A stretch of 64,000 nucleotides of DNA. Source: Clostridium sp. BJN0001. Lineage in GTDB: Bacteria > Bacillota > Clostridia > Clostridiales > Clostridiaceae. The position numbers and the translations under genes were made by a program. Location of the stretch: NCBI RefSeq assembly GCF_022869825.1, contig NZ_CP094971.1:2619501-2683500 (forward strand), read 5' to 3'. Below, piece by piece: positions 1 through 64,000 of the stretch. Below the pieces are notes generated by a model. It did not search any database. It was not told the DNA's origin and was given only the letters and a program-made list of their open reading frames with translations. Numbering within the stretch: position 1 is the stretch's first letter; the number at the start of each line of letters is the position of its first letter.

Positions 1-1
1 T

Positions 2-703
2 CAGTTATCTCAAAGAGGATTTAATATTAGCTGGCACTATGCTGTATGCGTAATAAATTTAAAAAATTCAAAAGATTCTATTTCAAAAAAGTTAAATTCC
101 ATAATAATAAATTTAGAAAATCATATGGCTCATAATTATAACAATTTTGCTATTTTTCTTCATAATACAGAAATATTTATTATTTTAGCAAATTATTCAA
201 GCGAGGAATTGCATAGTTATATTGAGGAATTAATTAATCACTTAAAAATATTATTAAACGGTAGAGAAAATTTCACTATAGGAATTGGGAAACAAACAAA
301 GAGCATACGCTGTCTTTGTAAAAGTTATCGACAAGCAAAAAACATACAGACGCTCCAGACAAAAAATAAAATTGATAAATCTCTTATTTTTTATTCTGAT
401 ATGGGTATTTTTAAACTTCTTATGAATATTGAAGATAGCGATATACTGTATGAATATTACGAACATACAATAAAACCAATACAAGAACATGATAAAAAAA
501 ATGATTCTTCACTCGTAGCAGTTTTGCGTTCTTATCTTAAAAATAATGGAAGTGTAAAAGAAACCGCTGACGAACTATTTATTCATCGTAATACTGTAAA
601 TTACAAAATCAATAAAATAGAGGAATTACTCAATATGGATCTTTCTTCATTAGATTCTAGAATACAACTCAGTGTAGGACTTATGCTTAAAGATATGCTT
701 TAA
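2..703 (+). CDS. CdaR/PucR-family transcriptional regulator, 3' part (5' end outside window)
   Basis: The reading frame is open from base 2, so the gene begins left of the window and about 233 residues are visible. The C-terminus carries the helix-turn-helix typical of PucR/CdaR (sugar-diacid) regulators, with the segment VKETADELFIHRNTVNYK followed by a short helix containing EELLNMDL. The middle resembles the GGDEF-like sensory domain of CdaR proteins. Such proteins activate purine, sugar-acid or amino-acid catabolic genes. The target here is unknown because the upstream neighbours are missing. An ATG at 125 is internal and is unlikely to be the true start. A terminator hairpin follows the stop codon. 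Confidence 0.8.
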   Translation, partial: QLSQRGFNISWHYAVCVINLKNSKDSISKKLNSIIINLENHMAHNYNNFAIFLHNTEIFIILANYSSEELHSYIEELINHLKILLNGRENFTIGIGKQTKSIRCLCKSYRQAKNIQTLQTKNKIDKSLIFYSDMGIFKLLMNIEDSDILYEYYEHTIKPIQEHDKKNDSSLVAVLRSYLKNNGSVKETADELFIHRNTVNYKINKIEELLNMDLSSLDSRIQLSVGLMLKDML

Positions 704-723
704 ATAGTCAATATTTAATTTTT

Positions 724-772
724 AAAAGCTGCACCAAATTAAGTTTTTAGCTTAATCTGATACAGCTTTTTT
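724..772 (+). terminator. Rho-independent terminator
   Basis: Imperfect hairpin: AAAAGCTG near 724 pairs with CAGCTTTT near 763, and ATTAAG pairs with CTTAAT around a short loop, followed by a T run. It lies 20 bases after the regulator stop codon. Confidence 0.75.
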
Positions 773-849
773 ATACATCCTAATTATTTTTTAATATTGT
801 AAAACTTTTTTTATTAACCATTATTAAATATAATATAATTTTTATTTAA

Positions 850-1458
850 TTAAACTTCAGGTGAACTACTTTCATCTGAAGTATCTGTTGTTGTTGTAGA
901 CTTTGATTCTGTTTGTGAAGACTTTTTATTAGGCTTTGAATCTTTAATTGCGTTTTTTACTGCATCTTTAGCTTCTTCATCAGTCATTTTTGATATATCT
1001 ATTCCTAATTTTTCTGCAGCCTTTTTAACTCTTTCAACTGAATTTTCTTTTCCCTTCGCTTTCATAGCATCTTTTACTGCACTTCTAACTTCTTCATCAG
1101 TCATTCCTGATATGTCTATTCCTAATTTTTCTGCAGTTTTTTTATCTCTTTCAATTGATTTTTCTTTTCCTTGTGCTTTCATCGCATCTTTTACTGCTTT
1201 AATAGAATCTTCCTGACTTAATCCTGTTATATCTACTCCTAGTTCTTTTGCTTTTTCAGCATAATTATCTGCTGTAATTTTAAATCTTTCTGCTTTGCCT
1301 TTTCCCTTGCAATGTTTAGTTGTATTTGTTGTGTTTTCAGTCTGAGTCTCTACTGATGCTTCTGTACTTGTTGTTAAATCAGCTGCAAATACTGGGACAC
1401 TACTTGTTATTCCTATAAAACCTGCTACAAATAATCCTAATAATTTTTTCTTATTCAT
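850..1458 (-). CDS. Secreted protein with three ~37-residue repeats
   Basis: The protein has 202 residues. The N-terminus is a clear signal peptide: MNKKKLL, a hydrophobic stretch GLFVAGFIGITSSVPVFA, and cleavage after AxA. The body holds three tandem repeats built around LGxDIxxMTDEExxxAVKDAMKAKGK, rich in Lys and Glu, and probably forming short helical pairs. The C-terminal tail is Ser/Thr-rich (SKSTTTTDTSDESSS) with no anchor motif. I do not recognise a characterised family. Small clostridial exported proteins with such EE/AVKDA repeats are commonly left hypothetical. It lies just downstream of a two-component system on the same strand (62 bases from the kinase stop), so it may belong to that regulon. 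The start has a good AGGAGAG ribosome site. Confidence 0.8.
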   Translation of the reverse strand: MNKKKLLGLFVAGFIGITSSVPVFAADLTTSTEASVETQTENTTNTTKHCKGKGKAERFKITADNYAEKAKELGVDITGLSQEDSIKAVKDAMKAQGKEKSIERDKKTAEKLGIDISGMTDEEVRSAVKDAMKAKGKENSVERVKKAAEKLGIDISKMTDEEAKDAVKNAIKDSKPNKKSSQTESKSTTTTDTSDESSSPEV

Positions 1459-1519
1459 ATATAATTCTCTCCTTTTAAATACTTATTTTTATATATTTGT
1501 TTTTACAAGTTTATAATAA

Positions 1520-2989
1520 CTATTTAATGTGAAATTTATGTGAAATAGAAAAAATTTTTTTAATATTAGGAATTTCAATTATGAAAATAACTCCGTTTTC
1601 AAGATTAACTACACTGCATTTCCCTTTGTGAAGTTTTGATATAAGTTTTACTAAAGATAATCCTATTCCATGTCCACCATACTCTCTTGTTCTTGCTTTA
1701 TCTACTCTATAACATACATCCCATATTTTATTTAGTTCATTTTTTGGTATATTGTTGCCAGTATTAAATACGCTTAATAAAAAATTATCCTCTCTTAATA
1801 TGCCTTTTATATTTATTTCTTTTTTATTTTCTTTTGCGATGCAATAATTAACCGCATTTAAAAGATAATTGTTTAAGGCTTTTTCAAGAAGCTCTCTATC
1901 TGCATTTAAAATAATATCCTCTCTACATTCTATATTTACATCAATGTTTTTCTCTTCAAATAAAGGCTTAAACCTTTTTACTGCATCTTCTATAAAGTCA
2001 TTTGCATTGAAATTTGAAATATTTAAACTTATAAGACTTCCTTCCATCATCGAATAATCAAGAAGTTGTTTTATAAGTTCATCCATTCTATCACATTCAT
2101 TTACAATCACCTTATAATATTTGTCTCTTTTTTCATCATTGTTTGCTACGCCATACTTAAGCCCTTCCACATATCCTTTTATAATAGAAATAGGTGTTTT
2201 AAGCTCGTGAGACATATCTCTTACAAGCATTTTTCTTCTCTCAACATCATGCTTAAGATCGTTTATATTCTTACTAAGTTTATCTGAAATTTCATTTATG
2301 CTTTTTCCGAGAGTTCCTATTTCATCATTTGATTTTACATTTACAATCTTATCAAATTTAAGATTTGAGATGTTTTCAGAAACCTTACTCATTTCTACTA
2401 TAGGTTTTGTAATTTTTCTAGAAAATATAAGTATTATGACTGAACCTAAAAGTATAACTATAAATCCTGCAATTATAAAAAACTCATTTGCTATGCTAGC
2501 ATTATTCTGAATTCCATTTATATATTTAATAAGTATAAGATATTTATTACTATCTATCCTTGTAATGCTCATTATCTTTGTCATATTATCTTCTTTTGCT
2601 TTTGTTTGATGAACAAAATACTTATCCTTAGCAGAGTTCTCTTTCTGCTCATCTAAAATCATTCTTTTTAAATCAATGTCTATCAATTTCTTTTTCTGGC
2701 TAAGCCTCAAATTCAATGAATTATATTCAATATTCAATGAATTATCAACTATTATGGTGCTTATGCCATCAGATTTTGATATTGAATCTATATATTCGTA
2801 TATATAATCAATATTATTCTCATAGTTATCTACTATAGTCATGCTTATATTTTTCAAAATACCTTTTGTTTTATACGTATAAAAAGACTTCAGAAAAAAA
2901 GTATTTAAAAGTATTACAGCTAATATCATTAAAGACATAAGTGTTGTAAATATTATAAATAATTTAAATTTAATTGTTGCTGTCTTCAT
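1520..2989 (-). CDS. Sensor histidine kinase (OmpR-system partner)
   Basis: The protein has 489 residues: a transmembrane helix at about 10-32, an extracellular sensor region of about 135 residues, a second membrane helix at about 170-190 and a HAMP linker ending in the SNDEIGTLGKSIN region. A HisKA domain follows, with the phospho-acceptor in MSHELKTPISI (about residue 262), then an HATPase domain with N box (LLNAVNY) and G box (YGGHGIGLSLVK). All catalytic motifs look intact. The start overlaps the end of the response-regulator gene by 20 bases, so the two are translationally coupled. The signal cannot be read from the sequence. The secreted repeat protein downstream is the obvious candidate target or ligand. 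Confidence 0.92.
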   Translation of the reverse strand: MKTATIKFKLFIIFTTLMSLMILAVILLNTFFLKSFYTYKTKGILKNISMTIVDNYENNIDYIYEYIDSISKSDGISTIIVDNSLNIEYNSLNLRLSQKKKLIDIDLKRMILDEQKENSAKDKYFVHQTKAKEDNMTKIMSITRIDSNKYLILIKYINGIQNNASIANEFFIIAGFIVILLGSVIILIFSRKITKPIVEMSKVSENISNLKFDKIVNVKSNDEIGTLGKSINEISDKLSKNINDLKHDVERRKMLVRDMSHELKTPISIIKGYVEGLKYGVANNDEKRDKYYKVIVNECDRMDELIKQLLDYSMMEGSLISLNISNFNANDFIEDAVKRFKPLFEEKNIDVNIECREDIILNADRELLEKALNNYLLNAVNYCIAKENKKEINIKGILREDNFLLSVFNTGNNIPKNELNKIWDVCYRVDKARTREYGGHGIGLSLVKLISKLHKGKCSVVNLENGVIFIIEIPNIKKIFSISHKFHIK

Positions 2990-3683
2990 TTTTATCTGTC
3001 TGGAATATATATCCAGTCCCCCTTACTGTCTTTATATAATGTCCACAGTCTTCAAGCTTAGATCTTAATGTTTTTATATGCGTATCAATCGTTCTTATAT
3101 CTCCATCAAAATCAAATCCCCATATTTTATCTAAAATCTGATCACGATTTAAGACATTATTTTGATTTTCAATAAAATAAATCAAAAGGCTGTACTCTTT
3201 ATTGTTAAGTTTAACCTCTAACCATAAATCATTTTTCTTTATCATAACTTTATGGCTTCCATTATCTACAATAATATTTTCTAAACATATTTTCTCTGAT
3301 AACTTTTTCTTTATTTTTTTTGCAATATTATTAATTCTAGCAATAAATACTTCATAGCTAAATGGCTTTGCTATATATTCATCTGCACCCTTATTAAATC
3401 CGAATACTTCATGTTTTTCATCTCCAAGGGCTGTGAGCATAACTATAGGTACATCTGATTTTTGCCTTATTTCTTTAAGAACTTCCCATCCATCATATCC
3501 AGGCATCATTACATCAAGTATAACTATATCTATATCATTTCTGCTAAAAAATATATCTAATGCTTTAACTCCATCCCCTGCTTCTATAGGAATATATCCC
3601 TCTGATTTCATTATGTCACACACAAGCTCCCTTATTATTCTGTCATCTTCTGCTATAAGAATTTTTATATCTATTGTTCTCAC
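2970..3683 (-). CDS. OmpR/PhoB-family response regulator
   Basis: The protein has 237 residues. The receiver domain (about 6-118) shows the acidic pair AEDD, the phospho-acceptor Asp in IVILDVMMPG, and the conserved T and K in MLTALGD and YIAKPF. The C-terminal winged-helix DNA-binding domain (about 138-232) ends with the typical TVRGTGYIF strand. It is the first gene of the operon with the histidine kinase. It sits head-to-head with the PHP-phosphatase gene, with a shared intergenic region of about 140 bases. Confidence 0.93.
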   Translation of the reverse strand: MRTIDIKILIAEDDRIIRELVCDIMKSEGYIPIEAGDGVKALDIFFSRNDIDIVILDVMMPGYDGWEVLKEIRQKSDVPIVMLTALGDEKHEVFGFNKGADEYIAKPFSYEVFIARINNIAKKIKKKLSEKICLENIIVDNGSHKVMIKKNDLWLEVKLNNKEYSLLIYFIENQNNVLNRDQILDKIWGFDFDGDIRTIDTHIKTLRSKLEDCGHYIKTVRGTGYIFQTDKNEDSNN

Positions 3684-3733
3684 ACCCTTTTTTCAATATT
3701 TATATACTATTATAACAAAAAAATAATGCTCTC

Positions 3734-3762
3734 TTGAGAAATTTATAGTATTGAAGTATATT
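3734..3762 (+). promoter_or_regulatory. Probable sigma-A promoter for the PHP gene
   Basis: TTGAGA at 3734-3739 and TATATT at 3757-3762 are separated by 17 bases and lie about 60 bases upstream of the PHP-family start codon. Confidence 0.5.
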
Positions 3763-3823
3763 TTATAATGTATATTTAAATTAACAATAATACTTAAGAC
3801 TAAATGAAGGAGATATTATAATT

Positions 3824-4600
3824 ATGAACTCAAAAGTGAATTATCATACTCATACATTCAGATGTAAACATGCTGATGGTACTGAAAAAGATTATGTACT
3901 TGAAGCACTAAAGAAGAACTTTAAGAAATTAGGTTTTAGTGATCATGGTCCTTACCCAGATGATAGATTTGGTTTTCGTATGGATTACTGCGAACTAAAT
4001 GATTATGTTAATACGGTAAAAAATCTAGAAAAAGAATTTGAAGATAAATTAAATATTTCTGTTGGCTTAGAGATTGAATATGATCCAAATAGCCATGAAT
4101 ACTATAAATATCTATTAAATGAACTTAGAATAGACTATTTAGCTTTAGGACAGCATATGTTTTTAGAAAATAATGAATTTACTAACACTTATTTTTTAAC
4201 TGATACAAAACAATATTTAACTTATGCAAAATCTATTAAATCTGCATTAAGTACAGGCTTTTTTAAATTTGTTGCTCATCCAGATCTTATTTTTATTAAT
4301 GATTTACCATGGGATGATAACTGCGACAAAGCTTCTAGCATTATAATTGAAGCAGCCAAAAAATATGATTCTATACTTGAACTAAATGCTAATGGTATTA
4401 GAAGAGGTTTGAACACTTATTGTGATGGTACACGTTATCCTTATCCTCACAGAAAGTTTTGGGACAAGGCTAGCTCAAATAATATAAAAGTATTAATCAA
4501 TTCTGACTGCCATTCTCCTAATCAATTATGGGATGAAAAGATGGATGATGCTTACTCATTAGCTAATGAATTGAATTTAAATATTGTTTATGACATATAG
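3824..4600 (+). CDS. PHP-domain phosphatase, histidinol-phosphatase (HisJ/HisK) family
   Basis: The protein has 258 residues. It carries the PHP metal-site motifs: HTHTFRCKHADG near the N-terminus, FSDHGP, a conserved Glu in GLEIEYD, GQHMF, VAHPDL and SDCHSP near the C-terminus. Length and motifs fit the class of PHP enzymes that removes phosphate from histidinol phosphate in histidine biosynthesis, with a di- or trinuclear metal site. No other histidine gene is nearby, so the physiological substrate is not proven. An AAGGAGA ribosome site lies about 10 bases before the ATG. Confidence 0.85.
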   Translation: MNSKVNYHTHTFRCKHADGTEKDYVLEALKKNFKKLGFSDHGPYPDDRFGFRMDYCELNDYVNTVKNLEKEFEDKLNISVGLEIEYDPNSHEYYKYLLNELRIDYLALGQHMFLENNEFTNTYFLTDTKQYLTYAKSIKSALSTGFFKFVAHPDLIFINDLPWDDNCDKASSIIIEAAKKYDSILELNANGIRRGLNTYCDGTRYPYPHRKFWDKASSNNIKVLINSDCHSPNQLWDEKMDDAYSLANELNLNIVYDI

Positions 4601-4648
4601 TTATATATCATCTTACATATTTTACTATTTAAATTAGTTTAGTAAAAA

Positions 4649-4680
4649 AAGCTTAGCGATTTAATACTAAGCTTTTCTTA
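4649..4680 (+). terminator. Terminator hairpin resembling the end of the repeated peptide module
   Basis: AAGCTTAG (4649-4656) pairs with CTAAGCTT (4667-4674), followed by TTCTTATT. The same stem and tail end the two modules at 9871-9899 and 30397-30425, so this is probably a module footprint. It lies inside the apparent end of the adjoining truncated kinase-like gene. Confidence 0.6.
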
Positions 4681-5030
4681 TTAATATATTTATCACTATT
4701 AACAAATTCTATGGCAAACTTATCTTCACTTATACGATTAATGCTATTTTCATCAACCCATGTTAAAAGAATATATACATTATTCCTGTTGTTGCAAAAA
4801 CCAATTTCAATTGCCTTTGACATTTTAAATGGTAATGTATTACATTTCTTAATAAATTTAAACTCTTCTATTTTATCATAGTAACTATCTGCATCCGAAA
4901 TACGTAATAATAGCTTATTTCCCTCATAATCTTCTATGTAAAACTTTGAATCAGAAGACCAACCTTCATTTACTTTTTTTATAATTCTCCAACTTTTGAA
5001 ACTAGGAATATCTTTTAATTCACTGTACAT
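4653..5030 (-). pseudogene. Aminoglycoside-phosphotransferase-like kinase, N-terminal fragment
   Basis: These 125 residues match the N-lobe of the APH/choline-kinase-like family: SSDSKFYIEDYEGNKLLLRISD forms the glycine-poor loop and the Lys/Arg strand, and the hinge reads YILLTWVDE. The C-lobe with the HGD and DxD catalytic motifs is absent. The last seven codons run through a terminator hairpin that belongs to a different, repeated sequence, so the gene was cut by an insertion or deletion and the stop is accidental. A GGAGAA ribosome site and ATG are intact. It is not expected to be active. Confidence 0.75.
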
Positions 5031-5080
5031 TCTATTTTCTCCTTTGATATAAACTTTTGCTTAAATCAGCTGTAAGCTTT

Positions 5081-5383
5081 TCATATAATTCTTTTACAAC
5101 TTTCAATAAATTGATTATATTTATCTATGCTACCATACATTTTAATTGCTTTATCTTCGTGTTCTATTTTAAATTCTTCCAATACTTTATAATATTCACT
5201 CATATCAAATTCTTTAAAATTCATAGTTCTTTCACCCTTTATAGTTTTATTTATAAGATCTATTAAACCATTCAATCTTTTTTGTTTTAACATAAGCAGC
5301 TTTTTTTGATTTCTTAGTGCTTCCATTTTATCAAAGTACGGACTTGACATTATATCTTTAACTTCTTTCAAAGAAAAAAGCAC
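5081..5383 (-). pseudogene. MerR/TipA-like regulator fragment lacking the DNA-binding head
   Basis: The visible 100 residues correspond to the middle of a MerR-type regulator: the end of the MerR domain (FSLKEVKDIM), a coiled-coil dimerisation helix (KKLLMLKQKRLNGLIDLINKTI), and the start of a TipAS effector domain (MNFKEFDMSEYYKVLEEFK). The winged helix-turn-helix at the N-terminus is missing, and the TipAS domain stops early at residue 100. Just outside the 5' break is a footprint of the repeated peptide module (AAAGAAAAAAGCACCCATCC at 5370-5389). I read this as a broken gene. Confidence 0.7.
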
Positions 5384-5416
5384 CCATCCAATAAAGAATA
5401 ATGCTTCTTTTTAATT
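5370..5416 (+). repeat. Footprint of the peptide-module terminator
   Basis: AAAGAAAAAAGCACCCATCC at 5370-5389 matches 6241-6260 exactly and closely resembles the terminator loop of the modules at 9761 and 30296. An A-rich stem pairs with TGCTTCTTTTT near 5402. Confidence 0.5.
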
Positions 5417-5455
5417 AAATTTTTAATATAATACTTTTACCCATAAAAACGGATC

Positions 5456-5789
5456 TTATTTAAAAGATAGTTTCATATCTTGTAAATTTATAGTTGCATT
5501 AAGAGCTTTTAATATATCAAGGCCTATTAGTAAATCAATATCTATTCCATAATCCATATCATTAATTTTAGAATCATTTATTTCAATAGTATCGAATTTC
5601 TTCGTAACCACCTACACCATGCGCAGTATTTCTAATCTCATTACCATCTAATAAAATATAATCAGCATTAATCAGTGTAGTGGCGGAACCTGTATCAATT
5701 AATACTTTATTTAAATGCATGTTTGAGTTATTTAGTTTACAATCTAATTCACAAAATAATAATTGTTTATAATATCGCAATTTAATCAT
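5456..5789 (-). pseudogene. Retropepsin-like aspartyl protease, frameshifted
   Basis: The first 68 codons encode a clan-AA aspartic protease fold with the catalytic motif LIDTGSATTLI and the flap-like GVGGYEE, ending at a TGA near 5583. Shifting the frame by one base recovers the missing C-terminal part, including IEINDSKINDMDYGID and LLIGLDILKALNATIN, ending at TAA 5456-5458. A single indel near 5585 therefore broke an otherwise normal ~110-residue protein. The start codon overlaps the end of the upstream gene by 4 bases, so the two were coupled. Such pairs occur in other Firmicutes. Confidence 0.8.
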
Positions 5790-6037
5790 CTTATTAATCC
5801 TATCCTTTTTATTTCATATTCAAGCTTATCTTTTCTAGTATCATCAAAACTTAATTGACGTAACTTATCTTTTCTGTGCAGCATACGGTAATATTTAAAT
5901 GCTTCATTAATATCATCGAAAACTTCTACTACTGCAATATCTTCAATAATTAATTTATTACCATCTTCATGTTGTTTTAAACTGTCAAATACAATCCATT
6001 TGTTAGGATATGTTTTTCTTGCTTCACTCCATTTCAT
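5786..6037 (-). CDS. Small hypothetical protein paired with a retropepsin-like gene
   Basis: The protein has 83 residues, starts MKWSEARKTYPNKWIVFDSL, and is compact, charged and probably cytosolic. No catalytic motif is visible. In other Firmicutes a protein of this type often precedes a retropepsin-like aspartyl protease gene, with overlapping stop and start codons as here. This suggests that it is a partner or substrate of the protease. The partner is frameshifted in this genome, so the protein may be functionally orphaned. A GGAGCTG ribosome site lies 8 bases upstream of the ATG. Confidence 0.75.
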   Translation of the reverse strand: MKWSEARKTYPNKWIVFDSLKQHEDGNKLIIEDIAVVEVFDDINEAFKYYRMLHRKDKLRQLSFDDTRKDKLEYEIKRIGLIR

Positions 6038-6370
6038 ATTATCAGCTCCTTATATAATACTTGTTCTCGTTAATGTCTTTGCTTTTATATGACCATAAAT
6101 ATATAAGTAAATAATATCATGGCGTAAAAATAGTGTGAAGTTATATATCAGAATAATAATGAATGTAAATTAAACTTGAAAAGTAGAGATTTTATTTATT
6201 CCTAAATTCTATGTATTGAAAAAATATCTATAAAATGATAAAGAAAAAAGCACCCATCCAACAAATTATTTTTTTATCCAATGCAGACTTCAAAAGATAC
6301 TCTGATTGAGGATATGTTTTGGGGCAAAAATAAAGCAAAAAATAATGGGGTGAATTGCAAAAGGGGTAAA
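6038..6370. other. Intergenic region with module remnant, no convincing gene
   Basis: AT-rich. The only recognisable item is the footprint AAAGAAAAAAGCACCCATCC at 6241-6260, shared with 5370. A short open frame here has no ribosome site and no recognisable domain, and it runs through the following terminator, so it is not reported as a gene. Confidence 0.5.
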
Positions 6371-6434
6371 AAAATTATGGCAGCTGCATTCCATTTTTTA
6401 ATGGATCATGCTGCCATAATTTTTTTTTTACAGA
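6371..6434 (+). terminator. Strong bidirectional terminator hairpin
   Basis: AAAATTATGGCAGC pairs with GCTGCCATAATTTT, and CCATT pairs with AATGG inside the stem, followed by a run of T. It insulates the convergent region from the membrane/secreted gene pair. Confidence 0.8.
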
Positions 6435-6459
6435 GCTTGCCCCTTTTCAAGAAAGGAAT

Positions 6460-6484
6460 TTTTTTATAATTACCACACCCAAAA
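6460..6484. repeat. 25-bp direct repeat, copy 1
   Basis: TTTTTTATAATTACCACACC plus CAAAA, matching 7576-7600 at 24 of 25 positions. The two copies flank the secreted/membrane gene pair. Confidence 0.6.
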
Positions 6485-6488
6485 CAAT

Positions 6489-6758
6489 CTACTCTATTTT
6501 TTTATATATATAACTTGTTAGATGTGCACAATATGGCACAATTACGCAAAATATTGGATTTATATTATAATATCTCATTAGAATAACAAATATTATGTTT
6601 CCAAATCCTAATATTAAACCAATTATTCGTTGAACTTTATATGGATTTTGTAAATCTTTCAAAACAAATAATTTAATAAATATATCAAATTTATTATAAA
6701 AAAATAAACTATAAACTATAGATACAATTCCTACTATTAATAAAAATATTGTAATCAT
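6489..6758 (-). CDS. Small integral membrane protein
   Basis: The protein has 89 residues with three hydrophobic segments (about 2-20, 42-61 and 65-83) and the short charged loop VLKDLQNPYKVQ. I do not recognise the family. It resembles small clostridial two- or three-helix membrane proteins of unknown role. The start codon lies one base after the stop of the upstream secreted-protein gene, so the two are co-transcribed and probably work together. An immunity or anchoring role is possible but speculative. Confidence 0.65.
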   Translation of the reverse strand: MITIFLLIVGIVSIVYSLFFYNKFDIFIKLFVLKDLQNPYKVQRIIGLILGFGNIIFVILMRYYNINPIFCVIVPYCAHLTSYIYKKIE

Positions 6759-6759
6759 G

Positions 6760-7455
6760 TTAATTATAACTTATACTCACAACTTTTTCGCTATGCAAAC
6801 TTGTATCTAATTCATGTCCATTCCAATAATCAACCCTATATAATGTTCCATAACTAGTGTGTATAATTCTAAGTCTTACTTGTTCATCATCATCTGTATA
6901 ATTACGAATATCAGATGCGGTCTCTGATCTTTGACCTTGACTTAGTAACAGCTCTAAACTCGGTACTTGCATTCCAGGAAATAAACCAAAAATAAAAGAT
7001 GCAATAGTTTCTATACTAGACACATCAAATTTGTTTGCAAGTTCACGTGCATGTCTAGTAGTTAGATACATATCTATAGTTGTTTGTGAAAATCTTGGTA
7101 CATTTATTAAATCTTTAACTATAGTTACTTCATCATACCTACTTGGTAAAGTATTTGGTATAGAATTACTATAGCTCCTCATTAAACTACTTTTATTAAT
7201 ATTACTAGATTTTTTAGCAGATTTTGAAAAATCTTTTGTTATCATTCCATTTTCATCAACATCATTTTTAGTAATAGCTTGTCCATCAAGATATGCTATT
7301 ACCTCACTAGAACTATCTGATTTTTTTGTTTCGTTAAGTTCTATAGTATTTTTATTTTTAATTGTCGCTGCATTTGCTCCTACAGAAGGAACTAAAGTTG
7401 TAAAAGTTGAAGCTATCATAAGGACCCCAATAATTCTTTTTGATAAACTTTTCAT
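6760..7455 (-). CDS. Secreted hypothetical protein
   Basis: The protein has 231 residues with an N-terminal signal peptide (MKSLSKRIIGVLMIASTFTTLVPSV, cleavage near GANAA). A low-complexity Ser/Lys region follows (residues ~40-95), then a folded C-terminal half containing YLTTRHARELANKFDV and SIETIASFIFGLFPGM. It ends with aromatic beta-type segments (YGTLYRVDYWNG). I recognise no enzyme motif. The C-terminal half, with a hydrophobic helix followed by beta strands, is reminiscent of small exported bacteriocin-like or geobacillin-like proteins, but that is inference only. It is the first gene of a two-gene operon with a small membrane protein. Confidence 0.7.
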   Translation of the reverse strand: MKSLSKRIIGVLMIASTFTTLVPSVGANAATIKNKNTIELNETKKSDSSSEVIAYLDGQAITKNDVDENGMITKDFSKSAKKSSNINKSSLMRSYSNSIPNTLPSRYDEVTIVKDLINVPRFSQTTIDMYLTTRHARELANKFDVSSIETIASFIFGLFPGMQVPSLELLLSQGQRSETASDIRNYTDDDEQVRLRIIHTSYGTLYRVDYWNGHELDTSLHSEKVVSISYN

Positions 7456-7575
7456 GATATAATATCATCCCTTTCTATAAATTTCACTTAAAGTATATCA
7501 TATAAATTATGAAAATATTGTAAAATTATGTTTTAATATTACATTTTATTAATGAATCCTACTGCGACCATAATT

Positions 7576-7600
7576 TTTTTTATAATTACTACACCCAAAA
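7576..7600. repeat. 25-bp direct repeat, copy 2
   Basis: 24 of 25 bases match 6460-6484. It is preceded by GACCATAATTTTTTT, which also resembles the sequence before copy 1. Confidence 0.6.
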
Positions 7601-7647
7601 GATAAATCTCCTACTCTTAGATATTTTTTTATTATCTTTATTTCCTC

Positions 7648-7899
7648 GTACACGGTAAAAAACAAGTACCTCGTGTTAATGTTATTTTTTGAGATAATTA
7701 GCATAAGCTTTAAAAAACTAATTAGCTTTTTTAAAGTTGTTAACTTAGTTTTATGGAGGTACTTATGGATAAAAGCACTAATGAGATTAGACTAATTAAA
7801 TGGGCATCTATAATAAAGGAATGTAGAAGTAGCCAAATGACCGTTACATCATGGTGTAATGAAAATAATATTAATACAAAGACATTTTATTATTATTAG
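7648..7899 (+). mobile_element. IS66-family remnant (left end plus truncated tnpA)
   Basis: GTACACGGTAAAAAACAAGTA at about 7649 resembles an IS66-family left end. It is followed by a normal leader and the accessory ORF described at 7765. No tnpB or tnpC is present, so only the left ~250 bases of the element survive. Confidence 0.6.
7765..7899 (+). pseudogene. IS66 accessory protein TnpA, truncated
   Basis: This 44-codon frame starts at an ATG with a TGGAGGT ribosome site. Its sequence (DKSTNEIRLIKWASIIKECR, then WCNENNINTKTFYYY) matches the N-terminal helix-turn-helix of IS66-family TnpA. A TAG interrupts where the family normally continues with a Trp-Gln/Arg-rich segment, and nothing downstream resembles the rest of the element. 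Confidence 0.7.
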
Positions 7900-7954
7900 A
7901 TAGTATCCCTTTTGCTATCACCTCATGCATATAATCGTAACTCCCTTCTAATAA

Positions 7955-8395
7955 TTACTTCAATGAAATATAAATATCAATTTTAGCATTATTAAAATCT
8001 GAATTTAAATACTCTTCAAAATCCGCTTCATAACTTCTATCTAAATCCATTTGCCAAATTTGATTCCAAGCTTCTGAAACTACTTTTTCCATATCTCCTT
8101 CTATAGAAAACTTAGCATATTTTCCTGCAGGAATTTTCTTTATTGTAAGTTCTTCATTTTCAGCCTTACATACCTCATTTCCCGCTGTAACTAAATACTC
8201 GTTATCTTCATAGTCTGAATAAAGTCCTATGGCATATTCATTCACCTTATTTTTTATTGTTTCACTAATGTCACCTTGATATAAACTTTTCCAAAGGTCT
8301 CCAATTATTTTTCCCATATTAGGATCATCATTGCTTGTAACCGCACTAACCCCTACTACTATTTTTTCTTCTAAATTAACAATTTCATACTTCAT
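7955..8395 (-). CDS. GyrI-like / AraC-effector-domain small-molecule-binding protein
   Basis: The protein has 146 residues from the ATG at 8395, which has a GGAGG site 8 bases upstream. A GTG 15 bases earlier lies within that ribosome site and is not used. The sequence has the SHS2-type GyrI/Rob effector-domain layout: MKYEIVNLEEKIVVGVSAV, GLYSDYEDNEYLVTAGNEV, IPAGKYAKFSIEGD and a C-terminal IDIYISLK strand. Stand-alone members bind cationic or aromatic drugs, and some hydrolyse or sequester them. It lies 67 bases downstream of a WYL regulator on the same strand, a common pairing in clostridia. Confidence 0.8.
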   Translation of the reverse strand: MKYEIVNLEEKIVVGVSAVTSNDDPNMGKIIGDLWKSLYQGDISETIKNKVNEYAIGLYSDYEDNEYLVTAGNEVCKAENEELTIKKIPAGKYAKFSIEGDMEKVVSEAWNQIWQMDLDRSYEADFEEYLNSDFNNAKIDIYISLK

Positions 8396-8461
8396 ATTTA
8401 TAACCTCCACATATTTGATAAGGTTATTATACTTGGATTAATATGACAGCTGTATGTCATA

Positions 8462-9364
8462 TTAAGAATAATTTAAAAGCATTTTTTCAATTCTATTTTT
8501 TATTTCTTTTCTTATTTCTTGTGGCTCTAAAACTTCACATTCTTCTCCAAATGAAGATATATAGTTAAAAAGCCATTCTCCTTTTGGATGTTTAGTAGTA
8601 ACAATAAAACTGCCATCATCTAGCTTCTTAAAATATTCAAATTCATCATACACTCTATATGCCATTTTAGAATAAATTCTCATTTTTAAAGTAACAAACT
8701 CATCATTAAAAATATTATCTTCCTTAATTATATTTTTTGGTGCTTTAATATCAAAGCTCTCTTTAGAAGTGCATAATCCCTTTATCCTTCTTAATTTAAA
8801 AAATCTGTAATCATTTCGCATTCTACAATATCCATACATATACCAACTTTGACCTTTAAAATATAATTTTAACGGACATACTTCCCTACTAATATTTTCA
8901 CCTTTACCACTGCTATAATCAAACTTTACTACTTTTTTAGTTAATATTGCAGATTTAAGATTATTAAAAGTTTCTTTTTCACTTTCTGCATTTGACCAAT
9001 TTGAAAAATCAACTTCTATCCAATCAGTATCGTTTTCACCCAATATATTATTTAATTTTCTAAGAACCTTTTCAGACTCTGCATCACTAAAACTTACAGC
9101 ATTAACTGCTCTTATAGATGATAATATTTCTGATTTTTCTTCTTCTGTTAATATGGCTTTATTTAATATAAAGTCTTTTAATATAGATATCCCCCCACCT
9201 TTTCCTTTACTCATATATACTGGAATCCCTGCTGTAGACAGTGTTTCAATATCTCTATAAATAGTTCTTTGTGATACTTCAAATCTTTCTGCTAACTCTT
9301 TTGCAGTTATAATATTCTTTTCTAAAAGAATATATATAATTTCAAATAATCTATTTACTTGCAT
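8462..9364 (-). CDS. HTH/WYL-domain transcriptional regulator (YafY-type)
   Basis: The protein has 300 residues from ATG 9364 (MQVNRLFEIIYILLE), which is preceded by AAAGGGGA at correct spacing. An upstream in-frame ATG at 9388 has no such site. An N-terminal HTH_11 domain (ELAERFEVSQRTIYRDIETL) is followed by the WYL ligand-binding domain (VCPLKLYFKGQSWYMYGYC; LRRIKGL) and a C-terminal WCX extension. Family members sense small ligands or nucleic-acid signals and usually regulate the adjacent gene. Here that is the GyrI-like protein downstream. Confidence 0.85.
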   Translation of the reverse strand: MQVNRLFEIIYILLEKNIITAKELAERFEVSQRTIYRDIETLSTAGIPVYMSKGKGGGISILKDFILNKAILTEEEKSEILSSIRAVNAVSFSDAESEKVLRKLNNILGENDTDWIEVDFSNWSNAESEKETFNNLKSAILTKKVVKFDYSSGKGENISREVCPLKLYFKGQSWYMYGYCRMRNDYRFFKLRRIKGLCTSKESFDIKAPKNIIKEDNIFNDEFVTLKMRIYSKMAYRVYDEFEYFKKLDDGSFIVTTKHPKGEWLFNYISSFGEECEVLEPQEIRKEIKNRIEKMLLNYS

Positions 9365-9535
9365 AAGTTTTTCCCCTTTATTATACATGTCTTCGAGTAA
9401 TTAATCTTACTATTTGCTATTGCACAAATTTGTTCATAATTTTATTTTATCATATTCTTCAGACAAACCTTTTCCATTTTATTCTTGTGTATATATTCTA
9501 CATAATTATGGTATAATTCTAAAGTACAAATTTAA

Positions 9536-9630
9536 GATTCCGTAGTGGGATGGCTACGGGGGTTTTGAACGTTTTATCCCCCTTGGACTATTGGTGAATA
9601 TTTCATCATAGTTAGGGGGTGGTATTGGAT
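9536..9630 (+). promoter_or_regulatory. Structured RNA leader of the peptide gene
   Basis: GC-rich island in AT-rich DNA with possible stems: CCGTAG (9540-9545) with CTACGG (9554-9559), GGGGG (9558-9562) with CCCCC (9578-9582), and CTATTGGTGA with TCATCATAG. A second G-tract, GGGGGTGG, at about 9614 forms the ribosome site and could pair with the CCCCC tract, which suggests an expression switch. It is identical in copy B. Not recognised as a known riboswitch. Confidence 0.55.
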
Positions 9631-9792
9631 ATGTTTAATACTTTGATAAAGTGTATATCAGTCATTTATGTAATTAGATTAATTCTAAAACATAATCTTT
9701 TTATACATCATTTAAAAATTAAGATTAAGTTTCTTGGTCTTGACATAGAAGTTAAAAGCAAAGAAAAAAGTGCCCCATCCTGCGAAGATTAG
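9631..9792 (+). CDS. 53-residue hydrophobic/basic peptide of the repeated module
   Basis: The peptide starts MFNTLIKCISVIYVIRLIL. One amphipathic or membrane-spanning helix is followed by a basic strand (HHLKIKIKFLGLDIEV) and the polar tail KSKEKSAPSCED. A GGGGGTGG ribosome site lies about 9 bases before the ATG. The final codons overlap the terminator stem. Size, a single hydrophobic helix, a structured leader and tight terminator coupling resemble type I toxin or small regulatory peptide genes. No antisense RNA can be proven from sequence. The peptide is annotated because its frame, start and terminator are conserved as a unit. Copy B carries a one-base deletion. Confidence 0.6.
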   Translation: MFNTLIKCISVIYVIRLILKHNLFIHHLKIKIKFLGLDIEVKSKEKSAPSCED

Positions 9793-9801
9793 CACTTTTT
9801 T
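9764..9801 (+). terminator. Terminator overlapping the peptide gene end
   Basis: AAAAAAGTGC (9764-9773) pairs perfectly with GCACTTTTTT (9792-9801). The 3' arm begins at the last base of the peptide TAG. Functional in both orientations by composition. Confidence 0.8.
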
Positions 9802-9870
9802 CTAAGATTCATTGTTTATAATATAAATCTAATCCAATAGCCCTAAAACAAAATAAATGTTCTAAGACTT

Positions 9871-9899
9871 AGCTTAGCGCTCTAGCACTAAGCTTTTCT
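9871..9899 (+). terminator. Second hairpin at the module right end
   Basis: AGCTTAG (9871-9877) pairs with CTAAGCT (9888-9894), with inner GCT/AGC pairing, followed by TTTCTT. It is conserved in copy B and at 4649. Confidence 0.65.
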
Positions 9900-9965
9900 T
9901 ATTTATATTATATCAAATTTTTATAGAAAATAAACATAAATAATTTATATATTTAAAAACTGTAA

Positions 9966-10022
9966 TTAAAGTACATTGTATACGGCAATAAGTATTAAAT
10001 CAGATTTTCCTTCTTCCTTAGG
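9966..10022 (-). pseudogene. Stranded 3' end of the split nitroreductase gene
   Basis: Read on the minus strand this encodes ...PK-EEGKSDLILIAVYNVL-stop. It continues in frame from the nitroreductase fragment that ends at 29128-29133, using the shared CTTAGG as a single copy. The 19.1-kb insertion separates the two parts. It ends only 23 bases from the right end of peptide module A. Confidence 0.85.
10017..10022. repeat. Target-site duplication CTTAGG, left copy
   Basis: CTTAGG immediately precedes the left transposon end. The same six bases directly follow the right end of copy 2 at 29128-29133, within a codon-matched gene. Confidence 0.85.
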
Positions 10023-10200
10023 TATTGAACGTCAAATTATTTGATGCTAATATCATAACTTTATTTGATGCTAAAAATGAATATATTCTTCAAAATCTTC
10101 AATGAAAATGAGGCTACTTCGTTACGGTTTATGATGATAAATATTCTGAATATTACAAAAAAATCCACAAATACCTTATTGATATTTGCAGATTTTACTT

Positions 10201-11004
10201 TTATCCAAGTTCAGTTTCATTAACAGCAAGCATTATTATGTCACTATCAATTGTATTCATATTTTTTGTATTGCCTATCATAAGGCTAGAATCACAGATT
10301 TTATTAACAATTCTAGGAACTCCGTTCGAAGCGTTAGCAATTGCTTCAAGAGCGGTATCATCAAAAATATCAGTATTACATTTAGCACCAGTAAGCTTTG
10401 CTAATATATAGTCTTTAGTTTCTGATTTTGTGAGATTATCTAAATTATAATTCATTGTTATACGTTGTCTTAAAGGCTCATTAGCAACTAGCCTCATGGT
10501 ATTATTTAACTGAGGAAGCCCCACAAGAAGTACTATTGCACGATCTCTTGAATCCATGTCAAAATTAAAAAGCATTTTTAAATCATTAAGTATTCCATTA
10601 CTTACATAATTAGCTTCATCAATAATTATTACAGGAGTTATACGTTTTTCAACTGAATATCTAGTTATTTCATTTTGGATAATTTTGAAATTATCAATTT
10701 TTCTGCACATTGGCTCTAGTCCAAGCTGGGCAGCCATATTTTTATAAAATTCTGCAACAGTAAGTGTAGAAAGGGAACTATAAATAACTTTATAAAGTGA
10801 TGAATTAAGGCTATTAGACCAGTTTCTTATTATTGTAGTTTTACCTCGCCCTGGACCTCCGGTCAGGATTCCGAAACCTTTATTATTAAGTAAATAATTA
10901 AGTCTACAAATAACTTCTTTATAGTCAGAAGTTTCTACTACTATTTCCTTAGAATTTTTTATAAACGGATTAAAATCCATTCCATATCTACTTATATAAT
11001 CCAT
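10201..11004 (-). CDS. Transposition AAA ATPase, TniB/ExeA-like (copy 1)
   Basis: The protein has 267 residues. Walker A is GGPGRGKTT (about residues 48-56), Walker B is VIIIDEANYVS (about 125), sensor 1 is LLVGLPQLNNT and the arginine finger lies in EPLRQRI. This is the ExeA/TnsC/TniB group of AAA+ proteins that select target DNA and activate a DDE transposase. The start overlaps the transposase gene by one base (shared A), so the two are coupled. The copy at 26257-27060 has the same protein sequence. Confidence 0.85.
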   Translation of the reverse strand: MDYISRYGMDFNPFIKNSKEIVVETSDYKEVICRLNYLLNNKGFGILTGGPGRGKTTIIRNWSNSLNSSLYKVIYSSLSTLTVAEFYKNMAAQLGLEPMCRKIDNFKIIQNEITRYSVEKRITPVIIIDEANYVSNGILNDLKMLFNFDMDSRDRAIVLLVGLPQLNNTMRLVANEPLRQRITMNYNLDNLTKSETKDYILAKLTGAKCNTDIFDDTALEAIANASNGVPRIVNKICDSSLMIGNTKNMNTIDSDIIMLAVNETELG

Positions 11005-12248
11005 TATTCTTGACCTCCAGTAAGTTTTATTTTTTCCCTTTTTATAACAGAATTATCATGCTTATTTAAAAGCTTTATTTCTGTAAGTTCAGAAGTGTTT
11101 TTATCAACTACATAAATTTTGCTTAAATCAGGTGAATATCTTAGGGTTATTCTTTGTTTTGAGTATCTATAATCAACTTCATATTCTGTTTCATCTATCA
11201 TAACTACGTTATCGGCTGATACTCTTCTTTCATATTCAAGTAAAAAGGAAGTTTCAATTTGTTCATCTGTAAGCCTTTTAATCATGTGAGATTCCTTGAA
11301 AAACCTGTCCTGTGGAGATAGTCCATCTAGAGAAGAATGTATATGCTGATTATAGCTATTAACATATGAAATAAGGCTTATCCTAAGTTCATCTAAATTA
11401 TTAAAATCATTCATATTAAGCTGGGACATCCATTGATCTTTTAATGTACGAAACCACCTTTCAATTTTAGCTTTTGATTGTGGGGTATAGGGTGCACAAT
11501 AACTAATAGTTGTACCTATTCTAGCTGCTAAAAGTTCCATTTGCTTGTTCTTATATGAAGCACCATTATCAAAGTTTAAGATTTTAGGTTTCCCGAATCG
11601 TGTAACAGCAGATTTTAAAACAGACATAAGATTTACAAAATTATCATTAAAAAATACATCTATTCCTGTTATGTATCTTGAAGCATCATCAATAAGTGCT
11701 ATTATGTAAACGCGTTTCTTTTTACCATCTACCTTCAAATAAGGTCCAACGCTGCTGTCACCACACCATACTTCATTTATATGAGCACGCTCATATCTTT
11801 TCATATCTTTATTTTTAGAATATTTATTCTCAAGCTTAAGAACATTAACATACCTATTAATTGTTGAAAGTGAAATATCTCCTTTAACAATAGTTCCATT
11901 GTTAATAAGCTTTTGATAGATAAGTGTTGCTGGGATTCTTGGATATTCTTGTTTTAAATATTTAATCTGTTCTGTAATATCAGAATCTAATTTACGTGTT
12001 CTTCCAGTGTCGCATCGTTTTACAGGTATGAGTGCCTCAAAGCCCTTATTCTTGTAATTGTAATACCAACGTTCAAGAGTAGCAGCAGCTACCTTAGTAT
12101 CTTCACCATCTGGAGTCTGATATACTTTGCCTGCGGCATCTCGGAAAAATTGTTTAACACTTTTATTTTCATCATAAGTACCACTTATCAGAGGAGCCAA
12201 GATTCCGTACCTGAAAAGTGCTATTTCTTTTCTAGTTTTTTCGTCCAT
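11004..12248 (-). CDS. DDE transposase, TniA/Mu-type integrase core (copy 1)
   Basis: The protein has 414 residues. An N-terminal helix-turn-helix region (KVAAATLERWYYNYKNKG) is followed by the rve catalytic core, with Asp in EVWCGDSSVGPY (~163), Asp in ILNFDNGASYKN (~223), and Glu in YTPQSKAKIERWFRTLKDQ (~260). A C-terminal Mu-type beta-barrel domain follows. It catalyses strand cleavage and transfer. No TnsA-like endonuclease is encoded, so replicative (cointegrate) transposition is expected for this class. It has a Ser at the codon where copy 2 has Pro (NTSELTE versus NTPELTE). Confidence 0.88.
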   Translation of the reverse strand: MDEKTRKEIALFRYGILAPLISGTYDENKSVKQFFRDAAGKVYQTPDGEDTKVAAATLERWYYNYKNKGFEALIPVKRCDTGRTRKLDSDITEQIKYLKQEYPRIPATLIYQKLINNGTIVKGDISLSTINRYVNVLKLENKYSKNKDMKRYERAHINEVWCGDSSVGPYLKVDGKKKRVYIIALIDDASRYITGIDVFFNDNFVNLMSVLKSAVTRFGKPKILNFDNGASYKNKQMELLAARIGTTISYCAPYTPQSKAKIERWFRTLKDQWMSQLNMNDFNNLDELRISLISYVNSYNQHIHSSLDGLSPQDRFFKESHMIKRLTDEQIETSFLLEYERRVSADNVVMIDETEYEVDYRYSKQRITLRYSPDLSKIYVVDKNTSELTEIKLLNKHDNSVIKREKIKLTGGQE

Positions 12249-12329
12249 ATTTTGAAAAAGCCTCCTTTGTTTTATTACAATATAAGCTTATATCTACATA
12301 AATTAACAGTAAAACTAAGTTATGTGGTT

Positions 12330-12863
12330 TTACGAAAATAAAATATTATTGATGCATTTAATTTGCATAAATTGTCTTTTAAAGTTTTTTAAACATTGCT
12401 TTGAAATACTTAAATCTAATGAAATTTTAAATGAAGTAATACGTTCCTTCCAATGCTCTAGATATTGTTTTATTATATAAAAAATATTGCTTTCATCGAT
12501 AAATTCATTAGCTATCATAATGGGTTCAAAAGAAGCTTTGGAATTATAAGCATTAATAATTGAAATATGATCACATAAAAGAATTTGAGAATAAGGTACA
12601 ATACACTCTGGAAATATAGCATGAGTTTTATTGCAACATGTACACTTTGCTCTAAGAATTGTTATAGATATCTTGCCATCACTGTTTTTAACAGTTCTCT
12701 TGTAATAACCATGCTTTACAAGCTGCCCGGACCTTCCGCAGGAACAAGTAAGTTTGTGAAAATCTATGTCTTTAATAAATTTATCATAGGATTTTTGCGT
12801 TAATGACTTGATTTTTGAATCTAAATTAGATATGATTTTTGTATCATAAATATTAGTTATCAT
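12330..12863 (-). CDS. Zinc-motif accessory protein of the transposon (DUF6431-like, copy 1)
   Basis: The protein has 177 residues. The N-terminal half carries two CxC-type pairs, LTCSCGRSGQLVKHGYYKR and LRAKCTCCNKTHAIFP. This is a treble-clef arrangement like the N-terminal zinc domain of ISL3-type transposases and DUF6431 proteins. The C-terminal half is helical and Lys-rich. It is the first gene of the transposon operon, 81 bases upstream of the transposase. The role is unknown. By position it could be the target- or end-recognition subunit, as TniQ is in related transposons, but there is no sequence proof. No good ribosome site is visible. Confidence 0.75.
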   Translation of the reverse strand: MITNIYDTKIISNLDSKIKSLTQKSYDKFIKDIDFHKLTCSCGRSGQLVKHGYYKRTVKNSDGKISITILRAKCTCCNKTHAIFPECIVPYSQILLCDHISIINAYNSKASFEPIMIANEFIDESNIFYIIKQYLEHWKERITSFKISLDLSISKQCLKNFKRQFMQIKCINNILFS

Positions 12864-12876
12864 AGAATTTATGGTT

Positions 12877-12921
12877 AGCAGAGCAACAAAACTTTGGTCG
12901 GTGGTGTTGCTCTGCTTTTTT
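12877..12921 (+). terminator. Strong hairpin at the transposon right end (copy 1)
   Basis: AGCAGAGCAACA (12877-12888) pairs with TGTTGCTCTGCT, then T6. It sits just upstream of the first transposon gene and would stop transcription running rightward. On the minus strand it is a leader hairpin. A second hairpin (AAGCATTA...TAATGCTT, about 12964-13013) would stop outside transcription entering the operon. Confidence 0.65.
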
Positions 12922-13071
12922 CCTTTCTAAGAATAATATAAAATAATAATATACTAAAAAAGGCAAGCATTAAATACTTTGACTAAAATTTAGTCATGCA
13001 AATAATGCTTGCTCTTTATTTATTTTGAAGATATTTAAATTTTTTAACATCATATAAAATGCTATTCTATA

Positions 13072-14327
13072 GTAATACAGTAGATTGTCTAGAGTTAGTA
13101 AGAAAACTGATTGATATCGGTGTTTATATTTATTTTGAAAAAGAGAATCTAAATACGGGTGATATGGAAAGTGAACTGATGCTTTCTATTCTTTCAGGGT
13201 TTGCTGCAGAAGAGTCTGCATCTATTTCACAAAACTCAACATGGTCCATTCAAAAGAGATTTCAAAATGGCAGTTATGTTGGTACTCCACCCTACGGCTA
13301 CACCAATACAGATGGTGAAATGGTAATCGTCCCAGAAGAAGCAGAAATCATCAAACGTATTTTTACTGAGTGCCTTTCAGGGAAAGGTGGAGGTACTATA
13401 GCAAGAGGTTTGAACAAAGACAAAATTCCTGCAAGTAGAGGTAATCACTGGAGTGCAGGCACGGTGATAGACATGCTTCGAAACGAAAAATATATGGGTG
13501 ATGTCCTACTGCAAAAGACTTACACCGATAGTAACTACAACCGCCATCCAAACACAGGGGAAAAAAACCAATACTACTACAAGGATAATCATGAACCTAT
13601 TATAAGTAGAGAAGACTTTGCTAAGGCACAAGATCTCATTGATGAAAGAGCCAAGATGAAGTGTAAGGGCGTGAAAAAGAACGTTTATCTTAATCGATAT
13701 GCTTTAAGTGGCAAGATTGTCTGTGGAGAGTGTGGTCGCAATTTTAGGAGAAAGACAAACTACTCAGCTTGTAGGAGTTACATTGCTTGGAGTTGCATCG
13801 GTCATATTGAAGACAAAGAGAGTTGCTCCATGTTGTTCTTGCAAGATGGGGAAATCAAAGCCACATTTACAACCATGATGAATAAGCTTGCTTTCAGTAA
13901 CAAACTAATCCTAGAGCCACTTTTCAAATCAATTAGCCAAATTGATGAAGAAAGCGACCGTGAAAGAATGGATGCTATTGATAAGCGAATGGAGCAACTA
14001 ATGGAAGAACGCAATACCCTTATTACACTGATGGCCAAAGGTTTCCTTGAGCCAGCTCTTTTTAATCAGGAACGAAATGTTTTAGATAGTGAGATGAAAA
14101 ATCTTTCAACTGAAAAAACAAACCTTGTATCAAATTCCGCGAGTGAGATTTTGCGAGCAAACGAGATAAAGGACCTCATTAATTACGTGTCAGCAGATAA
14201 TTTTAATGGTGACTACACGGAAGAACTATTTGAAGAATTTGTAGAGAACATCATTGTAAATTCCAGGGATGAGCTGACATTCAATTTAAAATGCGGTCTT
14301 TCCCTGAAAGAAAAGGTGGTGAGATAA
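13072..14327 (+). pseudogene. Large serine recombinase 1, N-terminus deleted by transposon copy 1
   Basis: The recombinase sequence begins in frame exactly at the transposon end with NTVDCLELVRKLIDIGVYIY. The N-terminal ~75 residues with the catalytic serine are gone, so the protein is inactive. What remains is the end of the resolvase domain, the recombinase domain (PPYGYTNTDGEMVIVPEEAE), the zinc ribbon (CGECGRNFRRK with a second Cys pair) and the C-terminal coiled coil. The open frame's ATG at 13059 is provided by the transposon. Base use is less AT-rich than the host core, in keeping with transfer. Confidence 0.85.
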
Positions 14328-14744
14328 ATGGCATATATTCCATATGGATACAAAATTCAAGATGGAGTGGTTACTGTCGATGAAAAGGCAGCAGGTCAAG
14401 TAAAGGTATTCTTTGAGAAATACATATCAGGACTATCCCTTACAGTGGCTGGCGAACAGGCAGGTATTGATAAGACACATTCTGTGATGGGTCGCATTTT
14501 GAAAAACGTCAACTACCTTGGAAATGATACATATCCAGCAATTATTGATAAAGAGATATTTGATAAAGCTGAAGAAGTTAGAGATAAGCGTGCAAAGGAT
14601 TTAGGACGAGTGGTAGAGCTTGCCGCTTTCACCTCTCCCCCTCCCAAAGAACGATTCAAAATGAAAAAGGCAGATAATAAGATGCCAGTTGATCCTTTTG
14701 AACGAGCAGAATACTTATATAGTCTGATAGAAAGCGAGGAATAA
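14328..14744 (+). CDS. Small recombinase-associated protein (recombinase-domain only)
   Basis: The protein has 138 residues and its ATG immediately follows the upstream stop. It begins [19 protein letters not shown] and contains [23 protein letters not shown], the DNA-binding recombinase domain without the catalytic resolvase domain. Such short proteins lie between two large serine recombinases in integrative elements of Firmicutes. The operon is recombinase, small protein, recombinase, all on the plus strand. It is intact as a reading frame but probably non-functional now, because both flanking recombinases are broken. Confidence 0.8.
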
Positions 14745-14745
14745 A

Positions 14746-15473
14746 GTGACAGAGAAAAATATAATGGTTATTCCTGCTCGTAAAAGAGTAGGAAGTACAG
14801 CCGCAAAAGAAAAGATAAAGAAACTTCGTGTTGCTGCCTATTGCCGTGTTTCTACAGAAACAGAAGAACAAAATTCTAGCTATGAGGTTCAGGTCGCACA
14901 CTATACAGAGTTTATAAAGAAAAATAATGAATGGGAGTTTGCTGGCATCTTTGCAGATGATGGTATCTCTGGTACGAACACTAAAAAGCGTGACGAATTT
15001 AATCGCATGATTGCAGAGTGTATGGACGGTAACATTGACATGGTTATTACAAAATCCATCAGCCGATTTGCGCGTAACACCCTAGACTGCCTTCAATACA
15101 TTAGACAGCTCAAGGATAAGAACATATCCGTCTATTTTGAAAAAGAGAACATCAACACCATGGATGCCAAGGGTGAGGTGCTACTTACCATTATGGCATC
15201 TCTAGCACAACAGGAAAGCCAGAGCCTTTCACAAAACGTTAAGCTTGGCCTACAGTACCGATACCAACAAGGAAAGGTGCAGGTCAACCATAAGCGATTT
15301 ATGGGCTACACGAAAGATGAAGATGGAAATTTAATTATTGTCCCCGAAGAAGCTGAGATTATCAAACGCATCTACCGAGAATACCTTGAAGGTCAGAGTC
15401 TAGTGGGTATTGGTCGAGGTCTTGAAAAGGATGGTATATTAACAGCAGCGGGAAAACCAAGATGGCGACCGGA
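14746..15473 (+). pseudogene. Large serine recombinase 2, 5' part (split by IS triplet)
   Basis: The gene starts at GTG 14746, 7 bases after GAGGA and one base past the upstream stop. The resolvase domain is complete: [20 protein letters not shown] with the catalytic Ser in RVST, and [15 protein letters not shown]. The recombinase domain begins at [20 protein letters not shown]. The coding sequence is broken after KPRWRP at the 10-bp duplication GGCGACCGGA and resumes at 20103. Joining the two parts through one copy of the duplication gives ...WRPESVKKILQNEKYIG, a normal recombinase sequence. Apart from the insertion the gene looks intact. Confidence 0.88.
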
Positions 15474-17006
15474 CAATGTCGTCAACTTAGTAGATTAAGC
15501 TATGCAAAAATAAATTGAAAGAAATCATTTTTGATGTCTATTTTAATTTATCTTAAAAAATGGTACACTAAATAAATCCACTGGATAAAGTGAATTTTAA
15601 ATATGTATTTATTTATATTTAATATTAAAAACAGGATTTAATATTATGATGGTGCTTTTTTCTTGGATGTTTGTTTTTGCGCTCACAAGATCGGTTGCAA
15701 CGTATTTGTGAGCGTATTTTTATAGCTTTTTCAAGTATTAATTCTAACAGCTTATTTCTTAATCTAGATTTAACTAATAAAGCTATAATTCGTTTGAATA
15801 CCTGTCCCAAAATAAAATTCCTATTTGATTGATATATTGAATTTAAATCTTTATCCTTATTATCATTTGATATCGCAGCATCGGCATCTTTTTTTATAAG
15901 AGCTGCAATCATCGATAAATAAATAGAAACGTAAAAATCTTGCTTTATGGCAATTGGCTTAGTACCTGAAAATTCTTCGATTTTAAGACTGCATTTTAAT
16001 TCTTTATATTTAGATTCAACGCCCCATCTTAAGAAATAGAGTTCTTTGAATTTTAAAGGCGTAATAGTATCATCATAGATGTTAGTCACTAAAGTTTCTG
16101 TCACCTCATCTGACAGCTTAACTTTTACTACTCTTATTTTTTTTATTTCACCTTTAACTTTATATTTTAAAATAAAGTCAGGGGAATCTATTGATTGTGC
16201 AAGTTTAAAAGATGTTGATACTCGCATTAAAAATAGTAATTCCTTGGAATTTAAATAATCAAACATATCATATGAAGGATAGCCTCTATCAAAAATAACA
16301 ATGCTTTTTCGAGGACAGAATTTATCTCCTATTGACTCTATATGTTGTTTTGCAATATGTCTTTCACTTGTCTTATATTTAGTAATTCTAGAATCTACAA
16401 TAATGTCATTTAATACATCATATAAGGCTGACGCCGTCGCAATAGCAGTTCTTGTCTTATTTTGATTACTGCTTAATCCAAAATATTCACCACATTCTTT
16501 TGTATCTGGCACTTGTAGACTAGTTCCATCTACAGCTAGAATATTAAAACCATTCCAAGTGTTTAAATTTTTATTTATACTATAAAATTTATCAACAAAA
16601 AGTCTGCATAATTCATTAAAGGCTTCTGGTGATATATTTTGTCTTGCCTTAGAAAATGCTTGTTTTGTTATTGACGGAAATTTTAAACATTTATGATCTT
16701 CAATAAAATTATCAATTTCAGAAGAGATGGATTTTCGCAATGCGGAGCAAATAAAATGAACCGTATTTGAAAAGGATAGTTTTCTATTCCTTGAGAATGA
16801 GTTACCTAAGCTGTATGCTTCTTTGTACTCACTTGAAGTAATTAAATCGTTTGTTTCTTTTAAAATTAAAGATAATAATCTAGTATTTTTCATAATGTAA
16901 AACCTCGCTATAAATTTATTTCTCTATAGCGAGGCTGCAAAATTTTCCACTATTGTCAAGTGTTTTTTTTATTAAATTATCATTTTCTCTTAAGTTGACG
17001 ACATTG
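15474..17006 (-). mobile_element. IS4-family insertion sequence, tandem copy 1
   Basis: Length 1,533 bp. Inverted ends are CAATGTCGTCAACTTA and its complement TAAGTTGACGACATTG. The flanking duplication is 10 bp, as in the IS231-like part of the IS4 family. Upstream of the transposase, CCTCGCTATA and TATAGCGAGG (16903-16934) form a hairpin that would bury the ribosome site in transcripts entering from outside. Confidence 0.85.
15625..16893 (-). CDS. IS4-family DDE transposase (copy 1)
   Basis: The protein has 422 residues. The catalytic Asp residues lie in ILAVDGTSLQ (about 121) and SIVIFDRGYPSYDMF (about 203). The Glu lies in the family signature YFLRWGVESKYKELK, which fits the Y-(2)-R-(3)-E-(6)-K motif. 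The C-terminal tail is very basic (RKNKHPRKKHHHN). It cuts and pastes the element in which it lies. The ribosome site CGAGG is 9-10 bases from the ATG and inside a protective hairpin. All three copies encode the same protein. Confidence 0.9.
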   Translation of the reverse strand: MKNTRLLSLILKETNDLITSSEYKEAYSLGNSFSRNRKLSFSNTVHFICSALRKSISSEIDNFIEDHKCLKFPSITKQAFSKARQNISPEAFNELCRLFVDKFYSINKNLNTWNGFNILAVDGTSLQVPDTKECGEYFGLSSNQNKTRTAIATASALYDVLNDIIVDSRITKYKTSERHIAKQHIESIGDKFCPRKSIVIFDRGYPSYDMFDYLNSKELLFLMRVSTSFKLAQSIDSPDFILKYKVKGEIKKIRVVKVKLSDEVTETLVTNIYDDTITPLKFKELYFLRWGVESKYKELKCSLKIEEFSGTKPIAIKQDFYVSIYLSMIAALIKKDADAAISNDNKDKDLNSIYQSNRNFILGQVFKRIIALLVKSRLRNKLLELILEKAIKIRSQIRCNRSCERKNKHPRKKHHHNIKSCF

Positions 17007-17016
17007 GGCGACCGGA

Positions 17017-18549
17017 CAATGTCGTCAACTTAGTAGATTAAGCTATGCAAAAATAAATTGAAAGAAATCATTTTTGATGTCTATTTTAATTTATCTTAAA
17101 AAATGGTACACTAAATAAATCCACTGGATAAAGTGAATTTTAAATATGTATTTATTTATATTTAATATTAAAAACAGGATTTAATATTATGATGGTGCTT
17201 TTTTCTTGGATGTTTGTTTTTGCGCTCACAAGATCGGTTGCAACGTATTTGTGAGCGTATTTTTATAGCTTTTTCAAGTATTAATTCTAACAGCTTATTT
17301 CTTAATCTAGATTTAACTAATAAAGCTATAATTCGTTTGAATACCTGTCCCAAAATAAAATTCCTATTTGATTGATATATTGAATTTAAATCTTTATCCT
17401 TATTATCATTTGATATCGCAGCATCGGCATCTTTTTTTATAAGAGCTGCAATCATCGATAAATAAATAGAAACGTAAAAATCTTGCTTTATGGCAATTGG
17501 CTTAGTACCTGAAAATTCTTCGATTTTAAGACTGCATTTTAATTCTTTATATTTAGATTCAACGCCCCATCTTAAGAAATAGAGTTCTTTGAATTTTAAA
17601 GGCGTAATAGTATCATCATAGATGTTAGTCACTAAAGTTTCTGTCACCTCATCTGACAGCTTAACTTTTACTACTCTTATTTTTTTTATTTCACCTTTAA
17701 CTTTATATTTTAAAATAAAGTCAGGGGAATCTATTGATTGTGCAAGTTTAAAAGATGTTGATACTCGCATTAAAAATAGTAATTCCTTGGAATTTAAATA
17801 ATCAAACATATCATATGAAGGATAGCCTCTATCAAAAATAACAATGCTTTTTCGAGGACAGAATTTATCTCCTATTGACTCTATATGTTGTTTTGCAATA
17901 TGTCTTTCACTTGTCTTATATTTAGTAATTCTAGAATCTACAATAATGTCATTTAATACATCATATAAGGCTGACGCCGTCGCAATAGCAGTTCTTGTCT
18001 TATTTTGATTACTGCTTAATCCAAAATATTCACCACATTCTTTTGTATCTGGCACTTGTAGACTAGTTCCATCTACAGCTAGAATATTAAAACCATTCCA
18101 AGTGTTTAAATTTTTATTTATACTATAAAATTTATCAACAAAAAGTCTGCATAATTCATTAAAGGCTTCTGGTGATATATTTTGTCTTGCCTTAGAAAAT
18201 GCTTGTTTTGTTATTGACGGAAATTTTAAACATTTATGATCTTCAATAAAATTATCAATTTCAGAAGAGATGGATTTTCGCAATGCGGAGCAAATAAAAT
18301 GAACCGTATTTGAAAAGGATAGTTTTCTATTCCTTGAGAATGAGTTACCTAAGCTGTATGCTTCTTTGTACTCACTTGAAGTAATTAAATCGTTTGTTTC
18401 TTTTAAAATTAAAGATAATAATCTAGTATTTTTCATAATGTAAAACCTCGCTATAAATTTATTTCTCTATAGCGAGGCTGCAAAATTTTCCACTATTGTC
18501 AAGTGTTTTTTTTATTAAATTATCATTTTCTCTTAAGTTGACGACATTG
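17017..18549 (-). mobile_element. IS4-family insertion sequence, tandem copy 2
   Basis: Identical in structure to copy 1, with the same ends and with GGCGACCGGA on both sides. Confidence 0.85.
17168..18436 (-). CDS. IS4-family DDE transposase (copy 2)
   Basis: Same 422-residue protein as at 15625-16893, with intact DDE and Y-R-E-K motifs and the same upstream hairpin. The three copies share direction, so transcription from one can enter the next. The leader hairpin should then limit translation of read-through transcripts. Confidence 0.9.
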   Translation of the reverse strand: MKNTRLLSLILKETNDLITSSEYKEAYSLGNSFSRNRKLSFSNTVHFICSALRKSISSEIDNFIEDHKCLKFPSITKQAFSKARQNISPEAFNELCRLFVDKFYSINKNLNTWNGFNILAVDGTSLQVPDTKECGEYFGLSSNQNKTRTAIATASALYDVLNDIIVDSRITKYKTSERHIAKQHIESIGDKFCPRKSIVIFDRGYPSYDMFDYLNSKELLFLMRVSTSFKLAQSIDSPDFILKYKVKGEIKKIRVVKVKLSDEVTETLVTNIYDDTITPLKFKELYFLRWGVESKYKELKCSLKIEEFSGTKPIAIKQDFYVSIYLSMIAALIKKDADAAISNDNKDKDLNSIYQSNRNFILGQVFKRIIALLVKSRLRNKLLELILEKAIKIRSQIRCNRSCERKNKHPRKKHHHNIKSCF

Positions 18550-18559
18550 GGCGACCGGA

Positions 18560-20092
18560 CAATGTCGTCAACTTAGTAGATTAAGCTATGCAAAAATAAA
18601 TTGAAAGAAATCATTTTTGATGTCTATTTTAATTTATCTTAAAAAATGGTACACTAAATAAATCCACTGGATAAAGTGAATTTTAAATATGTATTTATTT
18701 ATATTTAATATTAAAAACAGGATTTAATATTATGATGGTGCTTTTTTCTTGGATGTTTGTTTTTGCGCTCACAAGATCGGTTGCAACGTATTTGTGAGCG
18801 TATTTTTATAGCTTTTTCAAGTATTAATTCTAACAGCTTATTTCTTAATCTAGATTTAACTAATAAAGCTATAATTCGTTTGAATACCTGTCCCAAAATA
18901 AAATTCCTATTTGATTGATATATTGAATTTAAATCTTTATCCTTATTATCATTTGATATCGCAGCATCGGCATCTTTTTTTATAAGAGCTGCAATCATCG
19001 ATAAATAAATAGAAACGTAAAAATCTTGCTTTATGGCAATTGGCTTAGTACCTGAAAATTCTTCGATTTTAAGACTGCATTTTAATTCTTTATATTTAGA
19101 TTCAACGCCCCATCTTAAGAAATAGAGTTCTTTGAATTTTAAAGGCGTAATAGTATCATCATAGATGTTAGTCACTAAAGTTTCTGTCACCTCATCTGAC
19201 AGCTTAACTTTTACTACTCTTATTTTTTTTATTTCACCTTTAACTTTATATTTTAAAATAAAGTCAGGGGAATCTATTGATTGTGCAAGTTTAAAAGATG
19301 TTGATACTCGCATTAAAAATAGTAATTCCTTGGAATTTAAATAATCAAACATATCATATGAAGGATAGCCTCTATCAAAAATAACAATGCTTTTTCGAGG
19401 ACAGAATTTATCTCCTATTGACTCTATATGTTGTTTTGCAATATGTCTTTCACTTGTCTTATATTTAGTAATTCTAGAATCTACAATAATGTCATTTAAT
19501 ACATCATATAAGGCTGACGCCGTCGCAATAGCAGTTCTTGTCTTATTTTGATTACTGCTTAATCCAAAATATTCACCACATTCTTTTGTATCTGGCACTT
19601 GTAGACTAGTTCCATCTACAGCTAGAATATTAAAACCATTCCAAGTGTTTAAATTTTTATTTATACTATAAAATTTATCAACAAAAAGTCTGCATAATTC
19701 ATTAAAGGCTTCTGGTGATATATTTTGTCTTGCCTTAGAAAATGCTTGTTTTGTTATTGACGGAAATTTTAAACATTTATGATCTTCAATAAAATTATCA
19801 ATTTCAGAAGAGATGGATTTTCGCAATGCGGAGCAAATAAAATGAACCGTATTTGAAAAGGATAGTTTTCTATTCCTTGAGAATGAGTTACCTAAGCTGT
19901 ATGCTTCTTTGTACTCACTTGAAGTAATTAAATCGTTTGTTTCTTTTAAAATTAAAGATAATAATCTAGTATTTTTCATAATGTAAAACCTCGCTATAAA
20001 TTTATTTCTCTATAGCGAGGCTGCAAAATTTTCCACTATTGTCAAGTGTTTTTTTTATTAAATTATCATTTTCTCTTAAGTTGACGACATTG
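18560..20092 (-). mobile_element. IS4-family insertion sequence, tandem copy 3
   Basis: Third copy, followed by GGCGACCGGA and then the resumed recombinase frame at 20103. Confidence 0.85.
18711..19979 (-). CDS. IS4-family DDE transposase (copy 3)
   Basis: Same 422-residue protein as at 15625-16893, with intact catalytic residues. It is the outermost copy and the first to meet leftward transcription from the recombinase side. Confidence 0.9.
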   Translation of the reverse strand: MKNTRLLSLILKETNDLITSSEYKEAYSLGNSFSRNRKLSFSNTVHFICSALRKSISSEIDNFIEDHKCLKFPSITKQAFSKARQNISPEAFNELCRLFVDKFYSINKNLNTWNGFNILAVDGTSLQVPDTKECGEYFGLSSNQNKTRTAIATASALYDVLNDIIVDSRITKYKTSERHIAKQHIESIGDKFCPRKSIVIFDRGYPSYDMFDYLNSKELLFLMRVSTSFKLAQSIDSPDFILKYKVKGEIKKIRVVKVKLSDEVTETLVTNIYDDTITPLKFKELYFLRWGVESKYKELKCSLKIEEFSGTKPIAIKQDFYVSIYLSMIAALIKKDADAAISNDNKDKDLNSIYQSNRNFILGQVFKRIIALLVKSRLRNKLLELILEKAIKIRSQIRCNRSCERKNKHPRKKHHHNIKSCF

Positions 20093-20102
20093 GGCGACCG
20101 GA

Positions 20103-20937
20103 ATCAGTTAAAAAAATCCTCCAAAACGAAAAATACATCGGAGATGCCCTTCTGCAAAAGACTGTCACAGTAGATTTTCTGACCAAGAAACGAGTTAAGA
20201 ATGAAGGTCATCTTCCCCAGTATTATGTTGAAAATAGCCATGAGGCGATTATTCCTAAAGAGTTATTTTTGCAGGTGCAGGAAGAGATTCATCGAAGAAG
20301 CAATATCTACACAGGAGAAGGCAAGAACAAACGAATTTATAGTAGCAAGTACGCTTTAAGTGCCATCACCTTCTGTGGAGATTGTGGCGATATTTATAGG
20401 AGAACCTATTGGAATATTCATGGTAGAAAAGAATTTGTCTGGCGATGCGTGACTAGAATCGAGCAAGGTCCTGAAGTTTGTAAGAACCGAACCGTAAAAG
20501 AAGATGAACTCTATGGTGCTGTAATGATCGCAATTAATAAGCTACTTGCAGGTGGCAATAACATCATAAAAACCTTGGAAGAAAATATTCATGCGGTGAT
20601 TGGCGAAACCACAGAATACCAAATTTCAGAGATTAACAACTCACTAGAGGAAAAACAAAAAGAACTCATCAAGCTGGCTAATAAGGGGCAAGACTATGAA
20701 CACTTGGCAGAAGAGATTGATGAGCTGAGAGACAAGCGACAGTTCCTTTTAGTAGAAGATGCCTCCCTCAGTAGCGAGAACGAGCGAATCAATGAGCTGA
20801 TTGAATTTATCCGCAAGAACAAATTCCGTACCTTAGAGTACGATGATAAGCTTGTAAGGAAGATAATCCAGAGTGTTACAGTCTATGAAGAACACTTTGT
20901 CATATCCTTTAAATCTGGTATTGAAATTGAAATATGA
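20103..20937 (+). pseudogene. Large serine recombinase 2, 3' part
   Basis: Continues the gene begun at 14746: SVKKILQNEKYIGDALLQKT, the zinc-ribbon domain (ITFCGDCGDIYRRTYW, then WRCVTRIEQGPEVCKN) and the C-terminal coiled coil, to a stop at 20935-20937. No independent start is convincing, although an internal codon near 20269 opens a frame. A terminator hairpin follows. Confidence 0.85.
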
Positions 20938-20952
20938 AAACCAGAAGTAAAT

Positions 20953-20991
20953 AGCCCATGACTCTGAAGTAGAGTTGTGGGTTTTCTTTTA
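20953..20991 (+). terminator. Terminator after the recombinase operon
   Basis: AGCCCATGACTCT pairs with AGAGTTGTGGGT around GAAGT, followed by TTTCTTTT. Confidence 0.75.
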
Positions 20992-21079
20992 CTTGCTGAT
21001 TATAATAATATTTTAATAACTATTGTATTTATCAACCAAACGGTTTATAATATTCTTAGCGTAAACTTGGAGGTGTTGT

Positions 21080-21304
21080 ATGACTACGGCAGAAATGATT
21101 AAAGAACTGTGTGAGCAAATGAATATAAGCGTTTCTGAACTTGCTAGACGTATTGGCCAGACTCCACAGAATTTCAATAAGAAATTGAAACGGGAAACGG
21201 TAACCTTGGATGAGTTGAAAGCCATCGCTGATATGCTTGGTGTCAAGTTTGTGCAGGCATTTGTTTTACCTGATGGTGATGAGATAAAAATATCTAACGA
21301 GTAA
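21080..21304 (+). CDS. Small Cro/CI-type (XRE) regulator
   Basis: The protein has 74 residues and is almost entirely a helix-turn-helix: ELCEQMNISVSELARRIGQT is followed by the recognition helix PQNFNKKLKRETV. A TGGAGGT ribosome site precedes the ATG. It is followed by a small hypothetical gene and the Crp/Fnr-type gene on the same strand with close spacing, so it probably opens this transcription unit. It may be part of the mobile element's own control rather than of the metal operon. Confidence 0.82.
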   Translation: MTTAEMIKELCEQMNISVSELARRIGQTPQNFNKKLKRETVTLDELKAIADMLGVKFVQAFVLPDGDEIKISNE

Positions 21305-21322
21305 AGGAGGCGGTCTAATATA

Positions 21323-21565
21323 ATGATTAGTCCGGAAAGTTACTATGAAGAGTATCTCAAAGGAAAGACAAAGGAAGAAATAATGACCGCCATCCGAGGA
21401 CTTAAGCAAGAAATAGGACGTCTAAAAAGTACACTGGAAAATCCTGACTATGATGATAACGCAATTATTCATCCGGATAAGTTTACCTACATTTACTGGA
21501 CTCGTGGATACTTGGAAAAAGCTAAAGAGACCTTAAGAGAGAATATGAAAGGGGCATTCAAATGA
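21323..21565 (+). CDS. Small hypothetical protein between XRE and Crp/Fnr genes
   Basis: The protein has 80 residues, highly charged and probably all-helical (YYEEYLKGKTKEEIMTAIRG, then KFTYIYWTRGYLEKAKETL). It has an AAAGGAGG ribosome site and overlaps the next start codon by 4 bases (ATGA), which shows coupling. I do not recognise the family. Similar short proteins accompany XRE regulators in Firmicute integrative elements. Confidence 0.7.
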   Translation: MISPESYYEEYLKGKTKEEIMTAIRGLKQEIGRLKSTLENPDYDDNAIIHPDKFTYIYWTRGYLEKAKETLRENMKGAFK

Positions 21566-22326
21566 AAAAAAAGGATTTGATGCATGAAATTAAAAATCAA
21601 TATATAGAAAAACAAGGGTATCACGATGTTACTCACACTCATCATCAAGGACATGAGTCAGCTTCACATGCTTCATGTATCACTGTAGTTCCGATCTTTA
21701 ATCATTTAGAAGGAGAACAGATGGATGAAATTATGAAAGTAACGAAATCGACCTCTTTTAAAAAGGGTGAAGTAATTTACCGAGAGGGAGATATATCCGA
21801 CTTGTTATATATTGTAAGTAAAGGGAAGATTCGAATTTACCGTTTGTCTGAATCAGGAAAAGAACAATTAGTGAGAATATTAAATCCAGGCGATTTCACT
21901 GGAGAGCTTGCCTTGTTTCGCGAATCAATTCAGGAAGCATATGCAGAAGCAATGAGTGATACCGATGTATGTATGATTAGTAGAAATGATTTACAAGAAT
22001 TTTTATTAAAGTACCCTACTATATCTTTGAAGATTTTATCGGAATTCTCTAACCGATTAGAAACATCAGAAAAACAAACAACTAGATTTGCCATAGAGAA
22101 GGTAGATACTAGATTAGCACTGTTTCTTGCAGAATGCATGGAAAGCGGAGATGGTCCAATGGAAATTGAATTGCCAATGAGTAAAAAGGATTTAGCCTCT
22201 TATCTAGGAACTACTCCAGAAACTATTAGTAGAAAGTTAGCTGACCTTGAAAATGAAGGATATATAAAACAAAAATCAGGTAGAAAGATTGAGATTTTGG
22301 ATTTAGATGGATTGTTGTTGGTATAG
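21562..22326 (+). CDS. Crp/Fnr-family regulator with His/Cys-rich N-terminus
   Basis: The protein has 254 residues. The N-terminal extension is rich in possible metal ligands (YHDVTHTHHQGHESASHASC). A cyclic-nucleotide-binding-type barrel follows (FKKGEVIYREGDISDLLYIV; LNPGDFTGELALF), then a dimer helix and a winged helix-turn-helix with KKDLASYLGTTPETISRKLADLE, the FNR-type recognition helix. The four-Cys [4Fe-4S] cluster pattern of E. coli FNR is absent. Redox or metal sensing through the His/Cys extension is inference. Two TTGAT-N4-ATCAA boxes downstream (22388, 24707) fit its recognition helix, so it probably controls the metal genes that follow. Confidence 0.85.
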   Translation: MKKKDLMHEIKNQYIEKQGYHDVTHTHHQGHESASHASCITVVPIFNHLEGEQMDEIMKVTKSTSFKKGEVIYREGDISDLLYIVSKGKIRIYRLSESGKEQLVRILNPGDFTGELALFRESIQEAYAEAMSDTDVCMISRNDLQEFLLKYPTISLKILSEFSNRLETSEKQTTRFAIEKVDTRLALFLAECMESGDGPMEIELPMSKKDLASYLGTTPETISRKLADLENEGYIKQKSGRKIEILDLDGLLLV

Positions 22327-22387
22327 ATGTGATAATATAAAGTAAAATAGTAGTAAAAATTATTAAAACATTTAAAAAAGACTAAAC

Positions 22388-22401
22388 TTGATTTAGATCA
22401 A
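22388..22401 (+). promoter_or_regulatory. FNR-type operator and promoter of the metal operon
   Basis: TTGATTTAGATCAA is a perfect FNR-box palindrome. A -10-like TATTAT lies at about 22424. The predicted start of transcription puts the box centre near -41.5, the class II activation position. Confidence 0.75.
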
Positions 22402-22475
22402 TTTAATTTCTTTCAATCTATAGTATTATATAATCAAGATAAAGAAAAAATAAAACAAGAAAGAAGGAAAAAAAT

Positions 22476-22778
22476 ATGTCAAGACAATTAAATTTTAATC
22501 AAGTAAAGGAAACTCATTTAAAAACATTAGCACAATATGTTCCAGTTGTAGCAAAAGTTCATGGAGGAAATCATCCAGAATTCTACCAGGTTCGTAAAGT
22601 ATATGATGAACTTGCAAAGAAAGCAAAAGATGCGGGAGTAGAAAAGCCGGACTTAAAAGAGGAGTTTGTAAAATTACGTGAAATCACAGATAATTATACA
22701 GTTCCAGGTGATGTATGCGAAAGTTATGAAGCAGTATATAACATGTTAGCAGAATTAGATAAAGCATATGAAGCATAA
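22476..22778 (+). CDS. Small hemerythrin/RIC-like protein
   Basis: The protein has 100 residues and is helical. The segment QYVPVVAKVHGGNHPEFYQVRKVYDELAKKA matches one helix pair of the RIC/ScdA iron-sulfur repair and hemerythrin-like proteins (the HGxNHPE motif). The other His/Glu ligands of a full di-iron site are missing, so it would be half a module or need a partner. It lies behind an FNR-type promoter and 52 bases before the P-type ATPase gene, so it probably assists metal or redox homeostasis. The family assignment is tentative. Confidence 0.65.
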   Translation: MSRQLNFNQVKETHLKTLAQYVPVVAKVHGGNHPEFYQVRKVYDELAKKAKDAGVEKPDLKEEFVKLREITDNYTVPGDVCESYEAVYNMLAELDKAYEA

Positions 22779-22830
22779 AAGAAAATAAACAAAGCAATGA
22801 AAAGATATAAATAATCTAATAGGGAGGAGT

Positions 22831-24684
22831 ATGAATGTGCAAAAATTTATATTAGGAAGAAAAAACCATATTACAATAGTAAGTGCAATCTTAATAATAA
22901 TGGCATTTGTCAGTAAATTAGGCTTCGAAAACGAACAAATAGCCATATGGGCATTAGTAATTGCTTCAATTTTGGGAGTTTTACCTATTGCGATTCAAGC
23001 GTATCAAGCATTAAAAGTCAAAGTAGTTAGTATTGATGTTTTAGTTACCATTGCAGTTATCGGAGCCTTTATAATTAGAAACTACGAAGAATCAGCAATT
23101 GTTACATTTTTATTTCTATTTGGAGCTTATCTAGAACAAAGGACACTTAATAAAACACGTTCTGCAATTAAAGAATTAACTCAAATAGCACCAGAAAGTG
23201 CCTTAAAACAAGTGGAAAATGGTGAGTTTGAAGAAGTAGAAATAGATGAAGTTGATGTAGGAGATATTTTGCTTGTTAAAACGGGTGCAAAAATCCCAGT
23301 TGACGGTACAGTGTTAACAGGAGAAGGGCATATTAATGAAGCAAGTATTACCGGAGAAGCGGTTCCTGTAAGTAAAAAGGAAGGTTCGAGGGTATATGCC
23401 GGAACAATTTTAGAAAATGGAACTATTCAAATCACTGCTGATCGTGTAGGTGAGGATACTACTTTTGGTAAAATCATTGAGTTGGTTGAAGAAGCACAGG
23501 ATTCAAAATCAGAAGCAGAACGTTTCATTGATAGATTTTCTAAATACTACACACCAGCTGTTTTGGTTCTCTCTTTTATTGTATGGATATTTTCAAGGGA
23601 TATTGAACTTGCAATTACAATATTAGTTTTAGGATGTCCAGGAGCATTGGTAATCGGTGTACCGGTTTCAAACGTCGCGGGGATTGGCAATGGAGCACGT
23701 CATGGAGTCCTTCTAAAAGGTAGCGAGGTTATTAGTGATTTTAGCAGACTAGATACCATTGTATTTGACAAAACAGGTACATTAACAATAGGAAATCCCA
23801 AAGTAGCTGATAAAGAAATTTATGCAGATAATGTAAATGAAGTATTAGGGTATCTAGCAAGTGTTGAAAAGGAATCAGATCATCCATTAGCAAAAGCAGT
23901 TGTAGAATATATTGGAGATATAAAATTATATACAGTTGAAAAAACAGATGTTGTAAAAGGTGGAGGAATTGTAGCTCATGTAGAAGGTCATAAAGTTGCA
24001 GTCGGTAATGTGGCACTAATGGAGCAAGAAAATGTTCTTTTAAGTGAAAAAGCTCGTGCAGATATTGCCAGATTTGAGAAAAATGGAAATTCACTTGTTT
24101 TAACATCAGTTGATGGTGAATTAAAGGCATTGATGGGTATTCGTGATCAAATTCGCCCGGGTGTAAAAGATGATCTTAAAAAGTTGAAAAAACTTGGTGT
24201 TAAAAATCTAGTAGTTCTTTCTGGTGATAACCAAGGAACAGTTGATTTAGTAGCACGTGAACTAGGACTTACAGAAGCTCATGGACATATGTTGCCAGAA
24301 GATAAAGCAACATATATTAAAGAGTTACAAGAAAAAGGTCAAATTGTGGCATTTGTTGGAGATGGAGTAAATGATAGTCCTTCACTAGCTCTAGCACAAA
24401 TTGGAATTGCCATGGGAGGCGGAACAGATGTAGCCATAGAAACGTCAGATGTTGTTTTAATGAATTCAGATTTTAGTCTCTTGCCACATGCACTAGGTTT
24501 AACAAAAGCGACAGCTAATAACATGCGACAAAATATTTTTATTGCAGTTGGAGTTGTATTAGTCCTGTTAGCTAGCGTATTTTTTAGTGACTGGATGAAT
24601 ATGTCAATCGGAATGTTAGTACACGAAGCAAGCATATTAGTGGTCATTTTAAATGGCATGAGGTTGCTACGCTACAAACTATGA
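22831..24684 (+). CDS. P1B-type heavy-metal ATPase with CPG motif
   Basis: The protein has 617 residues. Conserved P-type motifs are present: TGE (174-176), phosphorylated Asp313 in DKTGT, HP (351-352) and GDGVND (510-515). The membrane metal-site motif, normally CPC or another CPx, reads C269-P270-G271 in LVLGCPGALVIG. No N-terminal HMA domain is present; a separate HMA protein is encoded downstream. The ATPase probably exports a transition or heavy metal, but the metal cannot be told from the sequence. A GGGAGGAG ribosome site precedes the ATG at 22831. Similar ATPases paired with Fnr-like regulators occur in lactobacilli and enterococci. Confidence 0.9.
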   Translation: MNVQKFILGRKNHITIVSAILIIMAFVSKLGFENEQIAIWALVIASILGVLPIAIQAYQALKVKVVSIDVLVTIAVIGAFIIRNYEESAIVTFLFLFGAYLEQRTLNKTRSAIKELTQIAPESALKQVENGEFEEVEIDEVDVGDILLVKTGAKIPVDGTVLTGEGHINEASITGEAVPVSKKEGSRVYAGTILENGTIQITADRVGEDTTFGKIIELVEEAQDSKSEAERFIDRFSKYYTPAVLVLSFIVWIFSRDIELAITILVLGCPGALVIGVPVSNVAGIGNGARHGVLLKGSEVISDFSRLDTIVFDKTGTLTIGNPKVADKEIYADNVNEVLGYLASVEKESDHPLAKAVVEYIGDIKLYTVEKTDVVKGGGIVAHVEGHKVAVGNVALMEQENVLLSEKARADIARFEKNGNSLVLTSVDGELKALMGIRDQIRPGVKDDLKKLKKLGVKNLVVLSGDNQGTVDLVARELGLTEAHGHMLPEDKATYIKELQEKGQIVAFVGDGVNDSPSLALAQIGIAMGGGTDVAIETSDVVLMNSDFSLLPHALGLTKATANNMRQNIFIAVGVVLVLLASVFFSDWMNMSIGMLVHEASILVVILNGMRLLRYKL

Positions 24685-24706
24685 AAATAAACAACAAATT
24701 AAGCTG

Positions 24707-24720
24707 TTGATGTAAATCAA
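24707..24720 (+). promoter_or_regulatory. FNR-type operator and promoter of the HMA gene
   Basis: TTGATGTAAATCAA is a perfect FNR-type palindrome. TATAAT lies at 24743-24748, again placing the operator centre near -41.5. Confidence 0.75.
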
Positions 24721-24779
24721 TTTAATGATGATAATAATCGAGTATAATAAAATCGATATAAACTAAAGGAGAGAAGAAA

Positions 24780-25013
24780 ATGCAAAAAGCAACGATTCAA
24801 TTAGAAACATTAACATGTCCGTCTTGTATGCAAAAAATAGAGAATGGTGTGAAATCTTTGGACGGGGTAAGTAAAGAGAGTTTAAAAGTACTATTTAATT
24901 CAAGTAAGGTGAGGGTGGAATTTGACGATGAAAAAGTATCTATAAAAGACATTGAACATGTTATCGACAAATTAGGTTATGAAGTATTAAAATCCCAGGT
25001 CAAAAATATTTAA
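24780..25013 (+). CDS. HMA-domain metallochaperone (CopZ-like)
   Basis: The protein has 77 residues in a single ferredoxin-like HMA domain with the metal-binding motif TCPSCMQKIE (Cys at about 14 and 17). The motif is CxxC without the Met that precedes it in copper-type MxCxxC, so the preferred metal is uncertain. An AAAGGAGAG ribosome site precedes the ATG, and an FNR-type box of its own allows it to be made together with the ATPase operon. It presumably delivers metal to the ATPase, which lacks an HMA domain of its own. Confidence 0.85.
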   Translation: MQKATIQLETLTCPSCMQKIENGVKSLDGVSKESLKVLFNSSKVRVEFDDEKVSIKDIEHVIDKLGYEVLKSQVKNI

Positions 25014-25131
25014 GTAACGAACCACTTAAGTTTATATGGGAGATAGTGTTTGGGAAGCATTTTTTCCTAAGAACTGTATTAGAGGAGCTATGTAATAAAA
25101 CCATACTTTGACTGATATGTTCTCACATACG

Positions 25132-25171
25132 AATTCCCTCTGTGGATATGTTTCCACAGAGGGAATTTTCG
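25132..25171 (+). terminator. Strong terminator after the metal operon
   Basis: AATTCCCTCTGTGGA (25132-25146) pairs perfectly with TCCACAGAGGGAATT (25153-25167), followed by TTC. Confidence 0.85.
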
Positions 25172-25279
25172 ATAAAAGCATTTGAGCCAATATTTCTTGA
25201 CAGCTATAAACTTGTCTCAAAACATGTGGAGACGTGCGTCCTTTTGTCCCAACAAATGTAATTAAATAACAATTCCCCC

Positions 25280-26078
25280 GTTTCTCCCCGAAAACCAGCC
25301 CAAACCCCATAAACCCTGAACAAAACCAAAAACCCAATGGAGAATAAAGCCTGGAAACCCAAAAGGGAGAAGCAAAAACAGAATAAACCAAGCAAAATAG
25401 AGAGCTAATGAGAAAATCCCTAGCTCTTTTTTTCATGCTTCGAAGTAGCAAATAGATAAGAAAATAATAGGAAATACTCAATCAATAGAAATGCCAGGAA
25501 CCTAGGAATAAAGCCATTCGGAGCGATAGCTAGTTAGTCCTATTATAATAATGAAAAAGTTCTGTTCAATCTTTAATGGAAAAGACACTAAATCTTAAAC
25601 AGATAAGAAGTATCAGATACTACTTATCTGTTCAAACTTTATGGGGATAAATGAAGAAGAAAACAGGACTAAGACCAGTAATAATGAGAGATACAAGGAT
25701 AAATACAAGGAATATATGAAGAAGCTCTTATGACACTAAACCTTGAACAAAACCTCATAAACCTTGAATTATTGATGCTTCGCTATCCGACCTGAAAGGG
25801 GAATTATTGCAAGAAATGAAGGAAAAATAAAAAGACTGTAAACCTAGATAAATACATGCTTTAGAGGTGATTTGATAACAGGATGAAAACAGGGAAATAT
25901 GAAGAATTTCTATGGGAAATAAATTGGAAATTTAAAAGGGGCAAAATGTTCAAGGTTTAAGGGAAATTACACTAAACCTTGAACGCATAAGTGGTATTTG
26001 ATACCATCATTTTTGGTCAAAAATAGTGTTCAAGGTTTATGGGTATAAAAATTGAAATGTAGGAATGGTGGGAGATTG
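25280..26078. repeat. Iteron-rich non-coding segment, possible plasmid origin remnant
   Basis: At least eight copies or variants of TAAACCTTGAAC and its complement GTTCAAGGTTTA, in both orientations: about 25311, 25564, 25589, 25735, 25758, 25948, 25972 and 26028. The complement of 25589 occurs as GTTCAAACTTTATGG after 25620. Two inner palindromes occur, 25597-25629 (ACAGATAAG...CTTATCTGT) and 25992-26006 (TGGTATTTGATACCA). No gene with a start and domain is present. The pattern resembles iteron or operator arrays of a plasmid replication region, but no rep gene is visible in the interior. Confidence 0.55.
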
Positions 26079-26256
26079 TATTGAACGTCAAATTATTTGA
26101 TGCTAATATCATAACTTTATTTGATGCTAAAAATGAATATATTCTTCAAAATCTTCAATGAAAATGAGGCTACTTCGTTACGGTTTATGATGATAAATAT
26201 TCTGAATATTACAAAAAAATCCACAAATACCTTATTGATATTTGCAGATTTTACTT

Positions 26257-27060
26257 TTATCCAAGTTCAGTTTCATTAACAGCAAGCATTATTATGTCAC
26301 TATCAATTGTATTCATATTTTTTGTATTGCCTATCATAAGGCTAGAATCACAGATTTTATTAACAATTCTAGGAACTCCGTTCGAAGCGTTAGCAATTGC
26401 TTCAAGAGCGGTATCATCAAAAATATCAGTATTACATTTAGCACCAGTAAGCTTTGCTAATATATAGTCTTTAGTTTCTGATTTTGTGAGATTATCTAAA
26501 TTATAATTCATTGTTATACGTTGTCTTAAAGGCTCATTAGCAACTAGCCTCATGGTATTATTTAACTGAGGAAGCCCCACAAGAAGTACTATTGCACGAT
26601 CTCTTGAATCCATGTCAAAATTAAAAAGCATTTTTAAATCATTAAGTATTCCATTACTTACATAATTAGCTTCATCAATAATTATTACAGGAGTTATACG
26701 TTTTTCAACTGAATATCTAGTTATTTCATTTTGGATAATTTTGAAATTATCAATTTTTCTGCACATTGGCTCTAGTCCAAGCTGGGCAGCCATATTTTTA
26801 TAAAATTCTGCAACAGTAAGTGTAGAAAGGGAACTATAAATAACTTTATAAAGTGATGAATTAAGGCTATTAGACCAGTTTCTTATTATTGTAGTTTTAC
26901 CTCGCCCTGGACCTCCGGTCAGGATTCCGAAACCTTTATTATTAAGTAAATAATTAAGTCTACAAATAACTTCTTTATAGTCAGAAGTTTCTACTACTAT
27001 TTCCTTAGAATTTTTTATAAACGGATTAAAATCCATTCCATATCTACTTATATAATCCAT
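26257..27060 (-). CDS. Transposition AAA ATPase, TniB/ExeA-like (copy 2)
   Basis: Same protein as at 10201-11004, with Walker A GGPGRGKTT and Walker B VIIIDEANYVS. Coupled by overlap to the transposase gene of copy 2. Confidence 0.85.
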   Translation of the reverse strand: MDYISRYGMDFNPFIKNSKEIVVETSDYKEVICRLNYLLNNKGFGILTGGPGRGKTTIIRNWSNSLNSSLYKVIYSSLSTLTVAEFYKNMAAQLGLEPMCRKIDNFKIIQNEITRYSVEKRITPVIIIDEANYVSNGILNDLKMLFNFDMDSRDRAIVLLVGLPQLNNTMRLVANEPLRQRITMNYNLDNLTKSETKDYILAKLTGAKCNTDIFDDTALEAIANASNGVPRIVNKICDSSLMIGNTKNMNTIDSDIIMLAVNETELG

Positions 27061-28304
27061 TATTCTTGACCTCCAGTAAGTTTTATTTTTTCCCTTTTTA
27101 TAACAGAATTATCATGCTTATTTAAAAGCTTTATTTCTGTAAGTTCAGGAGTGTTTTTATCAACTACATAAATTTTGCTTAAATCAGGTGAATATCTTAG
27201 GGTTATTCTTTGTTTTGAGTATCTATAATCAACTTCATATTCTGTTTCATCTATCATAACTACGTTATCGGCTGATACTCTTCTTTCATATTCAAGTAAA
27301 AAGGAAGTTTCAATTTGTTCATCTGTAAGCCTTTTAATCATGTGAGATTCCTTGAAAAACCTGTCCTGTGGAGATAGTCCATCTAGAGAAGAATGTATAT
27401 GCTGATTATAGCTATTAACATATGAAATAAGGCTTATCCTAAGTTCATCTAAATTATTAAAATCATTCATATTAAGCTGGGACATCCATTGATCTTTTAA
27501 TGTACGAAACCACCTTTCAATTTTAGCTTTTGATTGTGGGGTATAGGGTGCACAATAACTAATAGTTGTACCTATTCTAGCTGCTAAAAGTTCCATTTGC
27601 TTGTTCTTATATGAAGCACCATTATCAAAGTTTAAGATTTTAGGTTTCCCGAATCGTGTAACAGCAGATTTTAAAACAGACATAAGATTTACAAAATTAT
27701 CATTAAAAAATACATCTATTCCTGTTATGTATCTTGAAGCATCATCAATAAGTGCTATTATGTAAACGCGTTTCTTTTTACCATCTACCTTCAAATAAGG
27801 TCCAACGCTGCTGTCACCACACCATACTTCATTTATATGAGCACGCTCATATCTTTTCATATCTTTATTTTTAGAATATTTATTCTCAAGCTTAAGAACA
27901 TTAACATACCTATTAATTGTTGAAAGTGAAATATCTCCTTTAACAATAGTTCCATTGTTAATAAGCTTTTGATAGATAAGTGTTGCTGGGATTCTTGGAT
28001 ATTCTTGTTTTAAATATTTAATCTGTTCTGTAATATCAGAATCTAATTTACGTGTTCTTCCAGTGTCGCATCGTTTTACAGGTATGAGTGCCTCAAAGCC
28101 CTTATTCTTGTAATTGTAATACCAACGTTCAAGAGTAGCAGCAGCTACCTTAGTATCTTCACCATCTGGAGTCTGATATACTTTGCCTGCGGCATCTCGG
28201 AAAAATTGTTTAACACTTTTATTTTCATCATAAGTACCACTTATCAGAGGAGCCAAGATTCCGTACCTGAAAAGTGCTATTTCTTTTCTAGTTTTTTCGT
28301 CCAT
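27060..28304 (-). CDS. DDE transposase, TniA/Mu-type (copy 2)
   Basis: Same as at 11004-12248 except Pro for Ser in NTPELTE near the C-terminus, caused by a base change at 27149. The catalytic DDE residues are intact, so either copy could mobilise the whole unit or a single transposon. Confidence 0.88.
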   Translation of the reverse strand: MDEKTRKEIALFRYGILAPLISGTYDENKSVKQFFRDAAGKVYQTPDGEDTKVAAATLERWYYNYKNKGFEALIPVKRCDTGRTRKLDSDITEQIKYLKQEYPRIPATLIYQKLINNGTIVKGDISLSTINRYVNVLKLENKYSKNKDMKRYERAHINEVWCGDSSVGPYLKVDGKKKRVYIIALIDDASRYITGIDVFFNDNFVNLMSVLKSAVTRFGKPKILNFDNGASYKNKQMELLAARIGTTISYCAPYTPQSKAKIERWFRTLKDQWMSQLNMNDFNNLDELRISLISYVNSYNQHIHSSLDGLSPQDRFFKESHMIKRLTDEQIETSFLLEYERRVSADNVVMIDETEYEVDYRYSKQRITLRYSPDLSKIYVVDKNTPELTEIKLLNKHDNSVIKREKIKLTGGQE

Positions 28305-28385
28305 ATTTTGAAAAAGCCTCCTTTGTTTTATTACAATATAAGCTTATATCTACATAAATTAACAGTAAAACTAAGTTATGTGGTT

Positions 28386-28919
28386 TTACGAAAATAAAAT
28401 ATTATTGGTGCATTTAATTTGCATAAATTGTCTTTTAAAGTTTTTTAAACATTGCTTTGAAATACTTAAATCTAATGAAATTTTAAATGAAGTAATACGT
28501 TCCTTCCAATGCTCTAGATATTGTTTTATTATATAAAAAATATTGCTTTCATCGATAAATTCATTAGCTATCATAATGGGTTCAAAAGAAGCTTTGGAAT
28601 TATAAGCATTAATAATTGAAATATGATCACATAAAAGAATTTGAGAATAAGGTACAATACACTCTGGAAATATAGCATGAGTTTTATTGCAACATGTACA
28701 CTTTGCTCTAAGAATTGTTATAGATATCTTGCCATCACTGTTTTTAACAGTTCTCTTGTAATAACCATGCTTTACAAGCTGCCCGGACCTTCCGCAGGAA
28801 CAAGTAAGTTTGTGAAAATCTATGTCTTTAATAAATTTATCATAGGATTTTTGCGTTAATGACTTGATTTTTGAATCTAAATTAGATATGATTTTTGTAT
28901 CATAAATATTAGTTATCAT
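28386..28919 (-). CDS. Zinc-motif accessory protein of the transposon (copy 2)
   Basis: Same as at 12330-12863 except Thr for Ile near the C-terminus (QIKCTNNILFS) from the change at 28408. Cys pairs are conserved. Confidence 0.75.
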   Translation of the reverse strand: MITNIYDTKIISNLDSKIKSLTQKSYDKFIKDIDFHKLTCSCGRSGQLVKHGYYKRTVKNSDGKISITILRAKCTCCNKTHAIFPECIVPYSQILLCDHISIINAYNSKASFEPIMIANEFIDESNIFYIIKQYLEHWKERITSFKISLDLSISKQCLKNFKRQFMQIKCTNNILFS

Positions 28920-29127
28920 AGAATTTATGGTTAGCAGAGCAACAAAACTTTGGTCGGTGGTGTTGCTCTGCTTTTTTCCTTTCTAAGAATAATATAAAAT
29001 AATAATATACTAAAAAAGGCAAGCATTAAATACTTTGACTAAAATTTAGTCATGTAAATAATGCTTGCTCTTTATTTATTTTGAAGATATTTAAATTTTT
29101 TAACATCATATAAAATGCTATTCTATA

Positions 29128-29133
29128 CTTAGG
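29128..29133. repeat. Target-site duplication CTTAGG, right copy
   Basis: Directly after the right transposon end. Matches 10017-10022. Confidence 0.85.
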
Positions 29134-29823
29134 TAAAGACCTTTGAAAAGAAATATTGTTATGCACAAAAGTTACTTCTAAAAAATATAGAAAAATTCCC
29201 ATATCAATTGAATTATAAAATGGTACTTTGTCTTTAGGCATAATAGATTTAATATTGGTTGTTCTATATATTTTCAATTTATTCTTTTCACACACAGCTC
29301 TCCATGGTTGTGTGTTACAGGCACTTGGAGCATATTTTACAACATCTGCTATGGTTTCTAACCCTGAAATATCTGTCCAAATTTCCTGTGTTTCTTTTCT
29401 CTTGCATTTTGTATAATCTTTTCTAAATTCACTAGGGTTACTTTTACCCAAAGCCATCATAATCACAAATTTCAAGTTTTGATATTCTGATTCTTCTGTT
29501 TTACCCATTCCATACCAACATACACCAATATCCTTAGAAGCCAAATATAAATCCAACTGTTCAAACATATATCCAAGGTTTAACAAGTAATTTACTTTTT
29601 CTTCACTATAAATTAGCAAACAATATTCCCCTCGTTTACAAGTAGTTTCAGCTCTTGGTACAATCCTGTATTTAACTTCTATATTATCTACAAGGGATAT
29701 TAAACCTTTAATTTTTTCTTCAATATCATGTAATTCTTCATTGGATAACTTAATGGTGTCGTTAAATCTTCTAAATGATTTTCTTTTAAAAATCATTTCA
29801 TAATATTCCTCATCTATCATCAC
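29128..29823 (-). pseudogene. Nitroreductase-family protein, 5' part (split by the 19-kb insertion)
   Basis: Genuine coding sequence runs from ATG 29823 to the duplication at 29128. It starts MMIDEEYYEMIFKRKSFRRFND, has the flavin-contact arginines (KRKSFRRF), GVCWYGMG and the APSACNTQPWRAVC motif of the nitroreductase fold, and ends at FQRSLPK. The open frame continues 25 codons into the transposon, so a protein with a foreign tail could still be made. The natural end (EEGKSDLILIAVYNVL) is stranded at 9966-10022. These FMN enzymes reduce nitro, quinone or related compounds. Loss of the short C-terminus may or may not destroy activity. Confidence 0.85.
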
Positions 29824-30005
29824 TGATTATTCTCCTATTTTTTAGTACACCGATGTCTGAAATAATCATATAATGCTTTAAAATAAAAAACAATCTAATT
29901 TTTAAAATTTTCCAGCAAGATTTTATCCTATTATTTGTGATATGGCATTTTTCTTATAAAAATAGCCTTAACCAAGTAATGTCAATAACTAAGAGTTAAT
30001 GAAGT
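29824..30005. other. Short intergenic region upstream of nitroreductase
   Basis: AT-rich. TTTAGT and weak promoter-like sequences are present on the minus strand. No gene or strong structure seen. Confidence 0.4.
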
Positions 30006-30166
30006 TTTTCCATTTTATTCTTGTGTATATGTTCTACATAATTATGGTATAATTCTAAAGTACAAATTTAAGATTCCGTAGTGGGATGGCTACGGGGGTT
30101 TTGAACGTTTTATCCCCCTTGGACTATTGGTGAATATTTCATCATAGTTAGGGGGTGGTATTGGAT

Positions 30167-30327
30167 ATGTTTAATACTTTGATAAAGTGTATATCAGTCA
30201 TTTATGTAATTAGATTAATTCTAAAACATAATCTTTTATACATCATTTAAAAATTAAGATTAAGTTTCTTGGTCTTGACATAGAAGTTAAAAGCAAAGAA
30301 AAAAGTGCCCCATCCTCACAAGATTAG
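30167..30327 (+). pseudogene. Peptide gene of module B, frameshifted
   Basis: Same start as copy A, but four T instead of five in CATAATCTTTTATA (30228-30241) shifts the frame. The peptide then ends after 27 residues (...KHNLLYII-stop at 30250). The original frame would end SAPSSQD at 30327. The hydrophobic first helix is retained. Confidence 0.7.
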
Positions 30328-30396
30328 CACTTTTTCTTCTTAACATATTTAGTTAAAATCCAATAGCCCTAAAACAAAATAAATGTTCTAAGACTT

Positions 30397-30425
30397 AGCT
30401 TAGCGCTCTAGCACTAAGCTTTTCT
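30397..30425 (+). terminator. Second hairpin of module B
   Basis: AGCTTAG pairs with CTAAGCT, then TTTCTT; conserved with 9871-9899. Confidence 0.65.
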
Positions 30426-30446
30426 TATTTATATTATATCAAATTT

Positions 30447-30674
30447 TTATAGAAAATAAACATAAATATTTTGTTTTTTGTTATCTAATTGCTCAATTGC
30501 GGAATAAAAATTATATGGTTTTACATTTAAGGCTTTTCTCATATCAAAAAAACATTGATTATATGTTTTTTCATATTCTAAATAAAAATCATCGCTAAAT
30601 GATTCTAACTTTATATCTGCTTCTTGGACAGTTTTACTTGAAAACTGCATTTCATATGCTATTATCTCTATCAT
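30447..30674 (-). pseudogene. GNAT acetyltransferase, N-terminal fragment
   Basis: The first ~68 residues match the start of a GNAT protein (MIEIIAYEMQFSSKTVQEAD, NQCFFDMRKALNVKPYNFYS, IEQLDNKKQN). The acetyl-CoA-binding region (Q/RxxGxG/A) is missing. The last codons (IYVYFL-stop) come from the right end of peptide module B, so the gene was cut at about 30468. A GGATAGAAAAG-type upstream region and ATG remain. Confidence 0.75.
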
Positions 30675-30774
30675 CTTTTCTATCCTACAAGTTCCTAATT
30701 TCTAACTTGAAATTTAGAATATTTACATAACAATACTACATGTATTCAATTAATCTAACTGCTAAAAAGCACAT

Positions 30775-31254
30775 TTACTTATGATACGGTTCATTCTTCA
30801 TAATTCTAAAAGCTCTATATATTTGTTCAAGGAGCATTACCCTAAAAAGCTGATGAGGAAATGTCATTTTAGAAAAACATAATTTATAGTTTGCTCTTTT
30901 AAGAACCTCACTCGAAAGTCCAAGACTTCCGCCTATTACAAATGCTATATCTGAATTTCCCATTACCGTACAGTCAGATATAAATTTAGAAAATTCTACT
31001 GAAGTTAAATGCTTTCCTTTAAGGTCAAGAGCTACTACGTATGAATTATCTTTTATTTTATTGAGTATCAGCTTTCCTTCTTTTTCTTTTATATTATCCT
31101 CTTCTTTTTCTGAAGCATTTTCAGGAGTCTTTTCATCTTGAAGTTCTATTATATTAAGTTTGCAATACCTTGAAAGTCTTTTTGAATACTCGTCAACTGC
31201 TTGCTTTAAATATTTTTCTTTAAGTTTTCCTACCGTAATTAACGTTACGTTCAT
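30775..31254 (-). CDS. rlmH: 23S rRNA (pseudouridine1915-N3)-methyltransferase RlmH
   Basis: The protein has 159 residues, the usual length for the family. The N-terminus is MNVTLITVGKLKEKYLK; the SAM-binding SPOUT knot shows FVIGGSLGLSSEV, and the C-terminal signature KMTFPHQLFRVMLLEQIYRAFRI...EPYHK is complete. It methylates pseudouridine 1915 in helix 69 of 23S rRNA, acting on assembled 70S ribosomes. It sits downstream of the murA-MBL-SEC-C-LUD run but behind a terminator, with its own AAGGAGA ribosome site. Confidence 0.95.
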   Translation of the reverse strand: MNVTLITVGKLKEKYLKQAVDEYSKRLSRYCKLNIIELQDEKTPENASEKEEDNIKEKEGKLILNKIKDNSYVVALDLKGKHLTSVEFSKFISDCTVMGNSDIAFVIGGSLGLSSEVLKRANYKLCFSKMTFPHQLFRVMLLEQIYRAFRIMKNEPYHK

Positions 31255-31273
31255 AATTTATCTCCTTAATTTA

Positions 31274-31327
31274 TATGGAAAAAAAGAGCTATGTGTACTA
31301 ACTATTTAGCACAATAGCCCCTTTTTT
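31274..31327 (-). terminator. Terminator after the LUD gene
   Basis: GAGCTATGTG and its partner CACAATAGC flank a CTAACTATTTAG inner stem, with A/T runs on both sides, so it works in either direction. It separates the operon from rlmH. Confidence 0.65.
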
Positions 31328-31969
31328 CTAATATCCTAAGTCTTCGTTTAAAAATAATACATGCATTCTTGAATCATCAGACTGCCTTTTTATAACAGTA
31401 TACTCATTACATATTCTTTCACTGCTATTACAGTTCATACAATGTCCAACAGAAGCACATGGAGTTTTCTTATTAAGCCTTACTGCATTTGCAGGTGCTG
31501 CAATGGTTTTAAGTCTTTTAACTGCATCTTCAATAGAACATACAATCTTATTTACACCTACAACTAGTATGACTTTTTGAGGCCCAAATAACATAGCTGC
31601 AACTCTGTTACCATTACCATCTACATTGTAAATCTCTCCATCTTCAGTTATCGCATTTGTACTTCCAAAATAGCAATAACTTGAAAAAGCTTCTCTATAA
31701 ATTTTCTGTATATCTTCTCTCGAAAGTCCTTCTTTATCTCTGTCTAAATAATTGTACCTTCCGCTTCTTAAATGATCTATTACTCCAGTTTCAAATAATG
31801 TCATTGAACCACCAGAAGCAACAGTCTTTCCTTCTGGTACAATTTCTTTTATCTTTTTAATAAGTTCTTCTTTTGATGAAATATAATATCCATTAATATT
31901 GTTTTTCTTTAGTGAATCAATTGTTCTTTCAATTCGCTTTTTATTAATTAACAATACATTTTCGTCCAT
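31328..31969 (-). CDS. LUD-domain (LutC/YkgG-like) protein
   Basis: The protein has 213 residues. LUD-domain features include GKTVASGGSMTLFETG, CYFGSTNAITEDGEIYNVDGNGNRVAAM and GPQKVILVVGVNKIV, with a Cys-rich segment APANAVRLNKKTPCASVGHCMNCNS near the C-terminus. Relatives take part in lactate utilisation or in iron-sulfur-linked functions, but stand-alone clostridial members have no established role. It starts 2 bases after the SEC-C gene ends, so the two are co-translated. Confidence 0.85.
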   Translation of the reverse strand: MDENVLLINKKRIERTIDSLKKNNINGYYISSKEELIKKIKEIVPEGKTVASGGSMTLFETGVIDHLRSGRYNYLDRDKEGLSREDIQKIYREAFSSYCYFGSTNAITEDGEIYNVDGNGNRVAAMLFGPQKVILVVGVNKIVCSIEDAVKRLKTIAAPANAVRLNKKTPCASVGHCMNCNSSERICNEYTVIKRQSDDSRMHVLFLNEDLGY

Positions 31970-31971
31970 AT

Positions 31972-32475
31972 TTATTTTGCCTTTCCACAGCAGTTTTTAT
32001 ACTTCTTGCCACTTCCGCAAGGACATGGATCATTTCTTCCAATTTTATTTAAATTTCTTACTGTCTTAGAATCTTTAAACTTCTTTTGAATTTCATGTCT
32101 TTTTTCCTTTGAGAATATAGCTTCCCACTGAGGAAGATCATATAAATAATCTGCTTTAGCATCTAGCATATTATAATAAAGTTTTTCTAAGTCTAAGTCT
32201 AATACTATCTCTGTATTCTTTTCTAACTTTTCAAGATCGTACTCTTTTTTTAAGCTATCATTTATTCCATCAATAAATCCCATTACAAATTCAATTGAAG
32301 AATCATATTCTTTAGCTAAATCTTCTATTGTTGTTTTCTTAACAGTCTTATGATTTCCTAAAAGATCCTTATAAATTGATTTCTCAAGCTTACTATATTC
32401 AGCCCAGAAAGCTTTCTCCCCTTTAGTTTTAACATACTCTATTACCATGTCAGTCCAATCTTTATATAAACTCAT
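31972..32475 (-). CDS. SEC-C motif protein
   Basis: The protein has 167 residues. A helical body is followed by the C-terminal zinc-binding SEC-C motif [21 protein letters not shown], like that of SecA, where it binds SecB, zinc and nucleic acid. The body is not similar to SecA, so its role is unknown. It lies in a tight operon with the LUD gene downstream and the MBL and murA genes upstream (55-base gap to MBL, with an AGGAGGAC ribosome site). Confidence 0.85.
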
Positions 32476-32530
32476 TTTTTTGTCCTCCTTAGGTTTCTTT
32501 ATATATAATTTTTAATTTTAAACTAATACA

Positions 32531-33322
32531 TTACATCTCTATATACTGGCTTGGATTATATCTATTTGCCATAGTCAATTTAATATCTTGTTTATGATCA
32601 ATTCCATTTTCATTTAAAATATTAACAACAGTCTGATAAGCTAAATCCGGTTGATTATTTGTTTTACTTAAATGACCTAATATTATTCTTCTATTTTCTT
32701 TTACCTTAAGTAAATCTACAACTGCACTTCCACAGTCATCATTCGAAAGATGACCAATTTCACTTAAAATTCTTGTTTTTAAAGAATATGGATACGGTCC
32801 AAATTTTAGCATATTTACATCATGATTGCTCTCTAAAAGAACAACATCTGAATCTTTTGTATTTTCAAATATCTCACTTGTAAATGTTCCAATATCTGTT
32901 GCTATGCTTACGCTTTTTTCCCCATCTGTTATTGTATATCCCATAGGTGAAACCGCATCATGAGGAATATTAAAAGAAAGAATATTCATATCCTTTATCT
33001 CAGTAACAGATCTCTTTCCTATTAGCTTAATATTCTTTTCTTTTATTTTACCGAGCTGATCCTTCATTGCGTCCCACGTATCTGCATTTGCAAAGATAGG
33101 TAAATCGTATTTTCTAGATAATATTCCAGCCCCTTTTATATGATCACTATGTTCATGAGTTATGAATATTCCATCGAGTTCTCTTGGATTTTGATCAATT
33201 TTATCTAAGGCAAGATCTATTTTTTTACCAGAAAGCCCTGCATCAACAAGTATTTTTGTTTTTTCTGATGCTATAAACATACTGTTTCCGCTGCTTCCAC
33301 TATATAGTGAACAAAATATCAA
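32531..33322 (-). CDS. MBL-fold hydrolase, YycJ/WalJ-like
   Basis: The protein has 263 residues and the metallo-beta-lactamase fold: SGNSMFI near the start, the metal-site motif THEHSDHIKGAG, VSIATDIG, the metal residues in LESNHD and the terminal LGHLSKTN. Such proteins are 5'-3' exonuclease-type relatives linked to DNA mismatch repair and cell-wall signalling in Firmicutes. It starts 12 bases after murA ends, so the two genes are co-transcribed. Confidence 0.88.
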   Translation of the reverse strand: MIFCSLYSGSSGNSMFIASEKTKILVDAGLSGKKIDLALDKIDQNPRELDGIFITHEHSDHIKGAGILSRKYDLPIFANADTWDAMKDQLGKIKEKNIKLIGKRSVTEIKDMNILSFNIPHDAVSPMGYTITDGEKSVSIATDIGTFTSEIFENTKDSDVVLLESNHDVNMLKFGPYPYSLKTRILSEIGHLSNDDCGSAVVDLLKVKENRRIILGHLSKTNNQPDLAYQTVVNILNENGIDHKQDIKLTMANRYNPSQYIEM

Positions 33323-33334
33323 ATCAATCTCACC

Positions 33335-34603
33335 TTATTCCTCTTCATATTCAACTCTGCTTATATCTGCACCAAGTGCCTTAAATTTTCTTTCTATATG
33401 ATGATATCCTCTATCTATATGTTCTATGCTTGTAATTTCAGTAGTTCCTTCAGCTATAAGTCCAGCAATAACCATCGCTGCACCTGCTCTTAAATCTGTC
33501 GCTCTTACTACTGCTCCTGTAAGCTTTTTTACACCATCTATTATTGCAACTCTGCCTTCAACTTTTATATTAGCACCCATCTTTTTAAGTTCATCTATAT
33601 GCTTATGTCTATTTTCCCATATAGATTCAGTTATAAGACTTCTTCCCTTAACTACACTTAAAAGTGCTGACATTGGTTGCTGTATGTCTGTTGGGAAACC
33701 CGGATATGGGCTAGTTTTTATATTAACCGACTGAAGAGGTTTATTAGCAGATACTCTTATAGAGTCATCTCCCTCTTCAACTGAAGCTCCCATCTCTAAA
33801 AGCTTTGCCGTAATAGATTCTAAGTGCTTTGGAATTACATTTTTAATTTCAACATCTCCGTGTGTTGCAACTGCAGATATCATAAAAGTACCAGCTTCTA
33901 TCTGATCTGGTATAACACTATATGAACATCCTGTAAGTTTCTTTACACCTTGAATCCTTATTATGTCAGTTCCTGCACCTTTTATATCTGCACCCATGGA
34001 GTTTAAAAAGTTTGCTACATCTACAACATGGGGTTCTTTTGCAACATTTTCAAGTACAGTCATTCCTTCTGCAAGTGTTGCTGCTATCATAACATTAATT
34101 GTAGCACCTACTGATACTACATCAAAAAATATATTTGCTCCTTTAAGTTTTTCTGCATGAATTACAACAGCCCCGTGTTCTATTACTACGTCCGCTCCTA
34201 ATGCTTCAAAACCTTTTATATGTTGATCTATAGGTCTTACTCCTATAGGACATCCTCCTGGAAGTACTACTTTCGCATGCTTAAATCTGGCTAAAAGAGC
34301 GCCTATAAAATAATATGAAGCCCTCATTCTTCTTACGTCATCTGTAACTGCCTCACAATTATCCAATTCGGCGCTATCTATTTCTAGAGTATTATTATTT
34401 ATCTTAACTACATTACACCCTAAACTTTTAAGTATTCTTTCTAAGCAATGTACATCTTCTATATCTGGGATATTATCAATTACACATTTTTTGCTTGAAG
34501 CTAATATAGCTGCTGGTAATATGGCCACTGCTGCATTTTTAGCTCCATCTATACTTACAGAGCCTTTAAGTCTTATACCGCCTTTTATAACTAATTTTTC
34601 CAT
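33335..34603 (-). CDS. murA: UDP-N-acetylglucosamine 1-carboxyvinyltransferase
   Basis: It transfers enolpyruvate from PEP to UDP-GlcNAc, the first committed step of peptidoglycan synthesis in the cytosol. Starting at ATG 34603 (MEKLVIKGG) puts the substrate-contact pair at K22-N23 (DGAKNAA), matching family numbering, with GGGTGG upstream. The earlier in-frame ATG at 34624 is less likely. The loop Cys lies in [15 protein letters not shown] (~116), so the fosfomycin-sensitive form is expected. The product has 422 residues, a normal length. Confidence 0.93.
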
Positions 34604-34800
34604 TGAATCCACCCTATTCATCAATATACATATTTATTATATCTAAAACTGTATCATAATTTACACAGTATATTTTTATTTTAATTTCTATCTTAATTAT
34701 TATAACATAAAGTTTAGTTATTTAAATAACTTTTTATCATAAACTCTCACTTTTTTAGGTGTAAATTTACTAGAATTAAACGTTATGTTATAATTTAAAT
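34604..34800. other. murA upstream / divergent intergenic region
   Basis: Divergent promoter region between murA and the next plus-strand gene. TATAAT at 34789-34794 points to the plus strand. Otherwise AT-rich with nothing else identified. Confidence 0.4.
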
Positions 34801-35028
34801 AAATTCGGTCTTATTTTGATTAGAAAGGATAATAACGGGACTGTTATTATTGAATATTTATTTACTATATTGTATAAAATAAACAATAAATTACAAAAGT
34901 TTGTTTATAATATTTAAAGAGGTTATCGCTTATAAATTTTTATTAATGCGAAAGCCTCTAAATTTTAAATAACATTTATATTTTAACCATTTATTTTATA
35001 TTAATTAATCAGTCCCTGGTGATTTATT
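34801..35028 (+). promoter_or_regulatory. Long structured 5' leader of the 35029 gene
   Basis: About 228 bases between the predicted transcription start and the ATG. GGGACTG (34837-34843) can pair with CAGTCCC (35010-35016), closing a large domain. Inside it AGAGG-TTA-TCGC pairs with GCGA-AAG-CCTCT (about 34919-34962). The weak ribosome site CTGGTGA directly follows the closing arm. Not recognised as a known riboswitch. Confidence 0.5.
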
Positions 35029-35568
35029 ATGAAATATTATATCGTAGCACTATTTGATGAAAAGACTTATGAAACTATACTTCCCATTCAAAGAAACATG
35101 TCAAGAAAGTTTAAAGGAAGTAGAAACTCTCCATGCCCATTTATTCCAATATTATCTTTTGATAACAATGACATAGAACATGTAGATTCTATTGTAAAAA
35201 AAATAATAAGCCCTCATAAATCATTTAGAATTGATGCTTTAAATTCCGTATCTGCATCAGAATCTAAAAAAAGTATAAATTTAAAAATTGATAATAAAGG
35301 ATATATAGTTAAGATAGCAAATGAACTTGAAGATTTTCTTTCGCTTAGTGGAATAAATGTAAAAAGATATAATAACCTTTATGTTTCTCTTGCAAATTGC
35401 AACTATGTTCCAAAGGATTTAAAAAAACAAATAGTAAAACTTAATTTTCCTGAACTTTTTGATAAAGACAATATATTGAAATTAAGAATAAAAAAGTTTG
35501 AAATTTGGAAGACTCCTTTAGTGAAAAAAGTATACTCGCTAAAAAATTATGAGCTAAAAAGTTTTTAA
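35029..35568 (+). CDS. Hypothetical protein, possible degenerate 2H (2'-5' RNA ligase-like) fold
   Basis: The protein has 179 residues. The start (MKYYIVALFDEKTYETILPIQ) and general layout recall the 2H phosphoesterase/2'-5' RNA ligase group, but the paired H-x-T/S-x motifs are not there. The second would fall at LYVSLANC, where Tyr replaces His. It may therefore be a non-catalytic relative, or the resemblance may be fortuitous. The long leader and strong terminator suggest that it is a single-gene unit. No function assigned. Confidence 0.7.
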   Translation: MKYYIVALFDEKTYETILPIQRNMSRKFKGSRNSPCPFIPILSFDNNDIEHVDSIVKKIISPHKSFRIDALNSVSASESKKSINLKIDNKGYIVKIANELEDFLSLSGINVKRYNNLYVSLANCNYVPKDLKKQIVKLNFPELFDKDNILKLRIKKFEIWKTPLVKKVYSLKNYELKSF

Positions 35569-35586
35569 TATATTCCATTATTAGAA

Positions 35587-35618
35587 AGCGAAGTATTTAA
35601 ATACTTCGCTTTTTTTTA
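35587..35618 (+). terminator. Perfect palindromic terminator
   Basis: AGCGAAGTATTT pairs with AAATACTTCGCT (35587-35610), followed by eight T. Confidence 0.9.
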
Positions 35619-35706
35619 AATATTTTTTTTGTATTCGTTTTCCAGGCTTTCTTTTATAATTCAGATTTTGTAAAATAGAACTAGTTAACTTTTTAGGAGG
35701 TTTTAT

Positions 35707-36183
35707 ATGGACATTCAGTCAATGTTTAATGCACAAAAAAATTTTAATAATACTTTTAAAATAAGTCCTGAACTAAATCTATATAAATTATCTGCAAGAA
35801 AACATCTTGAATTCGAAATTAAACTTGGTCAACTTGCAGATGAAACAAAATGTTTCAATTATTTATTAAATAAAAAAAATATTATAGATATTGATTCAGT
35901 ATTTAATAAATACATAACGTGTATTTCTATGGCATTAACCCTTGGACTTGATAATAACTATACTGATCTCATATCGGCATCTACATATCCTAATGACTAT
36001 TGTCTTAGCGATCAGTTTTTAAATCTTTATATAGATATAAATGATCTTTTAGCGTCACCATCATTCGATCATTATATAACTCTTATAGAAGATCTTTTAA
36101 GTCTTGGACTTACATTAGGATTCTCAGAAGATAAGATAGAACAAGAATTTATAAATAAATCATTTGAAAAAATAGTTCTTTAA
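35707..36183 (+). CDS. Dimeric (all-alpha) dUTPase-like protein
   Basis: The protein has 158 residues and is all-helical. The segment ARKHLEFEIKLGQLADETKCF has the E-x(2)-E-like metal-binding arrangement of dimeric dUTPases of the MazG superfamily. It is followed by KYITCISMALTLGLDNNY, a second conserved helix. The enzymes hydrolyse dUTP to dUMP and pyrophosphate, preventing uracil in DNA. Some helix-4 acidic residues differ, so activity is likely but not certain. An AGGAGG ribosome site precedes the ATG. Confidence 0.75.
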   Translation: MDIQSMFNAQKNFNNTFKISPELNLYKLSARKHLEFEIKLGQLADETKCFNYLLNKKNIIDIDSVFNKYITCISMALTLGLDNNYTDLISASTYPNDYCLSDQFLNLYIDINDLLASPSFDHYITLIEDLLSLGLTLGFSEDKIEQEFINKSFEKIVL

Positions 36184-36232
36184 AAGGACTATTTTTTTTT
36201 ATACTGGTAATACTATTTCCGAGGTGACTTTC

Positions 36233-36664
36233 ATGTTTGGAATTTTACTAGCTATTATATCTGGTTTATCAATGACTATTCAGGGTGTATTTAATACACA
36301 ACTTGGTGAAAAGATTGGTATTTGGGAAACCAATGTTATCGTATCAACATCTGCCTGTCTTATTACGGTTATATTATCATTTTTTTTTAGAGACGGAGAT
36401 TATTCCATGATAAAGGATTCAAATAAACTATATCTTCTAGGTGGTGTATTAAGTATTGTTATTACATTTACTGTAATGAAAAGTATTTCTCTTATGGGAC
36501 CTTCATATGGAATCGGCATAATATTAATTGCACAAATATTTTCAGCCGCTGTAATAGAAGCTTTAGGTCTATTTGGCAGTGATAAAGTTAAGTTTTCCTT
36601 AAATGAATTCATTGGTATTGCTATTATGATACTTGGTATTGTAATATTTAAATGGAAACATTAA
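36233..36664 (+). CDS. Four-to-five-helix DMT-type membrane protein (YdcZ/DUF606)
   Basis: The protein has 143 residues from ATG 36233, with GAGGTG just upstream; a GTG inside that site is not the start. The sequence is strongly hydrophobic: LLAIISGLSMTIQGVFNTQLGEKIGIWETN is the half-EamA motif of the DUF606 family, and a last helix reads FIGIAIMILGIVIF. These act as half-size drug/metabolite-type transporters that pair up. The substrate is unknown. It follows the dUTPase gene by 49 bases. Confidence 0.82.
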   Translation: MFGILLAIISGLSMTIQGVFNTQLGEKIGIWETNVIVSTSACLITVILSFFFRDGDYSMIKDSNKLYLLGGVLSIVITFTVMKSISLMGPSYGIGIILIAQIFSAAVIEALGLFGSDKVKFSLNEFIGIAIMILGIVIFKWKH

Positions 36665-36685
36665 TTAAAGGAGAGTTACAAAACT

Positions 36686-37501
36686 TTGAAAATATTATCA
36701 AATATAAATTTTTTATTTCATCTTACTTTAAACAATATACATCAATACTTTGTAAAAAATGAGTTATCAAAAACTGATAAACTTTTAAATAACTCAATAA
36801 ACTGGTATGGCCATGCAACAACACTTATTAATATGTCTGGCAAAGTAATAATTACAGATCCTGTTCTTGGTAAAATGCTTGGCTATTTTAAACGTGTTAC
36901 AGATATTCCTTATAAAATAAACGATAAAAAAGTTGATTATATACTTTTATCGCATGGTCATATGGATCATATGAGTTTTACATCTCTTGCAAAACTTAAT
37001 AAAGATGCTGTAATAATAATCCCAAAAGGCTATAAAAAAATAATTAGACTTCTAGGTTTTAAAAAAATAGTACTTCTTCATCCTGGTGATACTTATGAGG
37101 ACAAGTATATAAAAATCAAGGCTTTTAAAGCTAATCATGATGGGAGACGTTTTTATATTGGAATAGATAACGAAAGTATTTCTTACCTTATAGAAAGAAA
37201 TAATAAAAAAGTTTTCTTTGCAGGTGATACTGCCTTTACTCATAACTTTGATGGAATTTCAGCTGATGTAGCATTAATGCCAGTTGGATGTTACAAGCCA
37301 GAAAGATTTTTATCAATGCATTGTAGTCCAGTTCAAAGTTACAACATGTTTAAAAAACTAGACTGCCCTATTATGATTCCAATTCATTATAAAACATTTA
37401 AAATATCACTTGAAAATTTTAATGAAACATTAGAGCAGTTAATAAGTTTTCATGATAGTTCAATTAAAATTATAGATATTGGAGAAACATATAAATTCTA
37501 A
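36686..37501 (+). CDS. MBL-fold hydrolase (UlaG / NAPE-PLD-like)
   Basis: The protein has 271 residues, starting at TTG 36686 behind AAAGGAG. An N-terminal helical segment is followed by the beta-lactamase-like core WYGHATTLINMSGKVIITDPV, the metal-binding SHGHMDHM, HDGRR, FAGDTAF and IPIHYKTF. This matches the predicted metal-dependent hydrolase group related to UlaG and NAPE-hydrolysing phospholipase D. The natural substrate is not known. It is probably co-transcribed with the DUF606 gene (21-base gap). Confidence 0.85.
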   Translation: MKILSNINFLFHLTLNNIHQYFVKNELSKTDKLLNNSINWYGHATTLINMSGKVIITDPVLGKMLGYFKRVTDIPYKINDKKVDYILLSHGHMDHMSFTSLAKLNKDAVIIIPKGYKKIIRLLGFKKIVLLHPGDTYEDKYIKIKAFKANHDGRRFYIGIDNESISYLIERNNKKVFFAGDTAFTHNFDGISADVALMPVGCYKPERFLSMHCSPVQSYNMFKKLDCPIMIPIHYKTFKISLENFNETLEQLISFHDSSIKIIDIGETYKF

Positions 37502-37566
37502 ATTATATTTAACATTATCAAAAAATTTCATATAATATAATGAACTAATATAATTTAGAGAGTACT

Positions 37567-38790
37567 ATGTTTCATATAAAAAATAAATTTGACAACAATC
37601 TTAAATATTACATTTCTAACGGCTACTATAGAAAATATAGAGTGCTTATAAAATATAAGAAATTTGAATCTTCTATAGCTAAAAAAATTAAAAAGTTAAA
37701 CGGGGAAGTTATATGTGACATTCCCCTAATAAATCTTATATGTGCAAATATGTCTTCTAAAGCATTAAAAAGAATTTCTGAATATCCTGAAATTATAGAA
37801 ATACATTTAGATGAATTTTTTATTCTATCTTCAGTTTCATCATCATTTAAAAAGAAAGTAAATCTTTCTCACAAATTTACTCTTAAAGGTAATGGAATTG
37901 GAGTTGGAATAATAGACAGCGGTGTATATCCTCATAATGATTTAATGTACCCATCCCATAAAATTAATTTTTTCTTAGATACTATTAATAATTTAAACTA
38001 CCCTTATGATGACAATGGTCATGGTACCGCCGTAGCAGGGCTTATATCAGGAAGTGGTATCTTATCAGAGTATAAATATAATGGTATAGCAGAAAAAACC
38101 AAACTCTTTTGCATAAAAGCATTTGACTGTTATGGTAAAGGATACGTTTCAGATATTTTATATTCTATAGAAGTCTTAATAAATATTGCATCTGAAAATA
38201 ATATAAAAGTAATATGTCTTCCCTGTGAAATGATGTCTGATAATACATTTATACTTTCTCTTTTTGATGAAATTTTTGCCTTTGCAGTATCAAAAGGATT
38301 AATTCCTATAGTTCCTGCTAAAACTATATCTAATTCTGAAAATTTACCTGGTAATTTAGGAATCGGACTATTAAAAAATTGTATAACCGTAGGAGGCGTT
38401 GATACTTCTCATAGAGAAATAGATATATATAAATATTCTTCTCGTGGATGTTTATTAGGGAAAAATATGAAACCTGATATTTCTGCGCCATGCAGTAATA
38501 TAATATGTCTTTCATCAGATACTGAATATATATCAGAAAGAAATGGTTTAAAATTATATCCTAGAAAATTAGATAAACCTTACAGAATTCTTAGTGGAAC
38601 TGCTCTTGCTGCTTCTTATACTGCAGGATTATGCTCCCTTATATGCGAAAAATATAATGATGTATGTTTAAATGATGTTTTATCAATACTAAAGTTATCA
38701 ACTGATGAAACTTCTGATATATCTGATTTAATTATAGGAAATGGTGTTATAGACGTTAATAAATTATTTAACTCCAAATCAGAATATTAG
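37567..38790 (+). CDS. Subtilisin-like protein (S8 fold) with catalytic Ser replaced by Ala
   Basis: The protein has 407 residues. An N-terminal I9-type prodomain (YRVLIKYKKFESSIAKKIK...) is followed by the S8 core. Asp117 (GIIDSGV) and His152 (NGHGTAVAG) are conserved, but the expected G-T-S-M-A reads G-T-A346-L-A (SGTALAASYTAG), so the nucleophile is missing. The oxyanion-hole region also lacks the normal P-A-G-N and reads PAKTISN. There is no signal peptide, and it is probably cytosolic. It is most likely an inactive pseudoprotease that binds peptides or regulates another protease. Confidence 0.85.
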   Translation: MFHIKNKFDNNLKYYISNGYYRKYRVLIKYKKFESSIAKKIKKLNGEVICDIPLINLICANMSSKALKRISEYPEIIEIHLDEFFILSSVSSSFKKKVNLSHKFTLKGNGIGVGIIDSGVYPHNDLMYPSHKINFFLDTINNLNYPYDDNGHGTAVAGLISGSGILSEYKYNGIAEKTKLFCIKAFDCYGKGYVSDILYSIEVLINIASENNIKVICLPCEMMSDNTFILSLFDEIFAFAVSKGLIPIVPAKTISNSENLPGNLGIGLLKNCITVGGVDTSHREIDIYKYSSRGCLLGKNMKPDISAPCSNIICLSSDTEYISERNGLKLYPRKLDKPYRILSGTALAASYTAGLCSLICEKYNDVCLNDVLSILKLSTDETSDISDLIIGNGVIDVNKLFNSKSEY

Positions 38791-38853
38791 TAATACTATT
38801 TATGATATAATAACCTTTAGATATAAATTTAATGAAAGGCTGGTAACAAACTG

Positions 38854-39828
38854 TTGAGTACACTTATGCTGAAAAACAGATTTCTTGATTTTACACCGGT
38901 AAGTAATATATTTATAGAAAAGTATATGGTAAAAGCACGTGGAGAGTTTGTAAAAGTATATCTCCTTCTTCTAAAGCATACTATATTTGGCGAACCGGGA
39001 GTAAATACTCAAATGCTTGCATCTTCACTCAATCTTTTAGAGTCAGATGTAATGAATGCTCTTAATTACTGGAATGATGAAACTGTAATAAAATTTCGTA
39101 AAATAGATAACTTAGGTAATTTTAGTATTGAATTTCTAGATCTTAATGAAGACTTTGAAAAATCTAATAAAAATCTAGATTTATTAAATGAACTTGATAA
39201 TTCAAATACTAAAGATATGTTAAAAGATATTGAAAGCCTTCTTGGAAGACCTCTTTCTCCAAATGAAATGTCTATGTATCTAAGCTGGCAGAAAGAATTT
39301 AATTTTTCATCAGAGCTAATATATATTCTGATGGAATACTGTATATCACGTGGTAAAAGTGATCCTAGATATATAGAAAAAGTGGCAATAAACTGGCATG
39401 ATATGAATATAACAACTGTTGAAGAAGCTCAAAATCTAATAAAAAGAAATGAAGACAAATGGGTAAGCATAAGAAAAATTCTTGCTTATCTTGGACTAAA
39501 TGATAAACAGATAATGAAGCCACAGCAAGATATGATTGAAAAATGGCTATTTATTTATAAATTTCCACTTGATGTTATATACAAAGCATGTGATATATGC
39601 TCAGAACGTTTAAATAGAGCTGATCTTAAATATATTGATGGAATTCTTTCAAAATGGAATAAAAATAATCTTAAAACAATAAAAGATATTGCACTAAAAG
39701 ATACAAGACCACAAAAGCCAAAAAATAAAAACACTAATTCAAAATTGAAATTCAATAATTTTAAACCACGAGAATATGATTATGATGAATTAGAGAAAAA
39801 ACTGTTAGGATGGGATAAAGATGATTAA
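38854..39828 (+). CDS. DnaD-domain replication protein
   Basis: The protein has 324 residues, starting at TTG 38854 or possibly ATG 38866. An N-terminal winged-helix DnaD domain (MLKNRFLDFTPVSNIFIEK, LLLLKHTIFG) is followed by two DnaB_2-type helical repeats (LGRPLSPNEMSMYLSWQKEF and a second near WVSIRKIL). In low-GC Gram-positive bacteria these proteins remodel origin DNA and help load the DnaB-type helicase. The gene overlaps the DnaC/DnaI-like gene by 8 bases, which is in keeping with a joint role. Confidence 0.88.
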   Translation: MSTLMLKNRFLDFTPVSNIFIEKYMVKARGEFVKVYLLLLKHTIFGEPGVNTQMLASSLNLLESDVMNALNYWNDETVIKFRKIDNLGNFSIEFLDLNEDFEKSNKNLDLLNELDNSNTKDMLKDIESLLGRPLSPNEMSMYLSWQKEFNFSSELIYILMEYCISRGKSDPRYIEKVAINWHDMNITTVEEAQNLIKRNEDKWVSIRKILAYLGLNDKQIMKPQQDMIEKWLFIYKFPLDVIYKACDICSERLNRADLKYIDGILSKWNKNNLKTIKDIALKDTRPQKPKNKNTNSKLKFNNFKPREYDYDELEKKLLGWDKDD

Positions 39829-40798
39829 AGGCTATCAAGCAGAGATAATGAAGATATATCAGACTATACGAGATAATGAAGATAAAAAACAAAAAGAAAG
39901 AAGAAATGAAATTAAAAAAAAATATCCTGAAATAATAGAAATAGAAAATAAGATTTCAAAACTCTCTCTTAATATGGCAATAGATATTTTAAAATCAAAA
40001 GATAAAAATAATATTATAGAAAATTATAAAAATAAAATGACAGATTTAAAAATGAAAAAATGTGAACTTTTAGTTTCAAAAGGATACGATTCTGACTATC
40101 TAAATCATCATTACGACTGTCCAAAATGCAAAGATACTGGTTTTATTGGCACAGATAAATGTTCATGTTATAAAGAAAAACTAATACGTCTTTACTATAA
40201 GAATTCAGAACTTCAAAACATAATATCTGATAAGAATTTTGATACTTTTGATATTAATCTTTTTTCTACTCATAGAAATGAAAATGAGAAATATTCTCCA
40301 AGAAAAAATATGGAAAATAATCTTGATTATATAATGAAATCATATATACCCGATTTCAATAATATAACAACTAATCTTTTATTCTATGGTAATCCAGGAA
40401 GCGGAAAAACATTTTTATCATACTGCATAGCAGAAACACTTTTAAACGCAGGATATCTTGTTGTATACAGAACTTCTGAAGAACTAATTGATAACTTAAG
40501 AGATGTTAGATTTAATAATGATAATAATATTGAGGAACTTCTTCTTGATTGTGATCTTCTTATAATTGATGACTTAGGATCGGAACATTTAAATGAATTT
40601 TCAGTTTCTGAATTATTTTCTTTCCTAAATAAAAAAATATTAACAAATAAAAAAATGCTTATTTCTACAAATCTTACATTACCTGAAATTGTTAAAAATT
40701 ATAGTGAAAGAATTTCATCAAGACTTATTGGAGATTTTAAACTTTGCAAATTTTATTCTGACGATATACGAATAAAAAAGAATTTAAACAATAGATAA
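39821..40798 (+). CDS. DnaC/DnaI-like helicase-loader ATPase
   Basis: The protein has 325 residues. The N-terminal half is a Lys/Glu-rich coiled coil with a four-Cys cluster (CPKCKDTGFIGTDKCSC). The AAA+ half has Walker A FYGNPGSGKTFL (~190), Walker B LLIIDDLGSE (~250) and the RISSRLIGDF arginine-finger region. It matches the DnaC/DnaI family that loads replicative helicase. It is translated with the DnaD-like gene. The partner helicase DnaB is encoded at 47943-49280. Confidence 0.88.
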   Translation: MIKGYQAEIMKIYQTIRDNEDKKQKERRNEIKKKYPEIIEIENKISKLSLNMAIDILKSKDKNNIIENYKNKMTDLKMKKCELLVSKGYDSDYLNHHYDCPKCKDTGFIGTDKCSCYKEKLIRLYYKNSELQNIISDKNFDTFDINLFSTHRNENEKYSPRKNMENNLDYIMKSYIPDFNNITTNLLFYGNPGSGKTFLSYCIAETLLNAGYLVVYRTSEELIDNLRDVRFNNDNNIEELLLDCDLLIIDDLGSEHLNEFSVSELFSFLNKKILTNKKMLISTNLTLPEIVKNYSERISSRLIGDFKLCKFYSDDIRIKKNLNNR

Positions 40799-40852
40799 AC
40801 TAAATATTATGCTATTTATAATAAAAAGAGGTTTTCTCTTTTTTTATAAATA

Positions 40853-40886
40853 AAAAAAATACCGATATAAAATATCGGTATTTTTT
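40853..40886 (-). terminator. Terminator of the tRNA operon
   Basis: TACCGATAT pairs with ATATCGGTA around AAA, with A runs on the left and T runs on the right, so it works in both directions. It directly follows the last tRNA of the operon, read on the minus strand. Confidence 0.8.
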
Positions 40887-40962
40887 GGCGACTCAGGAGG
40901 GGATCGAACCCTTGACCTCCGGCGTGACAGGCCGGCACTCTAACCAGCTGAGCTACTGAGCC
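40886..40962 (-). tRNA. tRNA-Asp (GTC), copy 1
   Basis: 77 nt including the encoded CCA. The anticodon loop, read on the minus strand, is CTGTCAC. Acceptor stem GGCTCAG pairs with CTGAGTC. Confidence 0.95.
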
Positions 40963-40981
40963 ATATTATATATTATACTTA

Positions 40982-41057
40982 TGGTGGGCACAACAGGGCT
41001 CGAACCTGTGACCCTCTGCTTGTAAGGCAGATGCTCTCCCAGCTGAGCTATGCGCCC
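40982..41057 (-). tRNA. tRNA-Val (TAC), copy 1
   Basis: 76 nt with CCA. Anticodon TAC in CTTACAA. Acceptor stem GGGCGCA pairs with TGTGCCC. Confidence 0.95.
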
Positions 41058-41075
41058 ATAAGTTTTTAATTAAAA

Positions 41076-41150
41076 TGGTGACTCCTACGGGACTTGAACC
41101 CATGTTACCACCGTGAAAGGGTGGTGTCTTAACCACTTGACCAAGGAGCC
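41076..41150 (-). tRNA. tRNA-Glu (TTC), copy 1
   Basis: 75 nt with CCA. Anticodon TTC in CTTTCAC. Acceptor stem GGCTCCT pairs with AGGAGTC. Confidence 0.95.
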
Positions 41151-41161
41151 ATATATTTATT

Positions 41162-41236
41162 TGGAGCTGGCAATAGGAATCGAACCTACAACCTGCTGAT
41201 TACAAGTCAGCTGCTCTACCGTTGAGCCATGCCAGC
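41162..41236 (-). tRNA. tRNA-Thr (TGT), copy 1
   Basis: 75 nt with CCA. Anticodon TGT in CTTGTAA. Acceptor stem GCTGGCA pairs with TGCCAGC. Confidence 0.95.
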
Positions 41237-41249
41237 TCATAAGTAAAAT

Positions 41250-41326
41250 TGGCGACTCAGGAGGGGATCGAACCCTTGACCTCCGGCGTGACAGGCCGGC
41301 ACTCTAACCAGCTGAGCTACTGAGCC
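41250..41326 (-). tRNA. tRNA-Asp (GTC), copy 2
   Basis: Same sequence as copy 1, exactly 364 bases away. Confidence 0.95.
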
Positions 41327-41345
41327 ATACTATAAATTTTACTTA

Positions 41346-41421
41346 TGGTGGGCACAACAGGGCTCGAACCTGTGACCCTCTGCTTGTAAGGCAGATGCTC
41401 TCCCAGCTGAGCTATGCGCCC
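41346..41421 (-). tRNA. tRNA-Val (TAC), copy 2
   Basis: Same sequence as the first tRNA-Val, 364 bases away. Confidence 0.95.
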
Positions 41422-41439
41422 ATAAGTTTTTAATTAAAA

Positions 41440-41514
41440 TGGTGACTCCTACGGGACTTGAACCCATGTTACCACCGTGAAAGGGTGGTGTCTTAACCAC
41501 TTGACCAAGGAGCC
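41440..41514 (-). tRNA. tRNA-Glu (TTC), copy 2
   Basis: Same sequence as the first tRNA-Glu, 364 bases away. Confidence 0.95.
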
Positions 41515-41525
41515 ATATATTTATT

Positions 41526-41600
41526 TGGAGCTGGCAATAGGAATCGAACCTACAACCTGCTGATTACAAGTCAGCTGCTCTACCGTTGAGCCATGCCAGC
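41526..41600 (-). tRNA. tRNA-Thr (TGT), copy 2
   Basis: Same sequence as the first tRNA-Thr, 364 bases away. Confidence 0.95.
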
Positions 41601-41613
41601 TTATAAGTAAAAT

Positions 41614-41690
41614 TGGCGACTCAGGAGGGGATCGAACCCTTGACCTCCGGCGTGACAGGCCGGCACTCTAACCAGCTGAGCTACTGAGCC
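41614..41690 (-). tRNA. tRNA-Asp (GTC), copy 3
   Basis: Same sequence as copies 1 and 2, exactly 364 bases from copy 2. Confidence 0.95.
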
Positions 41691-41709
41691 ATACTATAAA
41701 TTTTACTTA

Positions 41710-41785
41710 TGGTGGGCACAACAGGGCTCGAACCTGTGACCCTCTGCTTGTAAGGCAGATGCTCTCCCAGCTGAGCTATGCGCCC
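41710..41785 (-). tRNA. tRNA-Val (TAC), copy 3
   Basis: Third copy; same sequence as the others. The spacer after it is two T shorter than in the earlier units. Confidence 0.95.
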
Positions 41786-41801
41786 ATAAGTTTAATTAAA
41801 A

Positions 41802-41876
41802 TGGTGACTCCTACGGGACTTGAACCCATGTTACCACCGTGAAAGGGTGGTGTCTTAACCACTTGACCAAGGAGCC
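41802..41876 (-). tRNA. tRNA-Glu (TTC), copy 3
   Basis: Promoter-proximal tRNA of the operon. Same sequence as the other two. No third tRNA-Thr follows upstream. Confidence 0.95.
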
Positions 41877-41929
41877 ATATTGTTTAAGTTACGCTTAATT
41901 TATTGTGTCAAGCGCTAATCACATAGACT

Positions 41930-41958
41930 ATAATACCTAAAATATTCGATTGTGTCAA
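41930..41958 (-). promoter_or_regulatory. Sigma-A promoter of the tRNA operon
   Basis: On the minus strand, TTGACA (41953-41958) and TATTAT (41930-41935) are separated by 17 bases. A second TTGACA-like box at 41906-41911 lacks a good -10 partner. Confidence 0.8.
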
Positions 41959-42346
41959 CACATTTTTTAAAAAGTTTTTATTTTATTTTTTTATTTTTCT
42001 ATTTTTCTACTTTTTCTGCGCTATTAAAAATAGATGTTATCCCACTTATAGAGCCATTTATAATTATATATTACTTTTAAAAATTTCTATTTTTTATTGA
42101 TATAAATTAATAAAAACTTCTTTCTAAAAATTCTATTAATACTTATATTTATATTTATATTTTTGATAATTGTTCCAAATAAATCTATTTATAGAAAATA
42201 ATTTTACTCTAAATAAAATGTTTTAAATTATATAAATTTTTATCTTTATATGTGGTGTTCTTTATACTTATTATTAATATTCCTCACTTTTAACTTTATT
42301 ATTACTGTGATAAAATTTATTTATATAATTTTGATGGAGGTGTACT
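41959..42346. other. AT-rich intergenic region
   Basis: Poly-T/A tracts and no convincing gene or stable hairpin. It contains the divergent promoter region of the following FAD-enzyme gene. Confidence 0.4.
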
Positions 42347-43594
42347 ATGTTTTTTCACGACTTAATAATACTAGGCGGCGGTGCATCCGGTCTTACTGCT
42401 GCAATTTGTGCAAAAGATTTAGGAATGGATGTTGCTATAATAGAATCTAACGATAGAATAGGAAAAAAGATACTATCCACAGGAAATGGAAGATGTAACA
42501 TATCAAATAGTAAAATTGAAAGTCCATATATTAATTACCATAGTTCAAATAAAAATTTTTATAAAGAAATCTTAGATAATTTTTCAGTTTCAGATACAAA
42601 AAATTTCTTTATGTCATTAGGACTTCCTTTTACTGAACTTAGTGACGGAAAAATGTATCCTTCATCTCTTCAAGCATCCTCTGTTGTAGATATTTTAAAA
42701 CTTGCTTTAGATGAAAGAGAAATACCCGTGTATACATCATGTAAGGTTAAGGATGTATCAAAAAATAAAAATTTTGTTCTCGTTACATCTAACGATGAAT
42801 ATAAAAAATTTACCTGTAATAAATTAATACTCGCATGTGGCGGAAAATCAGCTCCAAATTCAGGCTCAGATGGATCAGGATTTAAAATAGCTAAAATGTT
42901 AGGTCATTCAATAGTTGAGCCTCTTCCAGGGATTGTACAGCTTAAACTTGATTATCCTCACCTTAGAGCTTTATCTGGAATAAAATTTAATGGAAATGCA
43001 TCACTTTTTATAGATAAGACTCTAAAAAGAACATGTTTCGGAGAAATATTATTTACTGACTATGGTATTTCAGGTCCTCCTATACTTCAGCTTTCATCAG
43101 ATGTATCAAAGTTCCTTTCAAAAGGACATAAAGTATATATAAATATTGATATGTTTCCAGAAAAAACTCTAGATTCATTAACTGATCTTTTAATGAGTCA
43201 CTTTTCAGTATTTAGTTATAGGGAAATAAGCTCATCTCTTATTGGAATAATAAATAAAAAGCTCATTCCAATAATTTTAAAAGATACAGGTATTGCTAAT
43301 ATTCATGAAACATGTGATATGATAGACTGGAATCTTATTAATGACCTTATTAAAAAATTTAAAAGCTGGAATTTTATATGCACAGGTACTAAAGGCTTCA
43401 CAAACGCTCAGGTAACCGTTGGAGGCGTTAACACTAATGAAATAGATAAATATACTCTTGAGTCTCTAAAATGCAAAAATCTGCTGTTTTCAGGCGAAAT
43501 TATGGATGTAAACGGAGACTGTGGTGGATTTAATCTTCAATGGGCTTGGAGTTCTGGATATATAGTAGCAAAATCTGCATATAATTTAAAATAA
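42347..43594 (+). CDS. NAD(P)/FAD-dependent oxidoreductase, HI0933/YhiN family
   Basis: The protein has 415 residues. The N-terminal Rossmann motif is LIILGGGASGLTAAICAKDLG, followed by GNGRCNISN and a second FAD segment near the end, FSGEIMDVNGDCGGFNLQWAWSSG. Family members include predicted aminoacetone oxidases. The substrate in this organism is unknown. A TGGAGGTG ribosome site is 4 bases from the ATG. It is a single gene ending in a shared terminator. Confidence 0.88.
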   Translation: MFFHDLIILGGGASGLTAAICAKDLGMDVAIIESNDRIGKKILSTGNGRCNISNSKIESPYINYHSSNKNFYKEILDNFSVSDTKNFFMSLGLPFTELSDGKMYPSSLQASSVVDILKLALDEREIPVYTSCKVKDVSKNKNFVLVTSNDEYKKFTCNKLILACGGKSAPNSGSDGSGFKIAKMLGHSIVEPLPGIVQLKLDYPHLRALSGIKFNGNASLFIDKTLKRTCFGEILFTDYGISGPPILQLSSDVSKFLSKGHKVYINIDMFPEKTLDSLTDLLMSHFSVFSYREISSSLIGIINKKLIPIILKDTGIANIHETCDMIDWNLINDLIKKFKSWNFICTGTKGFTNAQVTVGGVNTNEIDKYTLESLKCKNLLFSGEIMDVNGDCGGFNLQWAWSSGYIVAKSAYNLK

Positions 43595-43603
43595 TTATTA
43601 TAT

Positions 43604-43645
43604 AAAAAAAGAGAATCTGATTATTAATATCAAATTCTCTTTTAC
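43604..43645 (+). terminator. Convergent bidirectional terminator
   Basis: AAAGAGAAT and ATTCTCTTT, with an inner TGAT/ATCA pairing, serve both flanking convergent genes. Confidence 0.8.
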
Positions 43646-43656
43646 TTAATGTATTA

Positions 43657-43839
43657 TTATTTATTTAAAGCTGCAACTAAATCATCAATATTTATTCCAT
43701 GAACCATTGCTGCTTCTTCAAGAGTTTCTGCTTGAGCAGATGGACATCCAACACATCCCATACCAAAATTCATTAATATTGGCACTTTAGAAGAATCTGT
43801 TCTTACTAATTCACCTATTGTCATATCCTTATTTATCAT
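43657..43839 (-). CDS. DUF1858-domain protein
   Basis: The protein has 60 residues: a compact helical DUF1858 fold with the conserved MTIGELVR start and the Cys pair [14 protein letters not shown]. Such domains lie at the start of ScdA/RIC proteins and in hybrid-cluster-linked proteins, and may act as a small redox or metal-binding module. It is a single gene with a GAAGGTG ribosome site. Confidence 0.85.
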
Positions 43840-43885
43840 AAATTTTCACCTTCTTTTTATTTATCTGCATTAAAATTATATTTTA

Positions 43886-43920
43886 TAAAAAAAGAGAAGT
43901 CAATACCCGACTTCTCTTAT
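43886..43920 (-). terminator. Terminator of purA
   Basis: AAGAGAAGTC (43892-43901) pairs with GACTTCTCTT (43909-43918) and is flanked by A and T runs. Confidence 0.85.
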
Positions 43921-43925
43921 CATAT

Positions 43926-45248
<1,323 letters not shown>

Positions 45249-45442
45249 CTATTTATAATTATAAATTAAGATTGACTAATAATTTTTTAGTCTCCTTATA
45301 AATAGTAGCAAAGTAAAATTATTTGGTCAACTATGTATCGAATATTTTTTTGCTTTTTTTAAAAAATATTCGTATAATTAATTTATATGTTTAAACTTAA
45401 TATATTAATATCGTTTACTAGGAATAAGGGAGGATGCTGTTT

Positions 45443-46609
45443 ATGAATATTTATGAAGAATCTTTAAAGTTTCATGAAGAAAAAAAAGGTAAATATGAAA
45501 TAAAGCCAACATGTGAAGTTAAAAACGCAAAAGACTTAAGTCTTGCTTATACACCAGGAGTTGCTGAACCTTGTAGAGCTATTGCTAAAGATCCTGAAAA
45601 CGTATATAAATATACAAGAAAATGGAATACAGTTGCTGTAATATCAGACGGAACAGCCGTTTTAGGACTAGGAGATATAGGTCCACTTGCTGCACTGCCA
45701 GTAATGGAAGGAAAAAGTGTTCTTTTTAAAGAATTTGGAAACGTAGATGCTTTTCCAATAGTTCTTAACACAAAAAACGTTGATGAAATAGTTTCTACAA
45801 TAGTTAATATTGCTCCAACAGTTGGAGGAATTAATCTTGAAGATATTGCAGCTCCAAGATGTTTTGAAATAGAAAAAAGATTAAAAGAAATTTTGGATAT
45901 TCCTGTTTTTCATGATGATCAACATGGAACTGCAGTAGTAGTTTTATCTGGATTAATAAATGCATTAAAAATTGTTAACAAAAAACTTACAAATATAAAA
46001 GTAGTTATAAATGGTGCTGGTTCAGCCGGAAGCGCAATTTGTAAATTATTATTATCATCAGGCGTAAAAAATATAGTAATGTGTGACATAAATGGAATAA
46101 TCAGTAGAGATAAAGATTTAAGTGATAATAAATACATGGAAGAACTTTCAAGAATTACTAATCCTAATAATGAAACTGGATTTCTTAAAGATGCAATGAA
46201 AAATGCTGATGTATTTATTGGAGTATCTGCTCCTAAAATTGTTTCAAAAGAAATGGTAAAAACAATGAATAAAGACGGTATAATATTTGCAATGGCAAAT
46301 CCTACACCTGAAATCTTCCCAGAAGATGCTAAAGATGCAGGAATTAAAATCATGGGAACTGGAAGATCTGATTATCCAAATCAGATAAATAACGTTCTTG
46401 CTTTTCCAGGAATATTTAGAGGCGCTTTAGATGCACGTGCAAAAGAAATAAACGAAGAAATAAAGGTTGCAGCTGCATATGCAATTGCAAATTCTATAGA
46501 TGAAAAAGATTTAACAGAAGATAATATAATTCCAAAAGCTTTTGATTTAAAAGTTCAAAAATTAGTTGCTGAAGCTGTAAAAAAAGCAGCTAAAAATAGT
46601 AACGCTTAA
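45443..46609 (+). CDS. NAD(P)-dependent malic enzyme
   Basis: The protein has 388 residues, from ATG 45443; GGGAGG lies 10 bases upstream and overlaps an earlier in-frame ATG. It has the malic-enzyme tyrosine segment LAYTPGVAEPC, the metal-site motif FHDDQHGTAVV and the Rossmann loop GAGSAGSAICKLLL. It decarboxylates malate to pyruvate, and the short bacterial form is most often NAD-linked. It is a monocistronic unit, ending before a terminator shared with proC. Confidence 0.93.
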   Translation: MNIYEESLKFHEEKKGKYEIKPTCEVKNAKDLSLAYTPGVAEPCRAIAKDPENVYKYTRKWNTVAVISDGTAVLGLGDIGPLAALPVMEGKSVLFKEFGNVDAFPIVLNTKNVDEIVSTIVNIAPTVGGINLEDIAAPRCFEIEKRLKEILDIPVFHDDQHGTAVVVLSGLINALKIVNKKLTNIKVVINGAGSAGSAICKLLLSSGVKNIVMCDINGIISRDKDLSDNKYMEELSRITNPNNETGFLKDAMKNADVFIGVSAPKIVSKEMVKTMNKDGIIFAMANPTPEIFPEDAKDAGIKIMGTGRSDYPNQINNVLAFPGIFRGALDARAKEINEEIKVAAAYAIANSIDEKDLTEDNIIPKAFDLKVQKLVAEAVKKAAKNSNA

Positions 46610-46640
46610 AGAGCTTAAAATTTATCCACAAAATTAAATA

Positions 46641-46692
46641 AAAAATATCCACAATGTTGAAAACTTTCTTTCTTCATTGTGGATATTTTTTT
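46641..46692 (+). terminator. Convergent terminator between the malic-enzyme gene and proC
   Basis: AATATCCACAATG pairs with CATTGTGGATATT and is flanked by A and T runs, so it serves both strands. Confidence 0.85.
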
Positions 46693-46705
46693 ATTTATAA
46701 GTTAT

Positions 46706-47506
46706 TCACATGTTCATAGATTTTTCTGCACATTTAATAACAGCCTGCATAGCTGCATTTCTAAATCCTAATTTCTCAAGTTCGCATACAGCATCTATTG
46801 TTGTTCCTCCAGGTGAACATACTGCATCTTTAAGTTCTCCAGGATGTTTTCCTGTCTCAAGAACCATTTTAGCTGATCCTAGAACAGCTTGAGCTGCCAT
46901 CTTGTAAGCTTTTGATCTTTGAATTCCAAGCTTTACTCCTGCATCTGCCATTGCTTCAATAAACATATAAACATATGCTGGTGATGATCCACATAAAGCA
47001 GTAAATGCATGAAAATCTTTTTCTTCAATCTGTACACATTCTCCAAAACTTTCAAAAATCTTAACAGCTTTATTTAATTCTTCTTCTGTTACATTCTTAT
47101 TTGGACATAATGCAGACATTGATTCTTCAACTGATGCTGGAGTATTTGGCATTGTTCTTATTACCATTACATCTTTTGAAATAAATTCTTCCATATTCTT
47201 TAAACTTATTCCTGCTGCTATTGTTATTATTAATTTATCTTTAGTTAATTTATCTTTTATGTTTTCAATAATATCCTTATACATATAAGGTTTTACTGCC
47301 AATACAATTATTTCAGATTTTTCTGCTACTTCTCTATTATCTAATGTAGCTTCTATTTTTAGTGATTCTCTAACTCTTTTTGCAGATTCTTCACTTTTAG
47401 TTGATACAATTATTTCATTTTCTTTTATAATTCCAGATTTTATAATCCCTGAAACCATTGCACTTCCCATATTTCCACAGCCAATAAATCCTATTTTTTT
47501 ACTCAT
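46706..47506 (-). CDS. proC: Pyrroline-5-carboxylate reductase
   Basis: The protein has 266 residues with the NAD(P)-binding motif IGFIGCGNMGSAMV, VLAVKPYM, RTMPNTPA and the C-terminal substrate signature SPGGTTIDAVCELEKLGFR. It catalyses the last step of proline synthesis. It appears to be a single gene and is divergent from the small orphan gene at 47613. Confidence 0.95.
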   Translation of the reverse strand: MSKKIGFIGCGNMGSAMVSGIIKSGIIKENEIIVSTKSEESAKRVRESLKIEATLDNREVAEKSEIIVLAVKPYMYKDIIENIKDKLTKDKLIITIAAGISLKNMEEFISKDVMVIRTMPNTPASVEESMSALCPNKNVTEEELNKAVKIFESFGECVQIEEKDFHAFTALCGSSPAYVYMFIEAMADAGVKLGIQRSKAYKMAAQAVLGSAKMVLETGKHPGELKDAVCSPGGTTIDAVCELEKLGFRNAAMQAVIKCAEKSMNM

Positions 47507-47612
47507 TTTTTAGCCCCCATTAATTTTTTGAAATTTTTAATACAGTCTCCATTTTAATCATAGCATATGATATGTTTTATCCCATAAAATATATATGAAA
47601 GGAGGAGGTTAT

Positions 47613-47942
47613 ATGAAAAATTCTCTTTTAGTTTATAACAACTCTTTATTTTCTATTGAATCATTCGTTGATTCGATTTTAAAAAATATTTTAGAAATAA
47701 AGTGCTCTGTTTATGAAAGTCCATGCTTTTATTATATATCGCTTAAACACCCAGATATAAATGACTATTCATTAGAAGTGAATTTTAAAAATAACTTTTT
47801 AATCCTTAAAGTTACTGATAAAAAATACAGAAATACCATATTTCTAAAAAGGATTTTTTATCTAACAAAAATTGAAAAATCACATATATTATTTGAAAAA
47901 AGTTTTAATAAAAATACTCTTATAATAGAAAAAGCAGCTTAA
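47613..47942 (+). CDS. Small hypothetical protein
   Basis: The protein has 109 residues starting at ATG 47613 (MKNSLLVYNNSLFSIESFV), directly behind AGGAGGAGG; an earlier in-frame ATG lies before that site. It is rich in Phe, Tyr, Asn and Lys, with alternating strand-like hydrophobic segments (CSVYESPCFYYISLKHPD; FLILKVTDKKY). No motif or family is recognised. It is located between divergent proC and convergent dnaB, whose stop follows its own stop with no gap. Confidence 0.65.
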   Translation: MKNSLLVYNNSLFSIESFVDSILKNILEIKCSVYESPCFYYISLKHPDINDYSLEVNFKNNFLILKVTDKKYRNTIFLKRIFYLTKIEKSHILFEKSFNKNTLIIEKAA

Positions 47943-49280
47943 TTATTCTTTATGTACAACATCCAAATTACCAAATTTACTGAATTGGCCCATCCATGCA
48001 AGTTTTGCACTTCCGACTGGGCCATTTCTTTGTTTTGCTATTATGCACTCAGCTACATTCTTATCTTCAGTATCTGGATTATAATATTCATCTCTATATA
48101 AAAACATAACAAGATCAGCATCCTGCTCTATTGATCCTGATTCTCTTAAATCTGAAAGCATAGGTCTATGATCAGCTCTCTGCTCTGGCGCTCTTGAAAG
48201 CTGAGAAAGTGCAATTACCGGACATTGCATCTCTTTTGCCAAAGCTTTTACCGATCTTGAAATTTCTGAAACTTCTTGCTGTCTATTATCAGTTTGAGTT
48301 CCTCCTGACATAAGCTGAAGATAATCAATTACTATAAGATCTATTCCGTATTCTAGCTTAAGTCTTCTACATTTTGAACGCATTTCCATAATAGTCATTC
48401 CTGCTGTATCATCAATATAAATATGAGCATTAGAAAGTGGTCCTGTTGCTAATGCAATGTTCTCCCAGTCTTTATCTTCTAGATCACCAGTTCTAAGCTT
48501 AAGCATATCTACATTAGCTTCTGAACATAAAAGCTTATACGCAAGCTGTTCTTTTGACATTTCAAGAGAAAAGATAACTACACTCTTTTTTTCTTTAAGC
48601 GCAGCATGTTCTGCAATGTTAAGTGCAAATGTAGTTTTTCCCATAGAAGGTCTTGCTGCAATAAGAACCATATCTCCTTTTTGAAATCCTGATGTTTTTG
48701 AATCTAAATCTGCAAAACCAGAACCAACTCCTGTAATCTGGCCTTTATTATTAAATAATTTTTCAATTTGTATAAAACCTCTTTCAAGAACATCGCTTAA
48801 AGGTTCAAAATCTTTTGAAGTTTTATTATCTGCAATATCAAAAATTTTCTTTTCAGCTTCATCTAAAACACCCTGCACAGTATCTTGCTTGTTATAGCTG
48901 TCTTCTATTATTTTCGTAGACGCTTTTATAAGTTTCCTAAGGACTGATTTTTCCTTAATTATCTTTATATGTGCATCTAAATTAGCTGTTGTAGCAATAG
49001 ATGCACTTAATTCTGTAATATAAGTTATATTACCTGCTTTTTCAAGCATATTAGTGTTCTTAAGATATTCTATAAGAGTCAAAAGGTCTACTGCTATATC
49101 TTTTTTAAACATCTCACATATAGCTCTAAAGATTATCTTATGACCATCTCTATAAAAATCTTCTTCTTCAAGTTCTTCAGTAGCTTTTCCAATAGAATTT
49201 TTGTCTATTATCATGCTTCCTATTACAGACTGTTCTGCTTCAATACTCTGAGGCAGACTTCTCATCGCTGTCTCATCCAC
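47943..49280 (-). CDS. dnaB: Replicative DNA helicase DnaB
   Basis: The protein has 445 residues. The N-terminal domain opens with MRSLPQSIEAEQSVIGSMI, and a linker leads to the RecA-like motor with Walker A IAARPSMGKTTFALN, DLIVIDYLQLM and LSQLSRAPEQR. It unwinds DNA at the replication fork as a hexamer. The gene order lonC-dnaB (with rplI and gdpP upstream) is common in clostridia; the gene is called dnaC in Bacillus. It is read leftward with the group. Confidence 0.97.
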   Translation of the reverse strand: MDETAMRSLPQSIEAEQSVIGSMIIDKNSIGKATEELEEEDFYRDGHKIIFRAICEMFKKDIAVDLLTLIEYLKNTNMLEKAGNITYITELSASIATTANLDAHIKIIKEKSVLRKLIKASTKIIEDSYNKQDTVQGVLDEAEKKIFDIADNKTSKDFEPLSDVLERGFIQIEKLFNNKGQITGVGSGFADLDSKTSGFQKGDMVLIAARPSMGKTTFALNIAEHAALKEKKSVVIFSLEMSKEQLAYKLLCSEANVDMLKLRTGDLEDKDWENIALATGPLSNAHIYIDDTAGMTIMEMRSKCRRLKLEYGIDLIVIDYLQLMSGGTQTDNRQQEVSEISRSVKALAKEMQCPVIALSQLSRAPEQRADHRPMLSDLRESGSIEQDADLVMFLYRDEYYNPDTEDKNVAECIIAKQRNGPVGSAKLAWMGQFSKFGNLDVVHKE

Positions 49281-49315
49281 GTGCTCATACCTCCAATTCT
49301 ATTCAGATACACTTT

Positions 49316-51193
49316 TTAAAAAACATAATTTAAAATATCATTTATATTTTCTATAGTTTTTACTTCTATTCCAGTTAAATTTTTAGGAATTTCATTTTTA
49401 TTTTCTTCTGGGACAAGAACTAATCTTATTCCCATTCTCTTAGCTCCATATATCTTTTCAAACACTCCACCTATAGGTTTTACATCTCCATATAAAGATA
49501 CCTCTCCTGTAAGCGCAATATCCTGTCTTATAGGTTTATTTAAAAGTGCACTTATTATACATGTTGTTATTGCCGAACCTGCAGATGGACCATCTATTTT
49601 TCCTCCACCTATTACATTAACATGTATATCATAGTCTTTTATATCTTTATCTGTTATATTTCTTATTACTGATGCAGCATTATATACTGAGTCTTTAGCC
49701 ATTGAACCTGCAGTCTCATTAAATCTTACTGTTCCAGTTCCTTTTTTCTTAGCATGAAATACACATGCTTCTATTTCTATTGTAGAACCTAAAAATCCAC
49801 TTACTCCAAGTCCATAAATATGTCCTACCTTTTTCTCATTTAAATCTTTTATTCTTTCAAAAGGAACATATCTTCCTATTGATATTACTTCATTAAGATC
49901 TGACATTCCTATTGTAATTTTATCATCTAATTTTTTCTTAGAATATAATGAATATCCATAGGCATCTGTAAGAATATTTATTGCTTTTCTTCCTTCAAAT
50001 GTATATGAACTTATTTTTTCTGCTACACCCTCTTCTAAATTAACATTTAGCTTACAGGCTGCATCTTTCACTATATTAACTATATCTTCAGATGATAAAG
50101 GTTCAAAATATACTTCTGTACATCTTGATCTTAAAGCAGGATTTATTTCTGATGGACTTTTTGTTGTTGCTCCTATAAGAACAAAGTCTGCTGGTGCACC
50201 ATTATCAAAAAGATATTTTATATATTTAGGAATACTTTCATCATCTGGATCATAATAAGAAGATGAAAATTCTACTCTTTTATCTTCTAATACTTTAAGA
50301 AGTTTATTCTGAAGCATTGTATCAAGTTCACCAATTTCATCTATAAAAAGAACTCCTCCATGAGCTTCAGTTACTAAACCTGTTTTAGGCTCTGGGATTC
50401 CTATTTCTGCTAAATCTCTCTTGCTTCCTTGATATATAGGATCATGTACTGAGCCTAAGAGAGGATTTGTAATTTCTCTTGGATCCCATCTTAAAGTTGT
50501 TCCATCTACTTCTACGAACTTTGAATTATCATCAAAAGGAGTAAATGAAAGTTTCTTTACTTCTTCAAGTGCAAGTCTTGCTGCAGTAGTTTTTCCAACA
50601 CCTGGAGGTCCATATAAAATTATATGTTGTGGATATGGCGAAGAAAGTTTTGATAAAAGAGATTTAACTGCTCTCTTTTGTCCTATAATTTCGTCAAAAT
50701 TAGATGGCCTTAAAAAGCTCATTATATTTTTACTAGTTATTTTTGAATCTAAATTTTCTAATGTTTTTAATTTTGTTTTTGTTCTCTTATTTTCAAATCC
50801 TTTTTGTTTGTTTATAATTGACATTCTGACATCATCGATATACTTTTCTTGCTTCTCAGCAACTGATCTTTCAACTTCTTCTTCGATTTTGTTTTGAATA
50901 TATCTTCTTGCCAATAAATCAGATATTAGGCTTTCAGTTCTATCTATAACATCTGCTAATTCTTCTTTTTTAGGAACGGACTTTAAATCTCTTCCTTCTG
51001 CTAAAATGACATTAAGAGCAAAAATTCTTTTACATAAATCTTCTGATTGAATATATTTATCAAGTTTAAATCTTATTGTCCTAGCCTTAAATGCACCCTT
51101 ATCTAAAATATTTCTAGTAATAATATATAGTTGTTTTACCTGAGACTCAATTGATAAATTTTCTTCTATTATTTGCTTAGTGTCAAGTTCCAC
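49316..51193 (-). CDS. lonC: Lon-family ATP-dependent protease, LonC type
   Basis: The protein has 625 residues. The AAA+ module has LYGPPGVGKTTAARLALE and GVLFIDEIGELDTMLQNKLL. The C-terminal S16 protease domain has catalytic Ser in DGPSAGSAITTC and catalytic Lys in GGVFEKIYGAKRMG. There is no substrate-binding LAN domain of LonA at the N-terminus, only a helical segment of about 170 residues. Length and layout match the LonC group of spore-formers. The role is probably proteolysis linked to sporulation. It lies between dnaB and rplI. Confidence 0.9.
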   Translation of the reverse strand: MELDTKQIIEENLSIESQVKQLYIITRNILDKGAFKARTIRFKLDKYIQSEDLCKRIFALNVILAEGRDLKSVPKKEELADVIDRTESLISDLLARRYIQNKIEEEVERSVAEKQEKYIDDVRMSIINKQKGFENKRTKTKLKTLENLDSKITSKNIMSFLRPSNFDEIIGQKRAVKSLLSKLSSPYPQHIILYGPPGVGKTTAARLALEEVKKLSFTPFDDNSKFVEVDGTTLRWDPREITNPLLGSVHDPIYQGSKRDLAEIGIPEPKTGLVTEAHGGVLFIDEIGELDTMLQNKLLKVLEDKRVEFSSSYYDPDDESIPKYIKYLFDNGAPADFVLIGATTKSPSEINPALRSRCTEVYFEPLSSEDIVNIVKDAACKLNVNLEEGVAEKISSYTFEGRKAINILTDAYGYSLYSKKKLDDKITIGMSDLNEVISIGRYVPFERIKDLNEKKVGHIYGLGVSGFLGSTIEIEACVFHAKKKGTGTVRFNETAGSMAKDSVYNAASVIRNITDKDIKDYDIHVNVIGGGKIDGPSAGSAITTCIISALLNKPIRQDIALTGEVSLYGDVKPIGGVFEKIYGAKRMGIRLVLVPEENKNEIPKNLTGIEVKTIENINDILNYVF

Positions 51194-51205
51194 CTTAAAA
51201 CCTCC

Positions 51206-51652
51206 TTAAGCCTGTTTGACTATATTTATTTTCATTTTTGTGCTTACTTCAGGATATAATTTGACTTCTATCTCATATTCGCCTTCAACTTTTATTGCAT
51301 TCATTACAATTTTCTTTTTATCAACATCAACTTTATAATTTTTCTTAATTAATTCTGCAACATCCTTACTTGTTATTGCTCCAAATAACTTTCCATTTTC
51401 TCCAGTCTTAGCTTTAATTGTTACTGATTTTCCTTTAAGTTCTGCAGCTAATTTTTGAGCTTCTTCAAGTTCAGCAAGCTTCTGTTTTCTATCATTTGCT
51501 ATTTTGTTATTTAAAATATGTAAATTAGAATCAGTTGCTTCCTGTGCTAATTTCCTGGGAAATAAAAAGTTTCTTGCATATCCATCTGATGTATTTATTA
51601 CTTCTCCTTTTTTACCTATCTTTTTAACGTCTTTTAATAAAATAACTTTCAT
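51206..51652 (-). CDS. rplI: Large-subunit ribosomal protein L9
   Basis: The protein has 148 residues, a normal length. The N-terminal rRNA-binding motif is [36 protein letters not shown], with a long central helix and a C-terminal domain. Located 12 bases before lonC and 4 bases after gdpP, in one operon. Confidence 0.97.
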
Positions 51653-51656
51653 AATC

Positions 51657-53582
51657 TTATTCTCCTATCCTTAAACATTTATTTATTGCCTCATCAAGTT
51701 TTAATATTGCATCATCTATAGAAATATTACTCATCTTAGTTCCTGCAATATTCATATGACCTCCTCCGCCGAGTTCTTCTAATACTACCTGCACATTTAT
51801 ATCTCCAAGAGATCTTCCGCTTATAAGTACATTATCTGCTATTTCTCCAAGTACAAAGCTTACTTCTACTCCTGCAATATTAAGAAGTTCATCAGCAGCC
51901 TTAGCTATAATTACATTATGCACATTTGCAGGTGCTACTGCAACAGCTACACCTTCTTTTATTCTTGCTGACTTAATTGTATCCGCAATTTCAGTATAAT
52001 CTTCTATATTATCAGCAAACATCTTTTTTATTTCAAGTGGTTCTGCTCCATATGACTTTAAAAACGATGCAGCATCAAAAGTTCTCACTCCAGTTTTAAA
52101 TGAGAATTTTTTAGTATCAATTATTATTCCTGCTAAAAGTCCTTCTGCTTCAAGTGGAGTAATAGCAGGTTTATCTACCATATACTGTATTATCTCAGTA
52201 ACCATTTCAGCTGTAGAGGATGCATATATCTCAATATATTTTAACATATTATTTTCTATAATATCAGGGCTACGCCTATGATGATCTATAATTACTTTTC
52301 TATCAGCCATATTAACAAGCTGCATACTTTCAACATAACCTTTATTATGAACATCTAAAATTATAAGAAGAGTATCTCTATCAATATTACTCTCTGCTTC
52401 ATCTACTGAAAGAAATGTATCATTATATTTTTCATCTTTATTTAACATATCAAGATAATATCTTATATCATTTGTTTCTTTTGGAAGCACTATTTTGCAT
52501 TTTTTACCTAGCTGTCTTATTACACTCATTAGCCCAACTGCTGAACCAAAGCAATCCATATCAGGATTTTTATGTCCCAATATAAATACTTGTCTGCTCT
52601 CATATATAAGTTCACTTAATGCTCTTGCAATAACTCTGGCTTTAACTTTTGTTCTTTTTTCTATCTCTTTTGAGTTACCACCAAAAATTTTTAAATCATC
52701 TTTAGATTTTACAATTGCTTGAGCTCCTCCTCTTCCAAGTGCAAGTTCTTTAGCTTTTTTAGCATTATTATAATTTGCCATAGGAGACATTCCAAGCCTA
52801 CCCACACCTATACTAAGTGTTACACGCATAGTATTTCCTTTATTTATCTTAGAAATATCATCTATTATTTTAAATTTTTCACGTATCTCTTTTTCTATAT
52901 ATTTATCTTGAACTGACAATACATATCCAGAAGCATCATATTGCTGTATCATCGCTTTCATGCTTTCAGCATATGTTCTTATATATTTTCCTATTTCCGC
53001 TATAACAAGAGGTCTATTTCCTTCATCAGTCTTATTAAGAACTTCTGTAAGATTGTCAACTTCAATAAGCATAATACTCTCTTTTGTAGTTTCATAATCT
53101 ATAAGCTTAGTAATATCATTAAATGATAAAATATAAAAAGATGTTTCATCGTTTGCTTTTACAGTTCTACTATATACATCATAAAGTTTATCGCTTACAT
53201 GAATTCTCTGATGATCATTCTTTTTATATCTTTCAATAAGAGATAAATCTAATTCACTTGCTATACTTAAAATATTCATTTCATTTTTTTGCTTTAATGA
53301 TTCAAACATATTATTATTCCATATAATATCCCCAGATTTATTTATTAATACAATTGGATATATTACATTAAATAAATTTTCAGAAACAGCCTTATCAATT
53401 TGATTTATAAATTCATTCTGACTATTTTCCTTTTTATTATAATAATAGAGCTTGTTATAATTATCTATCAGAAATAATAAAAAAATAATAATTCCTATCT
53501 CTTGATATTCAATAATATATAATACTATAGATGATACAAGTAGTATTATAGGTCTTACCATAGCTTTCAGCATAGATGTCAT
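51657..53582 (-). CDS. gdpP: Cyclic-di-AMP phosphodiesterase GdpP
   Basis: The protein has 641 residues. Two N-terminal membrane helices lead to a degenerate PAS-like segment (~60-150), a degenerate GGDEF domain (~170-300) and a DHH/DHHA1 phosphodiesterase module with [34 protein letters not shown] and the [10 protein letters not shown] motif. It hydrolyses c-di-AMP, a signal for osmolyte and cell-wall balance. It is the first gene of the rplI-lonC-dnaB group. Confidence 0.93.
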
Positions 53583-53602
53583 ATAATGACCTCCTATTTC
53601 TA

Positions 53603-53923
53603 TTAATCTGTTCTCTTATTTATATATTTTTTAAGACTGCTTAAACTTTTTCCTTCTTTTTCAATATAATCTTCAGATTTTATACCTAATGACAACTTGT
53701 CATTAATTGTATCATCTATTTCTGCAAAAGAATATCCAAGTCTCTGAGCTAAAACATAGAGTATAATTATAGCACCAGCTATAGTATCTATTATCGATTC
53801 ACGTGCTACATTTCCACTTTTTGCGAGAAGCCTTAATAACTCACCTGCTGAACATACAAGCTGAGCTTTAAGCTTATCAATAATTTTTACGTTCGTTATT
53901 ATGTTTATATTATTCTTCCTCAT
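53603..53923 (-). CDS. MazG-like protein
   Basis: The protein has 106 residues, from ATG 53923 with GAGGTG 5 bases upstream. The helical MazG-like layout includes KLKAQLVCSAGELLRLLAKSG and a second helix pair DTIAGAIIILYVLAQRLG. The E-x-x-E metal motif is reduced, so pyrophosphohydrolase activity is uncertain. It lies directly upstream of gdpP on the same strand (20-base gap). Confidence 0.8.
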   Translation of the reverse strand: MRKNNINIITNVKIIDKLKAQLVCSAGELLRLLAKSGNVARESIIDTIAGAIIILYVLAQRLGYSFAEIDDTINDKLSLGIKSEDYIEKEGKSLSSLKKYINKRTD

Positions 53924-54024
53924 AATCACACCTCATACCACTAAAATACACTTTTACCCTGTATACTTATTTTAATTATTTTTAGAATGTAATGCAACTG
54001 TTATTACATATAATTCCATATAAT

Positions 54025-54072
54025 AAAACTACTACAAAATACAATCATTTATATTCTGTAGTAGTTTTTTAT
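54025..54072 (-). terminator. Terminator of the rpsF-ssb-rpsR operon
   Basis: AAAACTACTACA (54025-54036) pairs with TGTAGTAGTTTT (54057-54068). A/T runs on both sides. Confidence 0.8.
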
Positions 54073-54150
54073 ATTTTATACCAATTAAATAAGAAAAAGA
54101 CCGCTTAACATTAGTCCTTTGATAAACGATCTTTTTACTCAAATTACTTA

Positions 54151-54405
54151 CTATTCAGTTGTGAATGGTAATAAAGCTATATTTCTAGCTCTCTTAATTG
54201 CATCAGTTAATTCTCTCTGATGTTTTGCACATGTTCCAGAAATTCTTCTTGGAAGTATCTTTCCTCTTTCTGTAACATATTTTCTTAATTTATTAATATC
54301 TTTATAATCTATAGATTCAGCCTTATCAACACAGAAAGCGCAAACCTTTTTTCTAGATCTTCTCATTCTGTTTCCTGGTCTTTTTCCGTTTTCTTCTCTA
54401 GACAT
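54151..54405 (-). CDS. rpsR: Small-subunit ribosomal protein S18
   Basis: The protein has 84 residues with a basic N-terminus, the Cys-containing [20 protein letters not shown] and the core [39 protein letters not shown]. It binds S6 on the 30S platform. The operon order is rpsF-ssb-rpsR, as is usual in Firmicutes. A GGAGGAA ribosome site is present. Confidence 0.97.
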
Positions 54406-54431
54406 TTTTTATTCCTCCTTACCTCAAAATT

Positions 54432-54899
54432 TTAGAAAGGCATATCTCCATCATCAACAGGAGTCATGTCTTCTTCGAAATTGTCACCGCCAAATGGATC
54501 TTTTCCTTTATTTGGTGATGACGAATATCCGTTATTATCATTGTTGCTAAAACCATCTTGTGATGAATTACTATGTTTACTTCCTAAGAATTCAATACCT
54601 GCATATGGATCAGCTACAACTTCTGTAACGTATCTCTTTGTTCCATCTTTAGCATCATAACTTCTAGTCTGTATCCTACCAGTAACTCCCATTTGACTTC
54701 CTTTGCTCATGTAGTTTGCTACATTTTCAGCCTGTTTACCCCAGATAACTACTGGAATAAAATCAGCTTCTCGCTGATTAGTTTTAGAATTGTATCTATC
54801 AACGGCTAATGTTAAGGTTGTTACTGCTGCTCCTGTACCAGGAGTAAACTTAAGTTCTGGATCTTTTGTTAATCTTCCAATTAAAACTACCTTATTCAT
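54432..54899 (-). CDS. ssb: Single-stranded DNA-binding protein
   Basis: The protein has 155 residues. An N-terminal OB fold (MNKVVLIGRLTKDPELKFTP; FIPVVIWGKQAENVANYMSKG) is followed by a Gly/Asn/Ser-rich linker and the acidic C-terminal tip DMTPVDDGDMPF that recruits partner proteins. It coats single-stranded DNA during replication and repair. It sits between rpsF and rpsR. Confidence 0.97.
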   Translation of the reverse strand: MNKVVLIGRLTKDPELKFTPGTGAAVTTLTLAVDRYNSKTNQREADFIPVVIWGKQAENVANYMSKGSQMGVTGRIQTRSYDAKDGTKRYVTEVVADPYAGIEFLGSKHSNSSQDGFSNNDNNGYSSSPNKGKDPFGGDNFEEDMTPVDDGDMPF

Positions 54900-54912
54900 T
54901 TTTTACACCGTC

Positions 54913-55197
54913 CTATGCCTGTTTAACAATGATATGTCTTATAACACCATCTGTTATTCTGAATATTCTATCTAATTCTTTTGGTAATTCGGCATTTCCA
55001 GTAAATTCAATTAAAGTATAATGTCCTTCATTAAACTTCTTGATTTCATAAGCAAGCTTTCTCTTACCCCATGCATCAATGTTATCTACTGTTCCGCCAC
55101 CATTTTCTATAACACCCTTAAATTTTTCAACGTTTGCTTTAACAGTTTCTTCGTCGAATGATGGGTTTAATATGAATATAGTTTCGTATTTTCTCAT
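54913..55197 (-). CDS. rpsF: Small-subunit ribosomal protein S6
   Basis: The protein has 94 residues from ATG 55197 (MRKYETIFILNPSF), directly behind GGAGGTG. The GTG three codons earlier is part of that site. The S6 fold includes WGKRKLAYEIKKFNEGHYTLIEF and RITDGVIRHIIVK. It partners S18, encoded by the third gene of the operon. Confidence 0.96.
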   Translation of the reverse strand: MRKYETIFILNPSFDEETVKANVEKFKGVIENGGGTVDNIDAWGKRKLAYEIKKFNEGHYTLIEFTGNAELPKELDRIFRITDGVIRHIIVKQA

Positions 55198-55207
55198 CAA
55201 TTTCACC

Positions 55208-55248
55208 TCCTCCCCTCGGACTAACGGCTATGCTTTACATAGCAGGGA
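55208..55248 (-). promoter_or_regulatory. Possible S6:S18-binding leader of rpsF
   Basis: On the minus strand, CCCTGCTATG-TAAAG-CATAGC is followed by CGTTAGTCCGAGGGG. An inner GCTATG/CATAGC stem, an outer CCCT/AGGGG closure and unpaired CCG triplets lie just upstream of the ribosome site. This fits the known rpsF-operon autoregulatory RNA, but is judged by eye. Confidence 0.5.
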
Positions 55249-55317
55249 TTACATTAAATCATTATATCATCACTTATATTTCAATGCAAGTATTTGTTAA
55301 AATAAAAAAATAGGGAA

Positions 55318-55333
55318 TGTTTCACGTGAAACA
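55318..55333. other. parS site 1 (perfect)
   Basis: TGTTTCACGTGAAACA, identical to the consensus ParB-binding parS palindrome. Intergenic between rpsF and the DUF951 gene. Confidence 0.95.
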
Positions 55334-55337
55334 TTTC

Positions 55338-55541
55338 CTATTTTTCATCTTTCTTATCTTTATCTATTATAGCTTTTGCATCTTTTTTAAATTTTGCTCT
55401 TGGAATCATTACTATCCTACCACACTCAATACATTTTATTTTTATATCAGCACCGACCCTTATAATTTCAAATTTACTATTTCCACACGGATGTTGTTTT
55501 TTCATTTGAACTATATCTCCAAGATTAAATTCATCAATCAT
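55338..55541 (-). CDS. DUF951-family protein
   Basis: The protein has 67 residues, starts MIDEFNLGDIVQMKKQHPCGN and carries the KIKCIECGRIVMIPRAKF segment typical of DUF951. The pattern HPCG...CIECG suggests bound zinc, although the ligands are few. These proteins are encoded next to mscS-like and rpsF genes near oriC in many Firmicutes. Function unknown. It overlaps nothing and starts 2 bases after the mscS stop. Confidence 0.9.
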   Translation of the reverse strand: MIDEFNLGDIVQMKKQHPCGNSKFEIIRVGADIKIKCIECGRIVMIPRAKFKKDAKAIIDKDKKDEK

Positions 55542-55543
55542 TC

Positions 55544-56440
55544 TTATTCTCCTTTCTTTTCGTTATTTATAATCTGTACTTTATTATAAGGTATTTCAAT
55601 TCCTTTTTCATCTAATTTCATTTTAATTCTTTTTCTAAGTTCCATTTCCATTGAAAGTCTCTTCATAGTAACACTTTTTCCAACAACTCTTATAGTTACC
55701 CCAGATGCGCCAAGTGCTGCTACGCCTAAAACTTCAACAGGTTCTTTAATAAATTCTGAATATTCTTGTTGGAAAGTATCTGAAACTTCCTTTATAACTT
55801 CAATAGCATTATCAATATCCTCTTCATATGCTATATCAACATCTACTACAAATCTTACATGTTCCTTAGAATGATTTGTTATCTCTGAAATATTACCATT
55901 CGGAATCAAATGTAGATCTCCATTAAAATCCAAAATTACTGTTGTTCTTATTCCTATGCTTTTAACTATTCCACTATAATTAGTAATTGTAATATAATCT
56001 CCAACTCCAAACTGATTTTCAAATATTATAAAAAATCCATTTATAATATCTTTTATAAGATTTTGTGCTCCAAAACCTAAAGCTACTCCTCCAATACTTG
56101 CAAAAGTAAGCGATATGTTTCCAAAAAAATGTGCAATAATAATTGTAATTCCTATAAAATAAACAGAATATTTTAAAATACTTTTTAACATTTCACCAAT
56201 AGTTTTGGCTTTTTGAGCATTAAGTGATAACATTGCATCACTTTTTACTTGTTTATTTACAAATTCTTTTATTGTTTTATTTCCTATTTTTATAACTAAA
56301 AACATTACTATTAAAACTACTGCTATAAATATAACGCCATAAATTATACTGTTAATGACATATTCCATTTCTTTAAGTGATATTATATTTCCTCCAAAAT
56401 TTAATTCTTCAGGTAATACAATAAGTAAAAAGTTTCTCAT
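55544..56440 (-). CDS. MscS-family small-conductance mechanosensitive channel
   Basis: The protein has 298 residues, from ATG 56440 behind GGAGGTG. Two N-terminal membrane helices (about 20-55 and 80-105) are followed by the pore-forming helix (ASIGGVALGFGAQNLIKDIINGFFI) and the beta-domain (FGVGDYITITNYSGIVKSIGIRTT, DLHLIPNGNIS). It opens on membrane tension to release solutes. Common oriC-proximal neighbour of the DUF951 gene. Confidence 0.93.
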   Translation of the reverse strand: MRNFLLIVLPEELNFGGNIISLKEMEYVINSIIYGVIFIAVVLIVMFLVIKIGNKTIKEFVNKQVKSDAMLSLNAQKAKTIGEMLKSILKYSVYFIGITIIIAHFFGNISLTFASIGGVALGFGAQNLIKDIINGFFIIFENQFGVGDYITITNYSGIVKSIGIRTTVILDFNGDLHLIPNGNISEITNHSKEHVRFVVDVDIAYEEDIDNAIEVIKEVSDTFQQEYSEFIKEPVEVLGVAALGASGVTIRVVGKSVTMKRLSMEMELRKRIKMKLDEKGIEIPYNKVQIINNEKKGE

Positions 56441-56548
56441 AAACACCTCCAAATAATCTTATGTTCACTAATTAATTATATATAAAATATTAAAATTGTA
56501 AATTCCAAATTTAAATTTATTTTTACTGAAATTTAATACATTTTATCA

Positions 56549-56554
56549 TATAAT
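56549..56554 (+). promoter_or_regulatory. Candidate -10 box cut off from its gene by the IS
   Basis: TATAAT lies 15 bases before the IS left end. Without the IS it would sit about 25 bases upstream of the LysE-like gene's ribosome site. The -35 region is weak. Confidence 0.4.
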
Positions 56555-56568
56555 TAATACTATAGATT

Positions 56569-58363
56569 GAGTAGTCACGGAAACTAATTTAGTAATTGTG
56601 ATTATTTATACAAGTAGTATTTTTAAATAAAAACTTTAGTTTTTATTTAAAAATAGGCATAGCAAACAAACCTACAAATGTAAGTTTAAAAAAATATTCA
56701 ATTTGATTGAAAGTCTATTTTAATAAATTTAAGATAGAAAATCCAAAGGCTTTAATTCTAGCGTCAAGATGAATATTGATGCTAGCAATCATAGTCATGA
56801 AAGAATAACGCTTTTTACCACGTATTTTTAAAGAATGAATTTTATAGTCATTAAGAATACGATTGTTGATTCTTTCGGAACAGGTTCTGGTTTTATAAAT
56901 TTCTTTATATTGTTTTGAACCACGAGGGATTTTTGTAAATAAACGTAAATCCCATGATGGTTTAGTATATATTACTCGGCCATATGCCGAAGGCGAGCAT
57001 TGGTCAGTACAAGAACATGATTTAATTTTTTTACATGCTAAAGGACAGCGCCATTTAACTCTTGAACGGCTTTTTTCAAAGCCATTATAAATCATTTCAT
57101 GGCCGCCTATGCATATTGGAACACCCTTTTCATTAATTGATAAGGATGTAGGATATTTTGAATTTCCTTTATTTTTGGAATTCAAATCAATGAAGGGATT
57201 AATGTTCCATTTGGAGCATAATTCATATGTAGGATAGTTATCATTGGCTGAGTCAAGCACATAATTTGATATTTTGAACTGCGGTAACAGTTCTCTAAAT
57301 TCAGCCAATGCAACTACTCCAGTTATACTATCATGTCTACTTGCTTCTACAAAGCGTAGATATACTGGTAAATATATTTTATATTCAGGGTTATAAGTAG
57401 ATAGCGCATAAAGAGTATAACCGTAAAACCAACGGTTTTCATGACTATCCCAGCCCCAATTAGCATCAACATCAGAAAGTTTACGGGCACATTTACAATC
57501 GTAAATACCATTTTCACGACAGTTACAAACTTTTGAACCATAATAAGATGAATGACAATGAACACATGTGCCATCACCAGCGAGTGTAAGATTCTGTTGT
57601 TTTATTAGATTAAGATCAAATGATGGTTTAACAGCAACAAGAGAAAATATGTGTTGAAGCAATTTTTCAGCTCTAAGTGAAAATGAATGGTCTGTTTCAA
57701 AAAAATCGCATATTTTTTTCACAGATCCAGATTTTTTATTAGGAAGCTTCTTATTTTGTCCTGGTGATTTTACTTTAGATGGTTTTTTCTTGTAAGGTCG
57801 TACAATTTTAAGCCTTTTTCTATCAGATGCTAAGTCAGACATCCAAAGTCTAGATATAAAATCATAATGAGCACCAAGTGATGGTGTTTTACCGGCGGTG
57901 CAACCGATGCATATTGCAAGGAATTCATCACAATTTAATTTTTTTACCCAATTTGTAATACTAGTTTCTTTCAGAAAAAGCATTAATGAAAAGGAACGAA
58001 ATATTTCAGGTTGAAGGGCGGCAGGCCTGCCCGTGTTAGAATAATAAGGCTTCAATATTTCTCCAAGTATATCTAAATCTAAACAATATAGTTTAGAAAT
58101 AGATGATTCTAATTCTAAAACTCTTTTATAAAAAGTTTGATTAGATGATGAGAAATTTGAAATAATAAATTGCTGATATTCAGCATGAGATGTCCAATTT
58201 TTAAGCATAATATAATCCTCCAAAAAAGTATGTTTTTAGGAGGATACCGCAAATTTCTATACATTTGTCAAGGCTTTTATGCAAAAAAGTTGGGGGAATT
58301 AAGAAAAAAATAAATTAAGACAAGAGAGTATTCATGGGCAACTAAGAGTTTCCGTGAGAACTC
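56569..58363 (-). mobile_element. 1,795-bp insertion sequence with 5-bp duplication AGATT
   Basis: The ends are 17-bp inverted repeats, GAGTAGTCACGGAAACT at the left and, complemented, GAGTTCTCACGGAAACT at the right (15 of 17). AGATT flanks both sides (56564-56568 and 58364-58368). The element carries one transposase gene. Removing it joins the candidate promoter to the LysE-like gene. Confidence 0.85.
56715..58208 (-). CDS. DDE transposase of the 1.8-kb IS
   Basis: The protein has 497 residues, from ATG 58208 (MLKNWTSHAEYQ), with GGAGG 8 bases upstream. A helical N-terminal region (TGRPAALQPEIFRSFSLMLFL) is followed by Cys-rich insertions (VCNCRENGIYDCKCARK; CPLACKKIKSCSCTDQCSP) in a DDE core. 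Likely catalytic residues are Asp in LTLAGDGTCVHC, Asp in NYVLDSANDN and Glu in TRTCSERINNRI. The Cys clusters point to zinc binding. The IS family is not assigned with confidence (IS4/IS1182-like). Confidence 0.85.
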   Translation of the reverse strand: MLKNWTSHAEYQQFIISNFSSSNQTFYKRVLELESSISKLYCLDLDILGEILKPYYSNTGRPAALQPEIFRSFSLMLFLKETSITNWVKKLNCDEFLAICIGCTAGKTPSLGAHYDFISRLWMSDLASDRKRLKIVRPYKKKPSKVKSPGQNKKLPNKKSGSVKKICDFFETDHSFSLRAEKLLQHIFSLVAVKPSFDLNLIKQQNLTLAGDGTCVHCHSSYYGSKVCNCRENGIYDCKCARKLSDVDANWGWDSHENRWFYGYTLYALSTYNPEYKIYLPVYLRFVEASRHDSITGVVALAEFRELLPQFKISNYVLDSANDNYPTYELCSKWNINPFIDLNSKNKGNSKYPTSLSINEKGVPICIGGHEMIYNGFEKSRSRVKWRCPLACKKIKSCSCTDQCSPSAYGRVIYTKPSWDLRLFTKIPRGSKQYKEIYKTRTCSERINNRILNDYKIHSLKIRGKKRYSFMTMIASINIHLDARIKAFGFSILNLLK

Positions 58364-58386
58364 AGATTATCAAAGGAGGAAAGATA

Positions 58387-59031
58387 TTGTTTTATATTAT
58401 AAAAAGCATTATATTGGGATTTTTCACAGGTTTTATAGCCTCAATTCCTTTAGGACCATCTGGGTTAGAATCAGTAAATAGATCTATCTCTAAAAATTTT
58501 CTAGAAGGTTTTAAAGTTTCATTTGGAGCTGTTTTAGCTGATGTAACATACATAATAATTATTAATCTTGGTCTATTCAGCATGTTTTCCCATCATAATC
58601 ATTTAAACGGACTATTTTGGATATTATGTGGAATACTATTAATAGTTATAACTATCCCCAATACTCGATTTAAGAAAAATAAAGACAGTAATTCAGATAC
58701 TAAAAATATTTTTTTAACCTATTCAGGTAATGGAATATTAACAGGCTATTTAATTACTTTTTTAAATCCTACAACCCCATCTTTATGGATTGCATTAAGC
58801 GGAACATTATTTCAAGTTTGGAAAAGGCACGGACGTTTGTTTTTTCTTTTAGCAACTTCTTCTATGATATTAGGAAGTCTTGCATGGTTTGTTTTGTTAA
58901 ATATATTAGCAACAAGAGGATTTAAAAAATCTAAATCTAATGGTCCTTCAATTATATCTACTTTATTGAATTACTTCTTGTTTGCTTTAGGAATAGTTTT
59001 TATTATATTAGGATTTATAAAGCTTTTATAA
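58387..59031 (+). CDS. LysE/RhtB-type membrane exporter
   Basis: The protein has 214 residues, from TTG 58387, with AAAGGAGG 7 bases upstream; earlier in-frame codons lie in the IS end. It is highly hydrophobic with about six membrane segments. The N-terminal FFTGFIASIPLGPSGLESVNRSI is a LysE-like motif, and the TFLNPTTPSLWIALSG segment matches the second conserved Asn-Pro region. It would export an amino acid or related metabolite. Its upstream promoter was separated by the IS. Confidence 0.82.
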   Translation: MFYIIKSIILGFFTGFIASIPLGPSGLESVNRSISKNFLEGFKVSFGAVLADVTYIIIINLGLFSMFSHHNHLNGLFWILCGILLIVITIPNTRFKKNKDSNSDTKNIFLTYSGNGILTGYLITFLNPTTPSLWIALSGTLFQVWKRHGRLFFLLATSSMILGSLAWFVLLNILATRGFKKSKSNGPSIISTLLNYFLFALGIVFIILGFIKLL

Positions 59032-59109
59032 AATTTTACATATAATCAATTTCTAATTAATACTTTTTTATAAAATATTTAATATAAACTACATATTATA
59101 TTTTTAAAA

Positions 59110-59143
59110 TCCCAAATTAATTATTAAATTTGGGGTTTTTATT
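59110..59143 (+). terminator. Terminator of the LysE-like gene
   Basis: CCCAAATT pairs with AATTTGGG (59111-59134), then T5. A weaker AACTAAGCG/CGTTTAG hairpin near 59156-59185 faces the opposite strand, for the DUF4446 gene. Confidence 0.75.
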
Positions 59144-59199
59144 ATAAAAAAAAAAACTAAGCGATAATTATTTAACGTTTAGCTTCTTTTTGAATTTAT

Positions 59200-59721
59200 C
59201 TATATTTCTTTGTTTATAGCTTCTTTTAATACACAATTCTCTTCTTCAGAGAGTTCATATCTTGAAATCCCTTTATCAACAGGTTTTGCATAAGTTGTGC
59301 TTTCTTCTCTTCCATATATTCCAGTTAAAATAACACCATCATCTTTCTTATCTAATAACGCTATTGAAAAGCTTAAATCACTTCCTACGTTTTCGAATGC
59401 TTTATATCGCATTATTGCAATTTTTTGAACACAACTTTTTAATTGATTTTCAATTTTATCGCATCTTTGATCAACTTTATTTGAGAGATTTATTGCATCA
59501 TCTATTCCATTCATTCTCTCTGTCATCATTTCTTCTAAATTCTTAGCATTAGTTCCTCTCATTAATCTTCTGTATTTGTCTTGTACTGCTCCAATTGTTT
59601 TAAATAAAATTATTACTACAATGAATAATAATATAATAATAACACTCATTCCTAAAATTATGTATGGGGTAAGCGTATTTATTGTGTCTAATAATATATT
59701 CAAGTTTTTCATTCCTTTCAT
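59200..59721 (-). CDS. DUF4446-family membrane protein
   Basis: The protein has 173 residues from ATG 59721; a TTG four codons earlier is possible. One N-terminal transmembrane helix (TPYIILGMSVIIILLFIVVIIL) is followed by a coiled coil (AVQDKYRRLMRGTNAKNLEEMM...) and a C-terminal folded part with YKAFENVGSDLSFSIALLDKKDDGVILTGIYGREES. This is the DUF4446 family, found next to parAB in clostridia. The role is unknown. It starts close to parS site 2. Confidence 0.88.
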   Translation of the reverse strand: MKGMKNLNILLDTINTLTPYIILGMSVIIILLFIVVIILFKTIGAVQDKYRRLMRGTNAKNLEEMMTERMNGIDDAINLSNKVDQRCDKIENQLKSCVQKIAIMRYKAFENVGSDLSFSIALLDKKDDGVILTGIYGREESTTYAKPVDKGISRYELSEEENCVLKEAINKEI

Positions 59722-59733
59722 GTTATTTATCAA

Positions 59734-59749
59734 TGTTTCACGTGAAACA
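59734..59749. other. parS site 2 (perfect)
   Basis: TGTTTCACGTGAAACA, identical to site 1, just after the parB stop codon. Confidence 0.95.
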
Positions 59750-59751
59750 TT

Positions 59752-60612
59752 TTATATATTAATTATATCTAAAATTCTTTGCAGATCATCTTCTGAATAG
59801 TATTCTATCTCTATTTTTCCTTTGTTTTTTTTCTTTAATATATTAACTTTAGTACCGAAATAGTCCTGAAGTCTATTCTTTACATCTTTATAATATGGAT
59901 TGAATTGTTCATTATCTTTATTTTCTTTGTCGCTCTTTTTATTATCAATAATTTTCTTTATAAATTTTTCTGTATCTCTAACAGAAAGTTTTTCATCTAT
60001 AATTTGCTGTGCTATCTTATACTGCAAATCTTTATCGCTTAAGCTTAACAATACTCTTCCATGTCCTTCTGTTAAAATTCCTTCGATTAAATACTGCTTA
60101 ACTCTATCATCTAAATTAACTAACCTTATTGTATTAGTTATTGCAGTTCTTGATTTTCCAATTCTTTTACTAAGCTCTTCTTGAGTTAACTTAAAATCAT
60201 TGATAAGTTTTTTATATGCTTCAGCTTCTTCAATAGGATTTAAATCCTGCCTTTGAATATTTTCTATCAAAGAAATTTCTAAAATATCTTTTTCGTCAAT
60301 GTTCATTATAACAGCTGGTACTTCTTCTAACTTAGCAAGTTTTGCTGCTCTCCATCTTCTTTCTCCAGCAACAATAATATACATTCCATCTTTATCTTGT
60401 CTTAAAATTAAAGGCTGAAGAATACCATGTGTCTTTATTGATTCAGCAAGTTCTGCTATTTTTTCTAAATCAAATGCTTTTCTGGGCTGCTTTACATCAC
60501 CCTTTATTTTATTTATAGAAATACAAAGCTTACTATCATTACTATTTCCTTTTTGTGGATCATCAGGAATAAGTGCACTTAATCCTTTACCTAATGCCAT
60601 CTTTTTTTTCAT
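59752..60612 (-). CDS. parB: Chromosome-partitioning protein ParB (Spo0J)
   Basis: The protein has 286 residues. The N-terminal ParB/Srx CTPase domain has AGERRWRAAKLA and IENIQRQDLNPIEEA. A KorB-like helix-turn-helix follows (TQEELSKRIGKSRTAITNTIRL), then a C-terminal dimerisation domain. It binds the two parS sites in this window, slides as a clamp and loads condensin. It starts 12 bases after parA ends. Confidence 0.96.
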   Translation of the reverse strand: MKKKMALGKGLSALIPDDPQKGNSNDSKLCISINKIKGDVKQPRKAFDLEKIAELAESIKTHGILQPLILRQDKDGMYIIVAGERRWRAAKLAKLEEVPAVIMNIDEKDILEISLIENIQRQDLNPIEEAEAYKKLINDFKLTQEELSKRIGKSRTAITNTIRLVNLDDRVKQYLIEGILTEGHGRVLLSLSDKDLQYKIAQQIIDEKLSVRDTEKFIKKIIDNKKSDKENKDNEQFNPYYKDVKNRLQDYFGTKVNILKKKNKGKIEIEYYSEDDLQRILDIINI

Positions 60613-60624
60613 TCTCTCACCCCA

Positions 60625-61386
60625 TTATTGTCTACTTAAAAATTCATCTGCTAAATTTACATAAGCCTCAGCGCCTTTACACTTTTCATCATAAAGCATT
60701 ATTGGAAGTCCAAAACTTGGTGCTTCAGCAAGTCGTATATTACGAGGTATTTTGGTTTTATAAACTTTATCTTTAAAATATTTTTCAATTTCTTTTAATA
60801 CTTCATTGCATAAATTTGTTCTATAATCAAACATAGTCACTACTATTCCCTCAACTTTAAGATTTTTATTGAGAGATTTTTTTACAAGCTGAAAAGTATT
60901 TATAAGCTGACTTACTCCTTCAAGTGCATAAAATTCACATTGTATTGGAATAAGCACAGAATCAACACATGCTAATGCATTAATTGTTAATACTCCTAAT
61001 GAAGGAGGACAATCAATAAATACATAATCATATTTATTCTCTAATTTCTGTATTTTGTTTTCTAAAATATGTTCTCTGTGCTCTCTTCCTATTACTTCAA
61101 CCTCTGCACCTGCAAGATTTATAGTAGATGGAGCTATAGAAAGATTTTGAACTAATTCACTTTTTATAATTACATCATTAAGATCTACATCAGATGTTAT
61201 TACATCATAAATAGATGATTCAAGTTTGTTTTTATCAATTCCAAGACCACTTGTTGTATTCCCCTGAGGATCCATGTCTATTGTAAGAACTTTATATCCA
61301 CGCATAGCTAAATACGAACTAATATTTATGTTTGTAGTTGTCTTACCTACTCCACCCTTTTGATTAAAAATACATATTTTTTTCAT
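60625..61386 (-). CDS. parA: Chromosome-partitioning ATPase ParA (Soj)
   Basis: The protein has 253 residues. The deviant Walker A motif KGGVGKTTTNINIS near the N-terminus, DMDPQGNTTSGLG and the VFIDCPPSLG strand are typical of ParA/Soj. It binds DNA as an ATP dimer and is stimulated by ParB, guiding origin separation and, in Bacillus, control of DnaA. It is the upstream partner of parB. Confidence 0.97.
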   Translation of the reverse strand: MKKICIFNQKGGVGKTTTNINISSYLAMRGYKVLTIDMDPQGNTTSGLGIDKNKLESSIYDVITSDVDLNDVIIKSELVQNLSIAPSTINLAGAEVEVIGREHREHILENKIQKLENKYDYVFIDCPPSLGVLTINALACVDSVLIPIQCEFYALEGVSQLINTFQLVKKSLNKNLKVEGIVVTMFDYRTNLCNEVLKEIEKYFKDKVYKTKIPRNIRLAEAPSFGLPIMLYDEKCKGAEAYVNLADEFLSRQ

Positions 61387-61491
61387 TTCATAGCTCAGAT
61401 GAGCATGCCCCCCTTTCTTCTAACTATTATTATATATATTTTTTAGTTCTTTTAAAAGAGCCTTATACTAATAATTATCATATAACTATGA

Positions 61492-61528
61492 AAAATGTAT
61501 CAGATATATATACATCTGATACATTTTC
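61492..61528 (-). terminator. Terminator of noc
   Basis: AAAATGTATCAGAT pairs with ATCTGATACATTTT around ATATATAC, flanked by A and T runs. Confidence 0.85.
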
Positions 61529-62296
61529 TTAATTTTTAGGAATCTTTATTGTTACTTCTATAAAATCATCGTCTTCTTTTGAATCATATTTAGCATCAAC
61601 TTTTAATTTTTCAAATATCTTTCTTATAGAATTAATATAAAGCTTTCCTGGAATTACACCTTTTATTTTTCGTTTTTTCTCTTTAGCTGTTTTCTCTTTT
61701 CCTAAATATTTTTTTATAAGCTTTTCCGATTCTTTTACATTAAGTTTATTCTTAATAATAAGATTTACTATTTTTGTCTGAAGTTTATAATCAGTTACAG
61801 ATAATAATGCTCTTGCATGTCTTTCTGTAAGACTATTCTGAAGACATAAATCACGAACATCTTCACTTAATTTTAGAAGTCTTAATTTGTTAGCAATTGT
61901 AGACTGTTTTTTGCCCATTTTTTTTGCTATTTCATCTTGTGTAAATTTATAATCTTGAATTAAATTAAAATACGCTTGTGCCTCTTCAATATAATTTAAA
62001 TCTTGTCTTTGAAGATTTTCAAGAAGAGCTATCTGAGCTGATTCACAATCAGTTATCTCTATGATATTGCATGGAACTGAAGATAAACCTGCTATTTTAG
62101 CAGCACGAAATCTTCTTTCACCAGCAACTATTTCAAAAGTGTCACCTATTCTTCTAACAGTAATTGGCTGAACTATACCATGTTCTTTTATAGATTCTGA
62201 AAGTTCTTTTAAAGCATCCTCATCAAATACTCTTCTAGGCTGATATACATTTGGAACTATTTTATCAATATTAACATTAATTATTTGATTATTCAT
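61529..62296 (-). CDS. noc: Nucleoid-occlusion protein Noc (ParB paralogue)
   Basis: The protein has 255 residues. It is ParB-like with AGERRFRAAKIAG, LENLQRQDLNYIEEA, the helix-turn-helix TQDEIAKKMGKKQSTIANKLRLL and a basic C-terminus (KEKKRKIKG). In Bacillus, Noc stops the division septum forming over the chromosome. Position between parA and rsmG is the standard location for noc, and separates it from parB itself. Confidence 0.9.
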   Translation of the reverse strand: MNNQIINVNIDKIVPNVYQPRRVFDEDALKELSESIKEHGIVQPITVRRIGDTFEIVAGERRFRAAKIAGLSSVPCNIIEITDCESAQIALLENLQRQDLNYIEEAQAYFNLIQDYKFTQDEIAKKMGKKQSTIANKLRLLKLSEDVRDLCLQNSLTERHARALLSVTDYKLQTKIVNLIIKNKLNVKESEKLIKKYLGKEKTAKEKKRKIKGVIPGKLYINSIRKIFEKLKVDAKYDSKEDDDFIEVTIKIPKN

Positions 62297-62332
62297 CTTT
62301 ACTGACCATCCCTCGTTACTACTTATTAATTC

Positions 62333-63052
62333 TTATCTTATAGGCTTTTTAGATGCTGTTCCTGCCTTTCTTGGATAAACCTTAGGACATAATTTAATTT
62401 TTTTAACAACTACAAGATTATGTTTTAAATCTGTATCCTCAATTTTAACTTCCTCTACTTTTATAAGCTTGCCTCCAAGTAAATCAAATGCCTTTTTACT
62501 TTCAGTTATCTCATCATCTACAGAAGGACCTTTTAGTGCAATAAAATTTCCATTAAGTTTTACATAAGGTAAACAGAATTCAGATAACACAGACATATTA
62601 GCTACCGCTCTTGATGTAGCAATATCAAATTTTTCTCTTAAATTTATATCTCTGCCGCCATCTTCAGCCCTTTTATGTATTGTCTTAATATTTTTAAGTT
62701 TAAGATTATCAATAACAATATCTAAAAACTTAATTCTTTTATTAAGTGAGTCTAATAATGTAACATCAACATCATCTCTCATGATAGCAATAGGAATTCC
62801 AGGAAAACCAGCTCCTGTTCCAACATCTATTATAGTTTTTGCTTCCTTAAATTCATTTTGAGAAAATGCTTTTATAGAATCAATAAAATGTTTTTTTATT
62901 ATTCCTTCATCGTCTATTATGGCTGTAAGATTAACTTTTTCATTCCACTCTTTCAAAAGTTCCTTGTATTTCATAAACTTATCATACTTTTCACGATCAA
63001 AATCCATTCCTACATCATTTGCTGCCTTAGTCATTAAATCAAAATAATCCAT
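62333..63052 (-). CDS. rsmG: 16S rRNA (guanine527-N7)-methyltransferase
   Basis: The protein has 239 residues. The SAM-binding motif is [18 protein letters not shown], with [13 protein letters not shown] and the substrate region [20 protein letters not shown]. It methylates G527 in the 530 loop of 16S rRNA; loss gives low-level streptomycin resistance. It lies 12 bases after mnmG and upstream of noc. Confidence 0.95.
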
Positions 63053-63064
63053 ATTCCCTCCAAA

Positions 63065-64000
63065 TTATTGTCTATTTTTATTATACTGATGTTCAAGATA
63101 AATAAGAAGAACAGATATATCAGCTGGAGAAACACCTGATATACGAGATGCCTGCCCTATACTTATAGGCTTTATGCTAGTAAGCTTTTGCTTTGCTTCT
63201 ATTCTAAGTCCATTTACATCTTCATAATCAATATCTTTTGGAATCATCTTTTTCTCAAATTTTCTAAACTGAGCAATCTGCTCAAGCTGACTTTGTATAT
63301 AACCATCATATTTAGCAAGTATATTAATTTCATCGCCAATATAATCTGGCATATCAGGTCTATCTTTATCAAGCTGTGTCAAATTAAAATAGTCAAGTTC
63401 AGGTCTTTTTATTAATTCATAAAATTTTATAGGTTTTTTAAGTTGAGTTGAACCTATGTTCTCTAAGAATTCATTTACTTCACTTTTATTTGTAATTTGA
63501 AGATTTTTAACTCTATCTAATTCTTTTTCAAGCATTTCTTTTTTATTAAGGAATTTCTGATATCTCTCTTCTGAAACAAGTCCTATATTATGTCCAATCT
63601 CAGTTAATCTAAAATCAGCGTTGTCCTGTCTTAATATTAACCTATATTCTGCTCTTGATGTCATCATTCTATATGGTTCATTAGTACCTTTTGTAACTAA
63701 ATCGTCAATTAGTACACCTATATATGCATCAGAACGAGTAAGTATAAGAGGCTGCTTTTCTTTAACTTTTAAAGCTGCATTGATACCAGCAATTATTCCC
63801 TGAGCACCAGCTTCTTCATATCCAGAACTTCCATTTATTTGTCCTGCACCAAACAAGCCATCAATATCTTTAAATTCAAGTGAAGGTTTAAGTTCTGTAG
63901 GATCTATGCAATCATATTCAATTGCATATGCAGTTCTCATCATATGAACATTCTCAAGTCCAGGTAATGTTCTTAACATTTTAATCTGAACTTCCTCAGG
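63065..64000 (-). CDS. mnmG: tRNA uridine-modification enzyme MnmG, C-terminal part (continues past window)
   Basis: 312 codons are visible; the frame is open through the right edge ([17 protein letters not shown]...). Key features are [68 protein letters not shown] and the C-terminal helical domain with [23 protein letters not shown]. With MnmE it installs carboxymethylaminomethyl groups at U34 of some tRNAs, using FAD. The N-terminal FAD site lies outside the window. Confidence 0.96.

Follow-up and report, generated by a model that had tools for sequence, protein, structure and literature searches.

The stretch between positions 10023 and 29127 of the window (the whole 64,000 nucleotides of Clostridium sp. 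BJN0001 DNA analysed here) is a compound or cointegrate structure that splits a single gene and carries a target repeat at its outer ends. This 19.1-kb unit was probably, though far from certainly, inserted through its outer ends as a pseudo-compound transposon. It is bounded by two 3,049-bp transposon copies in direct orientation, T1 (10023–13071) and T2 (26079–29127), both on the reverse strand and with a spacing of 16,056. Each encodes an AAA ATPase (10201–11004 in T1, 26257–27060 in T2), a DDE transposase (11004–12248 and 27060–28304) and a DUF6431 protein (12330–12863 and 28386–28919), all called from open reading frames, with Pfam domains scanned on T2. Recomputation reproduced the exact ends of the copies and the three bases at which they differ (11093/27149, 12352/28408 and 12999/29055). 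It also reproduced two further observations of the original prediction: CTTAGG lies just outside the outer ends only (10017–10022 and 29128–29133), and the inner flanks, GTAATA to the right of T1 and AGATTG to the left of T2, have no repeat in common. Flank comparison among the 13 copies of this transposon in the genome gave four self and four cross matches, where random hexamers of the window would give 0.012 and 0.12, respectively; consequently, the outer CTTAGG repeat is not due to chance and is taken as a target-site duplication.

The interrupted gene codes for a nitroreductase on the reverse strand. Its C-terminal end, 18 codons and a stop recognised by translation and homologues, occupies 9966–10022, and its N-terminal part, of the TM1586 type (Pfam PF14512; public protein P0121), occupies 29128–29823. 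Compared separately, the two flanks map to opposite sides of one place in a 247-aa open reading frame of genome G030 and likewise in a 169-aa frame of G037, which has a shortened N-terminus, yet is continuous across the insertion place. P0121 (248 aa, nine member sequences) matches both parts, again compared apart; it differs from them by one residue and the start codon, and the parts overlap on it by two residues, those of the CTTAGG repeat. The uninterrupted gene expected in related strains is thus present in both relatives and in the near-identical P0121, which bears out the claim that the transposon pair splits a nitroreductase gene. The existence of an intact allele suggests that the insertion is recent. 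Dating the event by the likeness of T1 and T2, as had been proposed, was rejected because near-identity extends to all 13 genomic copies.

The interior opens, on the forward strand, with a serine-recombinase operon. Recombinase gene 1 (13072–14327; Pfam, P0241) is cut by T1 and lacks its first ~103 codons; its product is 97% identical to P0241 (window residues 3–422 against 101–520). Used as a query, the missing start had recombinase 3 (60%) as its sole hit in the window, found nothing in 14 stretches around the other transposon copies and gave only paralogues (27–52%) in the whole genome. A small frame of 138 aa follows (14328–14744), with no Pfam match and called ‘recombinase’ in an Enterococcus plasmid relative. 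Recombinase gene 3, recognised from its frames and Pfam, is broken into an N-terminal (14746–15498) and a C-terminal part (20269–20937) by three identical 1,543-bp IS4-family copies in tandem on the reverse strand (15464–20105, outer limits approximate). Next comes a small frame (21080–21304) whose match in the Enterococcus relative is an HTH gene located after the recombinases. The predicted cargo, also on the forward strand, comprises a Crp/Fnr-type regulator (21562–22326, matches below curated cutoffs), a 100-aa protein with a weak match to the iron–sulfur repair family RIC/ScdA (22476–22778; 48.6 bits, cutoff 204.7), a heavy-metal P-type ATPase (22831–24684; TIGR01525, over cutoff) and a 77-aa frame with a CxxC motif, a putative heavy-metal-associated domain protein to judge from like-named features in plasmid relatives (24780–25013). 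None of the interior frames scanned was recognised as a plasmid replication gene, no second full location in the genome was found for 13072–15463 or 21000–25214, and Rfam gave no match at gathering score over 9000–31500.

The right end of the interior carries an attachment-like junction of the serine-recombinase element (25197–25240, forward strand), with the core CATGTGGAGA at 25223–25232. The same core occurs in G006 C4 and at C1:2376784, and a variant of it in G006 C142. From 25223 to 26078 the window aligns with C1:2376784–2375922 over 856 bp with one gap and no mismatch; this repeat-rich stretch, with no convincing gene, looks like a captured target-side flank, and its second copy, at a distance of 253 kb, adjoins a further copy of the transposon. 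On this sequence evidence, the junction and the ~855 bp of target-side flank identify the interior as a piece of an integrated element plus neighbouring DNA. The locus at C1:2376784 was dropped as a candidate empty attachment site; its left half also resembles an element end.

The transposase (414 aa) is predicted to be TnsB/Mu-like, of the RNase H-type DDE class. TnsB comes first both by profile (E=4.8e-10, against 3.4e-6 for IS21-type IstA) and by fold, where TnsB of type V-K systems takes ranks 1–4, with IstA close behind at rank 5 and MuA at 7; the fold model is of moderate quality (pLDDT 74.4, pTM 0.42). Residues D164, D227 and E263, invariant in 34 of 34 family members, are read as the catalytic triad from their spacing. 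Mu-transpos_C is found in half of these members (17/34 at E≤0.01) and scores 17.3 bits, against a cutoff of 21.7, in the window protein. The best NCBIfam match, the IS481 model, reaches 164.5 bits but stays under its cutoff of 224, and the IS21 model is likewise below cutoff (67.5 of 160 bits); relatives are numerous (3,660 at E≤0.001 among 7,994 scored). The AAA protein has AAA_22 in all 12 family members and the TniB Pfam domain in two of the 12; in a PDB profile search MuB (4e-4) did no better than RuvB. The third protein hits only DUF6431 in Pfam, with no match to TniQ/TnsD; no TnsA gene was recognised in the 3-kb transposon, and none of the three frames over 72 aa in its 3,049 bp is a recombinase in Pfam. 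In the portions of the literature consulted, DUF6431 is mentioned in work on how Ruminococcus gnavus uses sialic acid, and no description of a DUF6431–DDE–AAA gene set was recognised there. The TnsC relatives of PMC10293859, as presented in the part consulted, come with TniQ and give no direct help for this transposon; TnRErm46 (PMC6794481), to judge from the available text, has an IS481 transposase, yet is not of this kind.

The 13 near-identical copies are all found in a one-contig genome; T1 has their majority sequence and T2 carries three private base differences. At other places in the genome there are two inverted pairs, each with a single gene divided between its members, which lie about 0.85 Mb apart in one pair and 1.09 Mb in the other. 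In the latter, L040 and L043 have a common target repeat and carry adjoining parts of one amylase-type gene (profile positions 128–188 and 187–446). The 1,543-bp IS is present in L043 but not in L040, L044 has it at the same place, and L036 and L040 have one base difference in common. For IS6/IS26, adjacent deletions and inversions are expected from intramolecular replicative transposition (PMC7986276, portion consulted). The inverted pairs were rejected as proof of replicative inversion, because homologous recombination yields the same flank swap. The unmatched flanks of L035 and L039 suggest that DNA adjoining the transposon does get lost. The match between L034 and L036 (ATAAGT/ATAAGA, 5/6) was not regarded as informative: to the left of L036 stands the N-terminal part of a topoisomerase-type gene, of which the right flank of L034 shows no continuation by eye, and the genome has three topoisomerase matches with frames of 712, 732 and 726 aa. 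An ATATAG match between L038 and L040 was taken as chance.

A compound unit is favoured because the outer ends share CTTAGG and the inner ends do not, continuous nitroreductase genes exist, ~103 codons of recombinase gene 1 are missing and an attachment-like junction plus flank closes the interior on the right. In the proposed scenario, a three-recombinase integrative element carrying metal/stress cargo would have been integrated in the donor chromosome, with the 3-kb transposon at either end of a 13-kb stretch, one copy in recombinase gene 1 and the other ~855 bp past the right attachment site. This arrangement may have come from two pre-existing copies or from an adjacent deletion in the donor, which was presumably conspecific. 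The outermost ends would then have inserted the unit into the nitroreductase gene, generating the 6-bp repeat. A likely route would begin with a replicative fusion driven by one copy; RecA would then resolve it and thereby move the passenger, the latter step by analogy with the IS6 family. Since the transposase is TnsB/Mu-like, the transposon is a plausible cointegrate former; its TnsA-less V-K relatives give >85% cointegrate reads in the part of PMC8188705 consulted. The replicative route is nevertheless not certain, because the transposase resembles IstA almost as closely as it does TnsB. A circle excised from a two-copy donor would yield an identical final structure.

The original prediction proposed instead that a circle of ~16 kb, the interior plus one copy, fused replicatively with the nitroreductase gene and was never resolved. 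Its structural part stands, together with the TnsB-like DDE and AAA genes and the absence of a recognised TnsA, but the simple circular donor does not fit. After such a fusion, the donor's own repeats are expected to be distributed over the inner flanks of the two daughters (IS6 review PMC7986276, portion consulted), whereas GTAATA and AGATTG differ; the start of recombinase gene 1 is absent from the right end of the interior, which is an attachment-like junction and target-side flank instead, and was not found in the genome. For a cointegrate to fit, the circle itself would have to be the product of an earlier rearrangement, excised for instance when the flank-side copy attacked recombinase gene 1. 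The direct copies with outer repeats, a TnsB-like transposon with neither TnsA nor resolvase recognised and the losses suggested at L035 and L039 speak for this reading; the lack of a recognised replication gene among the interior frames scanned and, weakly, the private differences of T2 against none in T1, where sisters should start identical, speak against it, and we regard it as unlikely. Against the compound unit, the donor searches found no donor carrying both copies: 318 plasmid records match the interior, none over 80% of its length, and a distant blastn search with 13072–13804 had no match in plasmids. Transposon DNA had no match in plasmids and phages, the 2,552 plasmid records matching the transposase protein all lie below 60% identity, and the two inner junctions gave no hits in viral contigs.

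Homologous (Campbell) integration, not considered previously, would give the same final structure if a circle made up of the interior and one copy had recombined with a lone transposon already at CTTAGG. Recombination between dispersed copies is suggested by L040/L043, with their amylase-type gene and differing IS content, and by the base difference common to L036 and L040, but L043 and L044 may have gained the IS independently if it prefers that site, and the prior simple insertion and the circle, neither of them seen, are both required; we consider this quite improbable. Repeats such as the 13 near-identical copies and the three IS in perfect tandem are of the kind that mislead assemblers, so that a misplaced second copy or interior has to be weighed. 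The single contig, the three differences between T1 and T2, the matching outer repeat and the continuous nitroreductase alleles, which agree with a single insertion, make an artefact highly improbable.

The region offers a base-precise case of how a transposon family can pick up a piece of another integrated mobile element along with adjoining DNA, in a chromosome reshaped by 13 near-identical copies. It also indicates that inner flanks, gene ends and attachment junctions are informative in telling circle fusion from a compound unit, while copy identity gives no date. Tentatively, the DUF6431–DDE–AAA set may represent an unrecognised Mu/Tn7 branch lacking TniQ and resolvase, a clostridial counterpart of IS26 that builds pseudo-compound transposons from integrated-element pieces and host flanks and drives megabase inversions and adjacent deletions, with DUF6431 as an accessory or target-choice protein.

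Carriage of a segment between two transposon copies is a known way of moving gene blocks in bacteria, here in a well-preserved example by a little-studied transposon family. As in the pseudo-compound transposons and translocatable units of IS6/IS26 (PMC7986276, portion consulted), direct copies surround a passenger, the new target repeat lies at the outer ends and the inner flanks are independent; unlike the ~0.8-kb IS with 8-bp repeats of that family, each flanking copy here is a 3-kb transposon of the TnsB/AAA type that has three genes and makes 6-bp repeats. An AAA partner, the lack of TnsA and repeated end boxes are found also in Tn5053/Tn402 (TniA-TniB-TniQ-TniR) and in the TnsB/TnsC of type V-K CAST (PMC8188705, PMC9527255, portions consulted), whose TnsB is nearest to the window transposase by profile and fold. 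However, the transposon differs from these systems in that it has no TniQ match or recognised resolvase gene but an upstream DUF6431 protein with conserved cysteines in their stead, and in its transposase of 414 aa. The IS481 family provides the best NCBIfam match, and RefSeq names a relative on the Geobacillus plasmid pGS18, which has annotations for all three genes, ‘IS481 family transposase’, but the sub-cutoff score and the AAA and DUF6431 partner genes set the transposon apart. The interior, finally, resembles three-serine-recombinase elements of Enterococcus plasmids (e.g. NZ_CP046168.1) in its recombinase operon and HTH gene, with ~95% DNA identity over 22% of its length; it differs from them in its cargo, in the loss of its left end and in its broken recombinases 1 and 3.

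The genome of Clostridium sp. BJN0001 is a single contig (C1) of 2,688,791 bases, in which the window occupies C1:2619501-2683500. The two transposon copies, T1 (10023-13071) and T2 (26079-29127), are each exactly 3,049 bp long and differ at three positions. CTTAGG lies at both outer sides of the pair and the inner flanks, GTAATA and AGATTG, are unlike; comparison of coordinates and flanks thus confirmed the original prediction on these points. AGATTG, the left inner flank of T2, is found again at 13082-13087, 11 bases into the right inner flank of T1, possibly by chance.

The pair interrupts a TM1586-type nitroreductase gene, the N-terminal part of which lies at 29128-29823 on the reverse strand. 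The proposed split at CTTAGG is borne out by relatives: the gene is unbroken in genome G030 (247 aa), and in genome G037 a 169-aa ORF with a shortened N-terminus continues unbroken across the insertion place. Aligned singly, the two nitroreductase flanks fall on opposite sides of one place in both genomes. Searched alone against proteins, the N-terminal part gave as top match an unbroken public protein, P0121 (248 aa, 9 member sequences). Apart from the start codon, the N-terminal part (232 residues) departs from it at a single residue; the C-terminal part (18 residues, aligned singly) is identical, and the two parts share two residues on P0121, which correspond to the repeat. This near-identity implies that the same species, or one very close to it, has an intact allele, which points to a young insertion. 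Recency had previously been read from the likeness of T1 and T2, an argument that does not hold, since all 13 copies in the genome are alike and the likeness therefore gives no age. On both sides of the nitroreductase gene lies a repeat of approximately 480 bp (9470-9953 and 30006-30479, 95% identical). Several genomes of the genus have related sequences at 82-88%, and Rfam gave nothing for the repeat at gathering score.

The interior begins at the left with a serine recombinase gene (recombinase 1) missing about 103 codons. Next to it stand a small ORF of the recombinase operon and another serine recombinase gene, which IS4-family copies interrupt. An HTH gene comes next, and after it genes for a Crp/Fnr regulator, a 100-aa protein, a heavy-metal P-type ATPase and a small protein with a CxxC motif. 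The IS4-family copies (15464-20105) are three identical 1,543-bp units in perfect tandem with one target-like sequence of about 11 bp between them, reflecting either amplification or an assembly effect. The recombinase operon and the HTH gene are about 95% identical to Enterococcus plasmid DNA, and the cargo at 21480-25004 matches contig 4 of the relative G006 at 97% identity. A search of the own genome for the missing start of recombinase 1 gave only paralogues at 27-52%. When 13072-15463 and 21000-26078 were searched, 25215-26078 was the interior stretch that recurred in the genome; no second genomic place was detected beyond this stretch, one match of 48 bp and some short, weak matches.

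The integrative element ends at 25223 in CATGTGGAGA. The same core follows a similar TTGACA-containing stretch both in G006 contig 4, where other DNA comes next, and at C1:2376784, where the following DNA matches that of the window; a variant of the core occurs in G006 contig 142. The G006 targets, translated by eye, appear to encode the end of an rRNA methyltransferase. The core at 25223 is thus a putative attachment junction. Beyond it, an 856-bp alignment of 25223-26078 with C1:2376784-2375922 has zero mismatches and one gap; core and alignment together indicate that the interior holds the junction plus about 855 bp of target-side flank. Among the matches listed for 68 genus genomes (own included; at most 7 candidates scored in each), the stretch occurred in the own genome only, plus G006 at the junction. 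Since the captured flank is nearly identical to chromosomal DNA, its donor was likely a member of the same species, or else this chromosome at an earlier stage, with the element at C1:2376784. The locus in its present form is not itself the donor, as it is uninterrupted where T2 meets the captured flank. Past the chromosomal counterpart of this flank, at a distance of 137 bp, stands L035, a further transposon copy in the same orientation. Both the flank and its counterpart are repeat-rich and contain several TAAACC(C/T)TGAACA-like motifs, some in one orientation and some in the other; neither has a convincing gene.

Ten of the 13 transposon copies are unbroken and three are split by a 1,543-bp IS. 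Exact ends recognised 12; the 13th, L040, has an altered left end and was read from sequence comparison and its flanks. Perfect 6-bp repeats flank four copies (L037, L038, L042 and L044), and at L041, where the flanks appear by eye to encode a single substrate-binding-type protein between them, the repeat matches at five of six bases. One repeat is common to T1/T2, a direct pair, and each of two inverted pairs has a repeat of its own, L034/L036 (CTCTGT) and L040/L043 (ATGGAT); L035 and L039 have flanks without a match. Four self and four cross matches were observed, against random expectations of 0.012 and 0.12; one cross match, ATATAG, is put down to chance. Window positions 56561-56923 have a 99.5% identical second copy near L039 (C1 ~2.388 Mb). 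At the left flank of L036, beside C1:1781105, a topoisomerase-type N-terminal fragment (Toprim) stops at the transposon; no split partner was found among the genome's three topoisomerase matches.

Each inverted pair splits one gene. At L040/L043 (1.09 Mb apart) the flanks divide an alpha-amylase-type gene between them, one part covering profile positions 128-188 and the adjoining one 187-446; their overlap is the repeat. At L034/L036 (0.85 Mb apart) the flanking open frames, searched singly, match adjoining parts of one frame, an AraC-type regulator gene, in four of seven relatives' loci (L120, L121, L122 and L125); at a fifth locus, L123, the match covers part of the shorter piece. L043 (C1:833740) and L044 (C1:2586930) have the same IS, at one and the same position of the DUF6431 gene; L040 lacks it. 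This distribution suggests that homologous recombination between copies happens in this genome, the alternative being repeated IS insertion at a preferred site. As L044 has a perfect target repeat, it may have moved with its DUF6431 gene already broken, perhaps aided by other copies, or the IS entered after the move.

The structure had been explained by a circular donor of about 16 kb, carrying one transposon, that fused into the nitroreductase gene and remained an unresolved cointegrate. After a single insertion in a circular donor, the gene cut to the right of copy 1 should resume to the left of copy 2. In cointegrates the two inner flanks should also share a repeat, according to a review on IS6 (PMC7986276). 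Here the inner flanks share no repeat and the cut recombinase 1 is not resumed beside T2, so the simple circle fails. A pseudo-compound transposon, inserted by its outermost ends, needs no circle to account for the repeat at the outer ends, the unlike inner flanks, the truncated recombinase gene and the captured flank. The donor would have been rearranged beforehand, two copies having landed there or one copy having deleted neighbouring DNA. A circle may instead have been integrated, whether by transposition or through homologous recombination with a copy already in place. We prefer the pseudo-compound transposon.

The gene order DUF6431-DDE-AAA was complete in 17 of 22 loci examined, the AAA gene being incomplete in some; the other five lack one or more of the genes within the DNA compared. 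A Geobacillus plasmid also has all three. Transposon DNA occurs in at least five of the 68 genus genomes (own included; E<=1e-30; at most 4 candidates scored in each), once as a 275-bp piece. Protein relatives are numerous, and the nearest named relatives of the transposase are mostly clostridial. The terminal 28 bases of the two ends match at 20 positions, and boxes lie at bases 18 and 42 on the left and 18 on the right. Among the transposon's ORFs, Pfam recognised no TniQ, TnsA or resolvase. The AAA profile matched MuB weakly, level with RuvB. D164/D227/E263, in DDE spacing, are invariant in all 34 aligned transposases, and Mu-transpos_C was recognised in 17 of them, falling below cutoff in the window protein. 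The profile of the 34 gave type V-K CAST TnsB as top match (4.8e-10), followed by IS21-type IstA (3.4e-6); a model of moderate quality (pLDDT 74.4, pTM 0.42) placed V-K TnsB at ranks 1-4, IstA at 5 and MuA at 7. Cointegrate formation, which the original prediction called established, is plausible with V-K TnsB nearest, but the wording was too strong for this family, as IstA-type transposases are almost as near. By analogy, a replicative route is plausible, since TnsA-less V-K relatives gave more than 85% cointegrate reads (PMC8188705).
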